A DNA stretch of 43,638 nucleotides from Paenibacillus sp. oral taxon 786 str. D14 (GTDB lineage Bacteria > Bacillota > Bacilli > Paenibacillales > Paenibacillaceae): positions 1-43,638 of the forward strand of contig NZ_GG695998.1 of the NCBI RefSeq assembly GCF_000159955.1, written 5' to 3'. The notes under the pieces were generated by a model. The model made no database searches. It saw only the letters and a list, made by a program, of their open reading frames with translations, and was not told the origin of the DNA. How positions within the stretch are numbered: the first letter of the stretch is position 1; every line of letters starts with the position of its first letter. Made by a program: the position numbers and the translations under genes. Positions 1 to 43,638 of this stretch are shown in pieces.

Positions 1-5
1 ACTTG

Positions 6-36
6 GGTGAATTAACTACTAAGTAGTTAGTTCACC
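6..36. repeat. 31-bp near-perfect inverted repeat
   Basis: The sequence reads almost the same on both strands (GGTGAATTAACTAC / GTAGTTAGTTCACC around the centre). A T-rich stretch follows it, and it lies about 30 bases before the ATG of the first gene. It could be the terminator of a gene left of the window or an operator for the gene at 68. The sequence alone does not decide. Confidence 0.5.
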
Positions 37-67
37 TATTTCCATTTTTAAAGAAAATGGTGAGGAT

Positions 68-769
68 ATGAAAAAGATAAGTTTTAACGAAATGAAAGAA
101 AACCACACTTCCTTTTTTTCTCCAAACCAGCTCGTTGTTCGTAAACTACCTGTTATTTCAACGACTGATGAAGAGCAAATAAGAGAAATCCTGATCAACA
201 TGATTAATATTCAAGGGATTCTGGCTAGGCATTATTTTTATCAAAGAGAACTAGGAAGCTCCAGTATAGAAGATTACTCCTTCTTTATCACTAATAAAGT
301 GGATGATGAAGCTTTAATGTTTAGCATGATTTTTGATTCTGTTACTGTAACAAAGACCAGGTACGGGGAACCATGCGGTCTTCAAGTTAATGACGCCAAA
401 GATATAGCTTATAAAGTTTTTGAAAGAATGATTAAAGAAAAACAGGTTAACAATGAAATTGGCCACTTTATTCTAGGTAGAAAATTTCAGAATGATTATC
501 GCCAGCTAGGGTGTTTTGAAATAGAAGGTGACGGAAGGGAGGTTATTGAAAACGAGTTTTTTACTTATTTGATCAAGAGTTCATCTTTGTCCACGGCTGT
601 ATATCCTGCATATCTCGATGTTAGTGGTTTGAAAATGGAAGAAATAGAAAAAGACCAGCTAATAATTCAGTTAGCAAATCAAGTTAGTAAACTCTATTTA
701 ATGGTTTATGATTATGAAAATACGGAAGGGGTTCCTTTCTTTCGAAAAGAATTAAGATGGTTTATTTGA
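68..769 (+). CDS. hypothetical protein, 233 aa
   Basis: I do not recognise this protein. It is soluble, with no membrane segment or signal peptide, rich in acidic and aromatic residues, and has no visible nucleotide-binding or metal motif. The ATG at 68 follows a GGTGAGG-like ribosome binding site. The gene is clearly more AT-rich than the transfer genes that begin about 300 bases later, so it probably belongs to a different DNA segment. No operon partner is visible in the window. Confidence 0.6.
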   Translation: MKKISFNEMKENHTSFFSPNQLVVRKLPVISTTDEEQIREILINMINIQGILARHYFYQRELGSSSIEDYSFFITNKVDDEALMFSMIFDSVTVTKTRYGEPCGLQVNDAKDIAYKVFERMIKEKQVNNEIGHFILGRKFQNDYRQLGCFEIEGDGREVIENEFFTYLIKSSSLSTAVYPAYLDVSGLKMEEIEKDQLIIQLANQVSKLYLMVYDYENTEGVPFFRKELRWFI

Positions 770-1070
770 GTCGGATAAGTAAGTCAATATCATAATTCGA
801 CTTGAGTAGAGGACTAAAGCTACCAAAAATCAAAGGGTCAATTGAAGGTCACAAAATGATCAGGAAAAGGGACAAGACAAGGTCACGTAATCCTGTTAAT
901 CTGATAGTGTCAAAAAGGTGTGGACAGGCTCCCGGGCATCCCGGACGGCCTGTCTTTTTCATTTTCAGGGCCGATCGGGATTACCGGTCGTTCCTGAAGG
1001 GAAAGGAGTGGTGGATCCATCCAATATCTCGACAATTGAGGAGCGGAAGATCGAGGGGAGGGGAGCAGCG
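770..1070. other. intergenic stretch between AT-rich gene and transfer cluster
   Basis: I see no convincing gene here. Open frames starting near 802 and 918 run through the terminator hairpin at 923-959 and then overlap the coupling-protein gene, so I treat them as chance or over-extended. The base composition turns from AT-rich to GC-rich inside this stretch, so an element boundary could lie here, but I found no matching repeat elsewhere in the window. Confidence 0.4.
923..959 (+). terminator. Rho-independent terminator
   Basis: GACAGGC and GCCTGTC arms enclose an inner GC-rich stem (cccgg / ccgg) and are followed directly by five Ts. It separates the gene at 68-769 from the transfer genes and argues against a coupling-protein start at 918. 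Confidence 0.75.
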
Positions 1071-3368
1071 ATGCTCTCTTTTTTATTTCCAAGCTGGTGC
1101 GAGCCCGGTCAAGGTCAGCACAAGCGAACGCTATGGTTCGAAATTCAATCCTCCCTTGATGCCACACCTATGGACTTTGCCAAGGCAACGCGGTTTGCCC
1201 GGCATATCAGCGGACTCGGGTATGCCCGGTTCCAGCGTCTTCGGCATGGACAACTCTATTTTCGTTTCCTGATCCAGTGTGCAGGACCTGCTGGACGGGT
1301 ACGGATCTACGTTTCTGTCCCCGACATTCGCTGGATGGGATTTCGTACCGGGTTCCACACACAGGTGTCCGGAATGTATTTGCTTCCGGTCAAGACACCC
1401 GTGTTTACCGCTGGTTCGGGCAAAAACGTGATCGTTGCCGAAGGCCGTCCGGCGTATAAGGGCGCTCTTTCCGTTGCAAGTATCCATCCGGTCGGCAAAG
1501 ATCCGCTAAACGAAATGATCGCCGCGATGGGTGCAGGCGAACTGGCGGAAGGCGAGGAGGTGTGGCTGGAGCTGGCCTTTGCGCCAGCGGGCAAGCGGCT
1601 CCTTCAGCGCCGTGTCCGCAGAGCCGAGAACTGGCTGCGTTCCCCGGCCAATGAGCCGGTGTCCCTGCAGTCCATTTGGCGGGAGATGAACACGAACCAA
1701 AAGGCCAAATCACGGCCACGGGAATTGACCGCCTACCAGCAAAACGTGATGCGGACGCTGCAAAGCAAACATGATGAAGATGAAGTCGGGCTGTGGACCG
1801 GATTTCGCGTGCTGATTCGTTCCTCTTCGGCGAAAGCGCGACTGCAAACGATGAACGATATGCTGCAATCGATGCGAAGCGGTAATGGCATCGTCCTCCG
1901 TCCGGTAAAAGGCAGAAAGCAGGTATTAGCACCGGGAACGCCATCCAAGCAGTTATTGCTCGCTTCGGAGGAACTGGGCTACTGGCTGCGCATTCCTGCC
2001 TTTGGCGATCCGGTCGCCGCGCATATGGAGAAGATGCATGCAAAAATTGTACCGGCTCCGACTGGACTCGACCACGGCCTCTACATCGGGAAAAGCAACG
2101 TGCCGGGCCAGGAACGGGACCTTCGTATGCCGCTGGGTCAAATGCTCAAGCATACGTTTCTCGCCGGCACAACCGGTTCCGGGAAAACGTCTACGCTGCT
2201 CTCGATCATGACCCGTATGGTTGAAGATCTGGAGAGGAAGCCGGACCAAGCACCCGGTTTTACATTTCTCGACCCGCACGGCGGGGCGATTGAAACGCTG
2301 CTGAGTTATATCCCGAAAAAGTTGTATCCGAAGTTGCACCTGATTCCTCTCGGGGCTACCGAACGGCCGCGCGGCTTCAACTTGTTTCAAGACGCGCATG
2401 CGGATGTACGGGAGTCGTTGACCGGGGAGTTTGTGACCACCTTGCAGCAATTGTTCCCGGGTTCGCGCCCGCGGGCGGAGCATTATTTACGGAATGCCGT
2501 GTTGAGTTTGTTGTCGGTGCCGCCGCAAACGGTACTGGGCATTATGGATATTTTCTATAACGAGAACTACCGGAGAAAATTGCTGCCGAAACTCGACGTG
2601 CATCTGCGCCATTTTTGGTTGGACGAGTTCGCGCAAATCAAAAATCTGGGGGATCATCTCGGTCCCATCATGAACAAGCTTGGTGCCTTAACGACGTACC
2701 CGACCGCACGGCGGATGCTGGGGCAAGAGCGCAGCAGCATCGACACCCGGCGGGCGATGGACGAGGGCCATATCGTGCTGATCGACGGCAGTGGCTGCGT
2801 CCCGGATTTACTGAAGATTCTGGCCAGCCTGTTTTTCATCGACTATCATTTCACCTGCCGCAAGCGGCCACAGCACAAGTCCAAAGCACATTTTTTCTTT
2901 GCTGACGAAGTCCATTTGTTTGCAACGGACATTTTAACGAAAATACTGGCCGAAGACCGCAAGTTCGGCTTGTCGGTCTTTCTGGCCACCCAGTATTTGA
3001 CCCAATTGTCCGATCGCATTCTGGAGGCGATTCTCGGCAATGTCGGAACGCTAATGTTGCTGCAACTCGGCGGGCCGGACGCGGACAAATTGTCGCGTTG
3101 GCTGAAACCCCAGGTGACAAATACCGATTTGATGAACCTGGCCGAGCTGCACGCCATTGTGCGCACGAAAGGACACGAAGGGCGTCTTGAGCTGTTTACG
3201 GTGAAAAACGAGATCGTGCCTATGAAGCACGAAGCCTGGATTCGGGAAGCGTGGGCGCATTCGGACAAACAGGATGGCCGATCGATTGAGACGGTCGAGC
3301 GGGAAATGAATATCGGAGAAGGACCGCAGTCCCCGCTAAACGGTTGGCGGCGCGACGATCCGGAGTAA
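1071..3368 (+). CDS. VirD4/TraD-like type IV coupling ATPase
   Basis: This is a conjugative coupling protein of the VirD4/TraD-TraG group (HerA/FtsK-like P-loop ATPases), which feeds the DNA-relaxase complex to the secretion channel at the membrane. In the 765-residue product, Walker A (GTTGSGKTS) is at about 366-374 and a Walker B-like FLDPHGG at about 399. A second acidic motif FFFADEVHLF, around D612-E613, fits the TraD/TraG C-terminal half. I chose the ATG at 1071 because it follows a GAGGGGAGGGGA site; the longer frame to 918 crosses a terminator. There is no obvious N-terminal membrane anchor, unlike classical VirD4, so it may dock through another protein. It opens the transfer cluster. 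Confidence 0.85.
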   Translation: MLSFLFPSWCEPGQGQHKRTLWFEIQSSLDATPMDFAKATRFARHISGLGYARFQRLRHGQLYFRFLIQCAGPAGRVRIYVSVPDIRWMGFRTGFHTQVSGMYLLPVKTPVFTAGSGKNVIVAEGRPAYKGALSVASIHPVGKDPLNEMIAAMGAGELAEGEEVWLELAFAPAGKRLLQRRVRRAENWLRSPANEPVSLQSIWREMNTNQKAKSRPRELTAYQQNVMRTLQSKHDEDEVGLWTGFRVLIRSSSAKARLQTMNDMLQSMRSGNGIVLRPVKGRKQVLAPGTPSKQLLLASEELGYWLRIPAFGDPVAAHMEKMHAKIVPAPTGLDHGLYIGKSNVPGQERDLRMPLGQMLKHTFLAGTTGSGKTSTLLSIMTRMVEDLERKPDQAPGFTFLDPHGGAIETLLSYIPKKLYPKLHLIPLGATERPRGFNLFQDAHADVRESLTGEFVTTLQQLFPGSRPRAEHYLRNAVLSLLSVPPQTVLGIMDIFYNENYRRKLLPKLDVHLRHFWLDEFAQIKNLGDHLGPIMNKLGALTTYPTARRMLGQERSSIDTRRAMDEGHIVLIDGSGCVPDLLKILASLFFIDYHFTCRKRPQHKSKAHFFFADEVHLFATDILTKILAEDRKFGLSVFLATQYLTQLSDRILEAILGNVGTLMLLQLGGPDADKLSRWLKPQVTNTDLMNLAELHAIVRTKGHEGRLELFTVKNEIVPMKHEAWIREAWAHSDKQDGRSIETVEREMNIGEGPQSPLNGWRRDDPE

Positions 3369-3390
3369 GGCTCATGCCTAATAAAGTCAG

Positions 3391-3438
3391 AGATCAAGAC
3401 TGAGATCAAGTCTGAGATAAAGATGGAGATAACCGGTC
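3391..3438 (+). repeat. 12-bp tandem repeat, iteron-like
   Basis: Four consecutive 12-base units begin with AGAT: AGATCAAGACTG, AGATCAAGTCTG, AGATAAAGATGG and a more diverged AGATAACCGGTC. They lie in the gap between the coupling protein and the replication-relaxation gene. Such direct repeats next to a hairpin are typical of protein-binding sites at transfer or replication origins. That function is inferred. Confidence 0.6.
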
Positions 3439-3461
3439 AGATGGAAACATCGCTGCAAGGC

Positions 3462-3490
3462 CGCAACCGGCGCATGAGCCGGCGGTTGCG
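3462..3490. promoter_or_regulatory. GC-rich hairpin, possible oriT element
   Basis: CGCAACCG (3462-3469) pairs with CGGTTGCG (3483-3490), with extra pairing in the inner part. No T-run follows, so it is not an ordinary terminator. It sits directly after the 12-bp repeats and before the replication-relaxation gene, which makes an origin-of-transfer role plausible but unproven. Confidence 0.45.
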
Positions 3491-3532
3491 CTGATCCGGA
3501 CTTGCTCTCATCTGCGCGGAAAGGAGAGAGAC

Positions 3533-4408
3533 ATGTACGAAGCGGCAAAAAAGGAGTTGCTTGCGCTCATCTACCGATACGGACCAATGACCGCCAAACA
3601 GGCGGCGATCGTTCTGAATTACCGGTTGCCTACGCTTTACGCGATGGCCAGTCAATTGAACCGGCAAGGGTTAATTCGCAGCATTCCGCTTCCCTTCCTT
3701 CGGCTCAATCATGTAGGATACGGCCTGACCGCCCAAGGGGCAAAAACCGCCGCCCTGCTTGCCGGCGAAGAAGACGGTTTCCGTTCTAAAGCATGGGAGA
3801 AGTTGCCGATGCAACTGGAGCATGTGTACGGAACCAACGCATTTTTTGTTTCGCTCATTGAGCACAGTTTGCACCATAAAGGCGAAGGTATAACGGAGTG
3901 GCAGTCAACCCGGGAAGCCGCAGAACAATACGCCCATTTCAAAGAGTCCGGTAAAAAAACGATGCTGCTTCGTCCGGACGGATTATGCACGTATGTGCTA
4001 CCTGGGCGGGGGAGGCTTGTGCTGCATGTGGAGTACGATACCGGCAGCGAAAACCAATGGAAACTGCAGGACAAGTTGTGGTTGTACGGACGGGTGTTGT
4101 CCGCCGCGTGGCGGTCGGTTGCGGCTGTGCATGTCCTGTTCGTGACCAAGATCGAGTCGCGTCCGAAGCGTTTGTTGCGTCTTTGGGCTGCGCTCGGCGA
4201 AGGGCCGCTGATTGGTCGTCCGTTGCCGAACGTCTGGGCAATCAGCGAGAGCGAATGGAAGCGAAAAGGCGTAGAGGAAGCACTTTGGTGGGGAGTGGGG
4301 GAGTCGCGCATCCGGTTGAAAGAGATGCCGCTGCTGCCGCCCGCAGAGGCAGATTTGCCGCTTCTCGGCAAACAGCCGCGTGAGCCGTCCCCGATCGCAG
4401 GGAGGTGA
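3533..4408 (+). CDS. Replication-relaxation family protein
   Basis: The 291-residue protein begins with a winged-helix-type region (about 1-75: helices around 'MTAKQAAIVLN' and 'LPTLYAMASQLNRQGLIRS'). It continues with the 'YGLTAQG' and 'LEHVYGTNAFFVSL' segments that I associate with the Replic_Relax family of Gram-positive mobile elements. Members are found beside coupling proteins and are thought to act at plasmid or ICE origins; their exact biochemistry is not settled. No three-histidine relaxase motif is visible. The ATG follows AAGGAGAGAG. It is probably translated from the same transcript as the coupling protein and lies directly after the repeat and hairpin region. Confidence 0.7.
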   Translation: MYEAAKKELLALIYRYGPMTAKQAAIVLNYRLPTLYAMASQLNRQGLIRSIPLPFLRLNHVGYGLTAQGAKTAALLAGEEDGFRSKAWEKLPMQLEHVYGTNAFFVSLIEHSLHHKGEGITEWQSTREAAEQYAHFKESGKKTMLLRPDGLCTYVLPGRGRLVLHVEYDTGSENQWKLQDKLWLYGRVLSAAWRSVAAVHVLFVTKIESRPKRLLRLWAALGEGPLIGRPLPNVWAISESEWKRKGVEEALWWGVGESRIRLKEMPLLPPAEADLPLLGKQPREPSPIAGR

Positions 4409-4414
4409 ATGGAC

Positions 4415-5230
4415 TTGGAATTTCGTTGGCTGCCGAAGCTGCTCCTGTGGAGCATGCTAATGTTTTCCTGTTTGGGGGCGGTTTCTACGCTGTTTCGCAC
4501 GGATACCGATCCAGTCCCCGCCTTGCTCACACGAACGGCCGAGCAGCAGATGGCGATCCAAACGGCGCTCGGGTTTGCCCGGGAATGGATGTTCTGGGAC
4601 GGCGGGGAATTGCCGGAAGAGCGAGTGCAGCGGCTGCAGCCCTATGTCAATCCGGATGCGCTTGCCCGTGTCGCTGCCTTACAGGCCGAATCAAACACTC
4701 GAAGTCAACAGGTGATGGCATCGGAGTTTTTGACCATCGCCGCTAGCGGCGGATCGTCCTATCGGGTCCGGGTTCGCGTTATTGTTGCCAATCCGGAGCG
4801 GATGATGTGGGAGGTTGAAGTGCCGGTTTGGGTTCAAGCAACAAAAGGGGCGGCGGTTACCGATCCGCCAATCATTCGATCATTACAGGAACCACCAATC
4901 GTCCCGAAGATTCCGCAAGCAGCAGCGGCATCCGCTGCGGTGGAAGAGCGGATGCGTTCGGCCATGGAAAGTTTCCTGAAAGCGATATGCGAAAGCAAGG
5001 ATGCTGGCAGCCTGCTCAATTATGTAACGGCAGACACCAAAATGGTTCCGCTAAATGGCCGGTTGCGTTTTGTAACGTTAGATCGTTTGGAAGCGACAGG
5101 AGAAGGACCTTACGACGTAACGGTTTCATTTACCATCGAGGATGCATCGACCGGCTTTCGTTTGGCGCAGGTGTGGCGGATGAAGGTAACGGAAGAAAAT
5201 CAAAAGTTTTTTGTGGCGGCTATGCAGTAA
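4415..5230 (+). CDS. VirB8/TcpC-like conjugation protein
   Basis: About 271 residues with one N-terminal membrane helix (about 7-27, LLLWSMLMFSCLGAVSTLF) followed by an exported part with two similar beta-rich NTF2-like halves. This is the layout of TcpC of pCW3 and of VirB8-type scaffold proteins, which bind and position channel parts outside the membrane. The second half (about 170-271) carries the longer conserved-looking block ending in 'FFVAAMQ'. An ATG at 4409 is nearly inside the GGAGGTG site, so the TTG at 4415 is the better-spaced start. It abuts the preceding stop, implying coupled translation. Confidence 0.7.
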   Translation: MEFRWLPKLLLWSMLMFSCLGAVSTLFRTDTDPVPALLTRTAEQQMAIQTALGFAREWMFWDGGELPEERVQRLQPYVNPDALARVAALQAESNTRSQQVMASEFLTIAASGGSSYRVRVRVIVANPERMMWEVEVPVWVQATKGAAVTDPPIIRSLQEPPIVPKIPQAAAASAAVEERMRSAMESFLKAICESKDAGSLLNYVTADTKMVPLNGRLRFVTLDRLEATGEGPYDVTVSFTIEDASTGFRLAQVWRMKVTEENQKFFVAAMQ

Positions 5231-5306
5231 TAACTTACCCAAAATCCGAGCCATCAAAATGATCGCGTGGACCACGATTCATTGGTTAGACCTGGAGGTG
5301 AGGGAT

Positions 5307-5564
5307 ATGGATGGAGATTTTGTCCAAACCGGTTTGCTTGTGCTGAAACGATTGCTGCAGGCGATTTTCTTGACGATCGCTATTTACCGGGGCGTCAAGA
5401 TGTATGCCAACGGGGAAACGAATCGGCTTTGGTCGCACATTATGCTTTCAATCATTCTCGGTATTTTTGTTTTTGCACCCGGTATTGCCAAATATTTAGC
5501 TTTTTATGTGCTCAAAACGCTGGGCATTTCGGTGGACGGGCTGACGGATACGACGGGGGGCTGA
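5307..5564 (+). CDS. small membrane protein, TcpD/VirB2-like position
   Basis: An 85-residue protein with two hydrophobic helices (about 13-27 and 47-65) and a short polar loop between. Size, topology and position between VirB8-like and TcpE-like genes match the small membrane subunits (TcpD-like or VirB2-like) of Gram-positive transfer systems. Sequence identity to either is not something I can show. The ATG at 5307 has a GGAGGTG site six bases upstream; the longer in-frame opening at 5211 overlaps the previous gene and has no such site. Confidence 0.65.
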   Translation: MDGDFVQTGLLVLKRLLQAIFLTIAIYRGVKMYANGETNRLWSHIMLSIILGIFVFAPGIAKYLAFYVLKTLGISVDGLTDTTGG

Positions 5565-5568
5565 CACG

Positions 5569-6273
5569 ATGAACGAGCAGGAGAAAGCGGAATCGTATCG
5601 TGCCTTATATCGGGTTCGTCCGCTTATCTACCATATTGGGGATATAAGGTTATGGATGCCGATCCGGCAGGATGGCGTCGTCATGTGGCTTGTCTATCTT
5701 TTCGTCTTTTTCATTTTTTGTTACATCTTGCCTGTACTTACGGTGCTTCCGTTCGATCGGGCGATCACGATGACGGTCGGCCCGGTCGCTGCGGCTTATT
5801 ATACGGTCAAGCTGGATCCGGCGGGCAAAACGGTGCCCCACTATTTGCGGGACATTGTTCATTTTCTGGTTCGGCCCAAATGGGTGGTCCGTTGGCAGGC
5901 GGTCCGTCAACCTGGCGGTACCCATCGGGTTCGGTTTATCGGGCACTGCCGTCCTTATGAACGGCTGCCGCTTCAACAAGGAGGCGAGGAGTGGTGCGGC
6001 CGTAAGGGACAATTGGTTGGAACGGTGGAAGGTTTTCGCGTTCTCTTCCTTCCCGCACTTGTACGCATGCGCTGGATGGTAAGATCAGGCCGATTGTCGA
6101 TCATGCCGCTCAAACGGCAGCCGAAACAGGCCATTGTACCGCCTACCTGGCTCGAAGGACATCGTGTGTTGTACGGGAGCGCGGCCACCCCGCTCCAATT
6201 GGAGCGGGAGTTCAAAGAGAATGGCAAAGAACATTGGAAGGCTCAAGTCAGAGCCGACAATCATGCGAGGTGA
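5569..6273 (+). CDS. TcpE-like conjugal transfer membrane protein
   Basis: A 234-residue protein with two adjacent membrane helices (about 40-60 and 65-85), then the cytoplasmic segment 'PHYLRDIVHFLVRPK', typical of the TcpE family. TcpE-type proteins recruit VirB4-type ATPases to the conjugation channel at the inner face of the membrane. The C-terminal half is basic and its function is unknown. It starts four bases after the preceding stop and is followed within ten bases by the next gene, so it is part of the same operon. Confidence 0.65.
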   Translation: MNEQEKAESYRALYRVRPLIYHIGDIRLWMPIRQDGVVMWLVYLFVFFIFCYILPVLTVLPFDRAITMTVGPVAAAYYTVKLDPAGKTVPHYLRDIVHFLVRPKWVVRWQAVRQPGGTHRVRFIGHCRPYERLPLQQGGEEWCGRKGQLVGTVEGFRVLFLPALVRMRWMVRSGRLSIMPLKRQPKQAIVPPTWLEGHRVLYGSAATPLQLEREFKENGKEHWKAQVRADNHAR

Positions 6274-6281
6274 AACCGGAT

Positions 6282-6515
6282 ATGGGGAATTGGCGTCATC
6301 ATGTGTCGATCGGCATCGACGATATTCTGGAGGATGATAAGGCGAGTGTGGAGCAAAAGGGGCGTATGATTGCGGATCGGCTCAGCCGTGAAGCCTGTTT
6401 CCGTTCGTTCCCGTATGTAGCGAATTTTCGCACGGCGCAGACAGCGGACGAACTGGATCAATGGCTCGAGCGCATGTACGATTTTGCCGACCGTCACCGC
6501 ATCTGGATCCGGTAA
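6282..6515 (+). CDS. hypothetical small protein, 77 aa
   Basis: A small soluble charged protein (segment 'DILEDDKASVEQKGRMIADRL' shortened here: helical, acidic then basic) that I do not recognise. The ATG at 6282 has a GAGGTG site that overlaps the stop of the TcpE-like gene. Its position just before the VirB4 gene suggests an accessory of the ATPase, but this is only context. Confidence 0.55.
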   Translation: MGNWRHHVSIGIDDILEDDKASVEQKGRMIADRLSREACFRSFPYVANFRTAQTADELDQWLERMYDFADRHRIWIR

Positions 6516-6548
6516 GTGCCCTCCTTTTATGACAGGAGGTGAAGTAAG

Positions 6549-9041
6549 TTGAAATGCCCCGTGTTGTACTGGGAGCAAAACCTGCTGTTCGATTCGCTTC
6601 TGAAACCGTGGGCGGTGTATCGCATACCGCTGAAGCCGTATGCCTACCAGTCCGCGGAGAAAAAGCGCGGCACGGTCAGCCAGATGCAGCAGTTTTTGCA
6701 TAGCTATCATGGCTATGGACAGTTGTTGTCGGTAACCCGGATGATGGATGCCGAACACTGGCGACGGCGGCGAATAGGGCAGGGCGCGGAGCACGAACGA
6801 TATGTGAAGGCGGTCATGCAACGGTTTGACGCACGTCGACCGTGGCAGCGATCGCTTTATTTGATTGTGCAGCTTTCCGACGTGCAAAAACAGTTTCCCG
6901 AAGTTGATTTGTCCGGGTTTCGAAAAACGGGCCAAACGTTAAAGGAACTGGCCGCCGCTTTTCTGAGCCAAATTCAGGAGCAGTTCTGGTACCGTCAGCG
7001 CGGCGAACTGGAGGAAGAGCGCCTGCATATGGCCAAATCCGCCGAGAGCCTGCAGTTTAATCACGTTTACCATCATTTAAACGGAGAACGATGTGGTCCG
7101 CAAGAGATTGAATGGTTGCTTCGCCAGGGCTTTTTCCGGGGACTTTCCCGGGAGCCGGAACTAATCTTGACGCCGGAAGCGATGCGCGAAGTGCGGGTAA
7201 GAGGCGACAGAGTGCTGCTCCGCCCGAAAAAATCACTGCCGATTTTGCTGGCTTCCGATTTGGTGAGCGAAGAGAAGATGAAAACGCTGGTTGTCCATCA
7301 TGACGATCAGGACGAAGAAAGCTTAAGAAGTTATCAAGCGTTCTTTTCGGTTGTCGATGTGCCGGAAGAGATTTTGGCAATTGGCGACGAGTGGCTGTAT
7401 GCGCTCGAGGACCTGCCGTTTCCCGCCGAAGTCAGCCTACACTTTCAGGTGCAAACGCCGCACGAGGCGGCCGGCGGTCTGCAGCGCAACCGGAAGGTGC
7501 TGAAAGACCAGCGCCGGGAATATGCCGAAGCGTCCGAAGAGACGCCGATCACGTTGGAATGGGCAGGCAAACGCGGACGTGTGTTGGAGAATAAATTGCA
7601 AAAAGGGATGCCGCTCGTCTGGTCTTCCGCATGGCTTAATGTGTCGGGAGGCTCTCGTAAGGAACTGGAGGAGCGCGCAGCGCAGTTGCTGCAGCTGTAC
7701 GCGACCAAGCAAATTCGCATCGTTCGTTCTCCGGCGGATCAGGCGCGGGCGTTTCAACTTTTTTTGCCGGGAGCGGCGATGGACAAGCAAAACCGCATCC
7801 CGATGGACCCGAAGTTTTTGGCGGCGGGTATGCTGCACGGATCCCGGGAAATCGGCGATCCGGACGGGGACTATATCGGACGGACATTGCACAGTATCCC
7901 GGTGCTGCTCGACCTGAAGCGTCCGATGTCCAAGGAATTGAACCGTTCCGGGGCAATCGTCATCGTCGGTACGCTCGGCTCGGGAAAGTCGGTGTTGAAG
8001 AAGACGTTGTTTTATCACGGGTACAATCAAGGCGGCATCGTCTTTTCTATCGATCCTAAGGATGAGGATAGCTGTTTTGCGCTCATCCCGGATATTCAAA
8101 AAAACATGGTGCGGCTCAACTTTTCGGCGGAATCGACAACAAAATTCAATCCGTTCCGAATGTCGAAAAGCGAAGAACGTGCGCACAGCATCGTATTGGA
8201 TTTCCTCAGCCTGCTGTTGGAGGGCACTCGGAACGACGAGCGGGCCGACGCCATTATGGAGGCCGTGGAGCGTACGTTCGAGCAAGACAAGAGGGACTTA
8301 CATGTCTTCATACGGGAAATGGAGCGGATTGCGAACGATTCGCCGGTTGATGCGATCCGGGTGGAAGCGCGGCGCTGTGTGAACCGGCTGTTGTCCTATT
8401 CGCGAAGTCCGTTCGGCAAATTTATTTTCGCCCATGACGGGGAAGAAAACGCGAATATGAGCGGCGCGCGGTTTATCGTCATCACGCTTGCCGGGTTACC
8501 TTTGCCGAAGAAACGAACCGAACGGCTGCAGCAGGCGTTGACGCCGAACGAACGGTTCGGCATTGGTATTATGTATTTGGTTGCGGCACTAGGGCGTGAA
8601 TATATGTTTCACCGTCCAAGCGATCAACTTAAAATCTTCGGCATTGATGAGAGCTGGATTCTCCGCGCCTTTCCGGAAGGCGCCCTGCTTATCGATGAAA
8701 TCATCCGGATGGGTCGTTCCTTTCAGGTCGTGCCCTTACTTGCGACTCAAAACCCCGGCGATGTGGCGGACGAGGAGACGAGAAATAATCTCGGCTCCAT
8801 TTTTTGTTTCCGGACGGAAGATCCGCGTGCGATTGCGGACAATTTGACGCTGCTCGGTTTGGATCGGGGGGACGAGGACATGATCCAGGCATTCCGGGAG
8901 CTTAAAGCCGGTGATTGCTATATGAAGGATATCACAGGTCGAATCGGACGGGTGCATATTGAGCCGACACCGGATGATTTGCTCACCATTTTTAATACAA
9001 CGCCGAAAGCCGGCGATATGGAAGGGAGGGAGAACTGTTGA
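6549..9041 (+). CDS. VirB4-like conjugation ATPase
   Basis: The 830-residue ATPase drives assembly of, and transport through, the conjugation channel at the cytoplasmic membrane face. The first 450 residues are the diverged VirB4 N-terminal region. Walker A (GTLGSGKS) is at about 474-481, followed by 'SIDPKDED'. Walker B 'IFGIDESW' has D700 and E701, and the motif 'LLATQNPGDVADEETRNNLGS' region is typical of VirB4/TraC/ConE C-terminal domains. The TTG start has AGGAGGTG five bases upstream. Length is normal for the family. Its stop overlaps the next start by three bases. Confidence 0.9.
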   Translation: MKCPVLYWEQNLLFDSLLKPWAVYRIPLKPYAYQSAEKKRGTVSQMQQFLHSYHGYGQLLSVTRMMDAEHWRRRRIGQGAEHERYVKAVMQRFDARRPWQRSLYLIVQLSDVQKQFPEVDLSGFRKTGQTLKELAAAFLSQIQEQFWYRQRGELEEERLHMAKSAESLQFNHVYHHLNGERCGPQEIEWLLRQGFFRGLSREPELILTPEAMREVRVRGDRVLLRPKKSLPILLASDLVSEEKMKTLVVHHDDQDEESLRSYQAFFSVVDVPEEILAIGDEWLYALEDLPFPAEVSLHFQVQTPHEAAGGLQRNRKVLKDQRREYAEASEETPITLEWAGKRGRVLENKLQKGMPLVWSSAWLNVSGGSRKELEERAAQLLQLYATKQIRIVRSPADQARAFQLFLPGAAMDKQNRIPMDPKFLAAGMLHGSREIGDPDGDYIGRTLHSIPVLLDLKRPMSKELNRSGAIVIVGTLGSGKSVLKKTLFYHGYNQGGIVFSIDPKDEDSCFALIPDIQKNMVRLNFSAESTTKFNPFRMSKSEERAHSIVLDFLSLLLEGTRNDERADAIMEAVERTFEQDKRDLHVFIREMERIANDSPVDAIRVEARRCVNRLLSYSRSPFGKFIFAHDGEENANMSGARFIVITLAGLPLPKKRTERLQQALTPNERFGIGIMYLVAALGREYMFHRPSDQLKIFGIDESWILRAFPEGALLIDEIIRMGRSFQVVPLLATQNPGDVADEETRNNLGSIFCFRTEDPRAIADNLTLLGLDRGDEDMIQAFRELKAGDCYMKDITGRIGRVHIEPTPDDLLTIFNTTPKAGDMEGRENC

Positions 9042-10555
9042 GACGACGATGCTGCTTTGGGCTATTGACGGTGCTGCTCATTGCTGGACTGATTGTGTTT
9101 CAGAGCTCCATTCCTGCCTATGCCGATGCACCTGAGGATATGTTCGATCAGTTGTTGCCCGGCGAACGCGAAATGGGCATCGAACCGGGAGATCGAACAT
9201 TAGATTACCGCCAGTATCCGGTCGACAGCTATATCTGGGACTTAGGTTACGATTTGATTGAGTGGTCCGGATGGAAAATGAAGCTGAATGACCCTTTTTC
9301 GTTGCTGCTCAACTGGATAGCGAACGGACTGTTTATGCTCAATGCGTTCATTACGCGATTGTGTATTTTTCTTATGCAACTGGGGTTTCATACGGATTTG
9401 GTCAATGAACAATTGTCGCTGATTTTGCCAGTGATGGACGGCATGCGCACCGGACTGTTCAGCAAGTTTTTACCGTGGGCGCTTGTCCTGCTGGCTGCAT
9501 GGATGGTGAAAGTGGGCTACTGGAACAACCAGACGACAAGATTGACGTCCGGCGTAATCGGCTCGATTGTCGTGCTGGTCGGCAGTTACTGGTTTTTCAC
9601 CAACGCGGGACAAAGCATTCGCGCGGTATCACAAACGCTGGACCAACTGACGCAGGTGACGATGGGGGCGCTTGCCGCACCGTATCAGCGTGTGACCGGG
9701 GAGGAGCTGAAGGCGGGACTTGCCGGCGCCGCGGACCAGCAACTGTTGGCCACATCCAACCGGCTTTGGCAGCTGTTTGTTGATCGTCCCTGGTTGATCG
9801 GTCAATTCAATCGTCAAGACTCGGACGACGTTCGCATGACTGCCGAGGAAGTCGAAGCCGTTCAGGACCTGGCGGAAGAAGAAGAGGTAACGATCGATGC
9901 ACAGGTCGGGGATGAATGGGCGCACTTGATGCGTCAGTATGCACCTGGTATGGATCAACGGAACATTTTGCGGAAAGTCATGGGCGACGAAAACGTGGAT
10001 CATGGCGACCATGCGGATACGGCGCTCTTGTTTATGGGCGGTTCGGCGGCCATCCGGTGTTTGGTTGCGATACTTGCCCTTGTCGCTACGCTGACCCTGC
10101 TGCTTTTTGTCGGAACCGTATCTTTCATTCTGGTCTTGGCACAGGAAATGGCGCTGGCCATTCTCATCCTCGCACCGGTGGTGTTGCTCCTCGGCTTGTT
10201 TCCGGAGCGCGGCTTTGCTTTTGTCCGCCGTTGGGTAGGTTGGCTGATCGGGACGCTTGGCACGAAAGTGATTTACGGCTTCTATATGGGGTTCACGCTG
10301 CTTGTCGCCGATGTGGTGGCGCGCGGCTCCGGCATTTTGATCCTGCAGCAAATCTTTGTGGCGCTACTCTTTTTCTGCGCCTTCCTGTTCCGCAAAAAGA
10401 TATTAAAACAAATGCTTAGTATCTTCCAGGCCCCAACACCGCATGAGATGTATGACGTTTCAAAACGCGAGATTGTTTACCATGTTGGAGAAGTGAAGCA
10501 ATCGTGGCAAAAAACCAAGGATCGCGCCAAAAAAATCATAAAAAAATTGAAATAA
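9038..10555 (+). CDS. VirB6/TcpH-like polytopic channel protein
   Basis: A 505-residue protein beginning with a signal-like helix and probable cleavage after 'AYA' (about residue 29). About seven further membrane helices follow, grouped at about 85-115, 145-190 and 335-450, with a polar region at 190-330 that is partly strongly acidic ('AEEEEVTIDA'). A basic C-terminal tail ends in 'KKIIKKLK'. This is the layout of VirB6/TrbL or TcpH-type channel subunits. It starts with TTG and overlaps the VirB4 stop, so the two are translationally coupled. Confidence 0.7.
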   Translation: MRRRCCFGLLTVLLIAGLIVFQSSIPAYADAPEDMFDQLLPGEREMGIEPGDRTLDYRQYPVDSYIWDLGYDLIEWSGWKMKLNDPFSLLLNWIANGLFMLNAFITRLCIFLMQLGFHTDLVNEQLSLILPVMDGMRTGLFSKFLPWALVLLAAWMVKVGYWNNQTTRLTSGVIGSIVVLVGSYWFFTNAGQSIRAVSQTLDQLTQVTMGALAAPYQRVTGEELKAGLAGAADQQLLATSNRLWQLFVDRPWLIGQFNRQDSDDVRMTAEEVEAVQDLAEEEEVTIDAQVGDEWAHLMRQYAPGMDQRNILRKVMGDENVDHGDHADTALLFMGGSAAIRCLVAILALVATLTLLLFVGTVSFILVLAQEMALAILILAPVVLLLGLFPERGFAFVRRWVGWLIGTLGTKVIYGFYMGFTLLVADVVARGSGILILQQIFVALLFFCAFLFRKKILKQMLSIFQAPTPHEMYDVSKREIVYHVGEVKQSWQKTKDRAKKIIKKLK

Positions 10556-10573
10556 AGGAAAGGGGAGCGGACG

Positions 10574-10789
10574 ATGGAACGACTGGCCGATTGGTTGAAG
10601 CGGGAGCTGAAGCTGGATACGGTTCGTTTTGTGGAACGGCAAACGCATGGGCATTTGCTCAGAGGAAACGTACAAGGGCGGGACATTGATCTATTGGTCA
10701 TATCCTCAGGCCATGTATGGGTGAAGCATCCGGCTGCTCGCTCTTGGAGCACGACGGGGATTTACGTACCCGAGCGGGTTGGATTTTGA
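10574..10789 (+). CDS. hypothetical small protein, 71 aa
   Basis: A short soluble protein with alternating hydrophobic strands ('HLLRGNVQGRDIDLLVIS') that I do not recognise. It has a clear AGGGGAG site, sits 18 bases after the VirB6-like gene and 15 before the next small ORF, so it is part of the operon. It may be a cytoplasmic accessory factor, but nothing in the sequence states its role. Confidence 0.55.
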   Translation: MERLADWLKRELKLDTVRFVERQTHGHLLRGNVQGRDIDLLVISSGHVWVKHPAARSWSTTGIYVPERVGF

Positions 10790-10804
10790 AAGGAGGAAGA
10801 CCGT

Positions 10805-10984
10805 ATGTGTACGGATTTTGACCCGGTGAAGATGGAACGGCTCACCCGCCGAGATGCGATGATTCGCTTTGTCGTGGAGGATTTGGAGAAGCGAGGGCAT
10901 AGCCGAAAAAAGGCCTTGGAGCTTGCATTTAATGGCTATGTGCTCGACGATTCGGCCATGATCCGAGAGTACGAGAAAGATTAA
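10805..10984 (+). CDS. hypothetical small protein, 59 aa
   Basis: This ORF (MCTDFDPVKMERLTRRDAM...IREYEKD) is short but has an excellent AAAGGAGGA site seven bases before its ATG. It lies between two operon genes with little spare DNA. It looks all-helical and highly charged, without membrane segment or known motif. Function unknown; conservation next to VirB6-like genes would be the test. Confidence 0.6.
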   Translation: MCTDFDPVKMERLTRRDAMIRFVVEDLEKRGHSRKKALELAFNGYVLDDSAMIREYEKD

Positions 10985-11011
10985 TCTAACTATGTGCCAA
11001 AGGTGAAACGG

Positions 11012-11968
11012 ATGGAAACGGGGAGCTTACTTAGAAAGCGAGTCATCTGGTGGATCGTCGGCAGCTTGGGCGTGACCGGCGTCGCGGCCCTATTGCTTGG
11101 TTTCATTCTTGTTTTTGCTTTGCTCGGGTCGCTGGTCACGACATCGGATGCCTCGAAAATGGCGGGCATTGAGGTACCGGACACTCCCGAATTCGATATT
11201 CCTTTATTCCTGCTGCCAATTTACATCCAGGCCGAACAAGAGCACGCCTCCTGGGCGCGGCTTGCGGCCATTCATCAGGTGACAACCGATTTTGGGGTGA
11301 AGAAAGCCAAACGAAGCGACACGATCGGAGCCTTAGGATTTCCGCGTTCATTGTGGGAGGGTTATCGCGTGGATGGGGACAGCGACGGGAAGATCGATCC
11401 GGATAATCCCTACGATGCGATTTTTTCATTGGCAAATTATTTGCAATTGACCGCCCAGAACCCGGATGAAGCGCTCGCTGTTTGGTTCGGAAGCAGCGAA
11501 GAGGTGGCGTTGGTGTATCGGAAAGAAGAGGAATATGCGGCCATGCTGTCCAGATCGGGAACGTGGCTATGGCCGGTGGCAGGGTACACGACGATTTCCA
11601 GTCCATTTGGTTATCGGGTCGATCCGGTTACGGGAGAGCAGGGAGCATTTCATGCAGGAGTCGATATTCCCGCGCCACGGGGTACACCGGTGTTAGCCGT
11701 GCAAAGCGGAACGGTGACGCAAGTCATCCGCGGCAGCACCGGATACGGCAACGCGATTCTGTTGCAACATGCAAACGGTTTGGTCAGTTTGTATGGGCAT
11801 TTGACGGACATTGGCGTACGTCAACGGCAACAGGTGCTGCAAGGCGAAGTGATTGGATGGGTGGGCAGTACGGGAAAATCAACCGGTCCTCACCTACATT
11901 TGGAAATTCGGGTGAACGGGCAAAAAGTGGATCCACTACCTTACTTCCGGCAATTGGATGAGCCATGA
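11012..11968 (+). CDS. cell-wall hydrolase: degenerate lytic transglycosylase plus M23 peptidase
   Basis: A 318-residue VirB1/TcpG-type protein that should open peptidoglycan for the transfer channel. After a membrane anchor (about 12-40) comes a MltB-like lysozyme-fold region (about 60-165), recognisable from 'LAAIHQVTTDFG', 'IGALGFPRSLW' and 'DGDSDGKIDPDNPYDAIFSLANYL' taken as separate blocks. The residue equivalent to the catalytic Glu appears to be Thr91. The C-terminal M23 metallopeptidase (about 180-312) keeps its zinc ligands H214 and D218 and the H294-L-H296 motif. I prefer the ATG at 11012, which follows AAGGTG; a GTG at 10994 is also in frame. Confidence 0.8.
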   Translation: METGSLLRKRVIWWIVGSLGVTGVAALLLGFILVFALLGSLVTTSDASKMAGIEVPDTPEFDIPLFLLPIYIQAEQEHASWARLAAIHQVTTDFGVKKAKRSDTIGALGFPRSLWEGYRVDGDSDGKIDPDNPYDAIFSLANYLQLTAQNPDEALAVWFGSSEEVALVYRKEEEYAAMLSRSGTWLWPVAGYTTISSPFGYRVDPVTGEQGAFHAGVDIPAPRGTPVLAVQSGTVTQVIRGSTGYGNAILLQHANGLVSLYGHLTDIGVRQRQQVLQGEVIGWVGSTGKSTGPHLHLEIRVNGQKVDPLPYFRQLDEP

Positions 11969-11989
11969 ATAAAGAAAGAAGGGGATGAC

Positions 11990-12226
11990 GTGCGAAACAT
12001 TGAGATCTATGTGATTGAAATGCGTGGTGTGATTCAGATCATCGGTTTGCTGCCGGGCGTCAATTTGTTTGATCTTGGATGCCGGAAAGAGCGGCAACAG
12101 GCGGTCCGGCACGCGCTGGATCTGGCACAGTTGCTCGAGGTTCCGGATTATCGGCTGCATATTTTTGGTCAAACGGCAACCACGTTGCTGGCAACAGGCA
12201 TGGAGGCGTTGCTTTCCTCTGGTTAA
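11990..12226 (+). CDS. hypothetical protein, 78 aa
   Basis: A short alpha/beta-looking protein, partly hydrophobic ('GVIQIIGLLPGVNLF') but without a clear membrane anchor. I do not recognise it. The GTG start is preceded by GAAGGGG. It sits between the wall hydrolase and the adenine methyltransferase in the same direction, so it is probably co-transcribed. Confidence 0.5.
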   Translation: MRNIEIYVIEMRGVIQIIGLLPGVNLFDLGCRKERQQAVRHALDLAQLLEVPDYRLHIFGQTATTLLATGMEALLSSG

Positions 12227-12274
12227 AGCCGGGAAGGATCGATGTTTGGTGAATATTGAAGGGAGCGTGAAGCT

Positions 12275-13063
12275 GTGCTGAAAAGTCCCATCAGGTGGCA
12301 AGGCGGCAAATACAGGCTGCGTGAAGAGATTATCCGGCGCTTTCCACCGCATGTCGTTTATGCGGAAGTATTCGGGGGCGGGGGCTGGGTGCTCTTTGGC
12401 AAGGAACGATCCAAAGTGGAAGTTTATTCCGATATCAACGCGGAACTGGTCAATTTTTTTCGGGTGATTCAAGAAGATTGGGAAGGGCTTGCCCAACGGT
12501 TTGAGTGGGCACTCTATGCCCGTGATGAATTTGAACGTATCATGAAACGACGGGATCAGGAACGCGACCCGGTTACCCGAGCGTATGATTTTTACTACCG
12601 TGTCTACTCGCATTTTGGCGGGAAGTACAACGACGCCGACGATTGGGGGTACACACGAAGCAAGCCGGCATACGATATGTCCAACGTCAAACAAAAATTT
12701 AAAGTTGCTCATGAACGGCTGATTGGTGTTTATATCGAAAACCGATCTTTTGAAGAGGTACTCGCCCGGTACGATTCGGCGGATACCTTTTTTTATTGCG
12801 ATCCCCCTTACTTGGGACTCTCCGGCTATCTGTACAAATTCGACGAATCCGATCACCGGAAGCTACGTGAGCTCTTGGGCGGCATTAAGGGCAAATTTTT
12901 GCTGAGTATTAACGACCATCCGACCATTCGGGAGTGGTACGCCCCTTTTGTAATTGAGGGCGTTGAAACCCGCTATTCCATTGCGAAGCAAACGAAAGGA
13001 CGGCAGCCGGTGAAGGAACTGTTCATTATGAACTATACGCCTAATTTGCAAACGGAGGGATGA
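12275..13063 (+). CDS. DNA adenine N6-methyltransferase, Dam/D12 class
   Basis: A 262-residue Dam-like (alpha-class) methyltransferase that transfers methyl from S-adenosylmethionine to adenine N6 in a specific site. Motif X/entry 'IRWQGGK' is at about 6-12, the AdoMet loop 'AEVFGGGGWVLF' at about 30-41, and the catalytic DPPY at 176-179. All look intact. No restriction enzyme gene is next to it, so it acts as an orphan methylase. In this operon it may shield transferred DNA from restriction or mark transfer-gene regulators. The GTG start follows GGGAGCG, and its stop overlaps the next ATG. Confidence 0.85.
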   Translation: MLKSPIRWQGGKYRLREEIIRRFPPHVVYAEVFGGGGWVLFGKERSKVEVYSDINAELVNFFRVIQEDWEGLAQRFEWALYARDEFERIMKRRDQERDPVTRAYDFYYRVYSHFGGKYNDADDWGYTRSKPAYDMSNVKQKFKVAHERLIGVYIENRSFEEVLARYDSADTFFYCDPPYLGLSGYLYKFDESDHRKLRELLGGIKGKFLLSINDHPTIREWYAPFVIEGVETRYSIAKQTKGRQPVKELFIMNYTPNLQTEG

Positions 13064-13374
13064 ACTTGAGAGTTGATGTCCGCGTTTTTAATCGATACCG
13101 TAAGCAACCTTTTCTTCCTCATTACGAGATGAATGCGGAAAGACCGCACGAGACTTACGTTTCCGCACCCGTTTTTGTGATTACCGAACAACGACTGGAG
13201 AATATCATTGCCCTGGAATCGGATGAACTGATCCGGCAGCATTGCCGTGAGCCTATTCTTATCTTTACAGATCGTAAACGGGTACTTGCCGTTGACCCTC
13301 AGGGGTACGATTACGCCCGCTATGTTTGTGTCATCGACTATCGTACCGTGGAATCAATTCTTAAACGGATATAA
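13060..13374 (+). CDS. hypothetical protein, 104 aa
   Basis: I do not recognise this soluble protein. It has beta-strand-rich segments such as 'APVFVITEQRLENIIAL' and 'YARYVCVIDYRTV'. The ATG overlaps the methyltransferase stop (ATGA), so it is translationally coupled to that gene. A TTG at 13066 is a better-spaced alternative to the CGGAGGGA site. A role linked to the methylase is possible, but only from position. Confidence 0.55.
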   Translation: MNLRVDVRVFNRYRKQPFLPHYEMNAERPHETYVSAPVFVITEQRLENIIALESDELIRQHCREPILIFTDRKRVLAVDPQGYDYARYVCVIDYRTVESILKRI

Positions 13375-13378
13375 TCCT

Positions 13379-13570
13379 ATGGACAAGATTCAAATTGCAG
13401 ATCAAGGAAGTACCTTTGCCGTCTTGTTTGTTCAAGACGGGAATCCGCATGAGATGGACAGGCGCAACACATTTGCGGATGCGGAAGAATTTGCGTTCTA
13501 TTTGGCTGCACGTCTGAAAGTGGACGTCTATTATCGAGACAAAAGACTGGAGCCGCGGAGGAAACGGTGA
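13379..13570 (+). CDS. hypothetical small protein, 63 aa
   Basis: A short ORF beginning MDKIQIADQG and ending in a strongly basic tail (EPRRKR). Function unknown. The frame is open further upstream, to 13247, but that part overlaps the previous gene, so I place the start at the ATG five bases after the previous stop. No strong ribosome binding site is seen, so translation may be coupled. Confidence 0.5.
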   Translation: MDKIQIADQGSTFAVLFVQDGNPHEMDRRNTFADAEEFAFYLAARLKVDVYYRDKRLEPRRKR

Positions 13571-13595
13571 TCGATATGGCAAGGAGGTGCTGGAG

Positions 13596-15089
13596 TTGCG
13601 GGTCGCACTATTTCGTCTGAGTCAACGACAGATGTGGGTGGAGCGGCTTCGCCGGTCGGGCTACGAAGTCAAGTTTGTTCATGATCCCGAACGGATCACG
13701 TCGGAAATGAGCGTTGTCGTGGTAGATGCCATGGTGGGGAAATGGAAGGACTACGTACGGCTTGTTCAGGGAAGAGAAGTGCCCGTTGTGTTGCTGGTAG
13801 AAGACTACGGGGAGTGGAAAAAGCAACAAACCGAATCGTTGGGGATTGCCGGAACGGTGACAGCGGAAGAAGAAACGAACGGGCTGTTTTCCCGATTTAT
13901 ACCGGCGGGTGATGCCACGGCTGCCCTTTCGAGCTTGGAAAGAACGCTTGTTTTTCAGACGGAAGCCCCTTTCCTATCACATACGGAAATGGAGACGGCT
14001 GAATCGCAATCTGTATCCATTGATGTTCCGCTCTCGCAGCGAAAAGCGCGGCAACGGTTCGAAGTGGAACCATCTCCAACGAAAACTTTATCCACCAGGG
14101 TTGTTCCCGCCCCTGCTTTTCAGGAGATGCCGGAGAATGGCAGTTTTCCGTATGAGCTGCCACAGACGGACAACCAAACAAAACCAGCGGATAAATCAAT
14201 GGGAAAGAAGATCGGGCTTGAAACGGAGGACACTGGAAACGAACCGGAACCGGACCTAACCCCAAACGAACCTGACCTGACGCCGCACATGTCCTGGACA
14301 CCTCCGGACCTGCCATCGGTTGTTGCCGTTTATGCTGCGAAAGGCGGCGTGGGAAAAACGACGCTTTTGCTCCATTTGGCCGCTCGATTATCGAAGGAAG
14401 GGCTTCGAGCTTGTATTCTCGACTTGGATCCGAACGGCACGGTCGCCACTATCATGCGCATACAGCCGAATAAAACGATCGTCGACCTTGTACGCCGGAT
14501 CGACGATCCGAAAGCCAGACGGGCCTGTCTTCTTCAAACGAAGGCGGGCTTTTCCATTGTCGCAGCGCCGCTCATGCCAGGGCAATTCCTACTGCAACCG
14601 GAAGAGCTGCGGGCCATCCTCCACTTTTTGAAGGAAGTAACGAATGTTGTGCTGCTTGACCTGCCTGTTTCGTTGGACAGGCTGACCCGACTGGCCTTGG
14701 AGCAGGCAGACCAGTTGATGTTGATCACGACGGACGAGCCGGCCAGCCTGTTCAATTTGGATCGGGTGAAGCCGTTACTAACCGGCCTTCGCCCGACACC
14801 GGAGTTGTATCTGGTATGGAACCGACTGAAGGAGCCTGCTCCCAAACTAGATTGGAAAGAACGGCTGCCGTGGCCGATAGTACTGGAGTTGCCGGAAGAT
14901 CCAACCGTTTACCGGTCCGTGCGAAGCGGGGAGTGGACCTTATCTTCCCCGAGCAGCCCTTATCATGTACAGGTGGGCCGGCTTGTGGATCGGTGGATGG
15001 GACGGGAAACGGCGTCGCTTCGTGAAAAACGAGGATGGTTACCTCGGTTGGCGTCACATCTCAAATCAGGAAGGCGAAGAGACGAATGA
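13596..15089 (+). CDS. TadZ/CpaE-like pilus localisation ATPase
   Basis: A 497-residue protein with the CpaE/TadZ layout: an N-terminal receiver-like domain (about 1-100), a long proline- and threonine-rich linker (about 130-235), then a ParA/MinD-type ATPase. Its deviant Walker A KGGVGKTT begins at about K249, followed by 'CILDLDPNG' and 'VLLDLPVSLDR' motifs. TadZ proteins place the Tad/Flp pilus machine in the cell. The track GTG at 13587 lies inside the AAGGAGGTG site, so TTG at 13596 is the better start. It opens the Tad-like part of the operon. Confidence 0.75.
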   Translation: MRVALFRLSQRQMWVERLRRSGYEVKFVHDPERITSEMSVVVVDAMVGKWKDYVRLVQGREVPVVLLVEDYGEWKKQQTESLGIAGTVTAEEETNGLFSRFIPAGDATAALSSLERTLVFQTEAPFLSHTEMETAESQSVSIDVPLSQRKARQRFEVEPSPTKTLSTRVVPAPAFQEMPENGSFPYELPQTDNQTKPADKSMGKKIGLETEDTGNEPEPDLTPNEPDLTPHMSWTPPDLPSVVAVYAAKGGVGKTTLLLHLAARLSKEGLRACILDLDPNGTVATIMRIQPNKTIVDLVRRIDDPKARRACLLQTKAGFSIVAAPLMPGQFLLQPEELRAILHFLKEVTNVVLLDLPVSLDRLTRLALEQADQLMLITTDEPASLFNLDRVKPLLTGLRPTPELYLVWNRLKEPAPKLDWKERLPWPIVLELPEDPTVYRSVRSGEWTLSSPSSPYHVQVGRLVDRWMGRETASLREKRGWLPRLASHLKSGRRRDE

Positions 15090-15316
15090 AGGTCCGAGAA
15101 ACACAGGTCATTTACCCGGTCAATGGTCGAGGCGGTCTGTATATCCTCATTGAAGGTACGCAAGAGGAGGTATATAAAGGTTCGGCGGATAGAATGGCCA
15201 TAGAGACGGCGAACCGGAATGGGTGGAAGGGAGCTGGAGAAGCCAGTATCGGCATCCCTACACGGGTCGGCGTTCAGTTGTATACGCGTGCATACTGGTT
15301 TCACGAAAAGCAATAG
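15086..15316 (+). CDS. hypothetical small protein, 76 aa
   Basis: A small soluble protein that I do not recognise ('GGLYILIEGTQEEVYKG' is a strand-like segment). Its ATG overlaps the stop of the TadZ-like gene (ATGA), so expression is coupled to it. Its role in the pilus machine is unknown. Confidence 0.55.
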   Translation: MKVRETQVIYPVNGRGGLYILIEGTQEEVYKGSADRMAIETANRNGWKGAGEASIGIPTRVGVQLYTRAYWFHEKQ

Positions 15317-15355
15317 GCGGTTTCACCACGTTGAATGGAGAGGAGAAGGTAGGCG

Positions 15356-16489
15356 ATGTCTTTACTATACCGTTACCGGAAACCGATCGTCATCATTGCG
15401 ATCGGTTTTAGTTTTGTTTTGCTCCTAGTTTCCACCATATTTGTTCTCCAGCATCAAGCGCAGCAGAAACGGCTGCAACAACAGATGCGGGCTCATTACG
15501 AACAACAAATCGAGCAATTGAAAACGAACGAACAACAAGGCAAAACGCGAATCCTGGTGGCTGCAAGGCCGATCCCTGCGGGAAAAACGCTTGGAAATGG
15601 GGATATTCAGGCGGTGGAGGTTGTCCATGCCTTGGTGCCTTCGGACAGCTTCAAGGATCCGCAGATGGTGGTCGGAAAGATCGCCAAAATCGATCTGCAG
15701 TCGAATACGCCGCTTATCGCTTCCATGCTGTATGAAGAGGGGGCGATCCCAAGGGATTTGCGGATGCAAGAGTTTAATGTCATCCAACTGCCGACCCATT
15801 TACAGAAGGATCAGGTGGTCGATGTCCGGATCAACTTTCCGACCGGCGAGGACTATATCGTGCTGTCCAAAAAGAAGGTTCGAGACCTTTCGGGGATGAT
15901 CGTTCGGCTGGAAATGAACGAGCCGGAAATCTTGATGGCTTCCAGCGCCATCATCGATGCGTATTTGCAAGGGGCCAAGCTGTACGCGCTCCCTTATATC
16001 GAACCGGGTCTGCAGGAAGCGGCAATCGCCAATTACCCCGCCAACCCGAAGGTGCTTGATCTGATGGACAGGGACCCGAACGTACTGGAAAAGGCCAAGA
16101 CCGAACTCGCTCGCCAGTTGCGTAGTAGGCTGGATAACAATTTGAAGGCAATGAGCGATGCGGACAAACTGCGGGTGGTCAGCGGCAGCGTCACCGTTCA
16201 GCAGCAGTTGCAAAACGATCGGATCGTTACTCAACAAGGCAATGCGATGGAGCAATCGACGGAGCAACAAACTGCTGCGTCGGAACAAACGGAGCAGGAC
16301 GGTCTACCATCATCAGACGATAAGCCCGCGTCTACTTCTGAGCCGACAGCGACAGAACCGGCTTCCCATCCGCAGCAGGGTACATCCGAGTCCGGTGCGA
16401 TCCCGCTCCCGAAGTCGCCCGCTTCCAACGAACAGCCGACCAACTCGGACAAGCTGGACGATGTCTTCAACCAGCCGCCGGTATCCTGA
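15356..16489 (+). CDS. CpaB/RcpC-like SAF-domain pilus assembly protein
   Basis: A 377-residue protein with one N-terminal membrane helix (about 11-33), a short coiled coil rich in Gln (about 34-62), and a SAF domain (about 63-125) seen in 'VAARPIPAGKTLGNGDIQ' and the following strands. A long C-terminal tail is disordered and rich in Gln, Ser, Pro and Thr. CpaB/RcpC proteins belong to Tad pilus assembly and sit at the cell envelope. In a Gram-positive host the tail could cross or bind the wall. The ATG at 15356 follows GGAGAAGG. Confidence 0.7.
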   Translation: MSLLYRYRKPIVIIAIGFSFVLLLVSTIFVLQHQAQQKRLQQQMRAHYEQQIEQLKTNEQQGKTRILVAARPIPAGKTLGNGDIQAVEVVHALVPSDSFKDPQMVVGKIAKIDLQSNTPLIASMLYEEGAIPRDLRMQEFNVIQLPTHLQKDQVVDVRINFPTGEDYIVLSKKKVRDLSGMIVRLEMNEPEILMASSAIIDAYLQGAKLYALPYIEPGLQEAAIANYPANPKVLDLMDRDPNVLEKAKTELARQLRSRLDNNLKAMSDADKLRVVSGSVTVQQQLQNDRIVTQQGNAMEQSTEQQTAASEQTEQDGLPSSDDKPASTSEPTATEPASHPQQGTSESGAIPLPKSPASNEQPTNSDKLDDVFNQPPVS

Positions 16490-16500
16490 AGGAGGTTGTC

Positions 16501-17232
16501 ATGAAAAAAATCGTTTTTCTCGGTGCGCCGGATAAAAGCCATTTGCTGCTCGTGCTGGGTAAACTGCTGGTTGCCGCTGGGCAAAAGGTGCTTATCGTCG
16601 ATTCAACGATCGCACAATCGATACTTGGGTTTATGCCATCTCCGGATGAACGGCAGGCTTCTTTCGTTACCGAATTTGAAGGTATGGATATCGCGGCAGG
16701 GTTCCTTACGTTCGGCCAATTGGACCATTTTCTGAAACAAACGGAAACGGAAGGGGGATGGGCGAATTACGATGTGTTCCTGCTCGATACGGATCATACC
16801 GAATTTGTGAAAGGAAAAGATCTGCCATCCTTTGACCAAAGGGTCTGGTGCAGTAATTTGGAGAAGCTGGCGATGTTGAAAAATGCGGAGTTGATGCGTC
16901 GGCTTTGTCTTACCGAATCCACCATTCGGCCGCTGCCGTTTTTTAAGTTGGTAAATCCGTTCGTACAGTCGACAATAGCGGAGTCGTACATCGATTCGCA
17001 TGTGACAACGGAAGCTGTGGAGTGGCAGGAGCCGGTATTTCGCATCCCGTACGATGAGCGGGATGTTTCGGTCCGCATCGATCACCAGCATCATAGCCGC
17101 ATTGAACTAAGAAAGCTGTCGCCAGCATACCGACATACGGTCTTTTCTATGGCTAAGCATATATTCGGCCTGGATGAGCGAACGATCAAAGCCGCGTGGA
17201 AACGAGCGAGGAGGGTTTTTCGTGGGTCATAA
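16501..17232 (+). CDS. degenerate MinD/ParA-like protein
   Basis: A 243-residue protein whose start 'KKIVFLGAPDKSHLLLVLGKLL' (given in part) has the beta-P-loop-alpha pattern of MinD-like proteins, but the glycine-rich GKS/GKT signature is missing. 'KVLIVDST' and 'YDVFLLDTDH' match the later strands. It probably no longer binds ATP in the usual way. Position between SAF and TadA genes suggests a regulator or adaptor of the pilus ATPase. The start has AGGAGG eight bases upstream. Assignment rests on pattern, not on a family match. Confidence 0.5.
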   Translation: MKKIVFLGAPDKSHLLLVLGKLLVAAGQKVLIVDSTIAQSILGFMPSPDERQASFVTEFEGMDIAAGFLTFGQLDHFLKQTETEGGWANYDVFLLDTDHTEFVKGKDLPSFDQRVWCSNLEKLAMLKNAELMRRLCLTESTIRPLPFFKLVNPFVQSTIAESYIDSHVTTEAVEWQEPVFRIPYDERDVSVRIDHQHHSRIELRKLSPAYRHTVFSMAKHIFGLDERTIKAAWKRARRVFRGS

Positions 17233-18052
17233 CATCGTCTTCTGGAGCCCGGTACCGGGTCAAACGGGCAATACGACGAATCTGATCGCCGTCGCGGCGC
17301 TGCTCGGACTTGAATATTCCTCCCGAATCGTGTTATTCGGCCATCTGCAAAGCCGCCGTGCGGCAGTCGAGCAAGCGCTTATCAAGCGGAGATCCGAAGA
17401 TATGCTTGCCTTTACAGCGGACTCCGGCATCGATGCCTTGGCACGGCTTGCACAAAACGGCAAACTCTCGCCGGAAATGATTCGCGATTACACGTTGCCA
17501 CTCCTCCAAGAACGGCTTGATTTACTGCCCGGTTCGAATAAGGCGGACAAAGCATTGATCATGGGCATGAAGGATATGCTTGCCCCCCTACTCGATTCGG
17601 CCAAGCGCTATTACGACTTGACTTTGATTGACGGTGGCAGCGGTGTCGGGTCCGGTTGGACGCAGTTGCTTCTTCAAAACGCCGATCTTGTCATCGTAAG
17701 TTTGAACCAAAACCGTTTTGTATTGGAACGGTTCTTTCGGCATCGTGAGGATTGGCTCAAAGGGAAAAAGCTGTTGTTTGTTTTGGGGCAGTACGACCGT
17801 GATTCCGCGCTAACCGCCAAAAATATGGTACGGAAATATCGGGTGAAGATGCCGATTTATCCGGTCCCGCATCAGGCAGGGTTCATGGACGCAGCGCAGG
17901 AAGGCCGGGCGATCGATTTTCTGTTTAGAAACCGTAATGTACCGCGTGATCATGCCCATCATGCATTCATGCAGTGCGTACGGGCGTTAGCCCAGGCGAT
18001 CATCGAACAAGCCGAGTTAAACAAACCGTTTTTCGGCGGCAAGGGGGTGTGA
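17222..18052 (+). CDS. MinD/ParA-like protein with altered P-loop
   Basis: A 276-residue protein with a MinD-like plan: 'SPVPGQTGNTTNLIAVAALLG' in its first 30 residues (here in part) has GxxGNTT where an intact P-loop has GKT, so the lysine is replaced by Asn. 'YYDLTLIDGG' is Walker B-like, and 'ADLVIVSLNQNRFVLERFF' is the following strand and helix. It may act as a scaffold or bind nucleotide weakly. The GTG at 17222 follows GAGGAGG and overlaps the end of the previous gene. This is the third MinD-like gene in the Tad block. Confidence 0.6.
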   Translation: MGHNIVFWSPVPGQTGNTTNLIAVAALLGLEYSSRIVLFGHLQSRRAAVEQALIKRRSEDMLAFTADSGIDALARLAQNGKLSPEMIRDYTLPLLQERLDLLPGSNKADKALIMGMKDMLAPLLDSAKRYYDLTLIDGGSGVGSGWTQLLLQNADLVIVSLNQNRFVLERFFRHREDWLKGKKLLFVLGQYDRDSALTAKNMVRKYRVKMPIYPVPHQAGFMDAAQEGRAIDFLFRNRNVPRDHAHHAFMQCVRALAQAIIEQAELNKPFFGGKGV

Positions 18053-18055
18053 ACG

Positions 18056-19927
18056 ATGATCGTTTGGATCAACGGCATCATGATCGTCCTGTTGCTTGGG
18101 CTGACCACTGCGCTGATCTATTTTCGCATGAGCGGGCAGAAAGCGGAAAAGCCGCCGCAGGAACGAGCCTTTACGATTGAGGCGATGACCGCATTTGTAA
18201 TGCAGACGTTACACGATTTGACGAGCGGTAACTTACATGACCTCGGACTATCCGAGGAGGAGTTTCGCCGCCGGAAAAGCAAGCGGGCTGAACTGAAAAA
18301 AGCGCTGCGCGGCTGTACATCCGGAGACATCCGGGACAAAGCGTACGTCAAACAATATTTGGCGGATTTACTGGTTCAGCAGTATGGGGTTAATGAAACG
18401 AACATCGACCGGGTAATCGCGTTCGACGACCCGTATGAACTTTCACCTCAGGACCAGTTCGAAATTTTGCTGTACCTGTACAAAAAACGATACCGGTATG
18501 ATGCGCTCGGGGAGTTGATTCGCAAGTACGAGCTGGACCGGCCCAAACTCGGTATTGAAGATGGCCGGACCGAATCGTATCGGATTACCGCCGATGAAAT
18601 CCACGAGATTTACAAAAAAGAAGCGCGGCGGCTGCACTTCGACGACAAACTTAGCATTGTCGTGCAACGCATTTATCAAATGTACAAGGGCTTCAGTGTC
18701 GTGGACGAGATCCGGGATATGAAGATCGACGGCGTGTCGGGAGGCGTATCCGGTTTGCCGCCCTCCGTATGGGAAGGGGAATGGGAGTTCCAGGCCGACT
18801 CCTTATTGCGGGAAGTGCCGAAATCTCACGATAGTGTTTGGGTTTTTTACAAAGGGAAATCCATTCACTTCAGCTTCCTCTCCTTTGGTTCGGAGCAAGA
18901 ACTGAAGCGTGTCTGCCAAAATATTTACAAGTACAACTATCCCGGCCAATTGTCGGAGAGCAACGGCTATAAAGTAAACGAGATGGCTGACGGCTCCCGC
19001 GTCGTCGTGTTGCGTCCCCGGTTCAGCGAATCGTGGGCGTTTTTTGTGCGCAAATTCGATGTGCAAAGCGCCACGCTGGAACAGCTCATCCGGGATCAAA
19101 ATGCTGAGCTGCCGATCCGGCTCATTCAGTATCTCGTTAAAGGAGCCCGAATTACCGCAATTACCGGTGCGCAGGGCAGCGGGAAAACGACGCTCTTGAT
19201 GGCAATGGTCCGATACATTCCCGCTACGTACACGATCCGGGTCCAGGAGATGAACTTCGAATTGAACCTGCGGAAAATCTATAAGGACCGCAACATCCTG
19301 AGCTTCCGGGAAACCGAGACGATTTCCGGCCAGGAAGGGCTGGATATTCAGAAAAAGACGGATGGTACGGTCAACATTCTCGGCGAGGTGGCTACGGATC
19401 CGGTTGCGGCATGGATGATTCAGATGGCGCAGGTGGCCTCGCTGTTTACGCTGTTCACCCATCACGCCAAGACGCTCCGCGATCTGGTGTTTTCTTTACG
19501 GAACTCGCTGCTGAAAACCGGTGTATTCCAGAACGAAAAAATTGCCGAACAGCAAGTGATCAGTGTACTTAACTTCGATATCCACTGGAAGCGCGATATG
19601 AACGGCCACCGTTACATTGAGCGTATTACCGAATGCGTACCGCTCGATCAGGAGAAGGCGTACCCCGTCCATTTTCGGCAAGGTGAGAAGTTAGATGACA
19701 AGATGGCTGCATTTATGGAAACGGCTGTTGAGTTTTTTCAGCGTTCCACCGACCGGAAGCTGTACGAGGAGCGAAATGTGATTGAATTTCAAAACGGAGC
19801 CTATGTGGCGATTCACCCTATATCCGCTCAAAACGTAAACGAGATGCGGGAACAGATGCCGGATGCGGATCGCATAGCCTTTGAGGCTTTTCTAATGGAG
19901 AACTGGGGGGAACGGTATGGAATTTAA
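18056..19927 (+). CDS. CpaF/TadA-like secretion ATPase
   Basis: A 623-residue member of the VirB11/TadA/CpaF ATPase family, which powers pilus extension (and, in Tad systems, retraction) from the cytoplasm. After a signal-anchor-like hydrophobic start (about 3-22) and a long N-terminal region, Walker A GAQGSGKTT lies at about 371-379. 'VNILGEVATDPVAAW' is the Walker B box, and 'FTLFTHHAKTLRDLV' the histidine-containing box. The N-terminal hydrophobic helix is unusual for CpaF. It overlaps the next gene by 11 bases. It is the only VirB11-family ATPase in the window, so it may also serve the conjugation channel. Confidence 0.85.
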   Translation: MIVWINGIMIVLLLGLTTALIYFRMSGQKAEKPPQERAFTIEAMTAFVMQTLHDLTSGNLHDLGLSEEEFRRRKSKRAELKKALRGCTSGDIRDKAYVKQYLADLLVQQYGVNETNIDRVIAFDDPYELSPQDQFEILLYLYKKRYRYDALGELIRKYELDRPKLGIEDGRTESYRITADEIHEIYKKEARRLHFDDKLSIVVQRIYQMYKGFSVVDEIRDMKIDGVSGGVSGLPPSVWEGEWEFQADSLLREVPKSHDSVWVFYKGKSIHFSFLSFGSEQELKRVCQNIYKYNYPGQLSESNGYKVNEMADGSRVVVLRPRFSESWAFFVRKFDVQSATLEQLIRDQNAELPIRLIQYLVKGARITAITGAQGSGKTTLLMAMVRYIPATYTIRVQEMNFELNLRKIYKDRNILSFRETETISGQEGLDIQKKTDGTVNILGEVATDPVAAWMIQMAQVASLFTLFTHHAKTLRDLVFSLRNSLLKTGVFQNEKIAEQQVISVLNFDIHWKRDMNGHRYIERITECVPLDQEKAYPVHFRQGEKLDDKMAAFMETAVEFFQRSTDRKLYEERNVIEFQNGAYVAIHPISAQNVNEMREQMPDADRIAFEAFLMENWGERYGI

Positions 19928-21989
19928 CCAGTTGCTTTCCCTTGTCTTTGGCGGGGCGGTCGTGCTGCTTCTAGCCGCGATCCTGCTGTTCCAGTGGTTG
20001 TCTCGCAAAAATACGGGCGCGGGTTCGATCCGCGAATATGAGGAACTGCGGCTCCCCGGCAAACCGACGAGTCGACAAGCGGTTTACAGTATCTTGCAAC
20101 GCATCTATTTGGCTTGCGAACGGGTTCCGCTGCTTCGTGCTTACCTGAACACGATCCGCAAGCGGCTGATGGTGCTAGAGCGGTACGATGAATGGAAGCT
20201 GCGGCTGGAGACGATCAAGATTGCGCTTGCGGCATGGGGGCTGTTGGCGTTCACTCTGATTCCGCTGATCGGCTTTGTTCGTGATCCGGTGACTTTGATC
20301 ATGATGGTCACAGGCATTTGGGCCATACATGGCATGCTTGCGGATCTGTTCGTGCATCGTGCGGAAAACCGGCTGCTTCACCAGCTTCGCCACTTTATGG
20401 CCGATGTGCGGCATCATTACCATCGGCATGAAATGGTGGAGGAAGCGGTCTACGATGCGACGGAAACTGCGCCCTATGAGATGGCGTTGCACGGGCAGGA
20501 AGTCTATGAGGTGCTGACCTCCCACGAACCGGACGAGAGGCTGGAACGTTACGAGGAAGTGGCGCCGAATCGCTTTCTGAAAGGGTTGGCCGGGATTTCG
20601 CATTTGATTAAGGAATACGGGGACAAGAAACTGCAGACCGGTTCGCTCTACTTGAAGGCGCTTGGCAAACTGACGACCGAACTGAACCTGGAAATTTTGC
20701 GGCGGGAGAAGCTTAGCTATTTGCTGCAAGGGCTGACGGCGATTGCGCTTTTTCCGATGTTGTTCACAAAGCCGATTGAAAGCTGGGCCAGCCACTATTT
20801 TCCGATGATGGACGAATTTTATGCCGGTAAGCTTGGGTGGATCACGAAAGTGGCTCTTCTACTGGTCATTCTGGTTTCCTATGTGTTGCTTCGCAACATG
20901 CGGGAGTTGGAGGGCGAAACCAAACCGCGGCGACGCAAGCCTTGGGAGCAAAAAGCGTACGAACTTCAGTGGGTTCGCCGGCTGATTGACCGAATCGTTC
21001 CACATCCGGAAACGCGGGAAGCCACGCGCTGCAAGAGGCTGCTAGCCGAAACAAACTCGCCGCTCCGCTTGGAATGGTTTTGGGTGCAGCGCGCGACAGC
21101 CGGCATACTCGCGTTTCTGCTGACACTCGGGCTTTTTGTCACGTTGCATGCAGTCACCAAACACCAACTGTTATATGCACCGGTCAAACCGGATATGATG
21201 TTTGGCCGCTTGTCCCCCCGGGAAGAAGCGGAAAGCCGGGAGAAGTCGGTGCTGGATCGCCGGATCATGACGGAAGTGAAGGGGGTGAAAACCGGACTTC
21301 CGGAAGCTGTGCGTGCCGCTTTGCGCAGCGACCCGCAGTTACAGCGGGAAGAAGCGGAGCTGTTTGCTGCCGCGCAGCGCATTCTGTCCAAAATGGAAGC
21401 TATGAACCACGAATACTTGAAATGGTGGGAGGTGATGCTGGCGTTGTTTGGGGGCTGGGTCGGCTACTCCGCTCCGGTCGGCGTTCTACAGTTTCGCCGG
21501 CGAATGCGGCAGATGGAAATGAAACATGAAGTGGACCAGCTCCAGTCGGTGATCGCCATGCTGTCCGAAATGGACCGAATGTCGGTAGAGCACATGCTCG
21601 AATGGATGGAGCGCTTTGCCCACATCTTCAAGACACCGATTCAGCATTGCCTGCTTCATTATGAACATGGCGCGGAACAAGCGTTGGAGAATCTGAAAGC
21701 GGAAGCCCCGTTTTTGCCGTTTGTTCGCATGGTGGAAAAACTGCAAATGGCGGTCGAACGGATTCCGATCCGGGACGCGTTCGATGACCTGGAATCTGAG
21801 CAAACCTACTTGCAGGAACAGCGTAAGCAAGATTACGAAGGGCTCTTGGATGCAAAAGCCGGGTGGGGGAAAATGATCGGCTTCGCACCGATGATGGTCC
21901 TTATCTTCGGTTATCTTGTTTTTCCGCTCGTCTATGTCAGTCTGTCGCAGATGACCGTCTATTACGAGCAGATTCAGAAAATTCAATAA
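19917..21989 (+). CDS. fused TadB-TadC-like pilus platform protein
   Basis: A 690-residue membrane protein containing two T2SF/GspF-like halves in one chain. Hydrophobic helices are at about 7-29, 100-145, 264-282, 305-325, 386-410, 502-525 and 654-680. Each half has a cytoplasmic helical bundle between membrane helices; the second (about 530-650, with 'HEVDQLQSVIAMLSEMDRM') resembles TadC/TadB. In Tad systems TadB and TadC are separate and form the inner-membrane platform on which the ATPase works. The gene starts inside the ATPase gene, so the two are coupled. A terminator follows at once. Confidence 0.7.
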   Translation: MEFNQLLSLVFGGAVVLLLAAILLFQWLSRKNTGAGSIREYEELRLPGKPTSRQAVYSILQRIYLACERVPLLRAYLNTIRKRLMVLERYDEWKLRLETIKIALAAWGLLAFTLIPLIGFVRDPVTLIMMVTGIWAIHGMLADLFVHRAENRLLHQLRHFMADVRHHYHRHEMVEEAVYDATETAPYEMALHGQEVYEVLTSHEPDERLERYEEVAPNRFLKGLAGISHLIKEYGDKKLQTGSLYLKALGKLTTELNLEILRREKLSYLLQGLTAIALFPMLFTKPIESWASHYFPMMDEFYAGKLGWITKVALLLVILVSYVLLRNMRELEGETKPRRRKPWEQKAYELQWVRRLIDRIVPHPETREATRCKRLLAETNSPLRLEWFWVQRATAGILAFLLTLGLFVTLHAVTKHQLLYAPVKPDMMFGRLSPREEAESREKSVLDRRIMTEVKGVKTGLPEAVRAALRSDPQLQREEAELFAAAQRILSKMEAMNHEYLKWWEVMLALFGGWVGYSAPVGVLQFRRRMRQMEMKHEVDQLQSVIAMLSEMDRMSVEHMLEWMERFAHIFKTPIQHCLLHYEHGAEQALENLKAEAPFLPFVRMVEKLQMAVERIPIRDAFDDLESEQTYLQEQRKQDYEGLLDAKAGWGKMIGFAPMMVLIFGYLVFPLVYVSLSQMTVYYEQIQKIQ

Positions 21990-21990
21990 C

Positions 21991-22038
21991 AGCCTCTAAG
22001 GCGGTTTCCGGCTCTTGCATACCGCGAGGGCTTTTTTT
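21991..22038 (+). terminator. Rho-independent terminator within the Tad block
   Basis: An AGCC-TC...GCGGT arm pairs with ACCGCGAGGGCT and is followed by seven Ts. It lies between the platform gene and the pilin-like genes. It would reduce read-through and fits separate, probably stronger, expression of the small downstream proteins. Confidence 0.7.
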
Positions 22039-22076
22039 CGTTCTCATCAATTTAATGTAGAAGGAGAGGGAACTCC

Positions 22077-22556
22077 ATGTCCAACGCTCAAAAAGCGATC
22101 GTCATGGCGGCCGGCATTTTGCTGGCCGTCGCACTGATCACCTTGGCCGTTCTGCTGTTTATTTCCGCGCAGGATTCGACGAAAACGGCACAAAGCAATT
22201 TTTCCAACCTTCAGACGGAACTGTCGCAAATGCAGTTTACCGTCTACGACAACACGGTGCTGTCCGGCAGCCAAACCGTCAATGCCATTCGCAAGTTCAG
22301 CGGGGAGGACCAGTTTGGTATCCAAATCATCACCGGGAAAAATCCGGCCGGCCAATGGTACGGTAAAGTCATCAATACCGGCGTGTCGATGGATAGCATC
22401 ACCTACGGAACCGTCATAGGGGCCGCCCCCGGTCAGCTTGATCACACGATGGATGAATCTAACGTCAACTATGTAAACCCAAGCGGCAAGTTCAGGGCAC
22501 AACTGATCAAGGACAAAAGCAACGTGATCCGCGGCATCATCTTTCGGCAACAGTAA
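22077..22556 (+). CDS. pilin-like small membrane protein
   Basis: A 159-residue protein: short basic N-terminus, one long hydrophobic helix (about 9-31, with 'AAGILLAVALITLAVLLF') running into a Gln/Thr-rich helix, then a beta-rich exported domain. This is the lollipop shape of type IV pilins, and the position after TadA and TadBC fits a major pilin. No textbook prepilin-peptidase site (Gly followed by Glu at +5) is visible, so assignment rests on shape and context. The ATG has AAGGAGAGG upstream. Confidence 0.55.
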   Translation: MSNAQKAIVMAAGILLAVALITLAVLLFISAQDSTKTAQSNFSNLQTELSQMQFTVYDNTVLSGSQTVNAIRKFSGEDQFGIQIITGKNPAGQWYGKVINTGVSMDSITYGTVIGAAPGQLDHTMDESNVNYVNPSGKFRAQLIKDKSNVIRGIIFRQQ

Positions 22557-22636
22557 GAACGGACCGGCGAACGGCATCCTTTGACCTGAAAGCGCAAAGG
22601 CATGTCCGCTTCGCTTTGCGGAAAGGAGGACGGCTT

Positions 22637-23035
22637 ATGGGGCACTCCGTACGAACCATGATGGATATGAGCTTTGCATGTCTTATATTTGTGATGGCAG
22701 CCACCGCCGGGCTGCTCCTGTTTCAAGGCGGGGCGGCCGCGCTGAATGCGGCCGTTGTTTCAGAGCGAATACAGGAACGAAATGTCCACCAAACGTTTTT
22801 CCCGATAGCCGGGGACGGCAGTGTATCCGGCGCAGAAGTACTGCAATCGCTTGTCCAAATCGGGGACATTGGGGTGGAAATCGTTGTGAATGGCGTTGAA
22901 TATGCAACGACGATGGAGCGGGATGATATCTCAGCATCAAGCATTCGGTTGGATAGCCGGTATGAACCCTCGTACGAACGCGGTCCGGACGGGCAGTTGC
23001 GGCGAATTGCTTTTGTTTTGCGAGGTGGAGGATGA
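22637..23035 (+). CDS. TadE/F-like minor pilin candidate
   Basis: A 132-residue protein with one N-terminal hydrophobic helix (about 12-38, 'FACLIFVMAATAGLLLF') and a small exported domain. Similar size and topology to pseudopilins (TadE/TadF), but I cannot show sequence identity. The ATG at 22637 follows AAAGGAGGA. It overlaps the next gene by four bases. Confidence 0.5.
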   Translation: MGHSVRTMMDMSFACLIFVMAATAGLLLFQGGAAALNAAVVSERIQERNVHQTFFPIAGDGSVSGAEVLQSLVQIGDIGVEIVVNGVEYATTMERDDISASSIRLDSRYEPSYERGPDGQLRRIAFVLRGGG

Positions 23036-23580
23036 ACAGTCTGCTCAAAGTGTTTGCCGTCCTGATCGCAGTTCTTATATTATATATCTTCCCGGTTTCC
23101 GCCGCTTTTGATCAGCAGGATGATGTATCCGAACTGGTGGTCTTGCGGGCAACAACATCTTTTGTCGACGCGGTCCGAGACAAAGGTTATATTTCCCCGG
23201 TCATGTACAACGATTTTATCCAGGCTATCCATTTGACGGGAAATACCTTCGACGTTCAGATGGAGCACGGACAAAAGCGGTACAACCCGGTTTATGACGA
23301 TCCTACGCTTCCGGAAACGTTCCGTAGCGAATACGACGTGCATTACGATACATTTTACAATGCACAAATCTTGAAGATGCTTTTTCCGGACAGCGCGGCG
23401 GGCAAAGACGATCCGGCACGCCGCTACCGGCTGCATGTCGGAGATACGTTCTCCGTTGTCGTGAAAAACACGAACCGGACGAATGGAACTATCCTACATG
23501 ATTTTTTGAATCATGCGATCAGTCCGAATGAGAAAATCTTCGTTCCGTATGGAGGCATTGTCCGAAATGAAGATGATTAA
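23032..23580 (+). CDS. exported protein of the pilin cluster, 182 aa
   Basis: A signal peptide (about 1-25, probable cleavage at 'VSA' before 'AFDQ') leads a soluble domain that I do not recognise, with the tyrosine-rich block 'YNPVYDDP'. The ATG overlaps the preceding stop (ATGA) and the next gene begins inside its end, so three small genes are tightly coupled. It may be a minor pilus or periplasm-like wall-zone subunit. This is context only. Confidence 0.5.
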   Translation: MNSLLKVFAVLIAVLILYIFPVSAAFDQQDDVSELVVLRATTSFVDAVRDKGYISPVMYNDFIQAIHLTGNTFDVQMEHGQKRYNPVYDDPTLPETFRSEYDVHYDTFYNAQILKMLFPDSAAGKDDPARRYRLHVGDTFSVVVKNTNRTNGTILHDFLNHAISPNEKIFVPYGGIVRNEDD

Positions 23581-24547
23581 TTGGGCGGTCGTGGGCGTTC
23601 TGATTTTATTTCCGTTGTTCGTTATCAATCGTATCGAAACGGATACCCAGCGGCGGGTATTGCTCACCGAACTGCGGTACGATGCAGCGTTGGATACAGC
23701 GGTAGATGATGCGGCGCGGGCGCTTTTGATCAATGCCGACCAACAACAGGAAGCACGCTATGAATCGGTCAAACAGGTACGGGTGAACAAGGAGGAAGCG
23801 ATTGATACGTTTTACCGAACCCTGTACATGAACTTCGGCATTGCCGAAGATACGGTAGCTCAAGGCGTTCTTCGCCGTTACATTCCCGCGATCATCGTGA
23901 TGGACTATGACGGGTTCTGGGTATATGCAGAGGAAGAGTTTCGTAATGCGGCCGGAGAAACGGAAATTCGTCCGGTCTGGGGAGTGAAGAAGCCATATGC
24001 TTATGCCGATGGCCAGGGGAACAGTTTGTCCTTTACGTTGGACGATTACGTCCTTGCCTACGAAGCCGAAAGCGGGACATGGCGGGAAGGCTTCCGATCG
24101 GAAATCCAGGCGGAGAACACGATTCCTCTCTTGCGGGATGCGGCATTGTTCGAACAGGTGCGTCGCAGAACGATCGTGGACGCCATTCAGAATGAACTGG
24201 CATACCGAATCAATCGGCATAATCAATACGTTTCCCGCTACGGCATCTCCTACACGTTTACGCTGCCGACGATCAGTGCCGAAGAATGGAATAACACGAT
24301 CGACGATATCGGCGTAATGGCGTTTGTGCAAGGGATTCCGATGGGAAGCAAAACGTACAACAATTACGCGCTCGGCGGCAGCCGGGTGCTGAAAAAGCCG
24401 GCGATTGTCGGCGCAGTGAAAGACGGCAGAAAAGTGTATTACCGCGACACCTGCGATTACACTTACCCGGTTGAAGAGACGTTTGCGAGCGAAAAGGAGG
24501 CTGCGCGGAACGGATATTGGCCGCTGGAATGCAGCAATAACCATTGA
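23567..24547 (+). CDS. pilin-cluster membrane-anchored protein, 326 aa
   Basis: A protein with a single N-terminal helix (about 4-20, 'WAVVGVLILFPLFVI') and a large exported domain, in the size range of TadE/TadG-type proteins or tip subunits. I see no VWA metal site or other motif that would fix the class. The GGAGGC site supports ATG at 23567 or 23573 inside the end of the preceding gene; the frame opens earlier at 23513 without support. It ends the pilin-like group. Confidence 0.5.
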   Translation: MKMINWAVVGVLILFPLFVINRIETDTQRRVLLTELRYDAALDTAVDDAARALLINADQQQEARYESVKQVRVNKEEAIDTFYRTLYMNFGIAEDTVAQGVLRRYIPAIIVMDYDGFWVYAEEEFRNAAGETEIRPVWGVKKPYAYADGQGNSLSFTLDDYVLAYEAESGTWREGFRSEIQAENTIPLLRDAALFEQVRRRTIVDAIQNELAYRINRHNQYVSRYGISYTFTLPTISAEEWNNTIDDIGVMAFVQGIPMGSKTYNNYALGGSRVLKKPAIVGAVKDGRKVYYRDTCDYTYPVEETFASEKEAARNGYWPLECSNNH

Positions 24548-24665
24548 GGTCAAACGATTTTTATCCAAGGGTGGACAGGTTGGCACAGGGATTATAAGAT
24601 GGAGACATAACGTCGTTTTCTTCCTAATATTCACATTTTTTCTCGAATAAAGGAGTGAACCGGAC

Positions 24666-25817
24666 ATGAAAAAATGGGTAAGTATGAGCCTCGCGTTTAT
24701 AACGTTGTTCGGCCTGGCAGCAGGCAACTCCAGCGCGGCAATCAAAGCGCCGACGTTTGTCAGTGTCGTGATGGATGGCGAAAAAATCTGGTTTCCCGAT
24801 GCCCAAGCGTTTTCCGATGAGAACAACCGGACGCTCGTTCCGGTTCGCTTCGTCGCCGAAAAGATGAAAGCGAAGGTAGGCTGGGAACCGCAGACCAAAA
24901 CCGTCCCGATTGAAAAGGGAGATCAGCGTATCCGCCTGACGATAGGCGAGAACAAGGCGACGGTTAATGGCAAAGACGTGACCTTTGATACGAAGTCGAT
25001 TATGAGCGGAGGCCGAACCTTTGTCCCGTTGCGCTTTGTCAGCGAGGTACTGGGTGTAGAAGTCAATTGGGATGGGGCGACATCAACCGTTGTGATTTCC
25101 ACAAAGGAGAAGGAAGCTGGTGCCAAGTACGATGAATGGGGCCGGCTCATTCGCACCACCAACCTGCCGAAAAATGCGCAGGATTACCCGTATATTTTGG
25201 CTGACGTGCCCAATGAAATGTATGAGATGAAATATCCGTTTTCCAACCCCGATCCCGAGGAACGGTCGGTCTCGGCCGATATGTATGCGAATTGGCCGGA
25301 GTTCAAGAAAGAGAACATCGACATCTGGATGGAGCGGCTTAAAACATTCGGGGCGTTATGGCTCAATGTCGACTATCGTACAATTGACGATACATGGGCC
25401 GAAAAGCTGGCCGCAGTCCAATCGGATGGCAATACCGGAAAATTGAAGGCAGCCAAGGAATACGTGGACTGGGTGAAAAAGAACCAGATCGTTCTTGAGG
25501 GATACTTGGATCCGGAACCGTCCATGATTTATCAGGATGGATTCGGCGGGTACCATGTGCGATCCAAGTTCAGGGTCAAATTCAATCAATTTAAGCAGCA
25601 TAAAACACTTATTTATGATACGTGGTTCCCAGGGGAGATGAAGTTGGAGAACGATACGTGGGTTCCAAATGATGCTCCATTTAAAAAGGGAGTTTGGTAT
25701 GAGGGCTATTCGGATATTGCCTTGGTAACCAATGTTGGCGGGAACTGGGGAAAGACGTTAAAGGTCAGTGCGAATGCAAGCTTGTTCTTTAACCATATTA
25801 TTCGAGAGGCTGAGTAA
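24666..25817 (+). CDS. secreted copper-amine-oxidase N-terminal (stalk) domain protein
   Basis: A 383-residue protein with a signal peptide ending near 'SSA' (about residue 24). A pair of repeats typical of the 'copper amine oxidase N-terminal' family follows: 'LVPVRFVAEKMKAKVGWE' and 'FVPLRFVSEVLGVEVNW', with 'ISTKEKE' closing the domain at about 140. These domains bind cell wall or other proteins and do not carry amine oxidase activity. The remaining 240 residues are unrecognised and aromatic-rich. AAGGAGTG precedes the ATG. It probably works at the cell surface with the next gene. Confidence 0.75.
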   Translation: MKKWVSMSLAFITLFGLAAGNSSAAIKAPTFVSVVMDGEKIWFPDAQAFSDENNRTLVPVRFVAEKMKAKVGWEPQTKTVPIEKGDQRIRLTIGENKATVNGKDVTFDTKSIMSGGRTFVPLRFVSEVLGVEVNWDGATSTVVISTKEKEAGAKYDEWGRLIRTTNLPKNAQDYPYILADVPNEMYEMKYPFSNPDPEERSVSADMYANWPEFKKENIDIWMERLKTFGALWLNVDYRTIDDTWAEKLAAVQSDGNTGKLKAAKEYVDWVKKNQIVLEGYLDPEPSMIYQDGFGGYHVRSKFRVKFNQFKQHKTLIYDTWFPGEMKLENDTWVPNDAPFKKGVWYEGYSDIALVTNVGGNWGKTLKVSANASLFFNHIIREAE

Positions 25818-25820
25818 CGG

Positions 25821-28800
25821 ATGAATAGAGGAATAAAAATCGCTTTGTGCATGCTGCTGGCATGCACTTTTTTATTGTCTTCCTGGCCTTTGATTACTCA
25901 TGCAGATGTCCCGGACGTTCAATTTAGTAAAGGAAAAATAACGTTCAACATTACCAGTACAACCGCATCATCCGGAATTCGTTTTAAAACCGTCGGTTGG
26001 ACAGTACGCCGGGAAAGTTCACCATCGTGTACGTATGATTCGCAAGGAAAACACTGTGATCCGACCGGCCCGGGATCGGCGAGCGTCGTAGGGTTGGAAC
26101 AAACGGGGCAGTACCCGCCAAACCCTGCGCCCGGTAATCCCGTCACCACGTTCTTCGAAGTGCCGGAGGCGAAGGTGACAAAAGCGTTGACCGATAACGG
26201 CCTCGAAGGCATTAAGCAGAACGACCAGCTCTATCTCTATGCGATCATGACCGTTACCCGGAACGGCACTCAGATCGGAGGGCCTTACTATACATTAGAT
26301 GCGATCAAGAAGGCGCAGCCGTGGGCTCATCCCGACGATCTGGACAATTATTTTGGGATTCCCGTAACCTACGACAGTCCGTCCTTTCCGGTTGATATCG
26401 TCTGCAAAACCGAAGCGGGGACGGTCATCACGGACCCATCGTGCACGTTCCGGAAGGGCGAGTTTTTAGCTGGAGAAGAGATTGAGCATACGTTCGCCGA
26501 AACCTTGGAATCGAACGGGAAATCGTATGAAATCGTCCGATCGTATGTAGTCTCCAAAAATAATCCCGAGAAAAAACAATATGTTCGGGAAATCGGGCAA
26601 GACAATCTGCTTGACCGGCACATTAGCGTATTCATTAGCGGGGCTGATATTGTCGCCGAATATAGAGAGTCAACCTCCTTAGTTACCGTAACCTCTCGGA
26701 TTGAAGCTCCGACAGAGGTTGCTGGGTCGGTTACCGAAGTGGAAGGGGATTTTATCTTTGAGGCGAAATCGCCAAAATCGTTAAAGTCATATGAAATCAC
26801 CAGTATTCAGAATGCGGCGCTAACGCAACCGACCGATAAATCCGGAACGCTTACCGGTACAGCGGCTACCAAAACGCTTCCGATCAAAATTCCGTTTTCT
26901 TCGGGAAACAACGTCACGGTAAAGATAACGGTTGTCGTGAAAGATGTGGACGGCAATATGAGCGATTCCACCTCGAACCACACGGTACGCAAACCGGGAA
27001 GTGACGGTGGACCGACCCCGGGTGATTCAAAGGAAGCAAGCGTGATGGATCCGGAGGTGTCCGCCGTGATTCAGGCCGATGCGCGCGGTGCCGAAAAATT
27101 TGACGTTCTTAAGGGCATACCCACATCGGAGAGTCTGTACGTCAACGCTTTGGCGAAGTCGTATTTGTATCGAAATACATTCCAGGAAATGACCGGGACA
27201 AAATCGTACCCGATTCAAGTGAGTAAGACGTACACGTTGCGGTGGACGGAACGGGTATCCGGTCCCCCGGATGAGAACGGGAATCCGACGACGAGGACGG
27301 TATCCCGTTCGGATACTCAAACGGTTACCAAAAATTACACGGTGCAACGAAAATACAGCTTCTGGCTGATTAATCGTCTTGAGGTTTATAGCATTCAAAA
27401 AGCCAACTTCACCAATTATGCTCTTCCTTCGGGTGGGGTCATATTGCAACCGGCTGGTTATACACCGCCGTCCGTTTCCGCAGCACACGACGCTTCGTTG
27501 AATGCGCATATAACCGATCCCGTTTATTCAAATGTGAGATTGCCCGGAGAGACCATTTCCGGCGGAAGCAGCCGCCCGTCCGTTCCGAATGAGGATTGGA
27601 AGTCGGAAGCGGAGGAGGCCGTCGGAAAAATCAAGGTAAAGAACGATTCACTCGTCTTTAATGGAGGGACCATTATGGACAATCGAGTCGTCGAGGAAAA
27701 AGCGCCGACTCCCGGAGCGATTCCGGCTCCGACGACAATCGGGCAGAATGTGTTATACGGATCAGGGTACTTGATTGATTCATCGAAAACGAACAAGGCG
27801 AATCAGCCAAGTTCGGGCACCATTTCGTACGCCTTAATCAAAGGAATCGGCGGCGGTGAAAACAAGAGCTTTCCGATCAAAGGCATCAACCCGGTGACCG
27901 TGCATACGCCGGTGGTGAACTATGCTTCCGTTTCGGATGATCAGGCGCACAACCAAAAAACAAAACCGACGGCAGGGCGTTCCGCGCTTATTTTGGATCG
28001 ACCGTTTATGGTGACCGTACCGACAAGCGGACAGCACCGGGAGATCAAGGGCTACGGCAATCGGGATTACGCCAAATATACGCGGGACAAGCAGGTATGG
28101 TTCCCGTTTGATGTGTATGCTGCGGACCGTAAAACTTTTATACCAAAGGAAACGTGGACATCGATTCCGGTGGCCCAGACCAAGACGACGTTCTATTTAC
28201 CGGTTTGGGTCGATGAAGGACAATATGAGGTGCTGTTTCGCACCTTCGCGGAGAACTGCCCTTCCGGATTTACGACGCAGATGAATGCCAATTTGGACCT
28301 TTCGCATCATGTGGCTACTCAAGTGGTTCCGGTAGAAGTGATCGGCCGGTTGTATGATTTCCGCATAACCGATATCGCTGACTTCCAATGGGAGACCGTA
28401 TTCCGAAAGCAAAAAGGCAGTGCAACGCCAACCGGGAACGCCTATTGGGTCGGGATGAAGGACATAGACGGTGCGGCCCGCGGCAATAAGCAGCCGTTCA
28501 CGCTGCCTATTCGGCAGGGCAGCCATCCGGAGGCCGGGAAGAAGAATGTGGCGGTCAAGACGGGGTACCATGTTAAATTCGAAGTCATGACGAAAGGAAA
28601 TATGTTCGGCTCGGGTGACGGGATCAGGATTACCCCGACATTCTATTTTGTGGACCGGAAGGGGAAGAATCGTCAGGAAGTAGATTTGTATTATCACTCT
28701 GATTCGAAAAAATTTGTCCGGATTGGTTCGAATGATGACATTGAGCGGCGCAGTATCACACTGGATACCCGGTTGCGAAATGTAGCCAAGCAGGAGTTAA

Positions 28801-29357
28801 TCGACACAGCCGGCTCACTGTGGGCTTTAAACGGCATTAGCGGAACGAAACAATCCTTCATCAATCAATATCTGAAAAGCGCTCAAAAGCCAACCTATGT
28901 TGGCGGGTACGATATTATGCTGCTGCCTTCACAGCTCCGGACGTTTGTCGGCAACATGAACGTACCATCCGGTGTCAACGCAGCGCGCGCGAATGCTTCG
29001 GTACAGCACTGGTTCGGCGAGTACAGTATTCCGGCCGCGGCATATGCCGTACCGAAAGGATTCAATCTGGCCGAGTACGGGCGCAAAAACGGGCTGAACG
29101 ACAAGTCACCAATTTTCCTGCGGGACGGATATATCATCGTAAATTTCAACCTGGAAACGATTCGTAACAAGGACCTGAACAACCCGCATCTGCAGTACAT
29201 TTATGGCCCGCTCAATAACCAGTGGCAAATGGAAGGGTTCCAGCGCAGCTTTGCTGATCCGTACGGCGTGACGTTCCTACTGAAGGATGGCGACGTGGTA
29301 TTCTATCATGCCAATTTGTCTTCTTATGACGATTATGGAACGGGCGGAACCCATTAA
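25821..29357 (+). CDS. large secreted surface protein, 1178 aa
   Basis: A signal peptide (about 1-28, cleavage likely at 'THA') leads a long beta-rich extracellular protein with several Ig-like or fibronectin-like stretches. Examples are 'VKITVVVKDVDGNMSD' and the Gly/Pro-rich linker around 395-405. Cysteines pair up near 44-53 and 192-205. No sorting (LPXTG) signal or S-layer domain is seen at the C-terminus. It could be an adhesin or pilus-tip partner of the upstream apparatus. A DUF5704-type match is a possibility from memory and is unverified. It starts four bases after the preceding stop. Confidence 0.6.
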   Translation: MNRGIKIALCMLLACTFLLSSWPLITHADVPDVQFSKGKITFNITSTTASSGIRFKTVGWTVRRESSPSCTYDSQGKHCDPTGPGSASVVGLEQTGQYPPNPAPGNPVTTFFEVPEAKVTKALTDNGLEGIKQNDQLYLYAIMTVTRNGTQIGGPYYTLDAIKKAQPWAHPDDLDNYFGIPVTYDSPSFPVDIVCKTEAGTVITDPSCTFRKGEFLAGEEIEHTFAETLESNGKSYEIVRSYVVSKNNPEKKQYVREIGQDNLLDRHISVFISGADIVAEYRESTSLVTVTSRIEAPTEVAGSVTEVEGDFIFEAKSPKSLKSYEITSIQNAALTQPTDKSGTLTGTAATKTLPIKIPFSSGNNVTVKITVVVKDVDGNMSDSTSNHTVRKPGSDGGPTPGDSKEASVMDPEVSAVIQADARGAEKFDVLKGIPTSESLYVNALAKSYLYRNTFQEMTGTKSYPIQVSKTYTLRWTERVSGPPDENGNPTTRTVSRSDTQTVTKNYTVQRKYSFWLINRLEVYSIQKANFTNYALPSGGVILQPAGYTPPSVSAAHDASLNAHITDPVYSNVRLPGETISGGSSRPSVPNEDWKSEAEEAVGKIKVKNDSLVFNGGTIMDNRVVEEKAPTPGAIPAPTTIGQNVLYGSGYLIDSSKTNKANQPSSGTISYALIKGIGGGENKSFPIKGINPVTVHTPVVNYASVSDDQAHNQKTKPTAGRSALILDRPFMVTVPTSGQHREIKGYGNRDYAKYTRDKQVWFPFDVYAADRKTFIPKETWTSIPVAQTKTTFYLPVWVDEGQYEVLFRTFAENCPSGFTTQMNANLDLSHHVATQVVPVEVIGRLYDFRITDIADFQWETVFRKQKGSATPTGNAYWVGMKDIDGAARGNKQPFTLPIRQGSHPEAGKKNVAVKTGYHVKFEVMTKGNMFGSGDGIRITPTFYFVDRKGKNRQEVDLYYHSDSKKFVRIGSNDDIERRSITLDTRLRNVAKQELIDTAGSLWALNGISGTKQSFINQYLKSAQKPTYVGGYDIMLLPSQLRTFVGNMNVPSGVNAARANASVQHWFGEYSIPAAAYAVPKGFNLAEYGRKNGLNDKSPIFLRDGYIIVNFNLETIRNKDLNNPHLQYIYGPLNNQWQMEGFQRSFADPYGVTFLLKDGDVVFYHANLSSYDDYGTGGTH

Positions 29358-29376
29358 CCGACGGGGAGGTGCTGCG

Positions 29377-29538
29377 ATGCAAAAACAGGAATGGGAAGTG
29401 ACTATCAAGTGGAAGGATGGGACCGAATCATGGTATGTCTACGAAGGCAAAAAGGAAGATGCACGTCGCGATGCGTATCTCAGTTCACCCCAAGGAGATA
29501 TACGGAACGTGACTGTAAAGCCGTATCGTCTTGATTAA
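29377..29538 (+). CDS. hypothetical small protein, 53 aa
   Basis: A short basic-acidic protein ('WEVTIKWKDGTESWYVYEG') with beta-strand character and no known motif. GGGGAGGT lies seven bases before the ATG at 29377, a much better start than the frame opening at 29287 inside the previous gene. Confidence 0.55.
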   Translation: MQKQEWEVTIKWKDGTESWYVYEGKKEDARRDAYLSSPQGDIRNVTVKPYRLD

Positions 29539-29595
29539 ACCATGGTTAGGAAAAACGTTTCAGGTCTAATTCTCATTAGTACAAGGAGGAAACCG

Positions 29596-29913
29596 ATGTT
29601 TCGTGAAAAAGGAAGCGTTTGGATGGGACGACGATTTGTCGGGGAAGTTGACGGCTACTATGTGGAGGCACAAGTGTTTGACGAGCCGTCCACTTACGGG
29701 ATTGCATTTGGGCGAATAAGCCGGCTGGACGTGTATCCGGATCGCTCATCCGGATTTCGAAGTAGAATAGCTTGTTACGAGCGAGGCTGGGACGGCGGCC
29801 CGCCGCAAGATCGCCGCATACGCCGGGTAGTTGAGAAGACGGTGGAACACTTTGATCGGAAACAAGTGGACTGGGCGGTAGAAGAGAAACGGTATCGGGA
29901 AAGTCGGGAGTGA
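29596..29913 (+). CDS. small protein of phage/plasmid type, 105 aa
   Basis: The pattern GxVxGYYVEAQVFDEPSTYGI...GRISRL...ERGWD resembles the short 'DUF7678-like' proteins I recall from phages and plasmids of Firmicutes. That is memory and is not checked. Function is unknown. AAGGAGGA precedes the ATG at 29596. It ends in a basic, helical tail. Confidence 0.5.
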   Translation: MFREKGSVWMGRRFVGEVDGYYVEAQVFDEPSTYGIAFGRISRLDVYPDRSSGFRSRIACYERGWDGGPPQDRRIRRVVEKTVEHFDRKQVDWAVEEKRYRESRE

Positions 29914-29996
29914 ATCTCTAAAAGAGCGACTTGCCAACCGCGGCGCGTCAGAGTTAAGATCGACACCAGCCTAATGATTAGGAAGGAGAGGTTGGT

Positions 29997-30293
29997 GTGG
30001 AAACATTGCCGGGTTGGCTCATGGCGGTATTTCAAAAGCGTATGGATATTCTGGATCACCGATTCGCGCAGCAGAATCGTCAGACAGAGGAATATAAACG
30101 TATTGCGGAACTCCGCGATCAACTTTGTCAGAATTTGTCGAAAGAGCAATTTCAAATTCTGTCCGAGTGGGAAGATTATAAGAACGAACGTGCTTCGGCT
30201 GAACGGGAAGCGTGGTACCTTTGCGGTCTTTCCGACGGACTGGGGATGTTCATAAGCATGGAAGAGCTTCCGCCGTTCATTAGGCGGACTTAG
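29997..30293 (+). CDS. hypothetical helical protein, 98 aa
   Basis: A mostly helical, charged small protein with a Trp-rich end that I do not recognise. The GTG start has GGAAGGAGAG upstream. A strong terminator follows 20 bases after its stop, so it closes the transcription unit. Confidence 0.55.
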   Translation: METLPGWLMAVFQKRMDILDHRFAQQNRQTEEYKRIAELRDQLCQNLSKEQFQILSEWEDYKNERASAEREAWYLCGLSDGLGMFISMEELPPFIRRT

Positions 30294-30313
30294 CCCATAT
30301 ATTCATCGCTTAT

Positions 30314-30340
30314 CCCGCCAGCGTTCTGGCGGGTATTTTC
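30314..30340 (+). terminator. Rho-independent terminator
   Basis: CCCGCCA and TGGCGGG arms around a six-base loop, then TATTTTC. It ends the unit containing the 98-residue gene. Confidence 0.75.
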
Positions 30341-30431
30341 ATGTAATGAAGAGGAACTGCTTGATTTGTTCCGATTTCAAACCCAAGCTTACCTAAGCTA
30401 ATCCCATTCATTTATAAGCTTAAGTCGGAAA

Positions 30432-30460
30432 GCCCGCCGTTTGGCGGGTTTTTCATTTTT
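30432..30460 (+). terminator. second Rho-independent terminator
   Basis: GCCCGCC and GGCGGGT arms around a GTTT loop, then TTTTCATTTTT. It is the second terminator within 130 bases and strongly separates the transfer region from the nucleotidyltransferase unit. The stem is the same as the first, so one may be a copy. Confidence 0.75.
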
Positions 30461-30583
30461 GTAAGTTTTTAGTTGTTTGCGTAGCGCAACAATCAAACTT
30501 CGGCCGTTTCGTACGGCCATATGCCATCAAAGTCTCTTTTGAAAAAGCGATTCCCCTTTTATAATGAAAGGAGAGATGGAGTT

Positions 30584-31093
30584 TTGCGCAGTGCAGAAAT
30601 CTTAAGGTATTTAGAAAAAATCAATGAACAACTAAAACAACAGCAGTTACACGGCGAAATTTGCTTATTTGGCGGAGCAGTGATGTGTCTAGTGCTCCAA
30701 AGCCGCGACAGTACCAAGGACGTCGACGCCATTTTCGCACCGACGCGCGAATTTTATGCGATCATCAAAAATGTGGCCGATGAGTATCGCTTGCCGGCCG
30801 ATTGGTTAAACAATGCGGTAAAGGGATTTGTTTCGAGTCGGCATGATGTCCAGCTTTATCGCAGGCTGAGCCACTTGGACATTTTCGCTGCCTCGCCACA
30901 ATATATGCTGGCCATGAAGTGCTTGGCTGCGCGAACATATGAAAGTAAGGATGTGGACGATATCCGCTTTCTGTTGCAGTATTTGAACATCCGAACGGCA
31001 GAACAGGCGCTTTCGGTAGTCGAACAATTTTATCCTCAGCACCGGGTGTTGCCGAGAACAGCCTATCTGTTGGAAGAACTACTAAATCATTAA
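30584..31093 (+). CDS. nucleotidyltransferase (MNT/AbiEii/DUF6036-type)
   Basis: A 169-residue single-domain nucleotidyltransferase. The GGAVM...RDSTKDVDAIF signature (about residues 31-52) supplies the GG/S loop and the two metal-binding Asp residues of the DNA polymerase-beta fold. Such short enzymes add nucleotides to a target, often as the toxin or antitoxin half of a two-gene module (MNT/HEPN, AbiE-like). TTG at 30584 follows AAAGGAGAG and is preferred over a longer frame opening at 30521. The next gene follows after 20 bases and is the likely partner. Confidence 0.65.
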   Translation: MRSAEILRYLEKINEQLKQQQLHGEICLFGGAVMCLVLQSRDSTKDVDAIFAPTREFYAIIKNVADEYRLPADWLNNAVKGFVSSRHDVQLYRRLSHLDIFAASPQYMLAMKCLAARTYESKDVDDIRFLLQYLNIRTAEQALSVVEQFYPQHRVLPRTAYLLEELLNH

Positions 31094-31112
31094 TCGGAAA
31101 AGAGGGATGGAC

Positions 31113-31487
31113 ATGACAGTGTGGGACATTGCCCGGGAAGCAGCAGCAGATATCGACCAATTCGCCATTCATTGCGGTAATTTTCTCGATGCTTTTTATC
31201 GGGCTACGCCTGAACAAAGAAAGCGCATGGTGCAGCGCGAGCCGGAAGCTCATCCTGGCTTTCCAGACTATATGCTCCCGTTCCTGGCGGCCATGACTCA
31301 TAAGCTTTGCAACGATTATCAACTGGAATGCCCGACTTGGGTTCATCGGAAGCAATATACACTGAGCGAGCCGCACTTCTGGCTTAATGCAACCGGCAAT
31401 CTCCGGCGTGTTCTTTTGGAAGAAAGCCCAACGGAGTTTAAAATCCGAAATTTGTTTGTGACGGCGAATACGCTGTTTAGAGCATAA
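31113..31487 (+). CDS. partner of nucleotidyltransferase, unknown, 124 aa
   Basis: A helical protein that I do not recognise, with no HEPN RX4-6H motif that I can see. It sits 19 bases after the nucleotidyltransferase and is closed by a terminator, so the two form a two-gene unit typical of toxin-antitoxin modules. ATG at 31113 is well spaced from AGAGGG; the ATG at 31107 is too close. Confidence 0.55.
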   Translation: MTVWDIAREAAADIDQFAIHCGNFLDAFYRATPEQRKRMVQREPEAHPGFPDYMLPFLAAMTHKLCNDYQLECPTWVHRKQYTLSEPHFWLNATGNLRRVLLEESPTEFKIRNLFVTANTLFRA

Positions 31488-31556
31488 GCGGTTTAGACAA
31501 AAAATAAACTTGCTTGCTCCACTAGTAAGCCAATTACAAGTCATACGGAACAGTTG

Positions 31557-31580
31557 AGCCGTCCCATCGGGGCGGCTTTT
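31557..31580 (+). terminator. Rho-independent terminator
   Basis: AGCCGTCCC pairs with GGGGCGGCT (one G-U pair) around a short loop, followed by TTTT. It closes the nucleotidyltransferase unit. Confidence 0.7.
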
Positions 31581-31606
31581 CTATGTCCATAATCGAGGTG
31601 GCAGGT

Positions 31607-31744
31607 GTGGATAGAATTAAGTTTACTTGTTCGAAATGCGGAAAAACGATCCAAATCGACCCTGAGATTTTCAATCGTATTTATCAGGGAAATGATCAAT
31701 GCCTTTCATGCAGAAGCAAAACAGATCGAGTAGGTATAAAGTAG
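31607..31744 (+). CDS. tiny zinc-ribbon protein, 45 aa
   Basis: A short ORF with two CxxC pairs (CSKCG near residue 8 and CLSC near residue 32) about 22 residues apart, the pattern of a zinc ribbon. A GAGGTGG site lies before the GTG start; an in-frame ATG at 31583 is an alternative. It could be a regulator for the recombinase that follows 40 bases later. It may also be a small metal-binding remnant. Confidence 0.5.
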   Translation: MDRIKFTCSKCGKTIQIDPEIFNRIYQGNDQCLSCRSKTDRVGIK

Positions 31745-31784
31745 CAAGCAACGCTAGATAAAAAGTTATAAAGGGGGATGGCGG

Positions 31785-32804
31785 ATGAGTGGAAATGTTG
31801 TACGCCTGTTACGACAAAACGAGACAGTAAGTAAACGGCGAAGTAACAAGTTATTCGACGCTGGTTCCGCTACAGGGGCTGGTTATCGACTGACGTGGGA
31901 AGAAGCCGTGAATTTGTTTATTCAGGCCCGCCGCGCCGAAACATCAAGCGATGATACGATCAAATTTGAGCGTAACAGTTTGAAATGCTATCAGCGAATT
32001 TTGGAAGAGCAGGATATTGAACCGGATATTTACGACATATCAATAGATTTGCTGCGGAACAAATTCGTTATGTTCATGGTAGAGAAAAAGGGGTACAAAC
32101 TCAACACCATAAATAACAGGATCAAAGCAATCAAGCGCTTTTTTACGTTTCTTCATGAAGAAGGCTGGATCCCGGACAACCCGGCAGCTCACTTGAAAAC
32201 GCGTAAAGGACATCAGCCGACCATTCCCTCCTTTACAGAAGAGCAGGTCGTCGCCTTATTTAAGCAGCCAGATCAAAATACTTTTACCGGGTTCCGGGAT
32301 TTTGTCATGTTGTCCCTAATCCTCGATACCGGATTGAGAGTAGGGGAAATGATCAAGTTGAAAACAAGTCAGGTTGACATAAAGGACAGTCAACTTCTTG
32401 GAGTGATTGGTAAAAGCAAAAAGCCACGTGATATCCCATTCTGTGATGACGTGCGTAAACTTTTGATCCGATATATAAAGGCAAGAGGGGATGTACCCTC
32501 GCAGTATTTTTTTGTTACGCTTCATGGTCGCCAGCTTGGGGTTCGAACATTTCAAGATACTTTGCATCAGTACGGTAAAGACGCTGGGATTACCAATGTA
32601 CGAGTTAGCCCGCACACGCTAAGGCACACGTTTGCGAAAATGTATATATTACAAGATGGTGATCCCTACAGCTTACAGGACATTCTTGGCCATACATCAC
32701 AAGACATGGTAAAAAAATACGTCAATTTATGGCGACCTGAAATGAAGTCAAAACATGAAAAATCATCACCGATGCGGCATTTGTATAAGGAGCGGTTACT
32801 TTAA
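31785..32804 (+). CDS. tyrosine recombinase (left)
   Basis: A 339-residue XerC/D-type tyrosine recombinase with a SAM-like N-terminal core-binding domain (about 35-135) and a complete catalytic domain: R185, K210, H277, R280, H303 and nucleophile Y312. It shares the block QPDxxTFTGxRDF (about 161-173) and 'VSPHTxRHT' with the two recombinases at 41-43 kb, so the three are close relatives. It points inward, toward the defence genes, and is closed by its own hairpin. The start follows AAGGGGG. Confidence 0.9.
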   Translation: MSGNVVRLLRQNETVSKRRSNKLFDAGSATGAGYRLTWEEAVNLFIQARRAETSSDDTIKFERNSLKCYQRILEEQDIEPDIYDISIDLLRNKFVMFMVEKKGYKLNTINNRIKAIKRFFTFLHEEGWIPDNPAAHLKTRKGHQPTIPSFTEEQVVALFKQPDQNTFTGFRDFVMLSLILDTGLRVGEMIKLKTSQVDIKDSQLLGVIGKSKKPRDIPFCDDVRKLLIRYIKARGDVPSQYFFVTLHGRQLGVRTFQDTLHQYGKDAGITNVRVSPHTLRHTFAKMYILQDGDPYSLQDILGHTSQDMVKKYVNLWRPEMKSKHEKSSPMRHLYKERLL

Positions 32805-32811
32805 ATTTAGC

Positions 32812-32847
32812 AAAAGAGAAGGTTCACTTAAGTGAGCCTTCTCTTTT
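32812..32847. terminator. bidirectional terminator after left recombinase
   Basis: AAAAGAGAAGGTTCACTT is followed directly by its near-perfect reverse complement ending in TTCTCTTTT (one G-U pair). A-tract and T-tract flank the stem, so it can end transcription in both directions. A hairpin with the same GAGAAGG/CCTTCTC core ends the right-hand recombinase pair. Confidence 0.8.
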
Positions 32848-33049
32848 CGCTCTTCATGGGCAGCACTTATGTTGGCTATTATGCCAGAGATGCTAGGTCA
32901 CAGCACGTGTCTCTCATGAACAGGTTGTCTTTCGAAGTGGGAGTAGAAATAGGATAGATTGACTTTAACCTTATTACAACATATTGAGATGTATAATGAA
33001 AACAAATACAACATTTAGTTATTTTTTTGTGAATACATATGTTTTTGTG

Positions 33050-33078
33050 TTGGATAGGGTTCCAAATGATGGTATAAT
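33050..33078 (+). promoter_or_regulatory. sigma-A-type promoter of CBASS operon
   Basis: TTGGAT at 33050-33055 and TATAAT at 33073-33078 are separated by 17 bases, the best-spaced promoter I found in the window. It would start RNA near 33085, upstream of the CD-NTase gene. Confidence 0.6.
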
Positions 33079-33097
33079 AAAAAATAGGGGAAATAGA

Positions 33098-33127
33098 CAC
33101 AGCTGAGCGATGCCAGTCGCTACTGTG
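33098..33127 (+). promoter_or_regulatory. structured leader hairpin
   Basis: Nested pairs CACAG/CTGTG and GCGA/TCGC form a bulged hairpin just after the promoter. No T-run follows, so it is not a terminator. It may regulate leader stability or bind a factor. This is inference. Confidence 0.4.
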
Positions 33128-33314
33128 CCTAGGTCGGTAGAAAGGATAATTGTAAATTGCAGGAAAATTCACCGAAATGAAGTGCAAGATGTTGTATGAC
33201 TCTCTCAATACATACATATTCCATAACGCCTTCGAAAACTCCTGCTTTCCCCCCAAAAAAAAAATTGTGAACATTCCTTGACGGCAAATGTGCTCATGAA
33301 AAGGAGAAGCAGTT

Positions 33315-34442
33315 ATGCAGGAGATGTTTATTCAAGGAACTTTTATTGATGACTTGCTGCAACGGATCGGCTATAAACTGCAGATTTCGCCTACACAGCG
33401 GAACTTAGCAGAGATGCATTACAATGCAGTGGCAAAGTGGCTTACCCTAAATGATGTTGTTTTTAAGGAGGCGGATGTGGATATTTATCCACAAGGTTCG
33501 CTTCGCATCGGTACAACCGTAAAACCGTTGAAACAGCAGGAATATGACCTGGACTTGGTCATTGAAATTAAAGAAGACTGGACGGACAAGGATCCGATCG
33601 ATCTTCTGAATAAAATCGAAAAACGGCTGAAGGAAAATGCAACGTATAAGCCCATGGTGGAACGTAAGAACCGCTGCATTCGCTTGAATTACGAGCATGA
33701 GTTCCATATGGATATCCTTCCTGCTCATCCAGCCGATACAACATATAGTACCTGCGTGAAAGTCCCTGATCGCAAAGCAGAAGATTGGAAAGACAGCAAT
33801 CCAAAAGGGTATGCACAGTGGTTTGATAAGAGATCGATTTATTATCAAACTCTCTTGGAGAAGAAGGCAAAGATTGACCCGCTTCCAGAAGATGATTCGT
33901 TTGAACGGAAACCGCCATTGAAGCGGGCGGTTCAGCTTATAAAGCGTTTTCGAGATGTATACTTTGAGGACAATCCAGACCAGGCGCCAATCAGTATCGT
34001 GCTTACTACACTTTCTGGACACTTATACAAGGGGGAATCGTCCGTAGCCGAAGCTCTTACAAACATTCTCAATGGAATCGTGCGTCTGATCCCTACAAAA
34101 GAAATATTAGTTGTACGAAATCCATCGAATGAACTAGAAATACTTAGCGAACGATGGAACCAGGATCCTGAGCTATATAAGTCTTTTGTCACTTTCGTTC
34201 ATGACTTTAAAGAACGATGGGACAATTTATCACTGATGAGTGGGCTTGATGATGTGACGGACGAGCTTAAAGCTATGTTTGGTGAAGATGTCGTGATGAA
34301 GTCTTTCCGCGAACAAACACAGTTTGTAGAAAAGAATCGTAGTGAGAATAAACTTGGTGTCTTAAGCGGAATAGGACTGATCACTACATCGTCTTCAATA
34401 AACATAATGCCGGTTCGAAATAATACGTTCTATGGTGATTAA
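33315..34442 (+). CDS. CBASS CD-NTase (cyclic oligonucleotide synthase)
   Basis: A 375-residue cGAS/DncV-like nucleotidyltransferase that would make a cyclic di- or trinucleotide alarm signal when phage infects. The catalytic GS is at 61-62, metal-binding Asp residues are D78 and D80 ('YDLDLVIEI'), and the third is D133 ('HMDILPA'). All are intact. The exact clade and product cannot be read from the sequence. It ends in NTFYGD, a penultimate-Gly C-terminus, of interest because E2-type proteins act on the CD-NTase C-terminus in type II CBASS. ATG follows AAAAGGAGAAG; the stop overlaps the next start. Confidence 0.85.
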   Translation: MQEMFIQGTFIDDLLQRIGYKLQISPTQRNLAEMHYNAVAKWLTLNDVVFKEADVDIYPQGSLRIGTTVKPLKQQEYDLDLVIEIKEDWTDKDPIDLLNKIEKRLKENATYKPMVERKNRCIRLNYEHEFHMDILPAHPADTTYSTCVKVPDRKAEDWKDSNPKGYAQWFDKRSIYYQTLLEKKAKIDPLPEDDSFERKPPLKRAVQLIKRFRDVYFEDNPDQAPISIVLTTLSGHLYKGESSVAEALTNILNGIVRLIPTKEILVVRNPSNELEILSERWNQDPELYKSFVTFVHDFKERWDNLSLMSGLDDVTDELKAMFGEDVVMKSFREQTQFVEKNRSENKLGVLSGIGLITTSSSINIMPVRNNTFYGD

Positions 34443-34909
34443 TGAAAAAAAAGGAGAAGAAGTTTTTACCTCGATCTGTTCCAATCTCCCATCAAATCGA
34501 GGCAATGTATCAGAGCTTTCCTAATTTCGAAGTTACTTGGGAACGAAATAAAGTCGTTTGGACAGGTACTATACAACCGACGACAGCATCTAAGATATAT
34601 ATAGTAAGGATCAAGTACTCGATTGAAATGGTACAGCCTGAAGTGTATGTTGTTTCTCCTAAGCTAAAAAGACGTAAAGGCAGTGATGAGAATATTCCAC
34701 ACTTGTACACGGGGGAAAGGCTTTGTTTATTTCGACCCAAAAAGAAGGAATGGACGAAGCAAATGTTAATCGCTGAAACCATTGTACCGTGGACATCGCT
34801 TTGGTTGTATCACTACGAAGTGTGGCACGTGCTAGGTGAATGGATGGGTGGGGGAGAGCATCCGTCTGAACGTCATGGGAGAGCAAGAGTGTCTGATTTC
34901 CGTGATTAA
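34442..34909 (+). CDS. CBASS E2-like protein (type II-short)
   Basis: A 155-residue stand-alone E2-like protein. The 'HLYTGERLCLF' block holds H87 and the presumed catalytic C95, matching bacterial CBASS E2 folds. There is no E1 domain and no JAB peptidase gene beside it, so this is the short type II layout, in which the E2 alone is reported to couple with and activate the CD-NTase through its C-terminus. The ATG overlaps the CD-NTase stop by one base (TAATG), implying coupled synthesis in a fixed ratio. Confidence 0.8.
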   Translation: MKKKEKKFLPRSVPISHQIEAMYQSFPNFEVTWERNKVVWTGTIQPTTASKIYIVRIKYSIEMVQPEVYVVSPKLKRRKGSDENIPHLYTGERLCLFRPKKKEWTKQMLIAETIVPWTSLWLYHYEVWHVLGEWMGGGEHPSERHGRARVSDFRD

Positions 34910-34982
34910 GGTTATTCCAACTAAGGAAGGATGAGTCGAAGAATATCGGCTTATCCTTCATAATTATGAAGAAGGTGAAGCA

Positions 34983-36068
34983 ATGAATCTAACAAATGCA
35001 GAAACGTACTCATTATGGGTCAATTCTGGTGGTATGTGTGCCATATGTAAGCGAAAACTGATTCTCGATGACATTGATAAAAAGATAAATATCGGGGAAC
35101 GGGCACATATCATTGGTCAAGGCAGTAAAGAAGGGCCTCGTCGTGAGTATATGGAGCAATACGGACTGACTGAGGATACCATTGATTCTCTGTGGAACAT
35201 TGTATTGCTATGTGAAACCGACCATAAGATTGTAGATCAAAACGAAAAGCAATATCCTCCCGAACTTTTATATAAGATAAAAAAAGAACATGAAGCGTAC
35301 GTAAAAAATCGACTTGATATGTATGGCAAGTCCATTATTGTGATTCACAAAAGAAAGGGCGGACCAATTGACCATATCGAGATTGCAGGGCAAATTGAGT
35401 CTGTTATGGTAGATTCCGTTACTTTGCAAGACGAGTTTACGGATTTTTCAAGGGGAGGGTGGGAGAAGGCGAGAAAACAGAACGACGAGTTTTATGAGCG
35501 GCTGATGGATATAAAGAAAAAACACGAGGGAGCCTCCATCGCCTTTTTTTCGGTTTCGCCAATCCCTCTTTTAATTCATTTCGGACATTTGATTTCAGAT
35601 TCGATTCCAATCGATGTATACCAGTATAACCGTGCCTTTCAAACTTGGGTGAGAAACACACCAACAGAACTTCCTGCTCATTCAATGGAAATCCATGTAG
35701 ATTTGAAAACGAATAATACCAATTGCCTTGCTGTTGCGATAGAGGTTAGTGGCCACATCCGCTCAACAGATGTAAGTTCGGCGATCGGAAAAACGCATGA
35801 TCTGCTGAAGATATCGGTTCCTGACCCTAAGATTGATGCGGTGTTATATAGTGATGACGTTTTGAAAATAAAGAAGACATTCCAAGACGAAATTCTACGC
35901 CTTATCCAAATCAAAGGATATTCGGAAGTTCACCTATTTTATTTTGGACCCGCAGGTTTGGCCCTTGAGATTGGCCGGTGTATAAATGCGACGATGTTCC
36001 CCTATGTATCGCTTTACCAGTTTAATGAACGCGATAATCCGAGACATAAGTTCGCATTTGCAATTTAA
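34983..36068 (+). CDS. cap5: CBASS effector Cap5 (HNH endonuclease-SAVED)
   Basis: A 361-residue DNA endonuclease effector. The N-terminal HNH domain has a zinc site C19xxC22 ... C77 and H81, with H42 and N72 as HNH residues. The C-terminal SAVED domain (about 150-361, blocks 'IHFGHLISDSIPIDVYQYNR' and 'HLFYFGPAGLALEIG') senses cyclic nucleotide and drives oligomerisation that turns on DNA cutting, as in Cap5 proteins. The set CD-NTase, E2, Cap5 forms a complete short type II CBASS. It starts 73 bases after the E2 gene with GAAGGTG upstream. Confidence 0.9.
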   Translation: MNLTNAETYSLWVNSGGMCAICKRKLILDDIDKKINIGERAHIIGQGSKEGPRREYMEQYGLTEDTIDSLWNIVLLCETDHKIVDQNEKQYPPELLYKIKKEHEAYVKNRLDMYGKSIIVIHKRKGGPIDHIEIAGQIESVMVDSVTLQDEFTDFSRGGWEKARKQNDEFYERLMDIKKKHEGASIAFFSVSPIPLLIHFGHLISDSIPIDVYQYNRAFQTWVRNTPTELPAHSMEIHVDLKTNNTNCLAVAIEVSGHIRSTDVSSAIGKTHDLLKISVPDPKIDAVLYSDDVLKIKKTFQDEILRLIQIKGYSEVHLFYFGPAGLALEIGRCINATMFPYVSLYQFNERDNPRHKFAFAI

Positions 36069-36800
36069 ATAATATTGGTACCTCGAAGGAAGGTATATTA
36101 GTTTATTGAGAGGTATTTCAGAAATTTTATGCAAGGAGCTGGGCTAAGCCTGGTTCTTTATTGTTTTATTCAACCCCAAGAAACTGTAAATATCCAGGTC
36201 AGAGTTAATCGTCTGTCCTTGCGGGATTAGCAGTTTCGTGTTGCAAACTATTACTCAACTCAAAATCGACGCCAAAACACCACTAATCTTCGGTGTACGA
36301 TTTTCGGTTAAATATTTTTCGCGTCCTCCGGCCGAAAAGGGATCTGAAAACTTAAGAACTCTAGAACCCCCAACTTGGGCAAGTTTCTTTCGTGTTTTGG
36401 GTATTCTTCTGCTTCAACCGGAGATAGACAATCAAACGATGGTAAGAGAAAGCACTCATAATAAAAATTATTTTGTATGAGATGGAAGTCTGAAGCGACC
36501 TTGCCCATATCATTGTGGATCTCGTCTGGTAAACACTCTTTTATTCAAAATTCTTTTCGGTGTTCTGTCTTTCTGCTTCAGTTGATTGTTTTCGAATCTG
36601 TGCAGGTTTAGTGCAATAATTTGACCAAGTTGGTATCGTGTCGCTCATGGGAAACTTCTGAACTACCAGTCTTTTCGGTTCTTATAGGACTGTATGGTAA
36701 TTTAGAACTATGGTAGAATTTAGAAGTAGGTAATAGTGCTAATGCTATGCATTCGGATTGTTCCAGTATGAATAAGAAAGCTATGAGTGGAGGAAAAATT
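36069..36800. other. intergenic stretch before Gabija-like genes
   Basis: AT-rich DNA with no convincing gene. The short open frames at 36238-36508 run on both strands without ribosome binding sites. A possible extended -10 (TGGTAGAAT, 36711-36719) lies 80 bases before the GajA-like start, but no clear -35. The gap of 700 bases may hold remnants of an earlier gene. Confidence 0.4.
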
Positions 36801-38900
36801 ATGCATATATCTAGTCTGAAAATAAGAAACTTCAGGAATTTCCAAAAAGCTAATTTTGTTTTTAAAGAAGGTGTTAATACAATAATAGGTGCAAATGGTT
36901 CAGGTAAGACAAATGCATTGTTTGCAATAAGGCTTATTATAGATGATAGTTTACCTAGATCGTCAACTAACCTACTCGATACTGATTTTAATCGATCACT
37001 TACAAACTGGCGGGGACATTGGATTGTCATTAGTCTTCATTTCGACAATCTCTCTAATGATGATTCATCACAAGCATTGGTTTTTCAGGGAACTCATACT
37101 ACTGATAATAGGGGCTCATTAAATCTTTATTTTAGACCTAAATATGAAGTGCGTAAAAGATTATTTGAATTGAGTCAAGAATTAGCAGAAGAAGAGCAGT
37201 TCGTAGATTATCTTTCTTCTCTAAAAATTAATCAATATGAGTCGGTTTTGTACGGAAGAGGTTTAGCAGATTTCAGTAAAGATGAAGTGTATAAAACTCT
37301 AGTAGGGGATTTCAATAATTATACTTTTCCCAATCCGGATGAAGAAGATAGTAGTCTTTTGGGTACACCGGCAAATCAGTATGTATTTAAAAACGATTTC
37401 GCATGCACATATGCTAAAGCACTTAGAGATGTTATAGGCGATTTGAAAAATCCTCGAACATCACCATTGCTTAGACTGCTAAGTAACCTTAACATAAATG
37501 AATCAAGTACAGAAACAATTAGTAGTACGATAAAAGATTTAAATTGGCATATAACAAACCTACCAGAGATTAGAGAATTAGCCGCTGGCGTTTCTCAGTC
37601 ATTACATAATACAGTCGGTCATACTTATGCACCTCGAATTGAAATTAATTCAAACTTATCTGATGATTTCAGACATACATTAAAGGCCCTAAATATAAAA
37701 GCAGGAGAGTTATCAGGTGAAGACTACATTGGGGATCTTTATGAAATGAGTCTTGGTGGGGCCAATTTGCTATATTTAGCCTTAAAACTCGAGGAATATA
37801 ATCGACTTGATCATGAACAAAATAAAGCGGCTCATTTTTTATTAATAGAAGAGCCCGAAGCACACTTACACAACCATATTCAAAAAACTTTATTTCAAAA
37901 ATACCACAATCACGAAAATACTCAAATTTTGTTAACTACCCATTCCAGTCATATATCTTCATCCTGTTCACTTGATTCCGTGAATATTGTTTATCTTGAA
38001 AATAATTGTTGTGAAGTATCTCAACCTAATAGCGGGTTGGATGAAAATGATGTGAGGAGAATTGAACGTTATTTAGATGCCACAAGGTCAACACTGTTAT
38101 TCGCTAAGTCGGTGATTTTAGTTGAGGGCGATGCTGAATTAATCCTTATCCCTGAAATGGTAAAGATGGCATTTGGAATTACCCTAGATGAAATAGGAGT
38201 TAGTCTAATTAATGTAGGAAGCACTCAATTTGAAAATATTGCAGTCCTTTTCTCCGAAGAACGAATTAGAAGAAGATGTGCTATTGTCACAGATAATGAT
38301 ATTTCAATCATACCATTAGGTGATGAGATGTATCCAGATAAAGAGTTTCAAAAGAAATGCAAACAATCAGAAGAGTCTGGAAAAAGTCGTAGACAAAAGT
38401 TGGATGATTTTAGTAGAGATAACAGTTACATCTCAGTTTATTATGGAACTAACACATTTGAAGTAGAATTAATTAAGCAGGGCAATAAAAATATACTAGA
38501 AAATGTAATAAGAAAAGATATTTACAAAAGACAGTCTGATCAAAATAGTTCTGTTGAGAAAATAAACAACTCAGATATTAGTATATACGGAAAGGAAATT
38601 CTTCGTTTGGCAGATAAGGAGGGGAAAGGTTGGCTAGCCCTAAGTATTGCTGCACGATTAGATAAGGATGTAGTAATTCCAGATTATATTCTAGAGGCAT
38701 TAGCATTTGTTGCCTCCCTACATACAGAACATATCATTTCTATCATTAAATACCGCTTAGGTCAGGAGTATAAGAACTTTTTTGAAACAGTAAAATTACT
38801 TTACGGCGAGAAACCTAATGATATTGAAACTATAGATACATTTTGTTCAATTTATAAAGATAGTATTATAACCAAGTTTATCGCAATGAGGAGGGAGTAG
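36801..38900 (+). CDS. gajA: Gabija-like GajA (OLD-family ATPase-TOPRIM nuclease)
   Basis: A 699-residue overcoming-lysogenization-defect (OLD) family endonuclease. ABC-type ATPase parts: Walker A GANGSGKT at 30-37, signature around S317 ('MSLGGAN'), Walker B 'LIEEPEAH' with E350-E351. TOPRIM nuclease parts: E442-G-D444 and D498xD500. Its C-terminal region is longer than in described GajA proteins (about 580 residues), and holds an extra lysine-rich insertion. In Gabija it nicks DNA when nucleotides run low and works with GajB. ATG at 36801 has GGAGG upstream; the ATG at 36747 is not supported. Confidence 0.8.
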   Translation: MHISSLKIRNFRNFQKANFVFKEGVNTIIGANGSGKTNALFAIRLIIDDSLPRSSTNLLDTDFNRSLTNWRGHWIVISLHFDNLSNDDSSQALVFQGTHTTDNRGSLNLYFRPKYEVRKRLFELSQELAEEEQFVDYLSSLKINQYESVLYGRGLADFSKDEVYKTLVGDFNNYTFPNPDEEDSSLLGTPANQYVFKNDFACTYAKALRDVIGDLKNPRTSPLLRLLSNLNINESSTETISSTIKDLNWHITNLPEIRELAAGVSQSLHNTVGHTYAPRIEINSNLSDDFRHTLKALNIKAGELSGEDYIGDLYEMSLGGANLLYLALKLEEYNRLDHEQNKAAHFLLIEEPEAHLHNHIQKTLFQKYHNHENTQILLTTHSSHISSSCSLDSVNIVYLENNCCEVSQPNSGLDENDVRRIERYLDATRSTLLFAKSVILVEGDAELILIPEMVKMAFGITLDEIGVSLINVGSTQFENIAVLFSEERIRRRCAIVTDNDISIIPLGDEMYPDKEFQKKCKQSEESGKSRRQKLDDFSRDNSYISVYYGTNTFEVELIKQGNKNILENVIRKDIYKRQSDQNSSVEKINNSDISIYGKEILRLADKEGKGWLALSIAARLDKDVVIPDYILEALAFVASLHTEHIISIIKYRLGQEYKNFFETVKLLYGEKPNDIETIDTFCSIYKDSIITKFIAMRRE

Positions 38901-38901
38901 T

Positions 38902-40656
38902 TTGCTCCTACTGAATACTTTAAGTTTAGAGCAAATGGACATTGTTGAATATAATGATAACTTATTGGTAATTGCTTGTCCTGGAAGTGGAAAAACGAGG
39001 ACACTTGTTGCAAAATTGATATATGAGGGGACAAAACTAAAGAAAAATGAGAAAATAGCAGCGATTACTTATACTAATTTAGCTGCTGAAGAGATAGCTC
39101 TTAGACTAGATACAAATTGCATTGATGACCAATTTTATTGGGGGGGTACGATTCATTCTTTCTGTACAAACTGGATAATTAAACCTTATTCACATATCCT
39201 CAAAGAACTTAAATATGGATATACCTTTTTGGATGAAGACGATGTTGAAGAAATCTTAAATAGTATTATGGATACTTTAGATTTAAGAAATGTAGAATTT
39301 AACACCCGTCGGAACCAAAATGGTGATTTTATTAGCATAAACGATGAAAATTCTTTATTACTAAAAGAATATGATCATAGGTTGAAAAACGAACGACTAG
39401 TAGATTACGATTTGATTTTGTATTATTCCTATAAAATACTAAAAAATAACCCTTCAATTGCAAAAAACTTATCAACAATATTTAGATGGATTCTTATTGA
39501 TGAGTATCAAGACACACAAGAATTGCAGTATTTAATTATAGGCGAAATAATAAAAGTTGGTAGAAATGAAACAAAATTATTAATTGTTGGAGACCCTAAT
39601 CAAGGTATTTATCAAACCTTAGGAGGGGTTGCAAAAACAAAAACAGAAATTGAAGACTGTATTGGTGGTTACCGTATTAGTGAAAAAAACCTAACTGGTA
39701 ATTATAGGTCAACTCAGCAGATTATTGATGTTTATAAGAATTTTCAAATTTTTGGAGATCCCATTGAGGCAAAGGGTGACAATAAAGATAATACCTCACT
39801 TATATCTTTTGAAAGTGAGATATTAGTTGGGAATCTAGCCCATTTTATTAAAGATACTATTGTTGATTTGCATAATAAAAGAGGTATTCCGTATAAAGAA
39901 ATTGCTGTAATTGCTCCTCAGTGGATGCCGTTAATACATATGGCTAGAACTATAAAACAATTAGAGCCTAATATACCCTTGGATGCTGCTGGACTTTCGC
40001 CCCTTTGCAAAGATGATAATAATTTGTTTTATCATTTAGCTAAATTATTCTTATCTTCACCTGCGCCAGATAAGGTGTTACTTCGTATGAGATGGGCAAA
40101 TAATTTGCTCGAGTCATTATTAGAAAAAATTCCACAAATTTCTGAGTCAAATCTCAGTTTACAAAAGATCTTAAAAATTACTAATTCTTTTTCCTCATCA
40201 TCTGTCTTAGGGATTGAGTATTTGAAAGAAAGCTTTGCCTTTTTCTTTAATGTATTAAATATTGATATTAACTTATATTCAAATGTTAAGTTAGAATTAC
40301 AGGAATTTGAGGAAAAATGTATAAGGAGACAGAATAGAAATGGTATTGGTGATTCTATTTCTGTATATAAAAATGGATTTGCTAAATCCGGGGGAGTAAA
40401 TTTTATTACTGCTCATAAATGTAAAGGCCTTGAATATGATACAGTAATAGGATTTTGTTTATTATGGGGATACTTACCTCATTGGAATAACATATACTCA
40501 AGAGAAATAGATGAGAATGAAATTTCAAAAAAATTACTTTATGTTCTTTCATCACGAGCTAGAAATAATCTGATTTTAATTGCGGAAACTGGTAGAAGAA
40601 CAAATAGAGGAACACCATATAATGCTAACCGACATTTATTTGAGGTGTTTCGTTAA
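38902..40656 (+). CDS. gajB: Gabija-like GajB (UvrD-like helicase)
   Basis: A 584-residue superfamily 1 helicase. Motifs are complete: Walker A 'ACPGSGKT' at 25-32, motif II 'DEYQDT' from D200, 'GNYRST', 'TAHKCKGLEYD' and 'VLSSRARNNL'. In Gabija, GajB senses DNA ends made by GajA and depletes nucleotides. It begins one base after the GajA-like stop (TTG start with GAGGAGGGA upstream), so the pair is co-translated. The length exceeds that of the first described GajB (about 490 residues). A class 2 OLD nuclease plus helicase that is not strictly Gabija is the main alternative. Confidence 0.8.
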   Translation: MLLLNTLSLEQMDIVEYNDNLLVIACPGSGKTRTLVAKLIYEGTKLKKNEKIAAITYTNLAAEEIALRLDTNCIDDQFYWGGTIHSFCTNWIIKPYSHILKELKYGYTFLDEDDVEEILNSIMDTLDLRNVEFNTRRNQNGDFISINDENSLLLKEYDHRLKNERLVDYDLILYYSYKILKNNPSIAKNLSTIFRWILIDEYQDTQELQYLIIGEIIKVGRNETKLLIVGDPNQGIYQTLGGVAKTKTEIEDCIGGYRISEKNLTGNYRSTQQIIDVYKNFQIFGDPIEAKGDNKDNTSLISFESEILVGNLAHFIKDTIVDLHNKRGIPYKEIAVIAPQWMPLIHMARTIKQLEPNIPLDAAGLSPLCKDDNNLFYHLAKLFLSSPAPDKVLLRMRWANNLLESLLEKIPQISESNLSLQKILKITNSFSSSSVLGIEYLKESFAFFFNVLNIDINLYSNVKLELQEFEEKCIRRQNRNGIGDSISVYKNGFAKSGGVNFITAHKCKGLEYDTVIGFCLLWGYLPHWNNIYSREIDENEISKKLLYVLSSRARNNLILIAETGRRTNRGTPYNANRHLFEVFR

Positions 40657-41062
40657 TTGTAGCCGCATATGAACTGTTATCTTTAGTAAGTATTAAGGAA
40701 ATCACGTGAATGTCAAGGAAATTACTATTAATTTTAGTAGGAAAATCAATAACCATGACAACTCGGTATATATTAGCATGAAGAAGGTCCGGCTCGGAGA
40801 GAGGGCACGAAAATCTTAACCTCTAGATTTCGAAGCATAATCCCACAATCCGATGGTATTCATTCAGAACCGCGCGATTGATCTTGAGATATCATTTGAG
40901 AATATACTTGAATCCGAAGTCAAATGACAATTGAGGCACCGGACGTCTTGAATGACTTTTTCCGGTTTGAATTAACCTGAATCTTTACCGTGTCATGAAT
41001 GTATTGAGTTACAATAGACAGAGCAGATGGCTCCCTACCATAAGTGACGAATTATGAAAGGG
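40657..41062. other. intergenic stretch after Gabija-like genes
   Basis: AT-rich DNA without a convincing gene, promoter or terminator for the helicase. It has mixed-base patches near 40780-40960 that differ from the flanking genes and could be a join between modules. Nothing more can be supported. Confidence 0.35.
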
Positions 41063-41094
41063 AAGAGAAGGGTCTCCAAGATTGGCCTTCTCTT
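41063..41094. terminator. terminator after right recombinases
   Basis: AAGAGAAGG and CCTTCTCTT arms with a 14-base loop, flanked by T-rich sequence on both strands. It lies 30 bases downstream of the last - strand recombinase and shares its core with the hairpin after the left recombinase. Confidence 0.65.
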
Positions 41095-41124
41095 GTCCTT
41101 TTTATTAAAGTTATCGAACGAGGC

Positions 41125-42096
41125 TCAAATCATTCGCTTCATATTCTCAACCGGACTGAACTTTTTATGCTGTTGTTTGATATCGCTGCTAAAAAGTTCT
41201 ACATAGTAGTCAACCATATCAAGCGTAGAGTGTCCCAAAATACGGCGCAAAGTAAATGGGTCACCCCCATTCAAAATATAGAATTTGGCCATGGTATGTC
41301 GGAATGTGTGCGGGGATACCCTCACTCCTTTTATACACGCAGCAATACCATATACCTGCATTTTCTCCTGTAATGCTCTCGTGCTAATTTGCTTATTGTT
41401 TATATTAACGAATAATGCATCCGTTTCCAGATCACCGCGGATATCCAAATAACGACGAACAACCTTAGCGGAAGTTTGTTGAAATGGCACACGGCGGGCT
41501 CTCCCTCCTTTTCCCTTTGTAATTCGAATCTCCTGTTCTTTGAAGAACAGATCCCCGATTTTCAGGTTGCATAATTCGCTAATCCGCATCCCCGTTTCGA
41601 AAAGGAGTACCATCATAGTAAAGTCTCGGTAACCGGTAAAAGTTTTTCGGTCTGGCTGTTCCAATAGGGCGGCAACTTGTTCTTTGGTAAAGGTTTGTAT
41701 CATTAACTTTGCTGCTTTGACCACATGCAATTCCTCTGCAACATTCTGAGTTAACCAGCCTTCCTCGAACAAATACTTCAAGAACTGTTTAACGGCTTTA
41801 ATACGCCCATTTACGGTATTGTCCGACTTACCTTGTTCGATGAGGTAGGCAACAAAATGATTTTTAATCTGGCGAGAAGTTATCGCATAAATATTGAGTG
41901 GAACCTGCTGCTCTTGAAAAGCAACTTTCATTTGCTGAATGCTGTCTTGGTAAAACCGAAGTGTGAGCGGCGAAAGGTTTTTGGACTTGCAATCGAGAAT
42001 AAAGGATTGAAGCAGATCTTCGAAGCCTAGTTGTTGCTTTGCAGCGTTCGTGTTCGTGACCGTCGTCAGTACGTTTTGTCGGCGTTTGGTGCTCAT
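41125..42096 (-). CDS. tyrosine recombinase (right, second)
   Basis: A 323-residue tyrosine recombinase with complete catalytic residues R171, K196, H263, R266, H289 and Y298. It shares QPDRKTFTGYRDF and 'VSPHTFRHTMAK' with the left recombinase and with the neighbour at 42096. Its ATG overlaps the neighbour's stop by one base (TAATG), so the two recombinases are made together. Such paired recombinases often act as a heteromer on one pair of sites. It points toward the defence genes. Confidence 0.9.
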   Translation of the reverse strand: MSTKRRQNVLTTVTNTNAAKQQLGFEDLLQSFILDCKSKNLSPLTLRFYQDSIQQMKVAFQEQQVPLNIYAITSRQIKNHFVAYLIEQGKSDNTVNGRIKAVKQFLKYLFEEGWLTQNVAEELHVVKAAKLMIQTFTKEQVAALLEQPDRKTFTGYRDFTMMVLLFETGMRISELCNLKIGDLFFKEQEIRITKGKGGRARRVPFQQTSAKVVRRYLDIRGDLETDALFVNINNKQISTRALQEKMQVYGIAACIKGVRVSPHTFRHTMAKFYILNGGDPFTLRRILGHSTLDMVDYYVELFSSDIKQQHKKFSPVENMKRMI

Positions 42097-43076
42097 TAAC
42101 TTTGCACCTCGCTTTCGGAGACGGCGTGAGGAAATTCGTTAGCCAAATACTCCAGCGGGCTGAATTTTTCATGCTGGATTTGCATGTCGCGGGAGAATAG
42201 TTCAACGTACATTTCCGTTGTTTCTATACGTTCATGTCCAAGAATGCTTTTTAGTGTAAAAACATCGCCGCCGTTCATTAAGTATTTTTTCGCAAAGGTA
42301 TGACGAAACGTATGGCAGGAACATTGGACACCTTGAATATTCGCAGCGATACAGTACCGGGAGATCATTACCCGGATACCAGCCTCATAAAAGGGGTGAT
42401 TATCCAGGGTGACCCAGAGCCGGTCGGTTTCCAACGTTCCTCGCTCAAACATATATTGTTTCAATTCGAAAGCGGCGACGTGTTGAATTGGTACCATCCT
42501 TGCTTTTCTTCCCTTGCCTTGAATGATACGAAGGGTTCCTTCGTCCAAAAAAACATTCGTCACTCGAAGGTTAGCCAGTTCTTTCAGGCGGATTCCGGTT
42601 TCTAGCAGAACCAACATGATAACGTAATTGCGGTAGCCAGTAAAAGTCGACCGGTCGGGTTGAACAAACAGCCGTTGAAGATGACCATCTGTAAAAGTAT
42701 GTGTCAAAGATGTTTTAACCTTCAAGGGCCTTAATTCAGCTGCAATATTGGCTTCAGCAATTCCATCTTCATAAAGAAATTTGAAAAACTCTTTGAGAAT
42801 GCAAAGGTTACAATTTATGGTTCTAAGCGCAAGTCCTTCGTCAAGCATGCTAGGTATGATACGGTGACTTAGAAGGAGATCGGTTAAGTCATTCAATTTC
42901 AAGTTTTGGGACCCAAGATGTTGTTGGAGCTTTTTCAACCCATTCCGATAACGGCGAATCGTTTCATTTGTTAAATTTCTGGATCTGCAGTCTTGAAGAA
43001 ACAGAGAGACGAGCTCACTCCATTTGAAATCGGTTTGATGTAATAAGTTAATTTCAGGGTGATCATGATTAGGCAC
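42096..43076 (-). CDS. tyrosine recombinase (right, first)
   Basis: A 326-residue tyrosine recombinase with R163, K188, H255, R258, H281 and Y290 in place. It shows the same QPDxxTFTGYRNY and CHTFRHTFAK blocks as the other two. The GTG start has GGGAGG eight bases upstream. It leads the - strand operon and its upstream region holds the tcgtataac repeats described below. Confidence 0.9.
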   Translation of the reverse strand: MPNHDHPEINLLHQTDFKWSELVSLFLQDCRSRNLTNETIRRYRNGLKKLQQHLGSQNLKLNDLTDLLLSHRIIPSMLDEGLALRTINCNLCILKEFFKFLYEDGIAEANIAAELRPLKVKTSLTHTFTDGHLQRLFVQPDRSTFTGYRNYVIMLVLLETGIRLKELANLRVTNVFLDEGTLRIIQGKGRKARMVPIQHVAAFELKQYMFERGTLETDRLWVTLDNHPFYEAGIRVMISRYCIAANIQGVQCSCHTFRHTFAKKYLMNGGDVFTLKSILGHERIETTEMYVELFSRDMQIQHEKFSPLEYLANEFPHAVSESEVQS

Positions 43077-43141
43077 TTCGCATTTCCTCCCTTAGGAGTT
43101 ATGCGAGCTAAAGCGGATAAGCGAGTTAGGGGAAGGAGGAT

Positions 43142-43175
43142 TCGTATAACATTTTGGTATACGATATCGTATAAC
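43142..43175. repeat. tcgtataac direct repeats with internal palindrome
   Basis: TCGTATAAC occurs at 43142-43150 and again at 43167-43175. Between them, TATACGATATCGTATA is a perfect palindrome sharing the second copy. A third TCGTATAAC is at 43292-43300. The arrangement next to recombinase genes suggests recombinase- or regulator-binding arms. Binding is inferred. Confidence 0.5.
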
Positions 43176-43371
43176 TTTCATGAGAAAACGGGTTATTTAC
43201 AGTCTTCTGGAATAGTTTTACATTCGACTGAAACCCTTGATACATAAGGGATTTCAGGCATTCTGGAGAGTTTTGTTCACCTCCTTCCGGCTCGTATAAC
43301 ACCGTATTCACGCTTCAGGGCTATCGCCCCTCGGTTGTCAGATGTATAATCATGGAAGAAGATCAGACAAC

Positions 43372-43416
43372 AAACGCCCCAACCTAAGATAAGAGCTATC
43401 TAAGGCTGGGGCGTTT
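43372..43416. terminator. strong hairpin, probable bidirectional terminator
   Basis: Two 20-base arms, starting AAACGCCCCA and ending TGGGGCGTTT, pair with only two mismatches around a five-base loop. It ends in GTTT on one strand and AAAC on the other, so it resembles a terminator read in both directions. It could also be an element end. Confidence 0.55.
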
Positions 43417-43467
43417 CGTGAATACAAGAACGTTAGATGAAACTTGCAGAAAGCTAGAGGTGAGGGT

Positions 43468-43638
43468 TTGGACAGAGTAGCGTATATAAGATCAGAAGAG
43501 AAGAAATATCATGACTTCTGTTATGATAATTACAATTTGTATGAACCTGGTTCGTGGCTGCATAGACCAGTAAGAACCGTAATCGACCTCCTCGATGAGT
43601 ATAAAGGTCAAGAATACTTATCTGTATTAGATTTAGGA
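43468..43638 (+). CDS. SAM-dependent methyltransferase (5' part, cut by window end)
   Basis: The first 57 codons of a gene starting with TTG after an AGAGGTGAGG site. The last residues before the window end, LSVLDLG, form motif I of class I S-adenosylmethionine methyltransferases. The substrate is unknown. It runs opposite to the recombinases and lies outside the recombinase-bounded cassette. Confidence 0.65.
   Translation, partial: MDRVAYIRSEEKKYHDFCYDNYNLYEPGSWLHRPVRTVIDLLDEYKGQEYLSVLDLG

What the first reader, a model, noticed from the sequence alone, without database searches (positions are those of the whole stretch)
1071..24547. Conjugation channel and Tad-like pilus encoded in one gene run
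VirD4, VirB8/TcpC, TcpE, VirB4, VirB6 and wall-hydrolase genes run directly into TadZ, CpaB-like, CpaF/TadA, TadB-C and pilin-like genes, all in one direction with many overlaps. Gram-positive conjugation systems normally have neither a Tad pilus nor a VirB11-type ATPase. The combination suggests a joint apparatus in which a Tad-like pilus assists mating contact. Seen: gene order and motifs. Inference: shared function.
Basis: partly seen in the sequence, partly recalled or inferred. Interest (0 to 1): 0.8.

Follow-up and report, generated by a model that had tools for sequence, protein, structure and literature searches.

The report
Conjugative elements carrying a Tad-like pilus
This stretch of a Paenibacillus-type genome is a mobile element that carries a DNA-transfer machine and, in the same gene run, a set of genes for a retractable-type pilus; relatives suggest the pilus is a regular partner of the transfer machine, probably to hold donor and recipient cells together, but no experiment has shown it.

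Summary
The gene run is real: a TcpC/TcpF-type conjugation system (918-11968) is followed on the same strand, with no gap above 204 bp, by a divergent Tad-like module (13587-24547) and two surface-protein genes (to 29357). The Tad-like core also exists alone: 93 of 110 TadA loci in 146 relatives have no VirB4 over cut-off within 50 kb, so "one system" fails as a general rule. But one TadA clade is tied to conjugative elements: 31 of 44 members lie within 60 kb of a VirB4, in two element types with unlike T4SSs and opposite gene order. All 7 window-type T4SSs with enough contig have a Tad-type locus in the same slot; in one (G249) it is a different, canonical Tad operon. A third, TcpC-type plasmid arrangement likewise holds the Tad-like module (G033, G349, P. 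urinalis, P. lautus) or other T2SSE-type pilus loci (G125, G369, G400). A fourth pairing is in Butyrivibrio. Best reading: a mating-contact pilus whose family can be exchanged (inferred, 0.62), not a VirB11. Precedents: C. acnes and Sulfobacillus plasmids carry T4SS plus tad genes, role unknown. New variant of a known kind.

The parts
918..3368 (+). VirD4-type coupling protein (ATG at 1071 also possible)
   Evidence: Pfam TrwB_AAD_bind 5.2e-9; SXT_TraD 1.6e-8 (below cut-off)
3533..4408 (+). replication-relaxation (PF13814) protein
   Evidence: 5.2e-15
4409..5230 (+). TcpC / VirB8-like
   Evidence: PF12642 1e-16
5569..6273 (+). TcpE
   Evidence: PF12648 4.6e-14
6549..9041 (+). VirB4 / TcpF ATPase
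   Evidence: AAA_10 5.9e-55; TcpF model 3.7e-55
9038..10555 (+). VirB6-like membrane protein
   Evidence: NF046089 6.2e-26 (below cut-off)
10994..11968 (+). wall hydrolase, SLT + M23
   Evidence: M23 6.1e-33, SLT_2 1.3e-5
12275..13063 (+). Dam-type DNA methyltransferase between the two halves, also in the type-1 elements read (L033-L037, L197, L199, L220)
   Evidence: PF02086 2.6e-28
13587..15089 (+). TadZ/ParA-like ATPase with N-terminal extension
   Evidence: AAA_31 2.8e-13; CpaE_hom_Actino 7.8e-12 (below cut-off)
15356..16489 (+). CpaB/RcpC-like SAF protein
   Evidence: SAF 1.7e-11; pilus_cpaB 1.2e-10 (below cut-off)
16501..17232 (+). [not shown]
   Evidence: found in most module loci
17174..18052 (+). 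[not shown]
   Evidence: minD_bact 1.6e-4 (below cut-off)
18056..19927 (+). TadA/CpaF-type ATPase, 623 aa, divergent family
   Evidence: T2SSE 7.2e-5 (just below cut-off); TIGR03819 1.1e-8; PDB CpaF 6.8e-18; Walker A G371, G376, K377 and H469-H470 invariant in 19
19917..21989 (+). TadBC-like membrane platform, one 690 aa protein
   Evidence: hhalign to canonical TadB: probability 88.5, E 2.7e-6 over 235 columns of its first half; all-helical model; no PDB fold match
22077..22556 (+). pil1, probable major pilin
   Evidence: AF2 pLDDT 80.6: helix 3-52 then beta domain; two to four copies in many Clostridia loci; no prepilin motif; no PDB match
22616..23035 (+). pil2, pil1-related small membrane protein
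   Evidence: iterated profiles of pil1 and pil2 merge
23032..23580 (+). pil3, conserved one-helix surface protein
23513..24547 (+). 344 aa conserved one-helix surface protein (possible minor pilin)
24666..25817 (+). CuAO-N / stalk-domain secreted protein; an SLH protein stands here in some relatives
   Evidence: PF07833 1.4e-36; SLH
25821..29357 (+). DUF5704 secreted protein, 1178 aa; present beside all 17 VirB4-linked modules of the 146-genome set
   Evidence: PF18964 5.1e-81
31785..32804 (+). tyrosine recombinase, probably of the element
   Evidence: Phage_integrase 4e-32

Best explanation
An integrative conjugative element of Paenibacillaceae with a TcpC/TcpF-type DNA transfer channel and its own Tad-like type IV filament. 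The T4SS half takes the DNA through the donor's envelope (coupling protein VirD4, motor VirB4, VirB6/VirB8 channel, SLT-M23 hydrolase). The Tad-like half (TadA ATPase, TadBC platform, pil1 as main subunit) builds a thin filament; with the two secreted proteins (stalk/SLH and DUF5704) it catches a recipient or a surface and, since CpaF-type motors can also retract, draws the mating pair together. It would do the work of the LPxTG adhesins of other Gram-positive elements. Shown: the genes, order, recurrence, co-inheritance, and that the slot next to the T4SS is filled by other Tad-type loci in several relatives. Inferred: that a filament is made, that it retracts, that it serves mating.
For: (1) Every window-type T4SS with enough contig has a Tad-type locus directly downstream: 7 of 7 (G001, G011, G108, G135, G140, G378:C42, G249); the other 2 (G008, G103) end at contig ends, G103 after tadZ. 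(2) In G249 the T4SS (VirB4 85%, VirD4 77% identical) is followed by tadZ (31%) and then a canonical Tad set: CpaF (T2SSE 1e-27), TadB (T2SSF 5e-14), and, each below Pfam's cut-off, SAF 5e-4, a second T2SSF 6e-4, TadE 2e-4, Tad 2.5e-3; then an SLH protein 2e-31. (3) The same happens in the TcpC-type arrangement: after VirD4 and a replication-relaxation protein come the Tad-like module (P. urinalis, P. lautus, P. rubinfantis contig) or, in G369 and G400, a T2SSE ATPase of another kind (1e-24; 4e-5, below cut-off); G349 has the full Tad-like module 24 kb from VirB4, G125 a SAF-T2SSE (3e-23)-T2SSF set 18 kb from it. (4) The window's TadA clade is also joined to a different T4SS (CD1110 VirB4 1066 bits, CD1115 VirD4 550 bits, VirD2-like relaxase) in opposite order: 25 of 35, with 9 cut by contig ends. 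(5) In G135 and G140, which hold both element types, TadA follows the T4SS type. (6) TadA and T4SS protein identities rise and fall together among six type-1 elements (Spearman 0.77-0.94, pairs not independent). (7) Butyrivibrio pCY360: VirD4-PrgI-VirB4 follow the module within 1 kb. (8) pil1 has pilin-like topology.
Against: No transfer or pilus experiment. Most Tad-like modules live without a T4SS near, so the module has some use of its own. G121's CD1110-type T4SS has no module in 47 kb upstream, and nine distant TcpF-type contigs, read whole (13-60 kb), have none, among them two that look like complete small plasmids (G393, G278). G378:C15 has a type-1 module with Dam but no T4SS gene in the last 8 kb of its contig. 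G249 and G400-type cases are single drafts (G249: 210 contigs, contamination estimate 7%). TadBC and pilin assignments are weak. No prepilin peptidase or convincing prepilin motif was found.
Confidence: 0.62

Rival explanations
1. The pilus is cargo: an adhesion or colonisation organelle useful to the host cell, spread by elements that happen to carry it. No part in mating.
For: 93 of 110 module loci in 146 relatives have no VirB4 over cut-off within 50 kb; Clostridia and many Paenibacillus have it with no T4SS gene in the flanks held; Tad genes are often on plasmids in general (PMC6668835, passages read); arsenic-type and defence genes lie next to the run as ordinary cargo would.
Against: Fixed slot beside the same T4SS in 7 of 7 resolved type-1 cases; other Tad-type loci in that slot in G249 and in the matching slot of G369 and G400; VirD4 just upstream on the module's strand in the TcpC-type plasmids; module kept in 25 of the 26 CD1110-type elements whose contig allows a verdict.
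Confidence: 0.23
2. The Tad-like machine is a secretion device that puts the stalk/SLH and DUF5704 proteins (or pil proteins) onto the surface; the adhesion is done by those proteins, not by a filament.
For: DUF5704 lies beside all 17 VirB4-linked modules seen in the 146 genomes; no convincing prepilin motif.
Against: Both proteins begin with ordinary Sec-type signal sequences as read (judged by eye); modules without DUF5704 within 13 kb are common (72 of 110); pil1 is multicopy in many Clostridia loci, as pilins are.
Confidence: 0.08
3. TadA takes the place of VirB11 and powers the conjugation channel itself; a truly merged apparatus.
For: VirB11 and CpaF belong to one ATPase superfamily (recalled); adjacency; a VirB11-like ATPase is claimed for pAW63 (PMC9673590, passage read).
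Against: TadA travels with its own platform and pilin genes in the loci read; scores TadA over VirB11; T4SSs without it exist.
Confidence: 0.04
4. The pilus serves DNA uptake (competence-like) rather than donor contact.
For: A tad locus is needed for transformation in Micrococcus luteus (cited in PMC5696575, passage read).
Against: No competence genes among the 40 window ORFs scanned.
Confidence: 0.03

Closest known systems
Cutibacterium acnes linear plasmids with tad locus (PMC5696575, passages read)
   Same: Gram-positive plasmid with VirB4- and TcpC-like genes upstream of a tad locus; a pilin was detected on cells; [quoted passage not shown]
   Different: Actinobacterial, linear plasmid, Tad with TadE2; here Bacillota ICEs with a divergent module; not compared by sequence here
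Sulfobacillus thermotolerans plasmids pL15/pY0017 and ICE-like region of Kr1 (PMC6803676, passages read)
   Same: backbone with MinD-like, CpaF-like, TadB/TadC-like genes plus TraG, VirB4, lytic transglycosylase
   Different: described there as T4SS plus T2SS homologues; the passages propose no role for the latter; not compared by sequence here
TcpC/TcpF-type conjugation systems (pCW3, Tn916 kind; recalled)
   Same: VirD4, TcpC, TcpE, VirB4, VirB6, SLT hydrolase
   Different: no Tad module in those models (recalled); [quoted passage not shown]
CD1110/CD1115-type ICEs
   Same: the type-2 elements that carry the same TadA clade match both NCBIfam models over cut-off
   Different: the models say nothing of a Tad module; G121 lacks it
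Canonical Tad/Flp pilus of the same hosts (L187-L196)
   Same: TadZ, CpaF, two-part platform
   Different: host locus has a 64 aa Flp-like and a TadV-like protein (by eye) and separate TadB and TadC; the window module has none of these, is about 28% identical in CpaF and has one long platform protein
Tad-like loci without prepilin motif ('no Flp_2', PMC3244431, passages read)
   Same: Gram-positive tad-like loci with no recognisable prepilin
   Different: those keep tadV; not compared by sequence here

Membership tests
TcpC/TcpF-type Gram-positive conjugative T4SS | VirB4 ATPase | tested here: met
   AAA_10 5.9e-55 over cut-off; TcpF model 187 bits (its cut-off of 1100 is for TcpF itself)
TcpC/TcpF-type Gram-positive conjugative T4SS | VirB8/TcpC and TcpE | tested here: met
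   PF12642 and PF12648 over cut-off
TcpC/TcpF-type Gram-positive conjugative T4SS | VirD4 coupling protein | tested here: met
   PF10412 over cut-off
TcpC/TcpF-type Gram-positive conjugative T4SS | VirB6 membrane protein | tested here: inconclusive
   NF046089 91 bits, cut-off 120
TcpC/TcpF-type Gram-positive conjugative T4SS | wall hydrolase | tested here: met
   SLT_2 and M23 over cut-off
Integrative conjugative element | recognised relaxase | tested here: inconclusive
   none among the 40 window ORFs scanned; only PF13814; in G001 the likeness runs to the window's first base, so the element may reach beyond it
Integrative conjugative element | site-specific recombinase | tested here: met
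   Phage_integrase 31785-32804; another one at the matching end in G001
Integrative conjugative element | excision and transfer | not testable with these tools
   needs mating assay
Tad/Flp (type IVc) pilus | TadA/CpaF ATPase | tested here: met
   (hhalign 99.6, E 7e-24)
Tad/Flp (type IVc) pilus | TadB and TadC platform proteins | tested here: inconclusive
   TadB to N-half 88.5, E 2.7e-6; TadC not found (5.0 and 0.4); no T2SSF hit; with the second alignment A7 TadB scored only 3.8; fold searches without match
Tad/Flp (type IVc) pilus | TadZ and CpaB/RcpC | tested here: met
   Pfam domains over cut-off; NCBIfam equivalogs below cut-off
Tad/Flp (type IVc) pilus | Flp pilin with prepilin motif | tested here: not met
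   pattern scan of pil1, pil2, orf344: none; pil3: one loose match at residue 25
Tad/Flp (type IVc) pilus | TadV prepilin peptidase in the locus | tested here: not met
   no Peptidase_A24 hit in the 40 window ORFs scanned
Tad/Flp (type IVc) pilus | filaments on cells | not testable with these tools
   needs EM
VirB11 ATPase | VirB11 equivalog score | tested here: not met
   TIGR02788 22.6 bits, cut-off 249.95, below TIGR03819

The most novel reading that the evidence does not exclude
A Tad-type pilus is a standing mating-contact organelle of several Gram-positive conjugation lineages. Pilus families are interchangeable in its slot (Tad-like module, canonical Tad operon, other T2SSE-type loci), and the Tad-like family has been joined to at least three unlike T4SSs in Bacilli and, separately, to one in Clostridia. 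Gram-positive elements would then have pilus-aided conjugation after all, built from type IV filament parts and not from VirB2/VirB5.
Probability: 0.5. Interest if true: 0.8.

Novelty: new variant of a known kind. Interest (0 to 1): 0.65.

Why it matters
Gram-positive conjugation is usually described with surface adhesins and no pilus (recalled; a 2025 review contrasts the two and says these systems are much less known and universally lack VirB11 homologues, PMC12857230, passages read). A pilus locus that recurs beside unlike T4SSs, with different pilus families in the same slot, makes a direct test possible: delete the pilus motor, measure transfer. It also gives a marker (the TadA clade with DUF5704) for a family of mobile elements in Paenibacillaceae that I found described in no held paper.

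Tried and rejected
Reading TadA as a VirB11: rejected on scores and because it comes with its own platform and pilin genes.

Module as an invariable part of the T4SS: rejected by the counts.

First idea that loci L038-L053 had no conjugation genes (which looked about 12 kb upstream): wrong for most; the T4SS lies 30-40 kb downstream.

I had counted one of 14 distant TcpF-type T4SSs as linked, from flanks of at most 20 kb; reading the contigs further gave five. I had left two DUF5704 rows (G005, G013) out. These changes raised my odds (best 0.55 to 0.62, novel case 0.42 to 0.5, interest 0.6 to 0.65) and lowered the cargo rival (0.28 to 0.23).

Fold searches for pil1 and TadBC in the PDB gave no trustworthy match; families not listed are not excluded. 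Sequence search of the PDB with pil1, TadBC and orf344 profiles: nothing of note. Internal duplication of TadBC: not seen by hhalign (2.4).

Promoter and terminator scan over 800-20000: counts no higher than in shuffles beyond noise (9 against 14.3; 26 against 23.4 +/- 4.5), so it says nothing on operon limits.

Literature: DUF5704 is in no held paper. Searches for a Gram-positive element with Tad and conjugation gave the two precedents above and no paper on Paenibacillus; subscription journals are missing, so this is not proof of absence. Phage records: 3 partial TadA matches, none covering 80%.

Limits of counts: the TadA list is cut at about 150 rows; one search used 64 rows picked by hand (62, 2): all rows of 66% identity or more, and rows of genomes with a VirB4 hit as far as I saw them. 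VirB4 fragments under 200 aa (G049, G247, G230, G002) were left out of the 35, and broken genes counted once. Of the eight CD1110-like VirB4s at 37-49%, none is linked; G168 was read for 39.8 of 45.4 kb without a Tad locus. The and 123 searches used profiles of the Tad-like TadA/TadBC and of the hosts' canonical Tad proteins; G400's ATPase scored only 8e-8 with them, so still more distant loci may be missed in the nine contigs without a hit. VirB4s of distant kinds may be missed near TadA loci. Of 13 clade TadAs without a VirB4, I read five further: G006, G013, G161 and G320 hold cut-down type-2 elements; G378:C15 has no T4SS gene to its contig end. The tree used 60 TadAs in 'quick' mode; L075 was labelled 'plasmid_other' there although its record carries a VirB4 match about 30 kb away. 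I opened 14 of the 23 plasmid records that one search counts with 80% of the query covered.

Full report

What the Tad-like half is. TadA matches CpaF/TadA best (TIGR03819; PDB CpaF 6.8e-18; canonical host CpaF by hhalign, probability 99.6); G371, G376 and K377 of Walker A and H469-H470 are invariant in the 19 aligned members from Bacilli and Clostridia. The host genomes also own a canonical Tad locus with separate TadB and TadC, a 64 aa Flp-like protein and, last in the run, a 167 aa protein at the place of TadV (Flp and TadV names by eye). The window module has neither of the last two, and one long platform protein. That protein matches canonical TadB weakly over its first half (88.5, E 2.7e-6 with alignment A2; 3.8 with A7; negative controls 0.1) and not TadC. 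pil1 is predicted as a 50-residue helix followed by a beta domain (pLDDT 80.6, pTM 0.56), as in type IV pilins, without a match in the PDB. So I call it Tad-like, not Tad.

The module on its own. In 146 relatives, 110 loci encode the long TadA; 17 have a VirB4 over the family cut-off within 50 kb, 38 have DUF5704 within 13 kb, and all 17 are among these. By hand, chance would put about one VirB4 that close, given about 30 VirB4s, one or two TadAs per genome and 5-6 Mb genomes. In 80 named loci the core recurs in Paenibacillus, Cohnella, Tumebacillus and uncultured Clostridia, often with two to four pil1-like genes in the latter; only 3 of 80 show T4SS genes in the flanks held, up to 10 kb each side. 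Thus the module is also an independent filament system of Bacillota.

Type-1 elements (the window's T4SS). In 392 genomes of the order, 9 VirB4s are 81-99% identical; 14 more are 24-29%. Of the 9, six have the window-type TadA 10.6-13.5 kb downstream on the same strand; G103 runs to tadZ and orf93 and G008 to the hydrolase before their contigs end. G249 has T4SS, Dam, orf104 and tadZ, then a canonical Tad operon: SAF, CpaF, TadB, TadC, TadE, Tad, then an SLH protein (only CpaF, TadB and SLH pass Pfam's cut-offs). A T4SS that keeps a pilus operon at one place while its family changes is what one expects if the T4SS profits from a pilus.

Distant TcpF-type T4SSs (24-29%). Of the 14, five have a pilus-type locus on the contig: G033 and G349 the full Tad-like module with DUF5704, on the other strand, 20 and 24 kb from VirB4; G125 a SAF-T2SSE-T2SSF set 18 kb downstream with a CuAO protein after it; G369 a 695 aa T2SSE ATPase with T2SSF- and DUF4320-type proteins; G400 (a 256 kb contig, by length the P. 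sonchi plasmid) a 497 aa ATPase with a sub-threshold T2SSE match. In G369 and G400 the locus follows a VirD4 and a replication-relaxation protein, the slot that holds the Tad-like module in P. urinalis and P. lautus. The other nine contigs, read whole (13-60 kb), show none; G393:C2 and G278:C2 come from two-contig genomes and may be complete plasmids, so real absences exist.

Type-2 elements. Here the module comes first, with chromosomal rlmD upstream in 11 of 16 loci, then, in G024, DUF5704, a 2427 aa helicase/methylase, a VirD2-like relaxase, VirD4 of the CD1115 family, a short VirB2-like protein (weak), a five-helix protein, VirB4 of the CD1110 family and an NlpC/P60 hydrolase. Of 35 VirB4s at 82% or more, 25 have the module on the same contig and strand, 24 of them at 29.6-41.4 kb and one at 16.4 kb. 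Of the other 10, nine are cut by contig ends: G265, G249:C85 and G145:C39, G145:C24, G280 and G120 (coordinates), and G093, G103:C26 and G135:C171, whose contigs still hold DUF5704. One, G121, has no module in 47 kb upstream. Eight more distant VirB4s (37-49%) have none linked. The unlinked clade members G006, G013, G161 and G320 still hold the relaxase and, except G161, a shortened VirD4, without VirB4: cut-down elements.

Plasmids. Of 14 plasmid records with a full-length TadA that I opened, 6 have an AAA_10 (VirB4-type) match over cut-off and 11 any match; 3 have TcpC. In P. urinalis, P. lautus and the P. rubinfantis MT18 contig (same length as G033:C12), VirD4 and a replication-relaxation protein stand upstream on the module's strand; TcpC, TcpE and VirB4 run the other way in P. 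urinalis, VirB4 also in G033. T. composti pTHECO01 is similar. Lysinibacillus, Sporosarcina and Cytobacillus plasmids have a TraM/VirD4-type and a replication-relaxation gene near the module. In Butyrivibrio proteoclasticus pCY360 the core is followed, after a cold-shock gene, by VirD4, PrgI and VirB4. A. pseudofirmus, Cytobacillus and Paenibacillus pHD02 give no AAA_10 match.

History. In a tree of 60 TadAs all type-1 and type-2 members fall in one clade of 27 (support 100); within it all type-2 members form one clade (100). The TcpC plasmid types fall in two other places and the Clostridia types outside (root and long branches unsure). G135 and G140 carry type-1 and type-2 elements side by side, each with its own TadA kind. 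Among six type-1 elements TadA identity follows that of VirB4, VirB6, TcpC and Dam.

How it most likely works. The filament, perhaps tipped or held by the stalk/SLH and DUF5704 proteins, makes first contact; CpaF drives extension and retraction in Caulobacter (PMC11300603, search listing with start of abstract), so retraction would bring cells together; then the hydrolase and T4SS act. Steps after 'the genes are there and stay together' are inference. The main rival is cargo (0.23).

What is known. C. acnes linear plasmids pair VirB4 and TcpC genes with a tad locus, and the authors left the link open (PMC5696575, passages read). Sulfobacillus plasmids pair CpaF/TadB/TadC-like genes with TraG and VirB4 (PMC6803676, passages read). 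Tad systems were the type IV filaments most often on plasmids in one survey (PMC6668835, passages read). New here, as far as the searches show: the divergent DUF5704-linked module, its repeated joining to unlike T4SSs in ICEs, and the exchange of pilus families in one slot.

Noticed in passing
window 33315-36068: CBASS-like set (name recalled): SMODS nucleotidyltransferase (2.9e-19), a 155 aa ORF and an HNH-SAVED protein (5.1e-41). It lies in the part of falling GC that shows no likeness to G001's copy.
   Followed up: no
window 36747-40656: OLD-type ATPase with TOPRIM (717 aa) next to a UvrD helicase (584 aa), as in Gabija defence (name recalled). With the CBASS-like set it looks like a small defence island between the recombinases.
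   Followed up: no
window 41125-43076: Two more tyrosine recombinases in tandem on the - strand, besides the one at 31785.
   Followed up: no
window 30521-31487: DUF6036 nucleotidyltransferase-like ORF followed by a 126 aa ORF, possible toxin-antitoxin pair.
   Followed up: no
L088 (G001:C1:2495800-2515700): Arsenic-type genes (ArsA ATPase, SBF permease, a methyltransferase) beyond the left side of the run in G001.
   Followed up: partly
L200 (G249:C1:302000-316000) 2305-10104: Canonical Tad operon and SLH protein in the slot of the Tad-like module; a serine recombinase follows at 13047.
   Followed up: partly
L254 14108-19379 and L255 1-3589 (G400:C2); L257 2832-9563 (G369:C97); L256 2614-8598 (G125:C3): Three further pilus-type loci with T2SSE ATPases of 497, 695 and 499 aa beside TcpC-type conjugation genes, none of them the window's family.
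   Followed up: partly
L121-L186, uncultured Clostridia: Many gut and rumen Clostridia carry the module core with two to four tandem pil1-like genes.
   Followed up: partly
L039, L040, L042-L047, L050-L052: rlmD (23S rRNA methyltransferase) lies upstream of the Tad-like module at that end of type-2 elements.
   Followed up: partly
L074 30852-32632, L073 31992-33782, L102 25165-26954: GGDEF and HD-type phosphohydrolase genes follow DUF5704 on several plasmids, hinting at second-messenger control of the filament.
   Followed up: no
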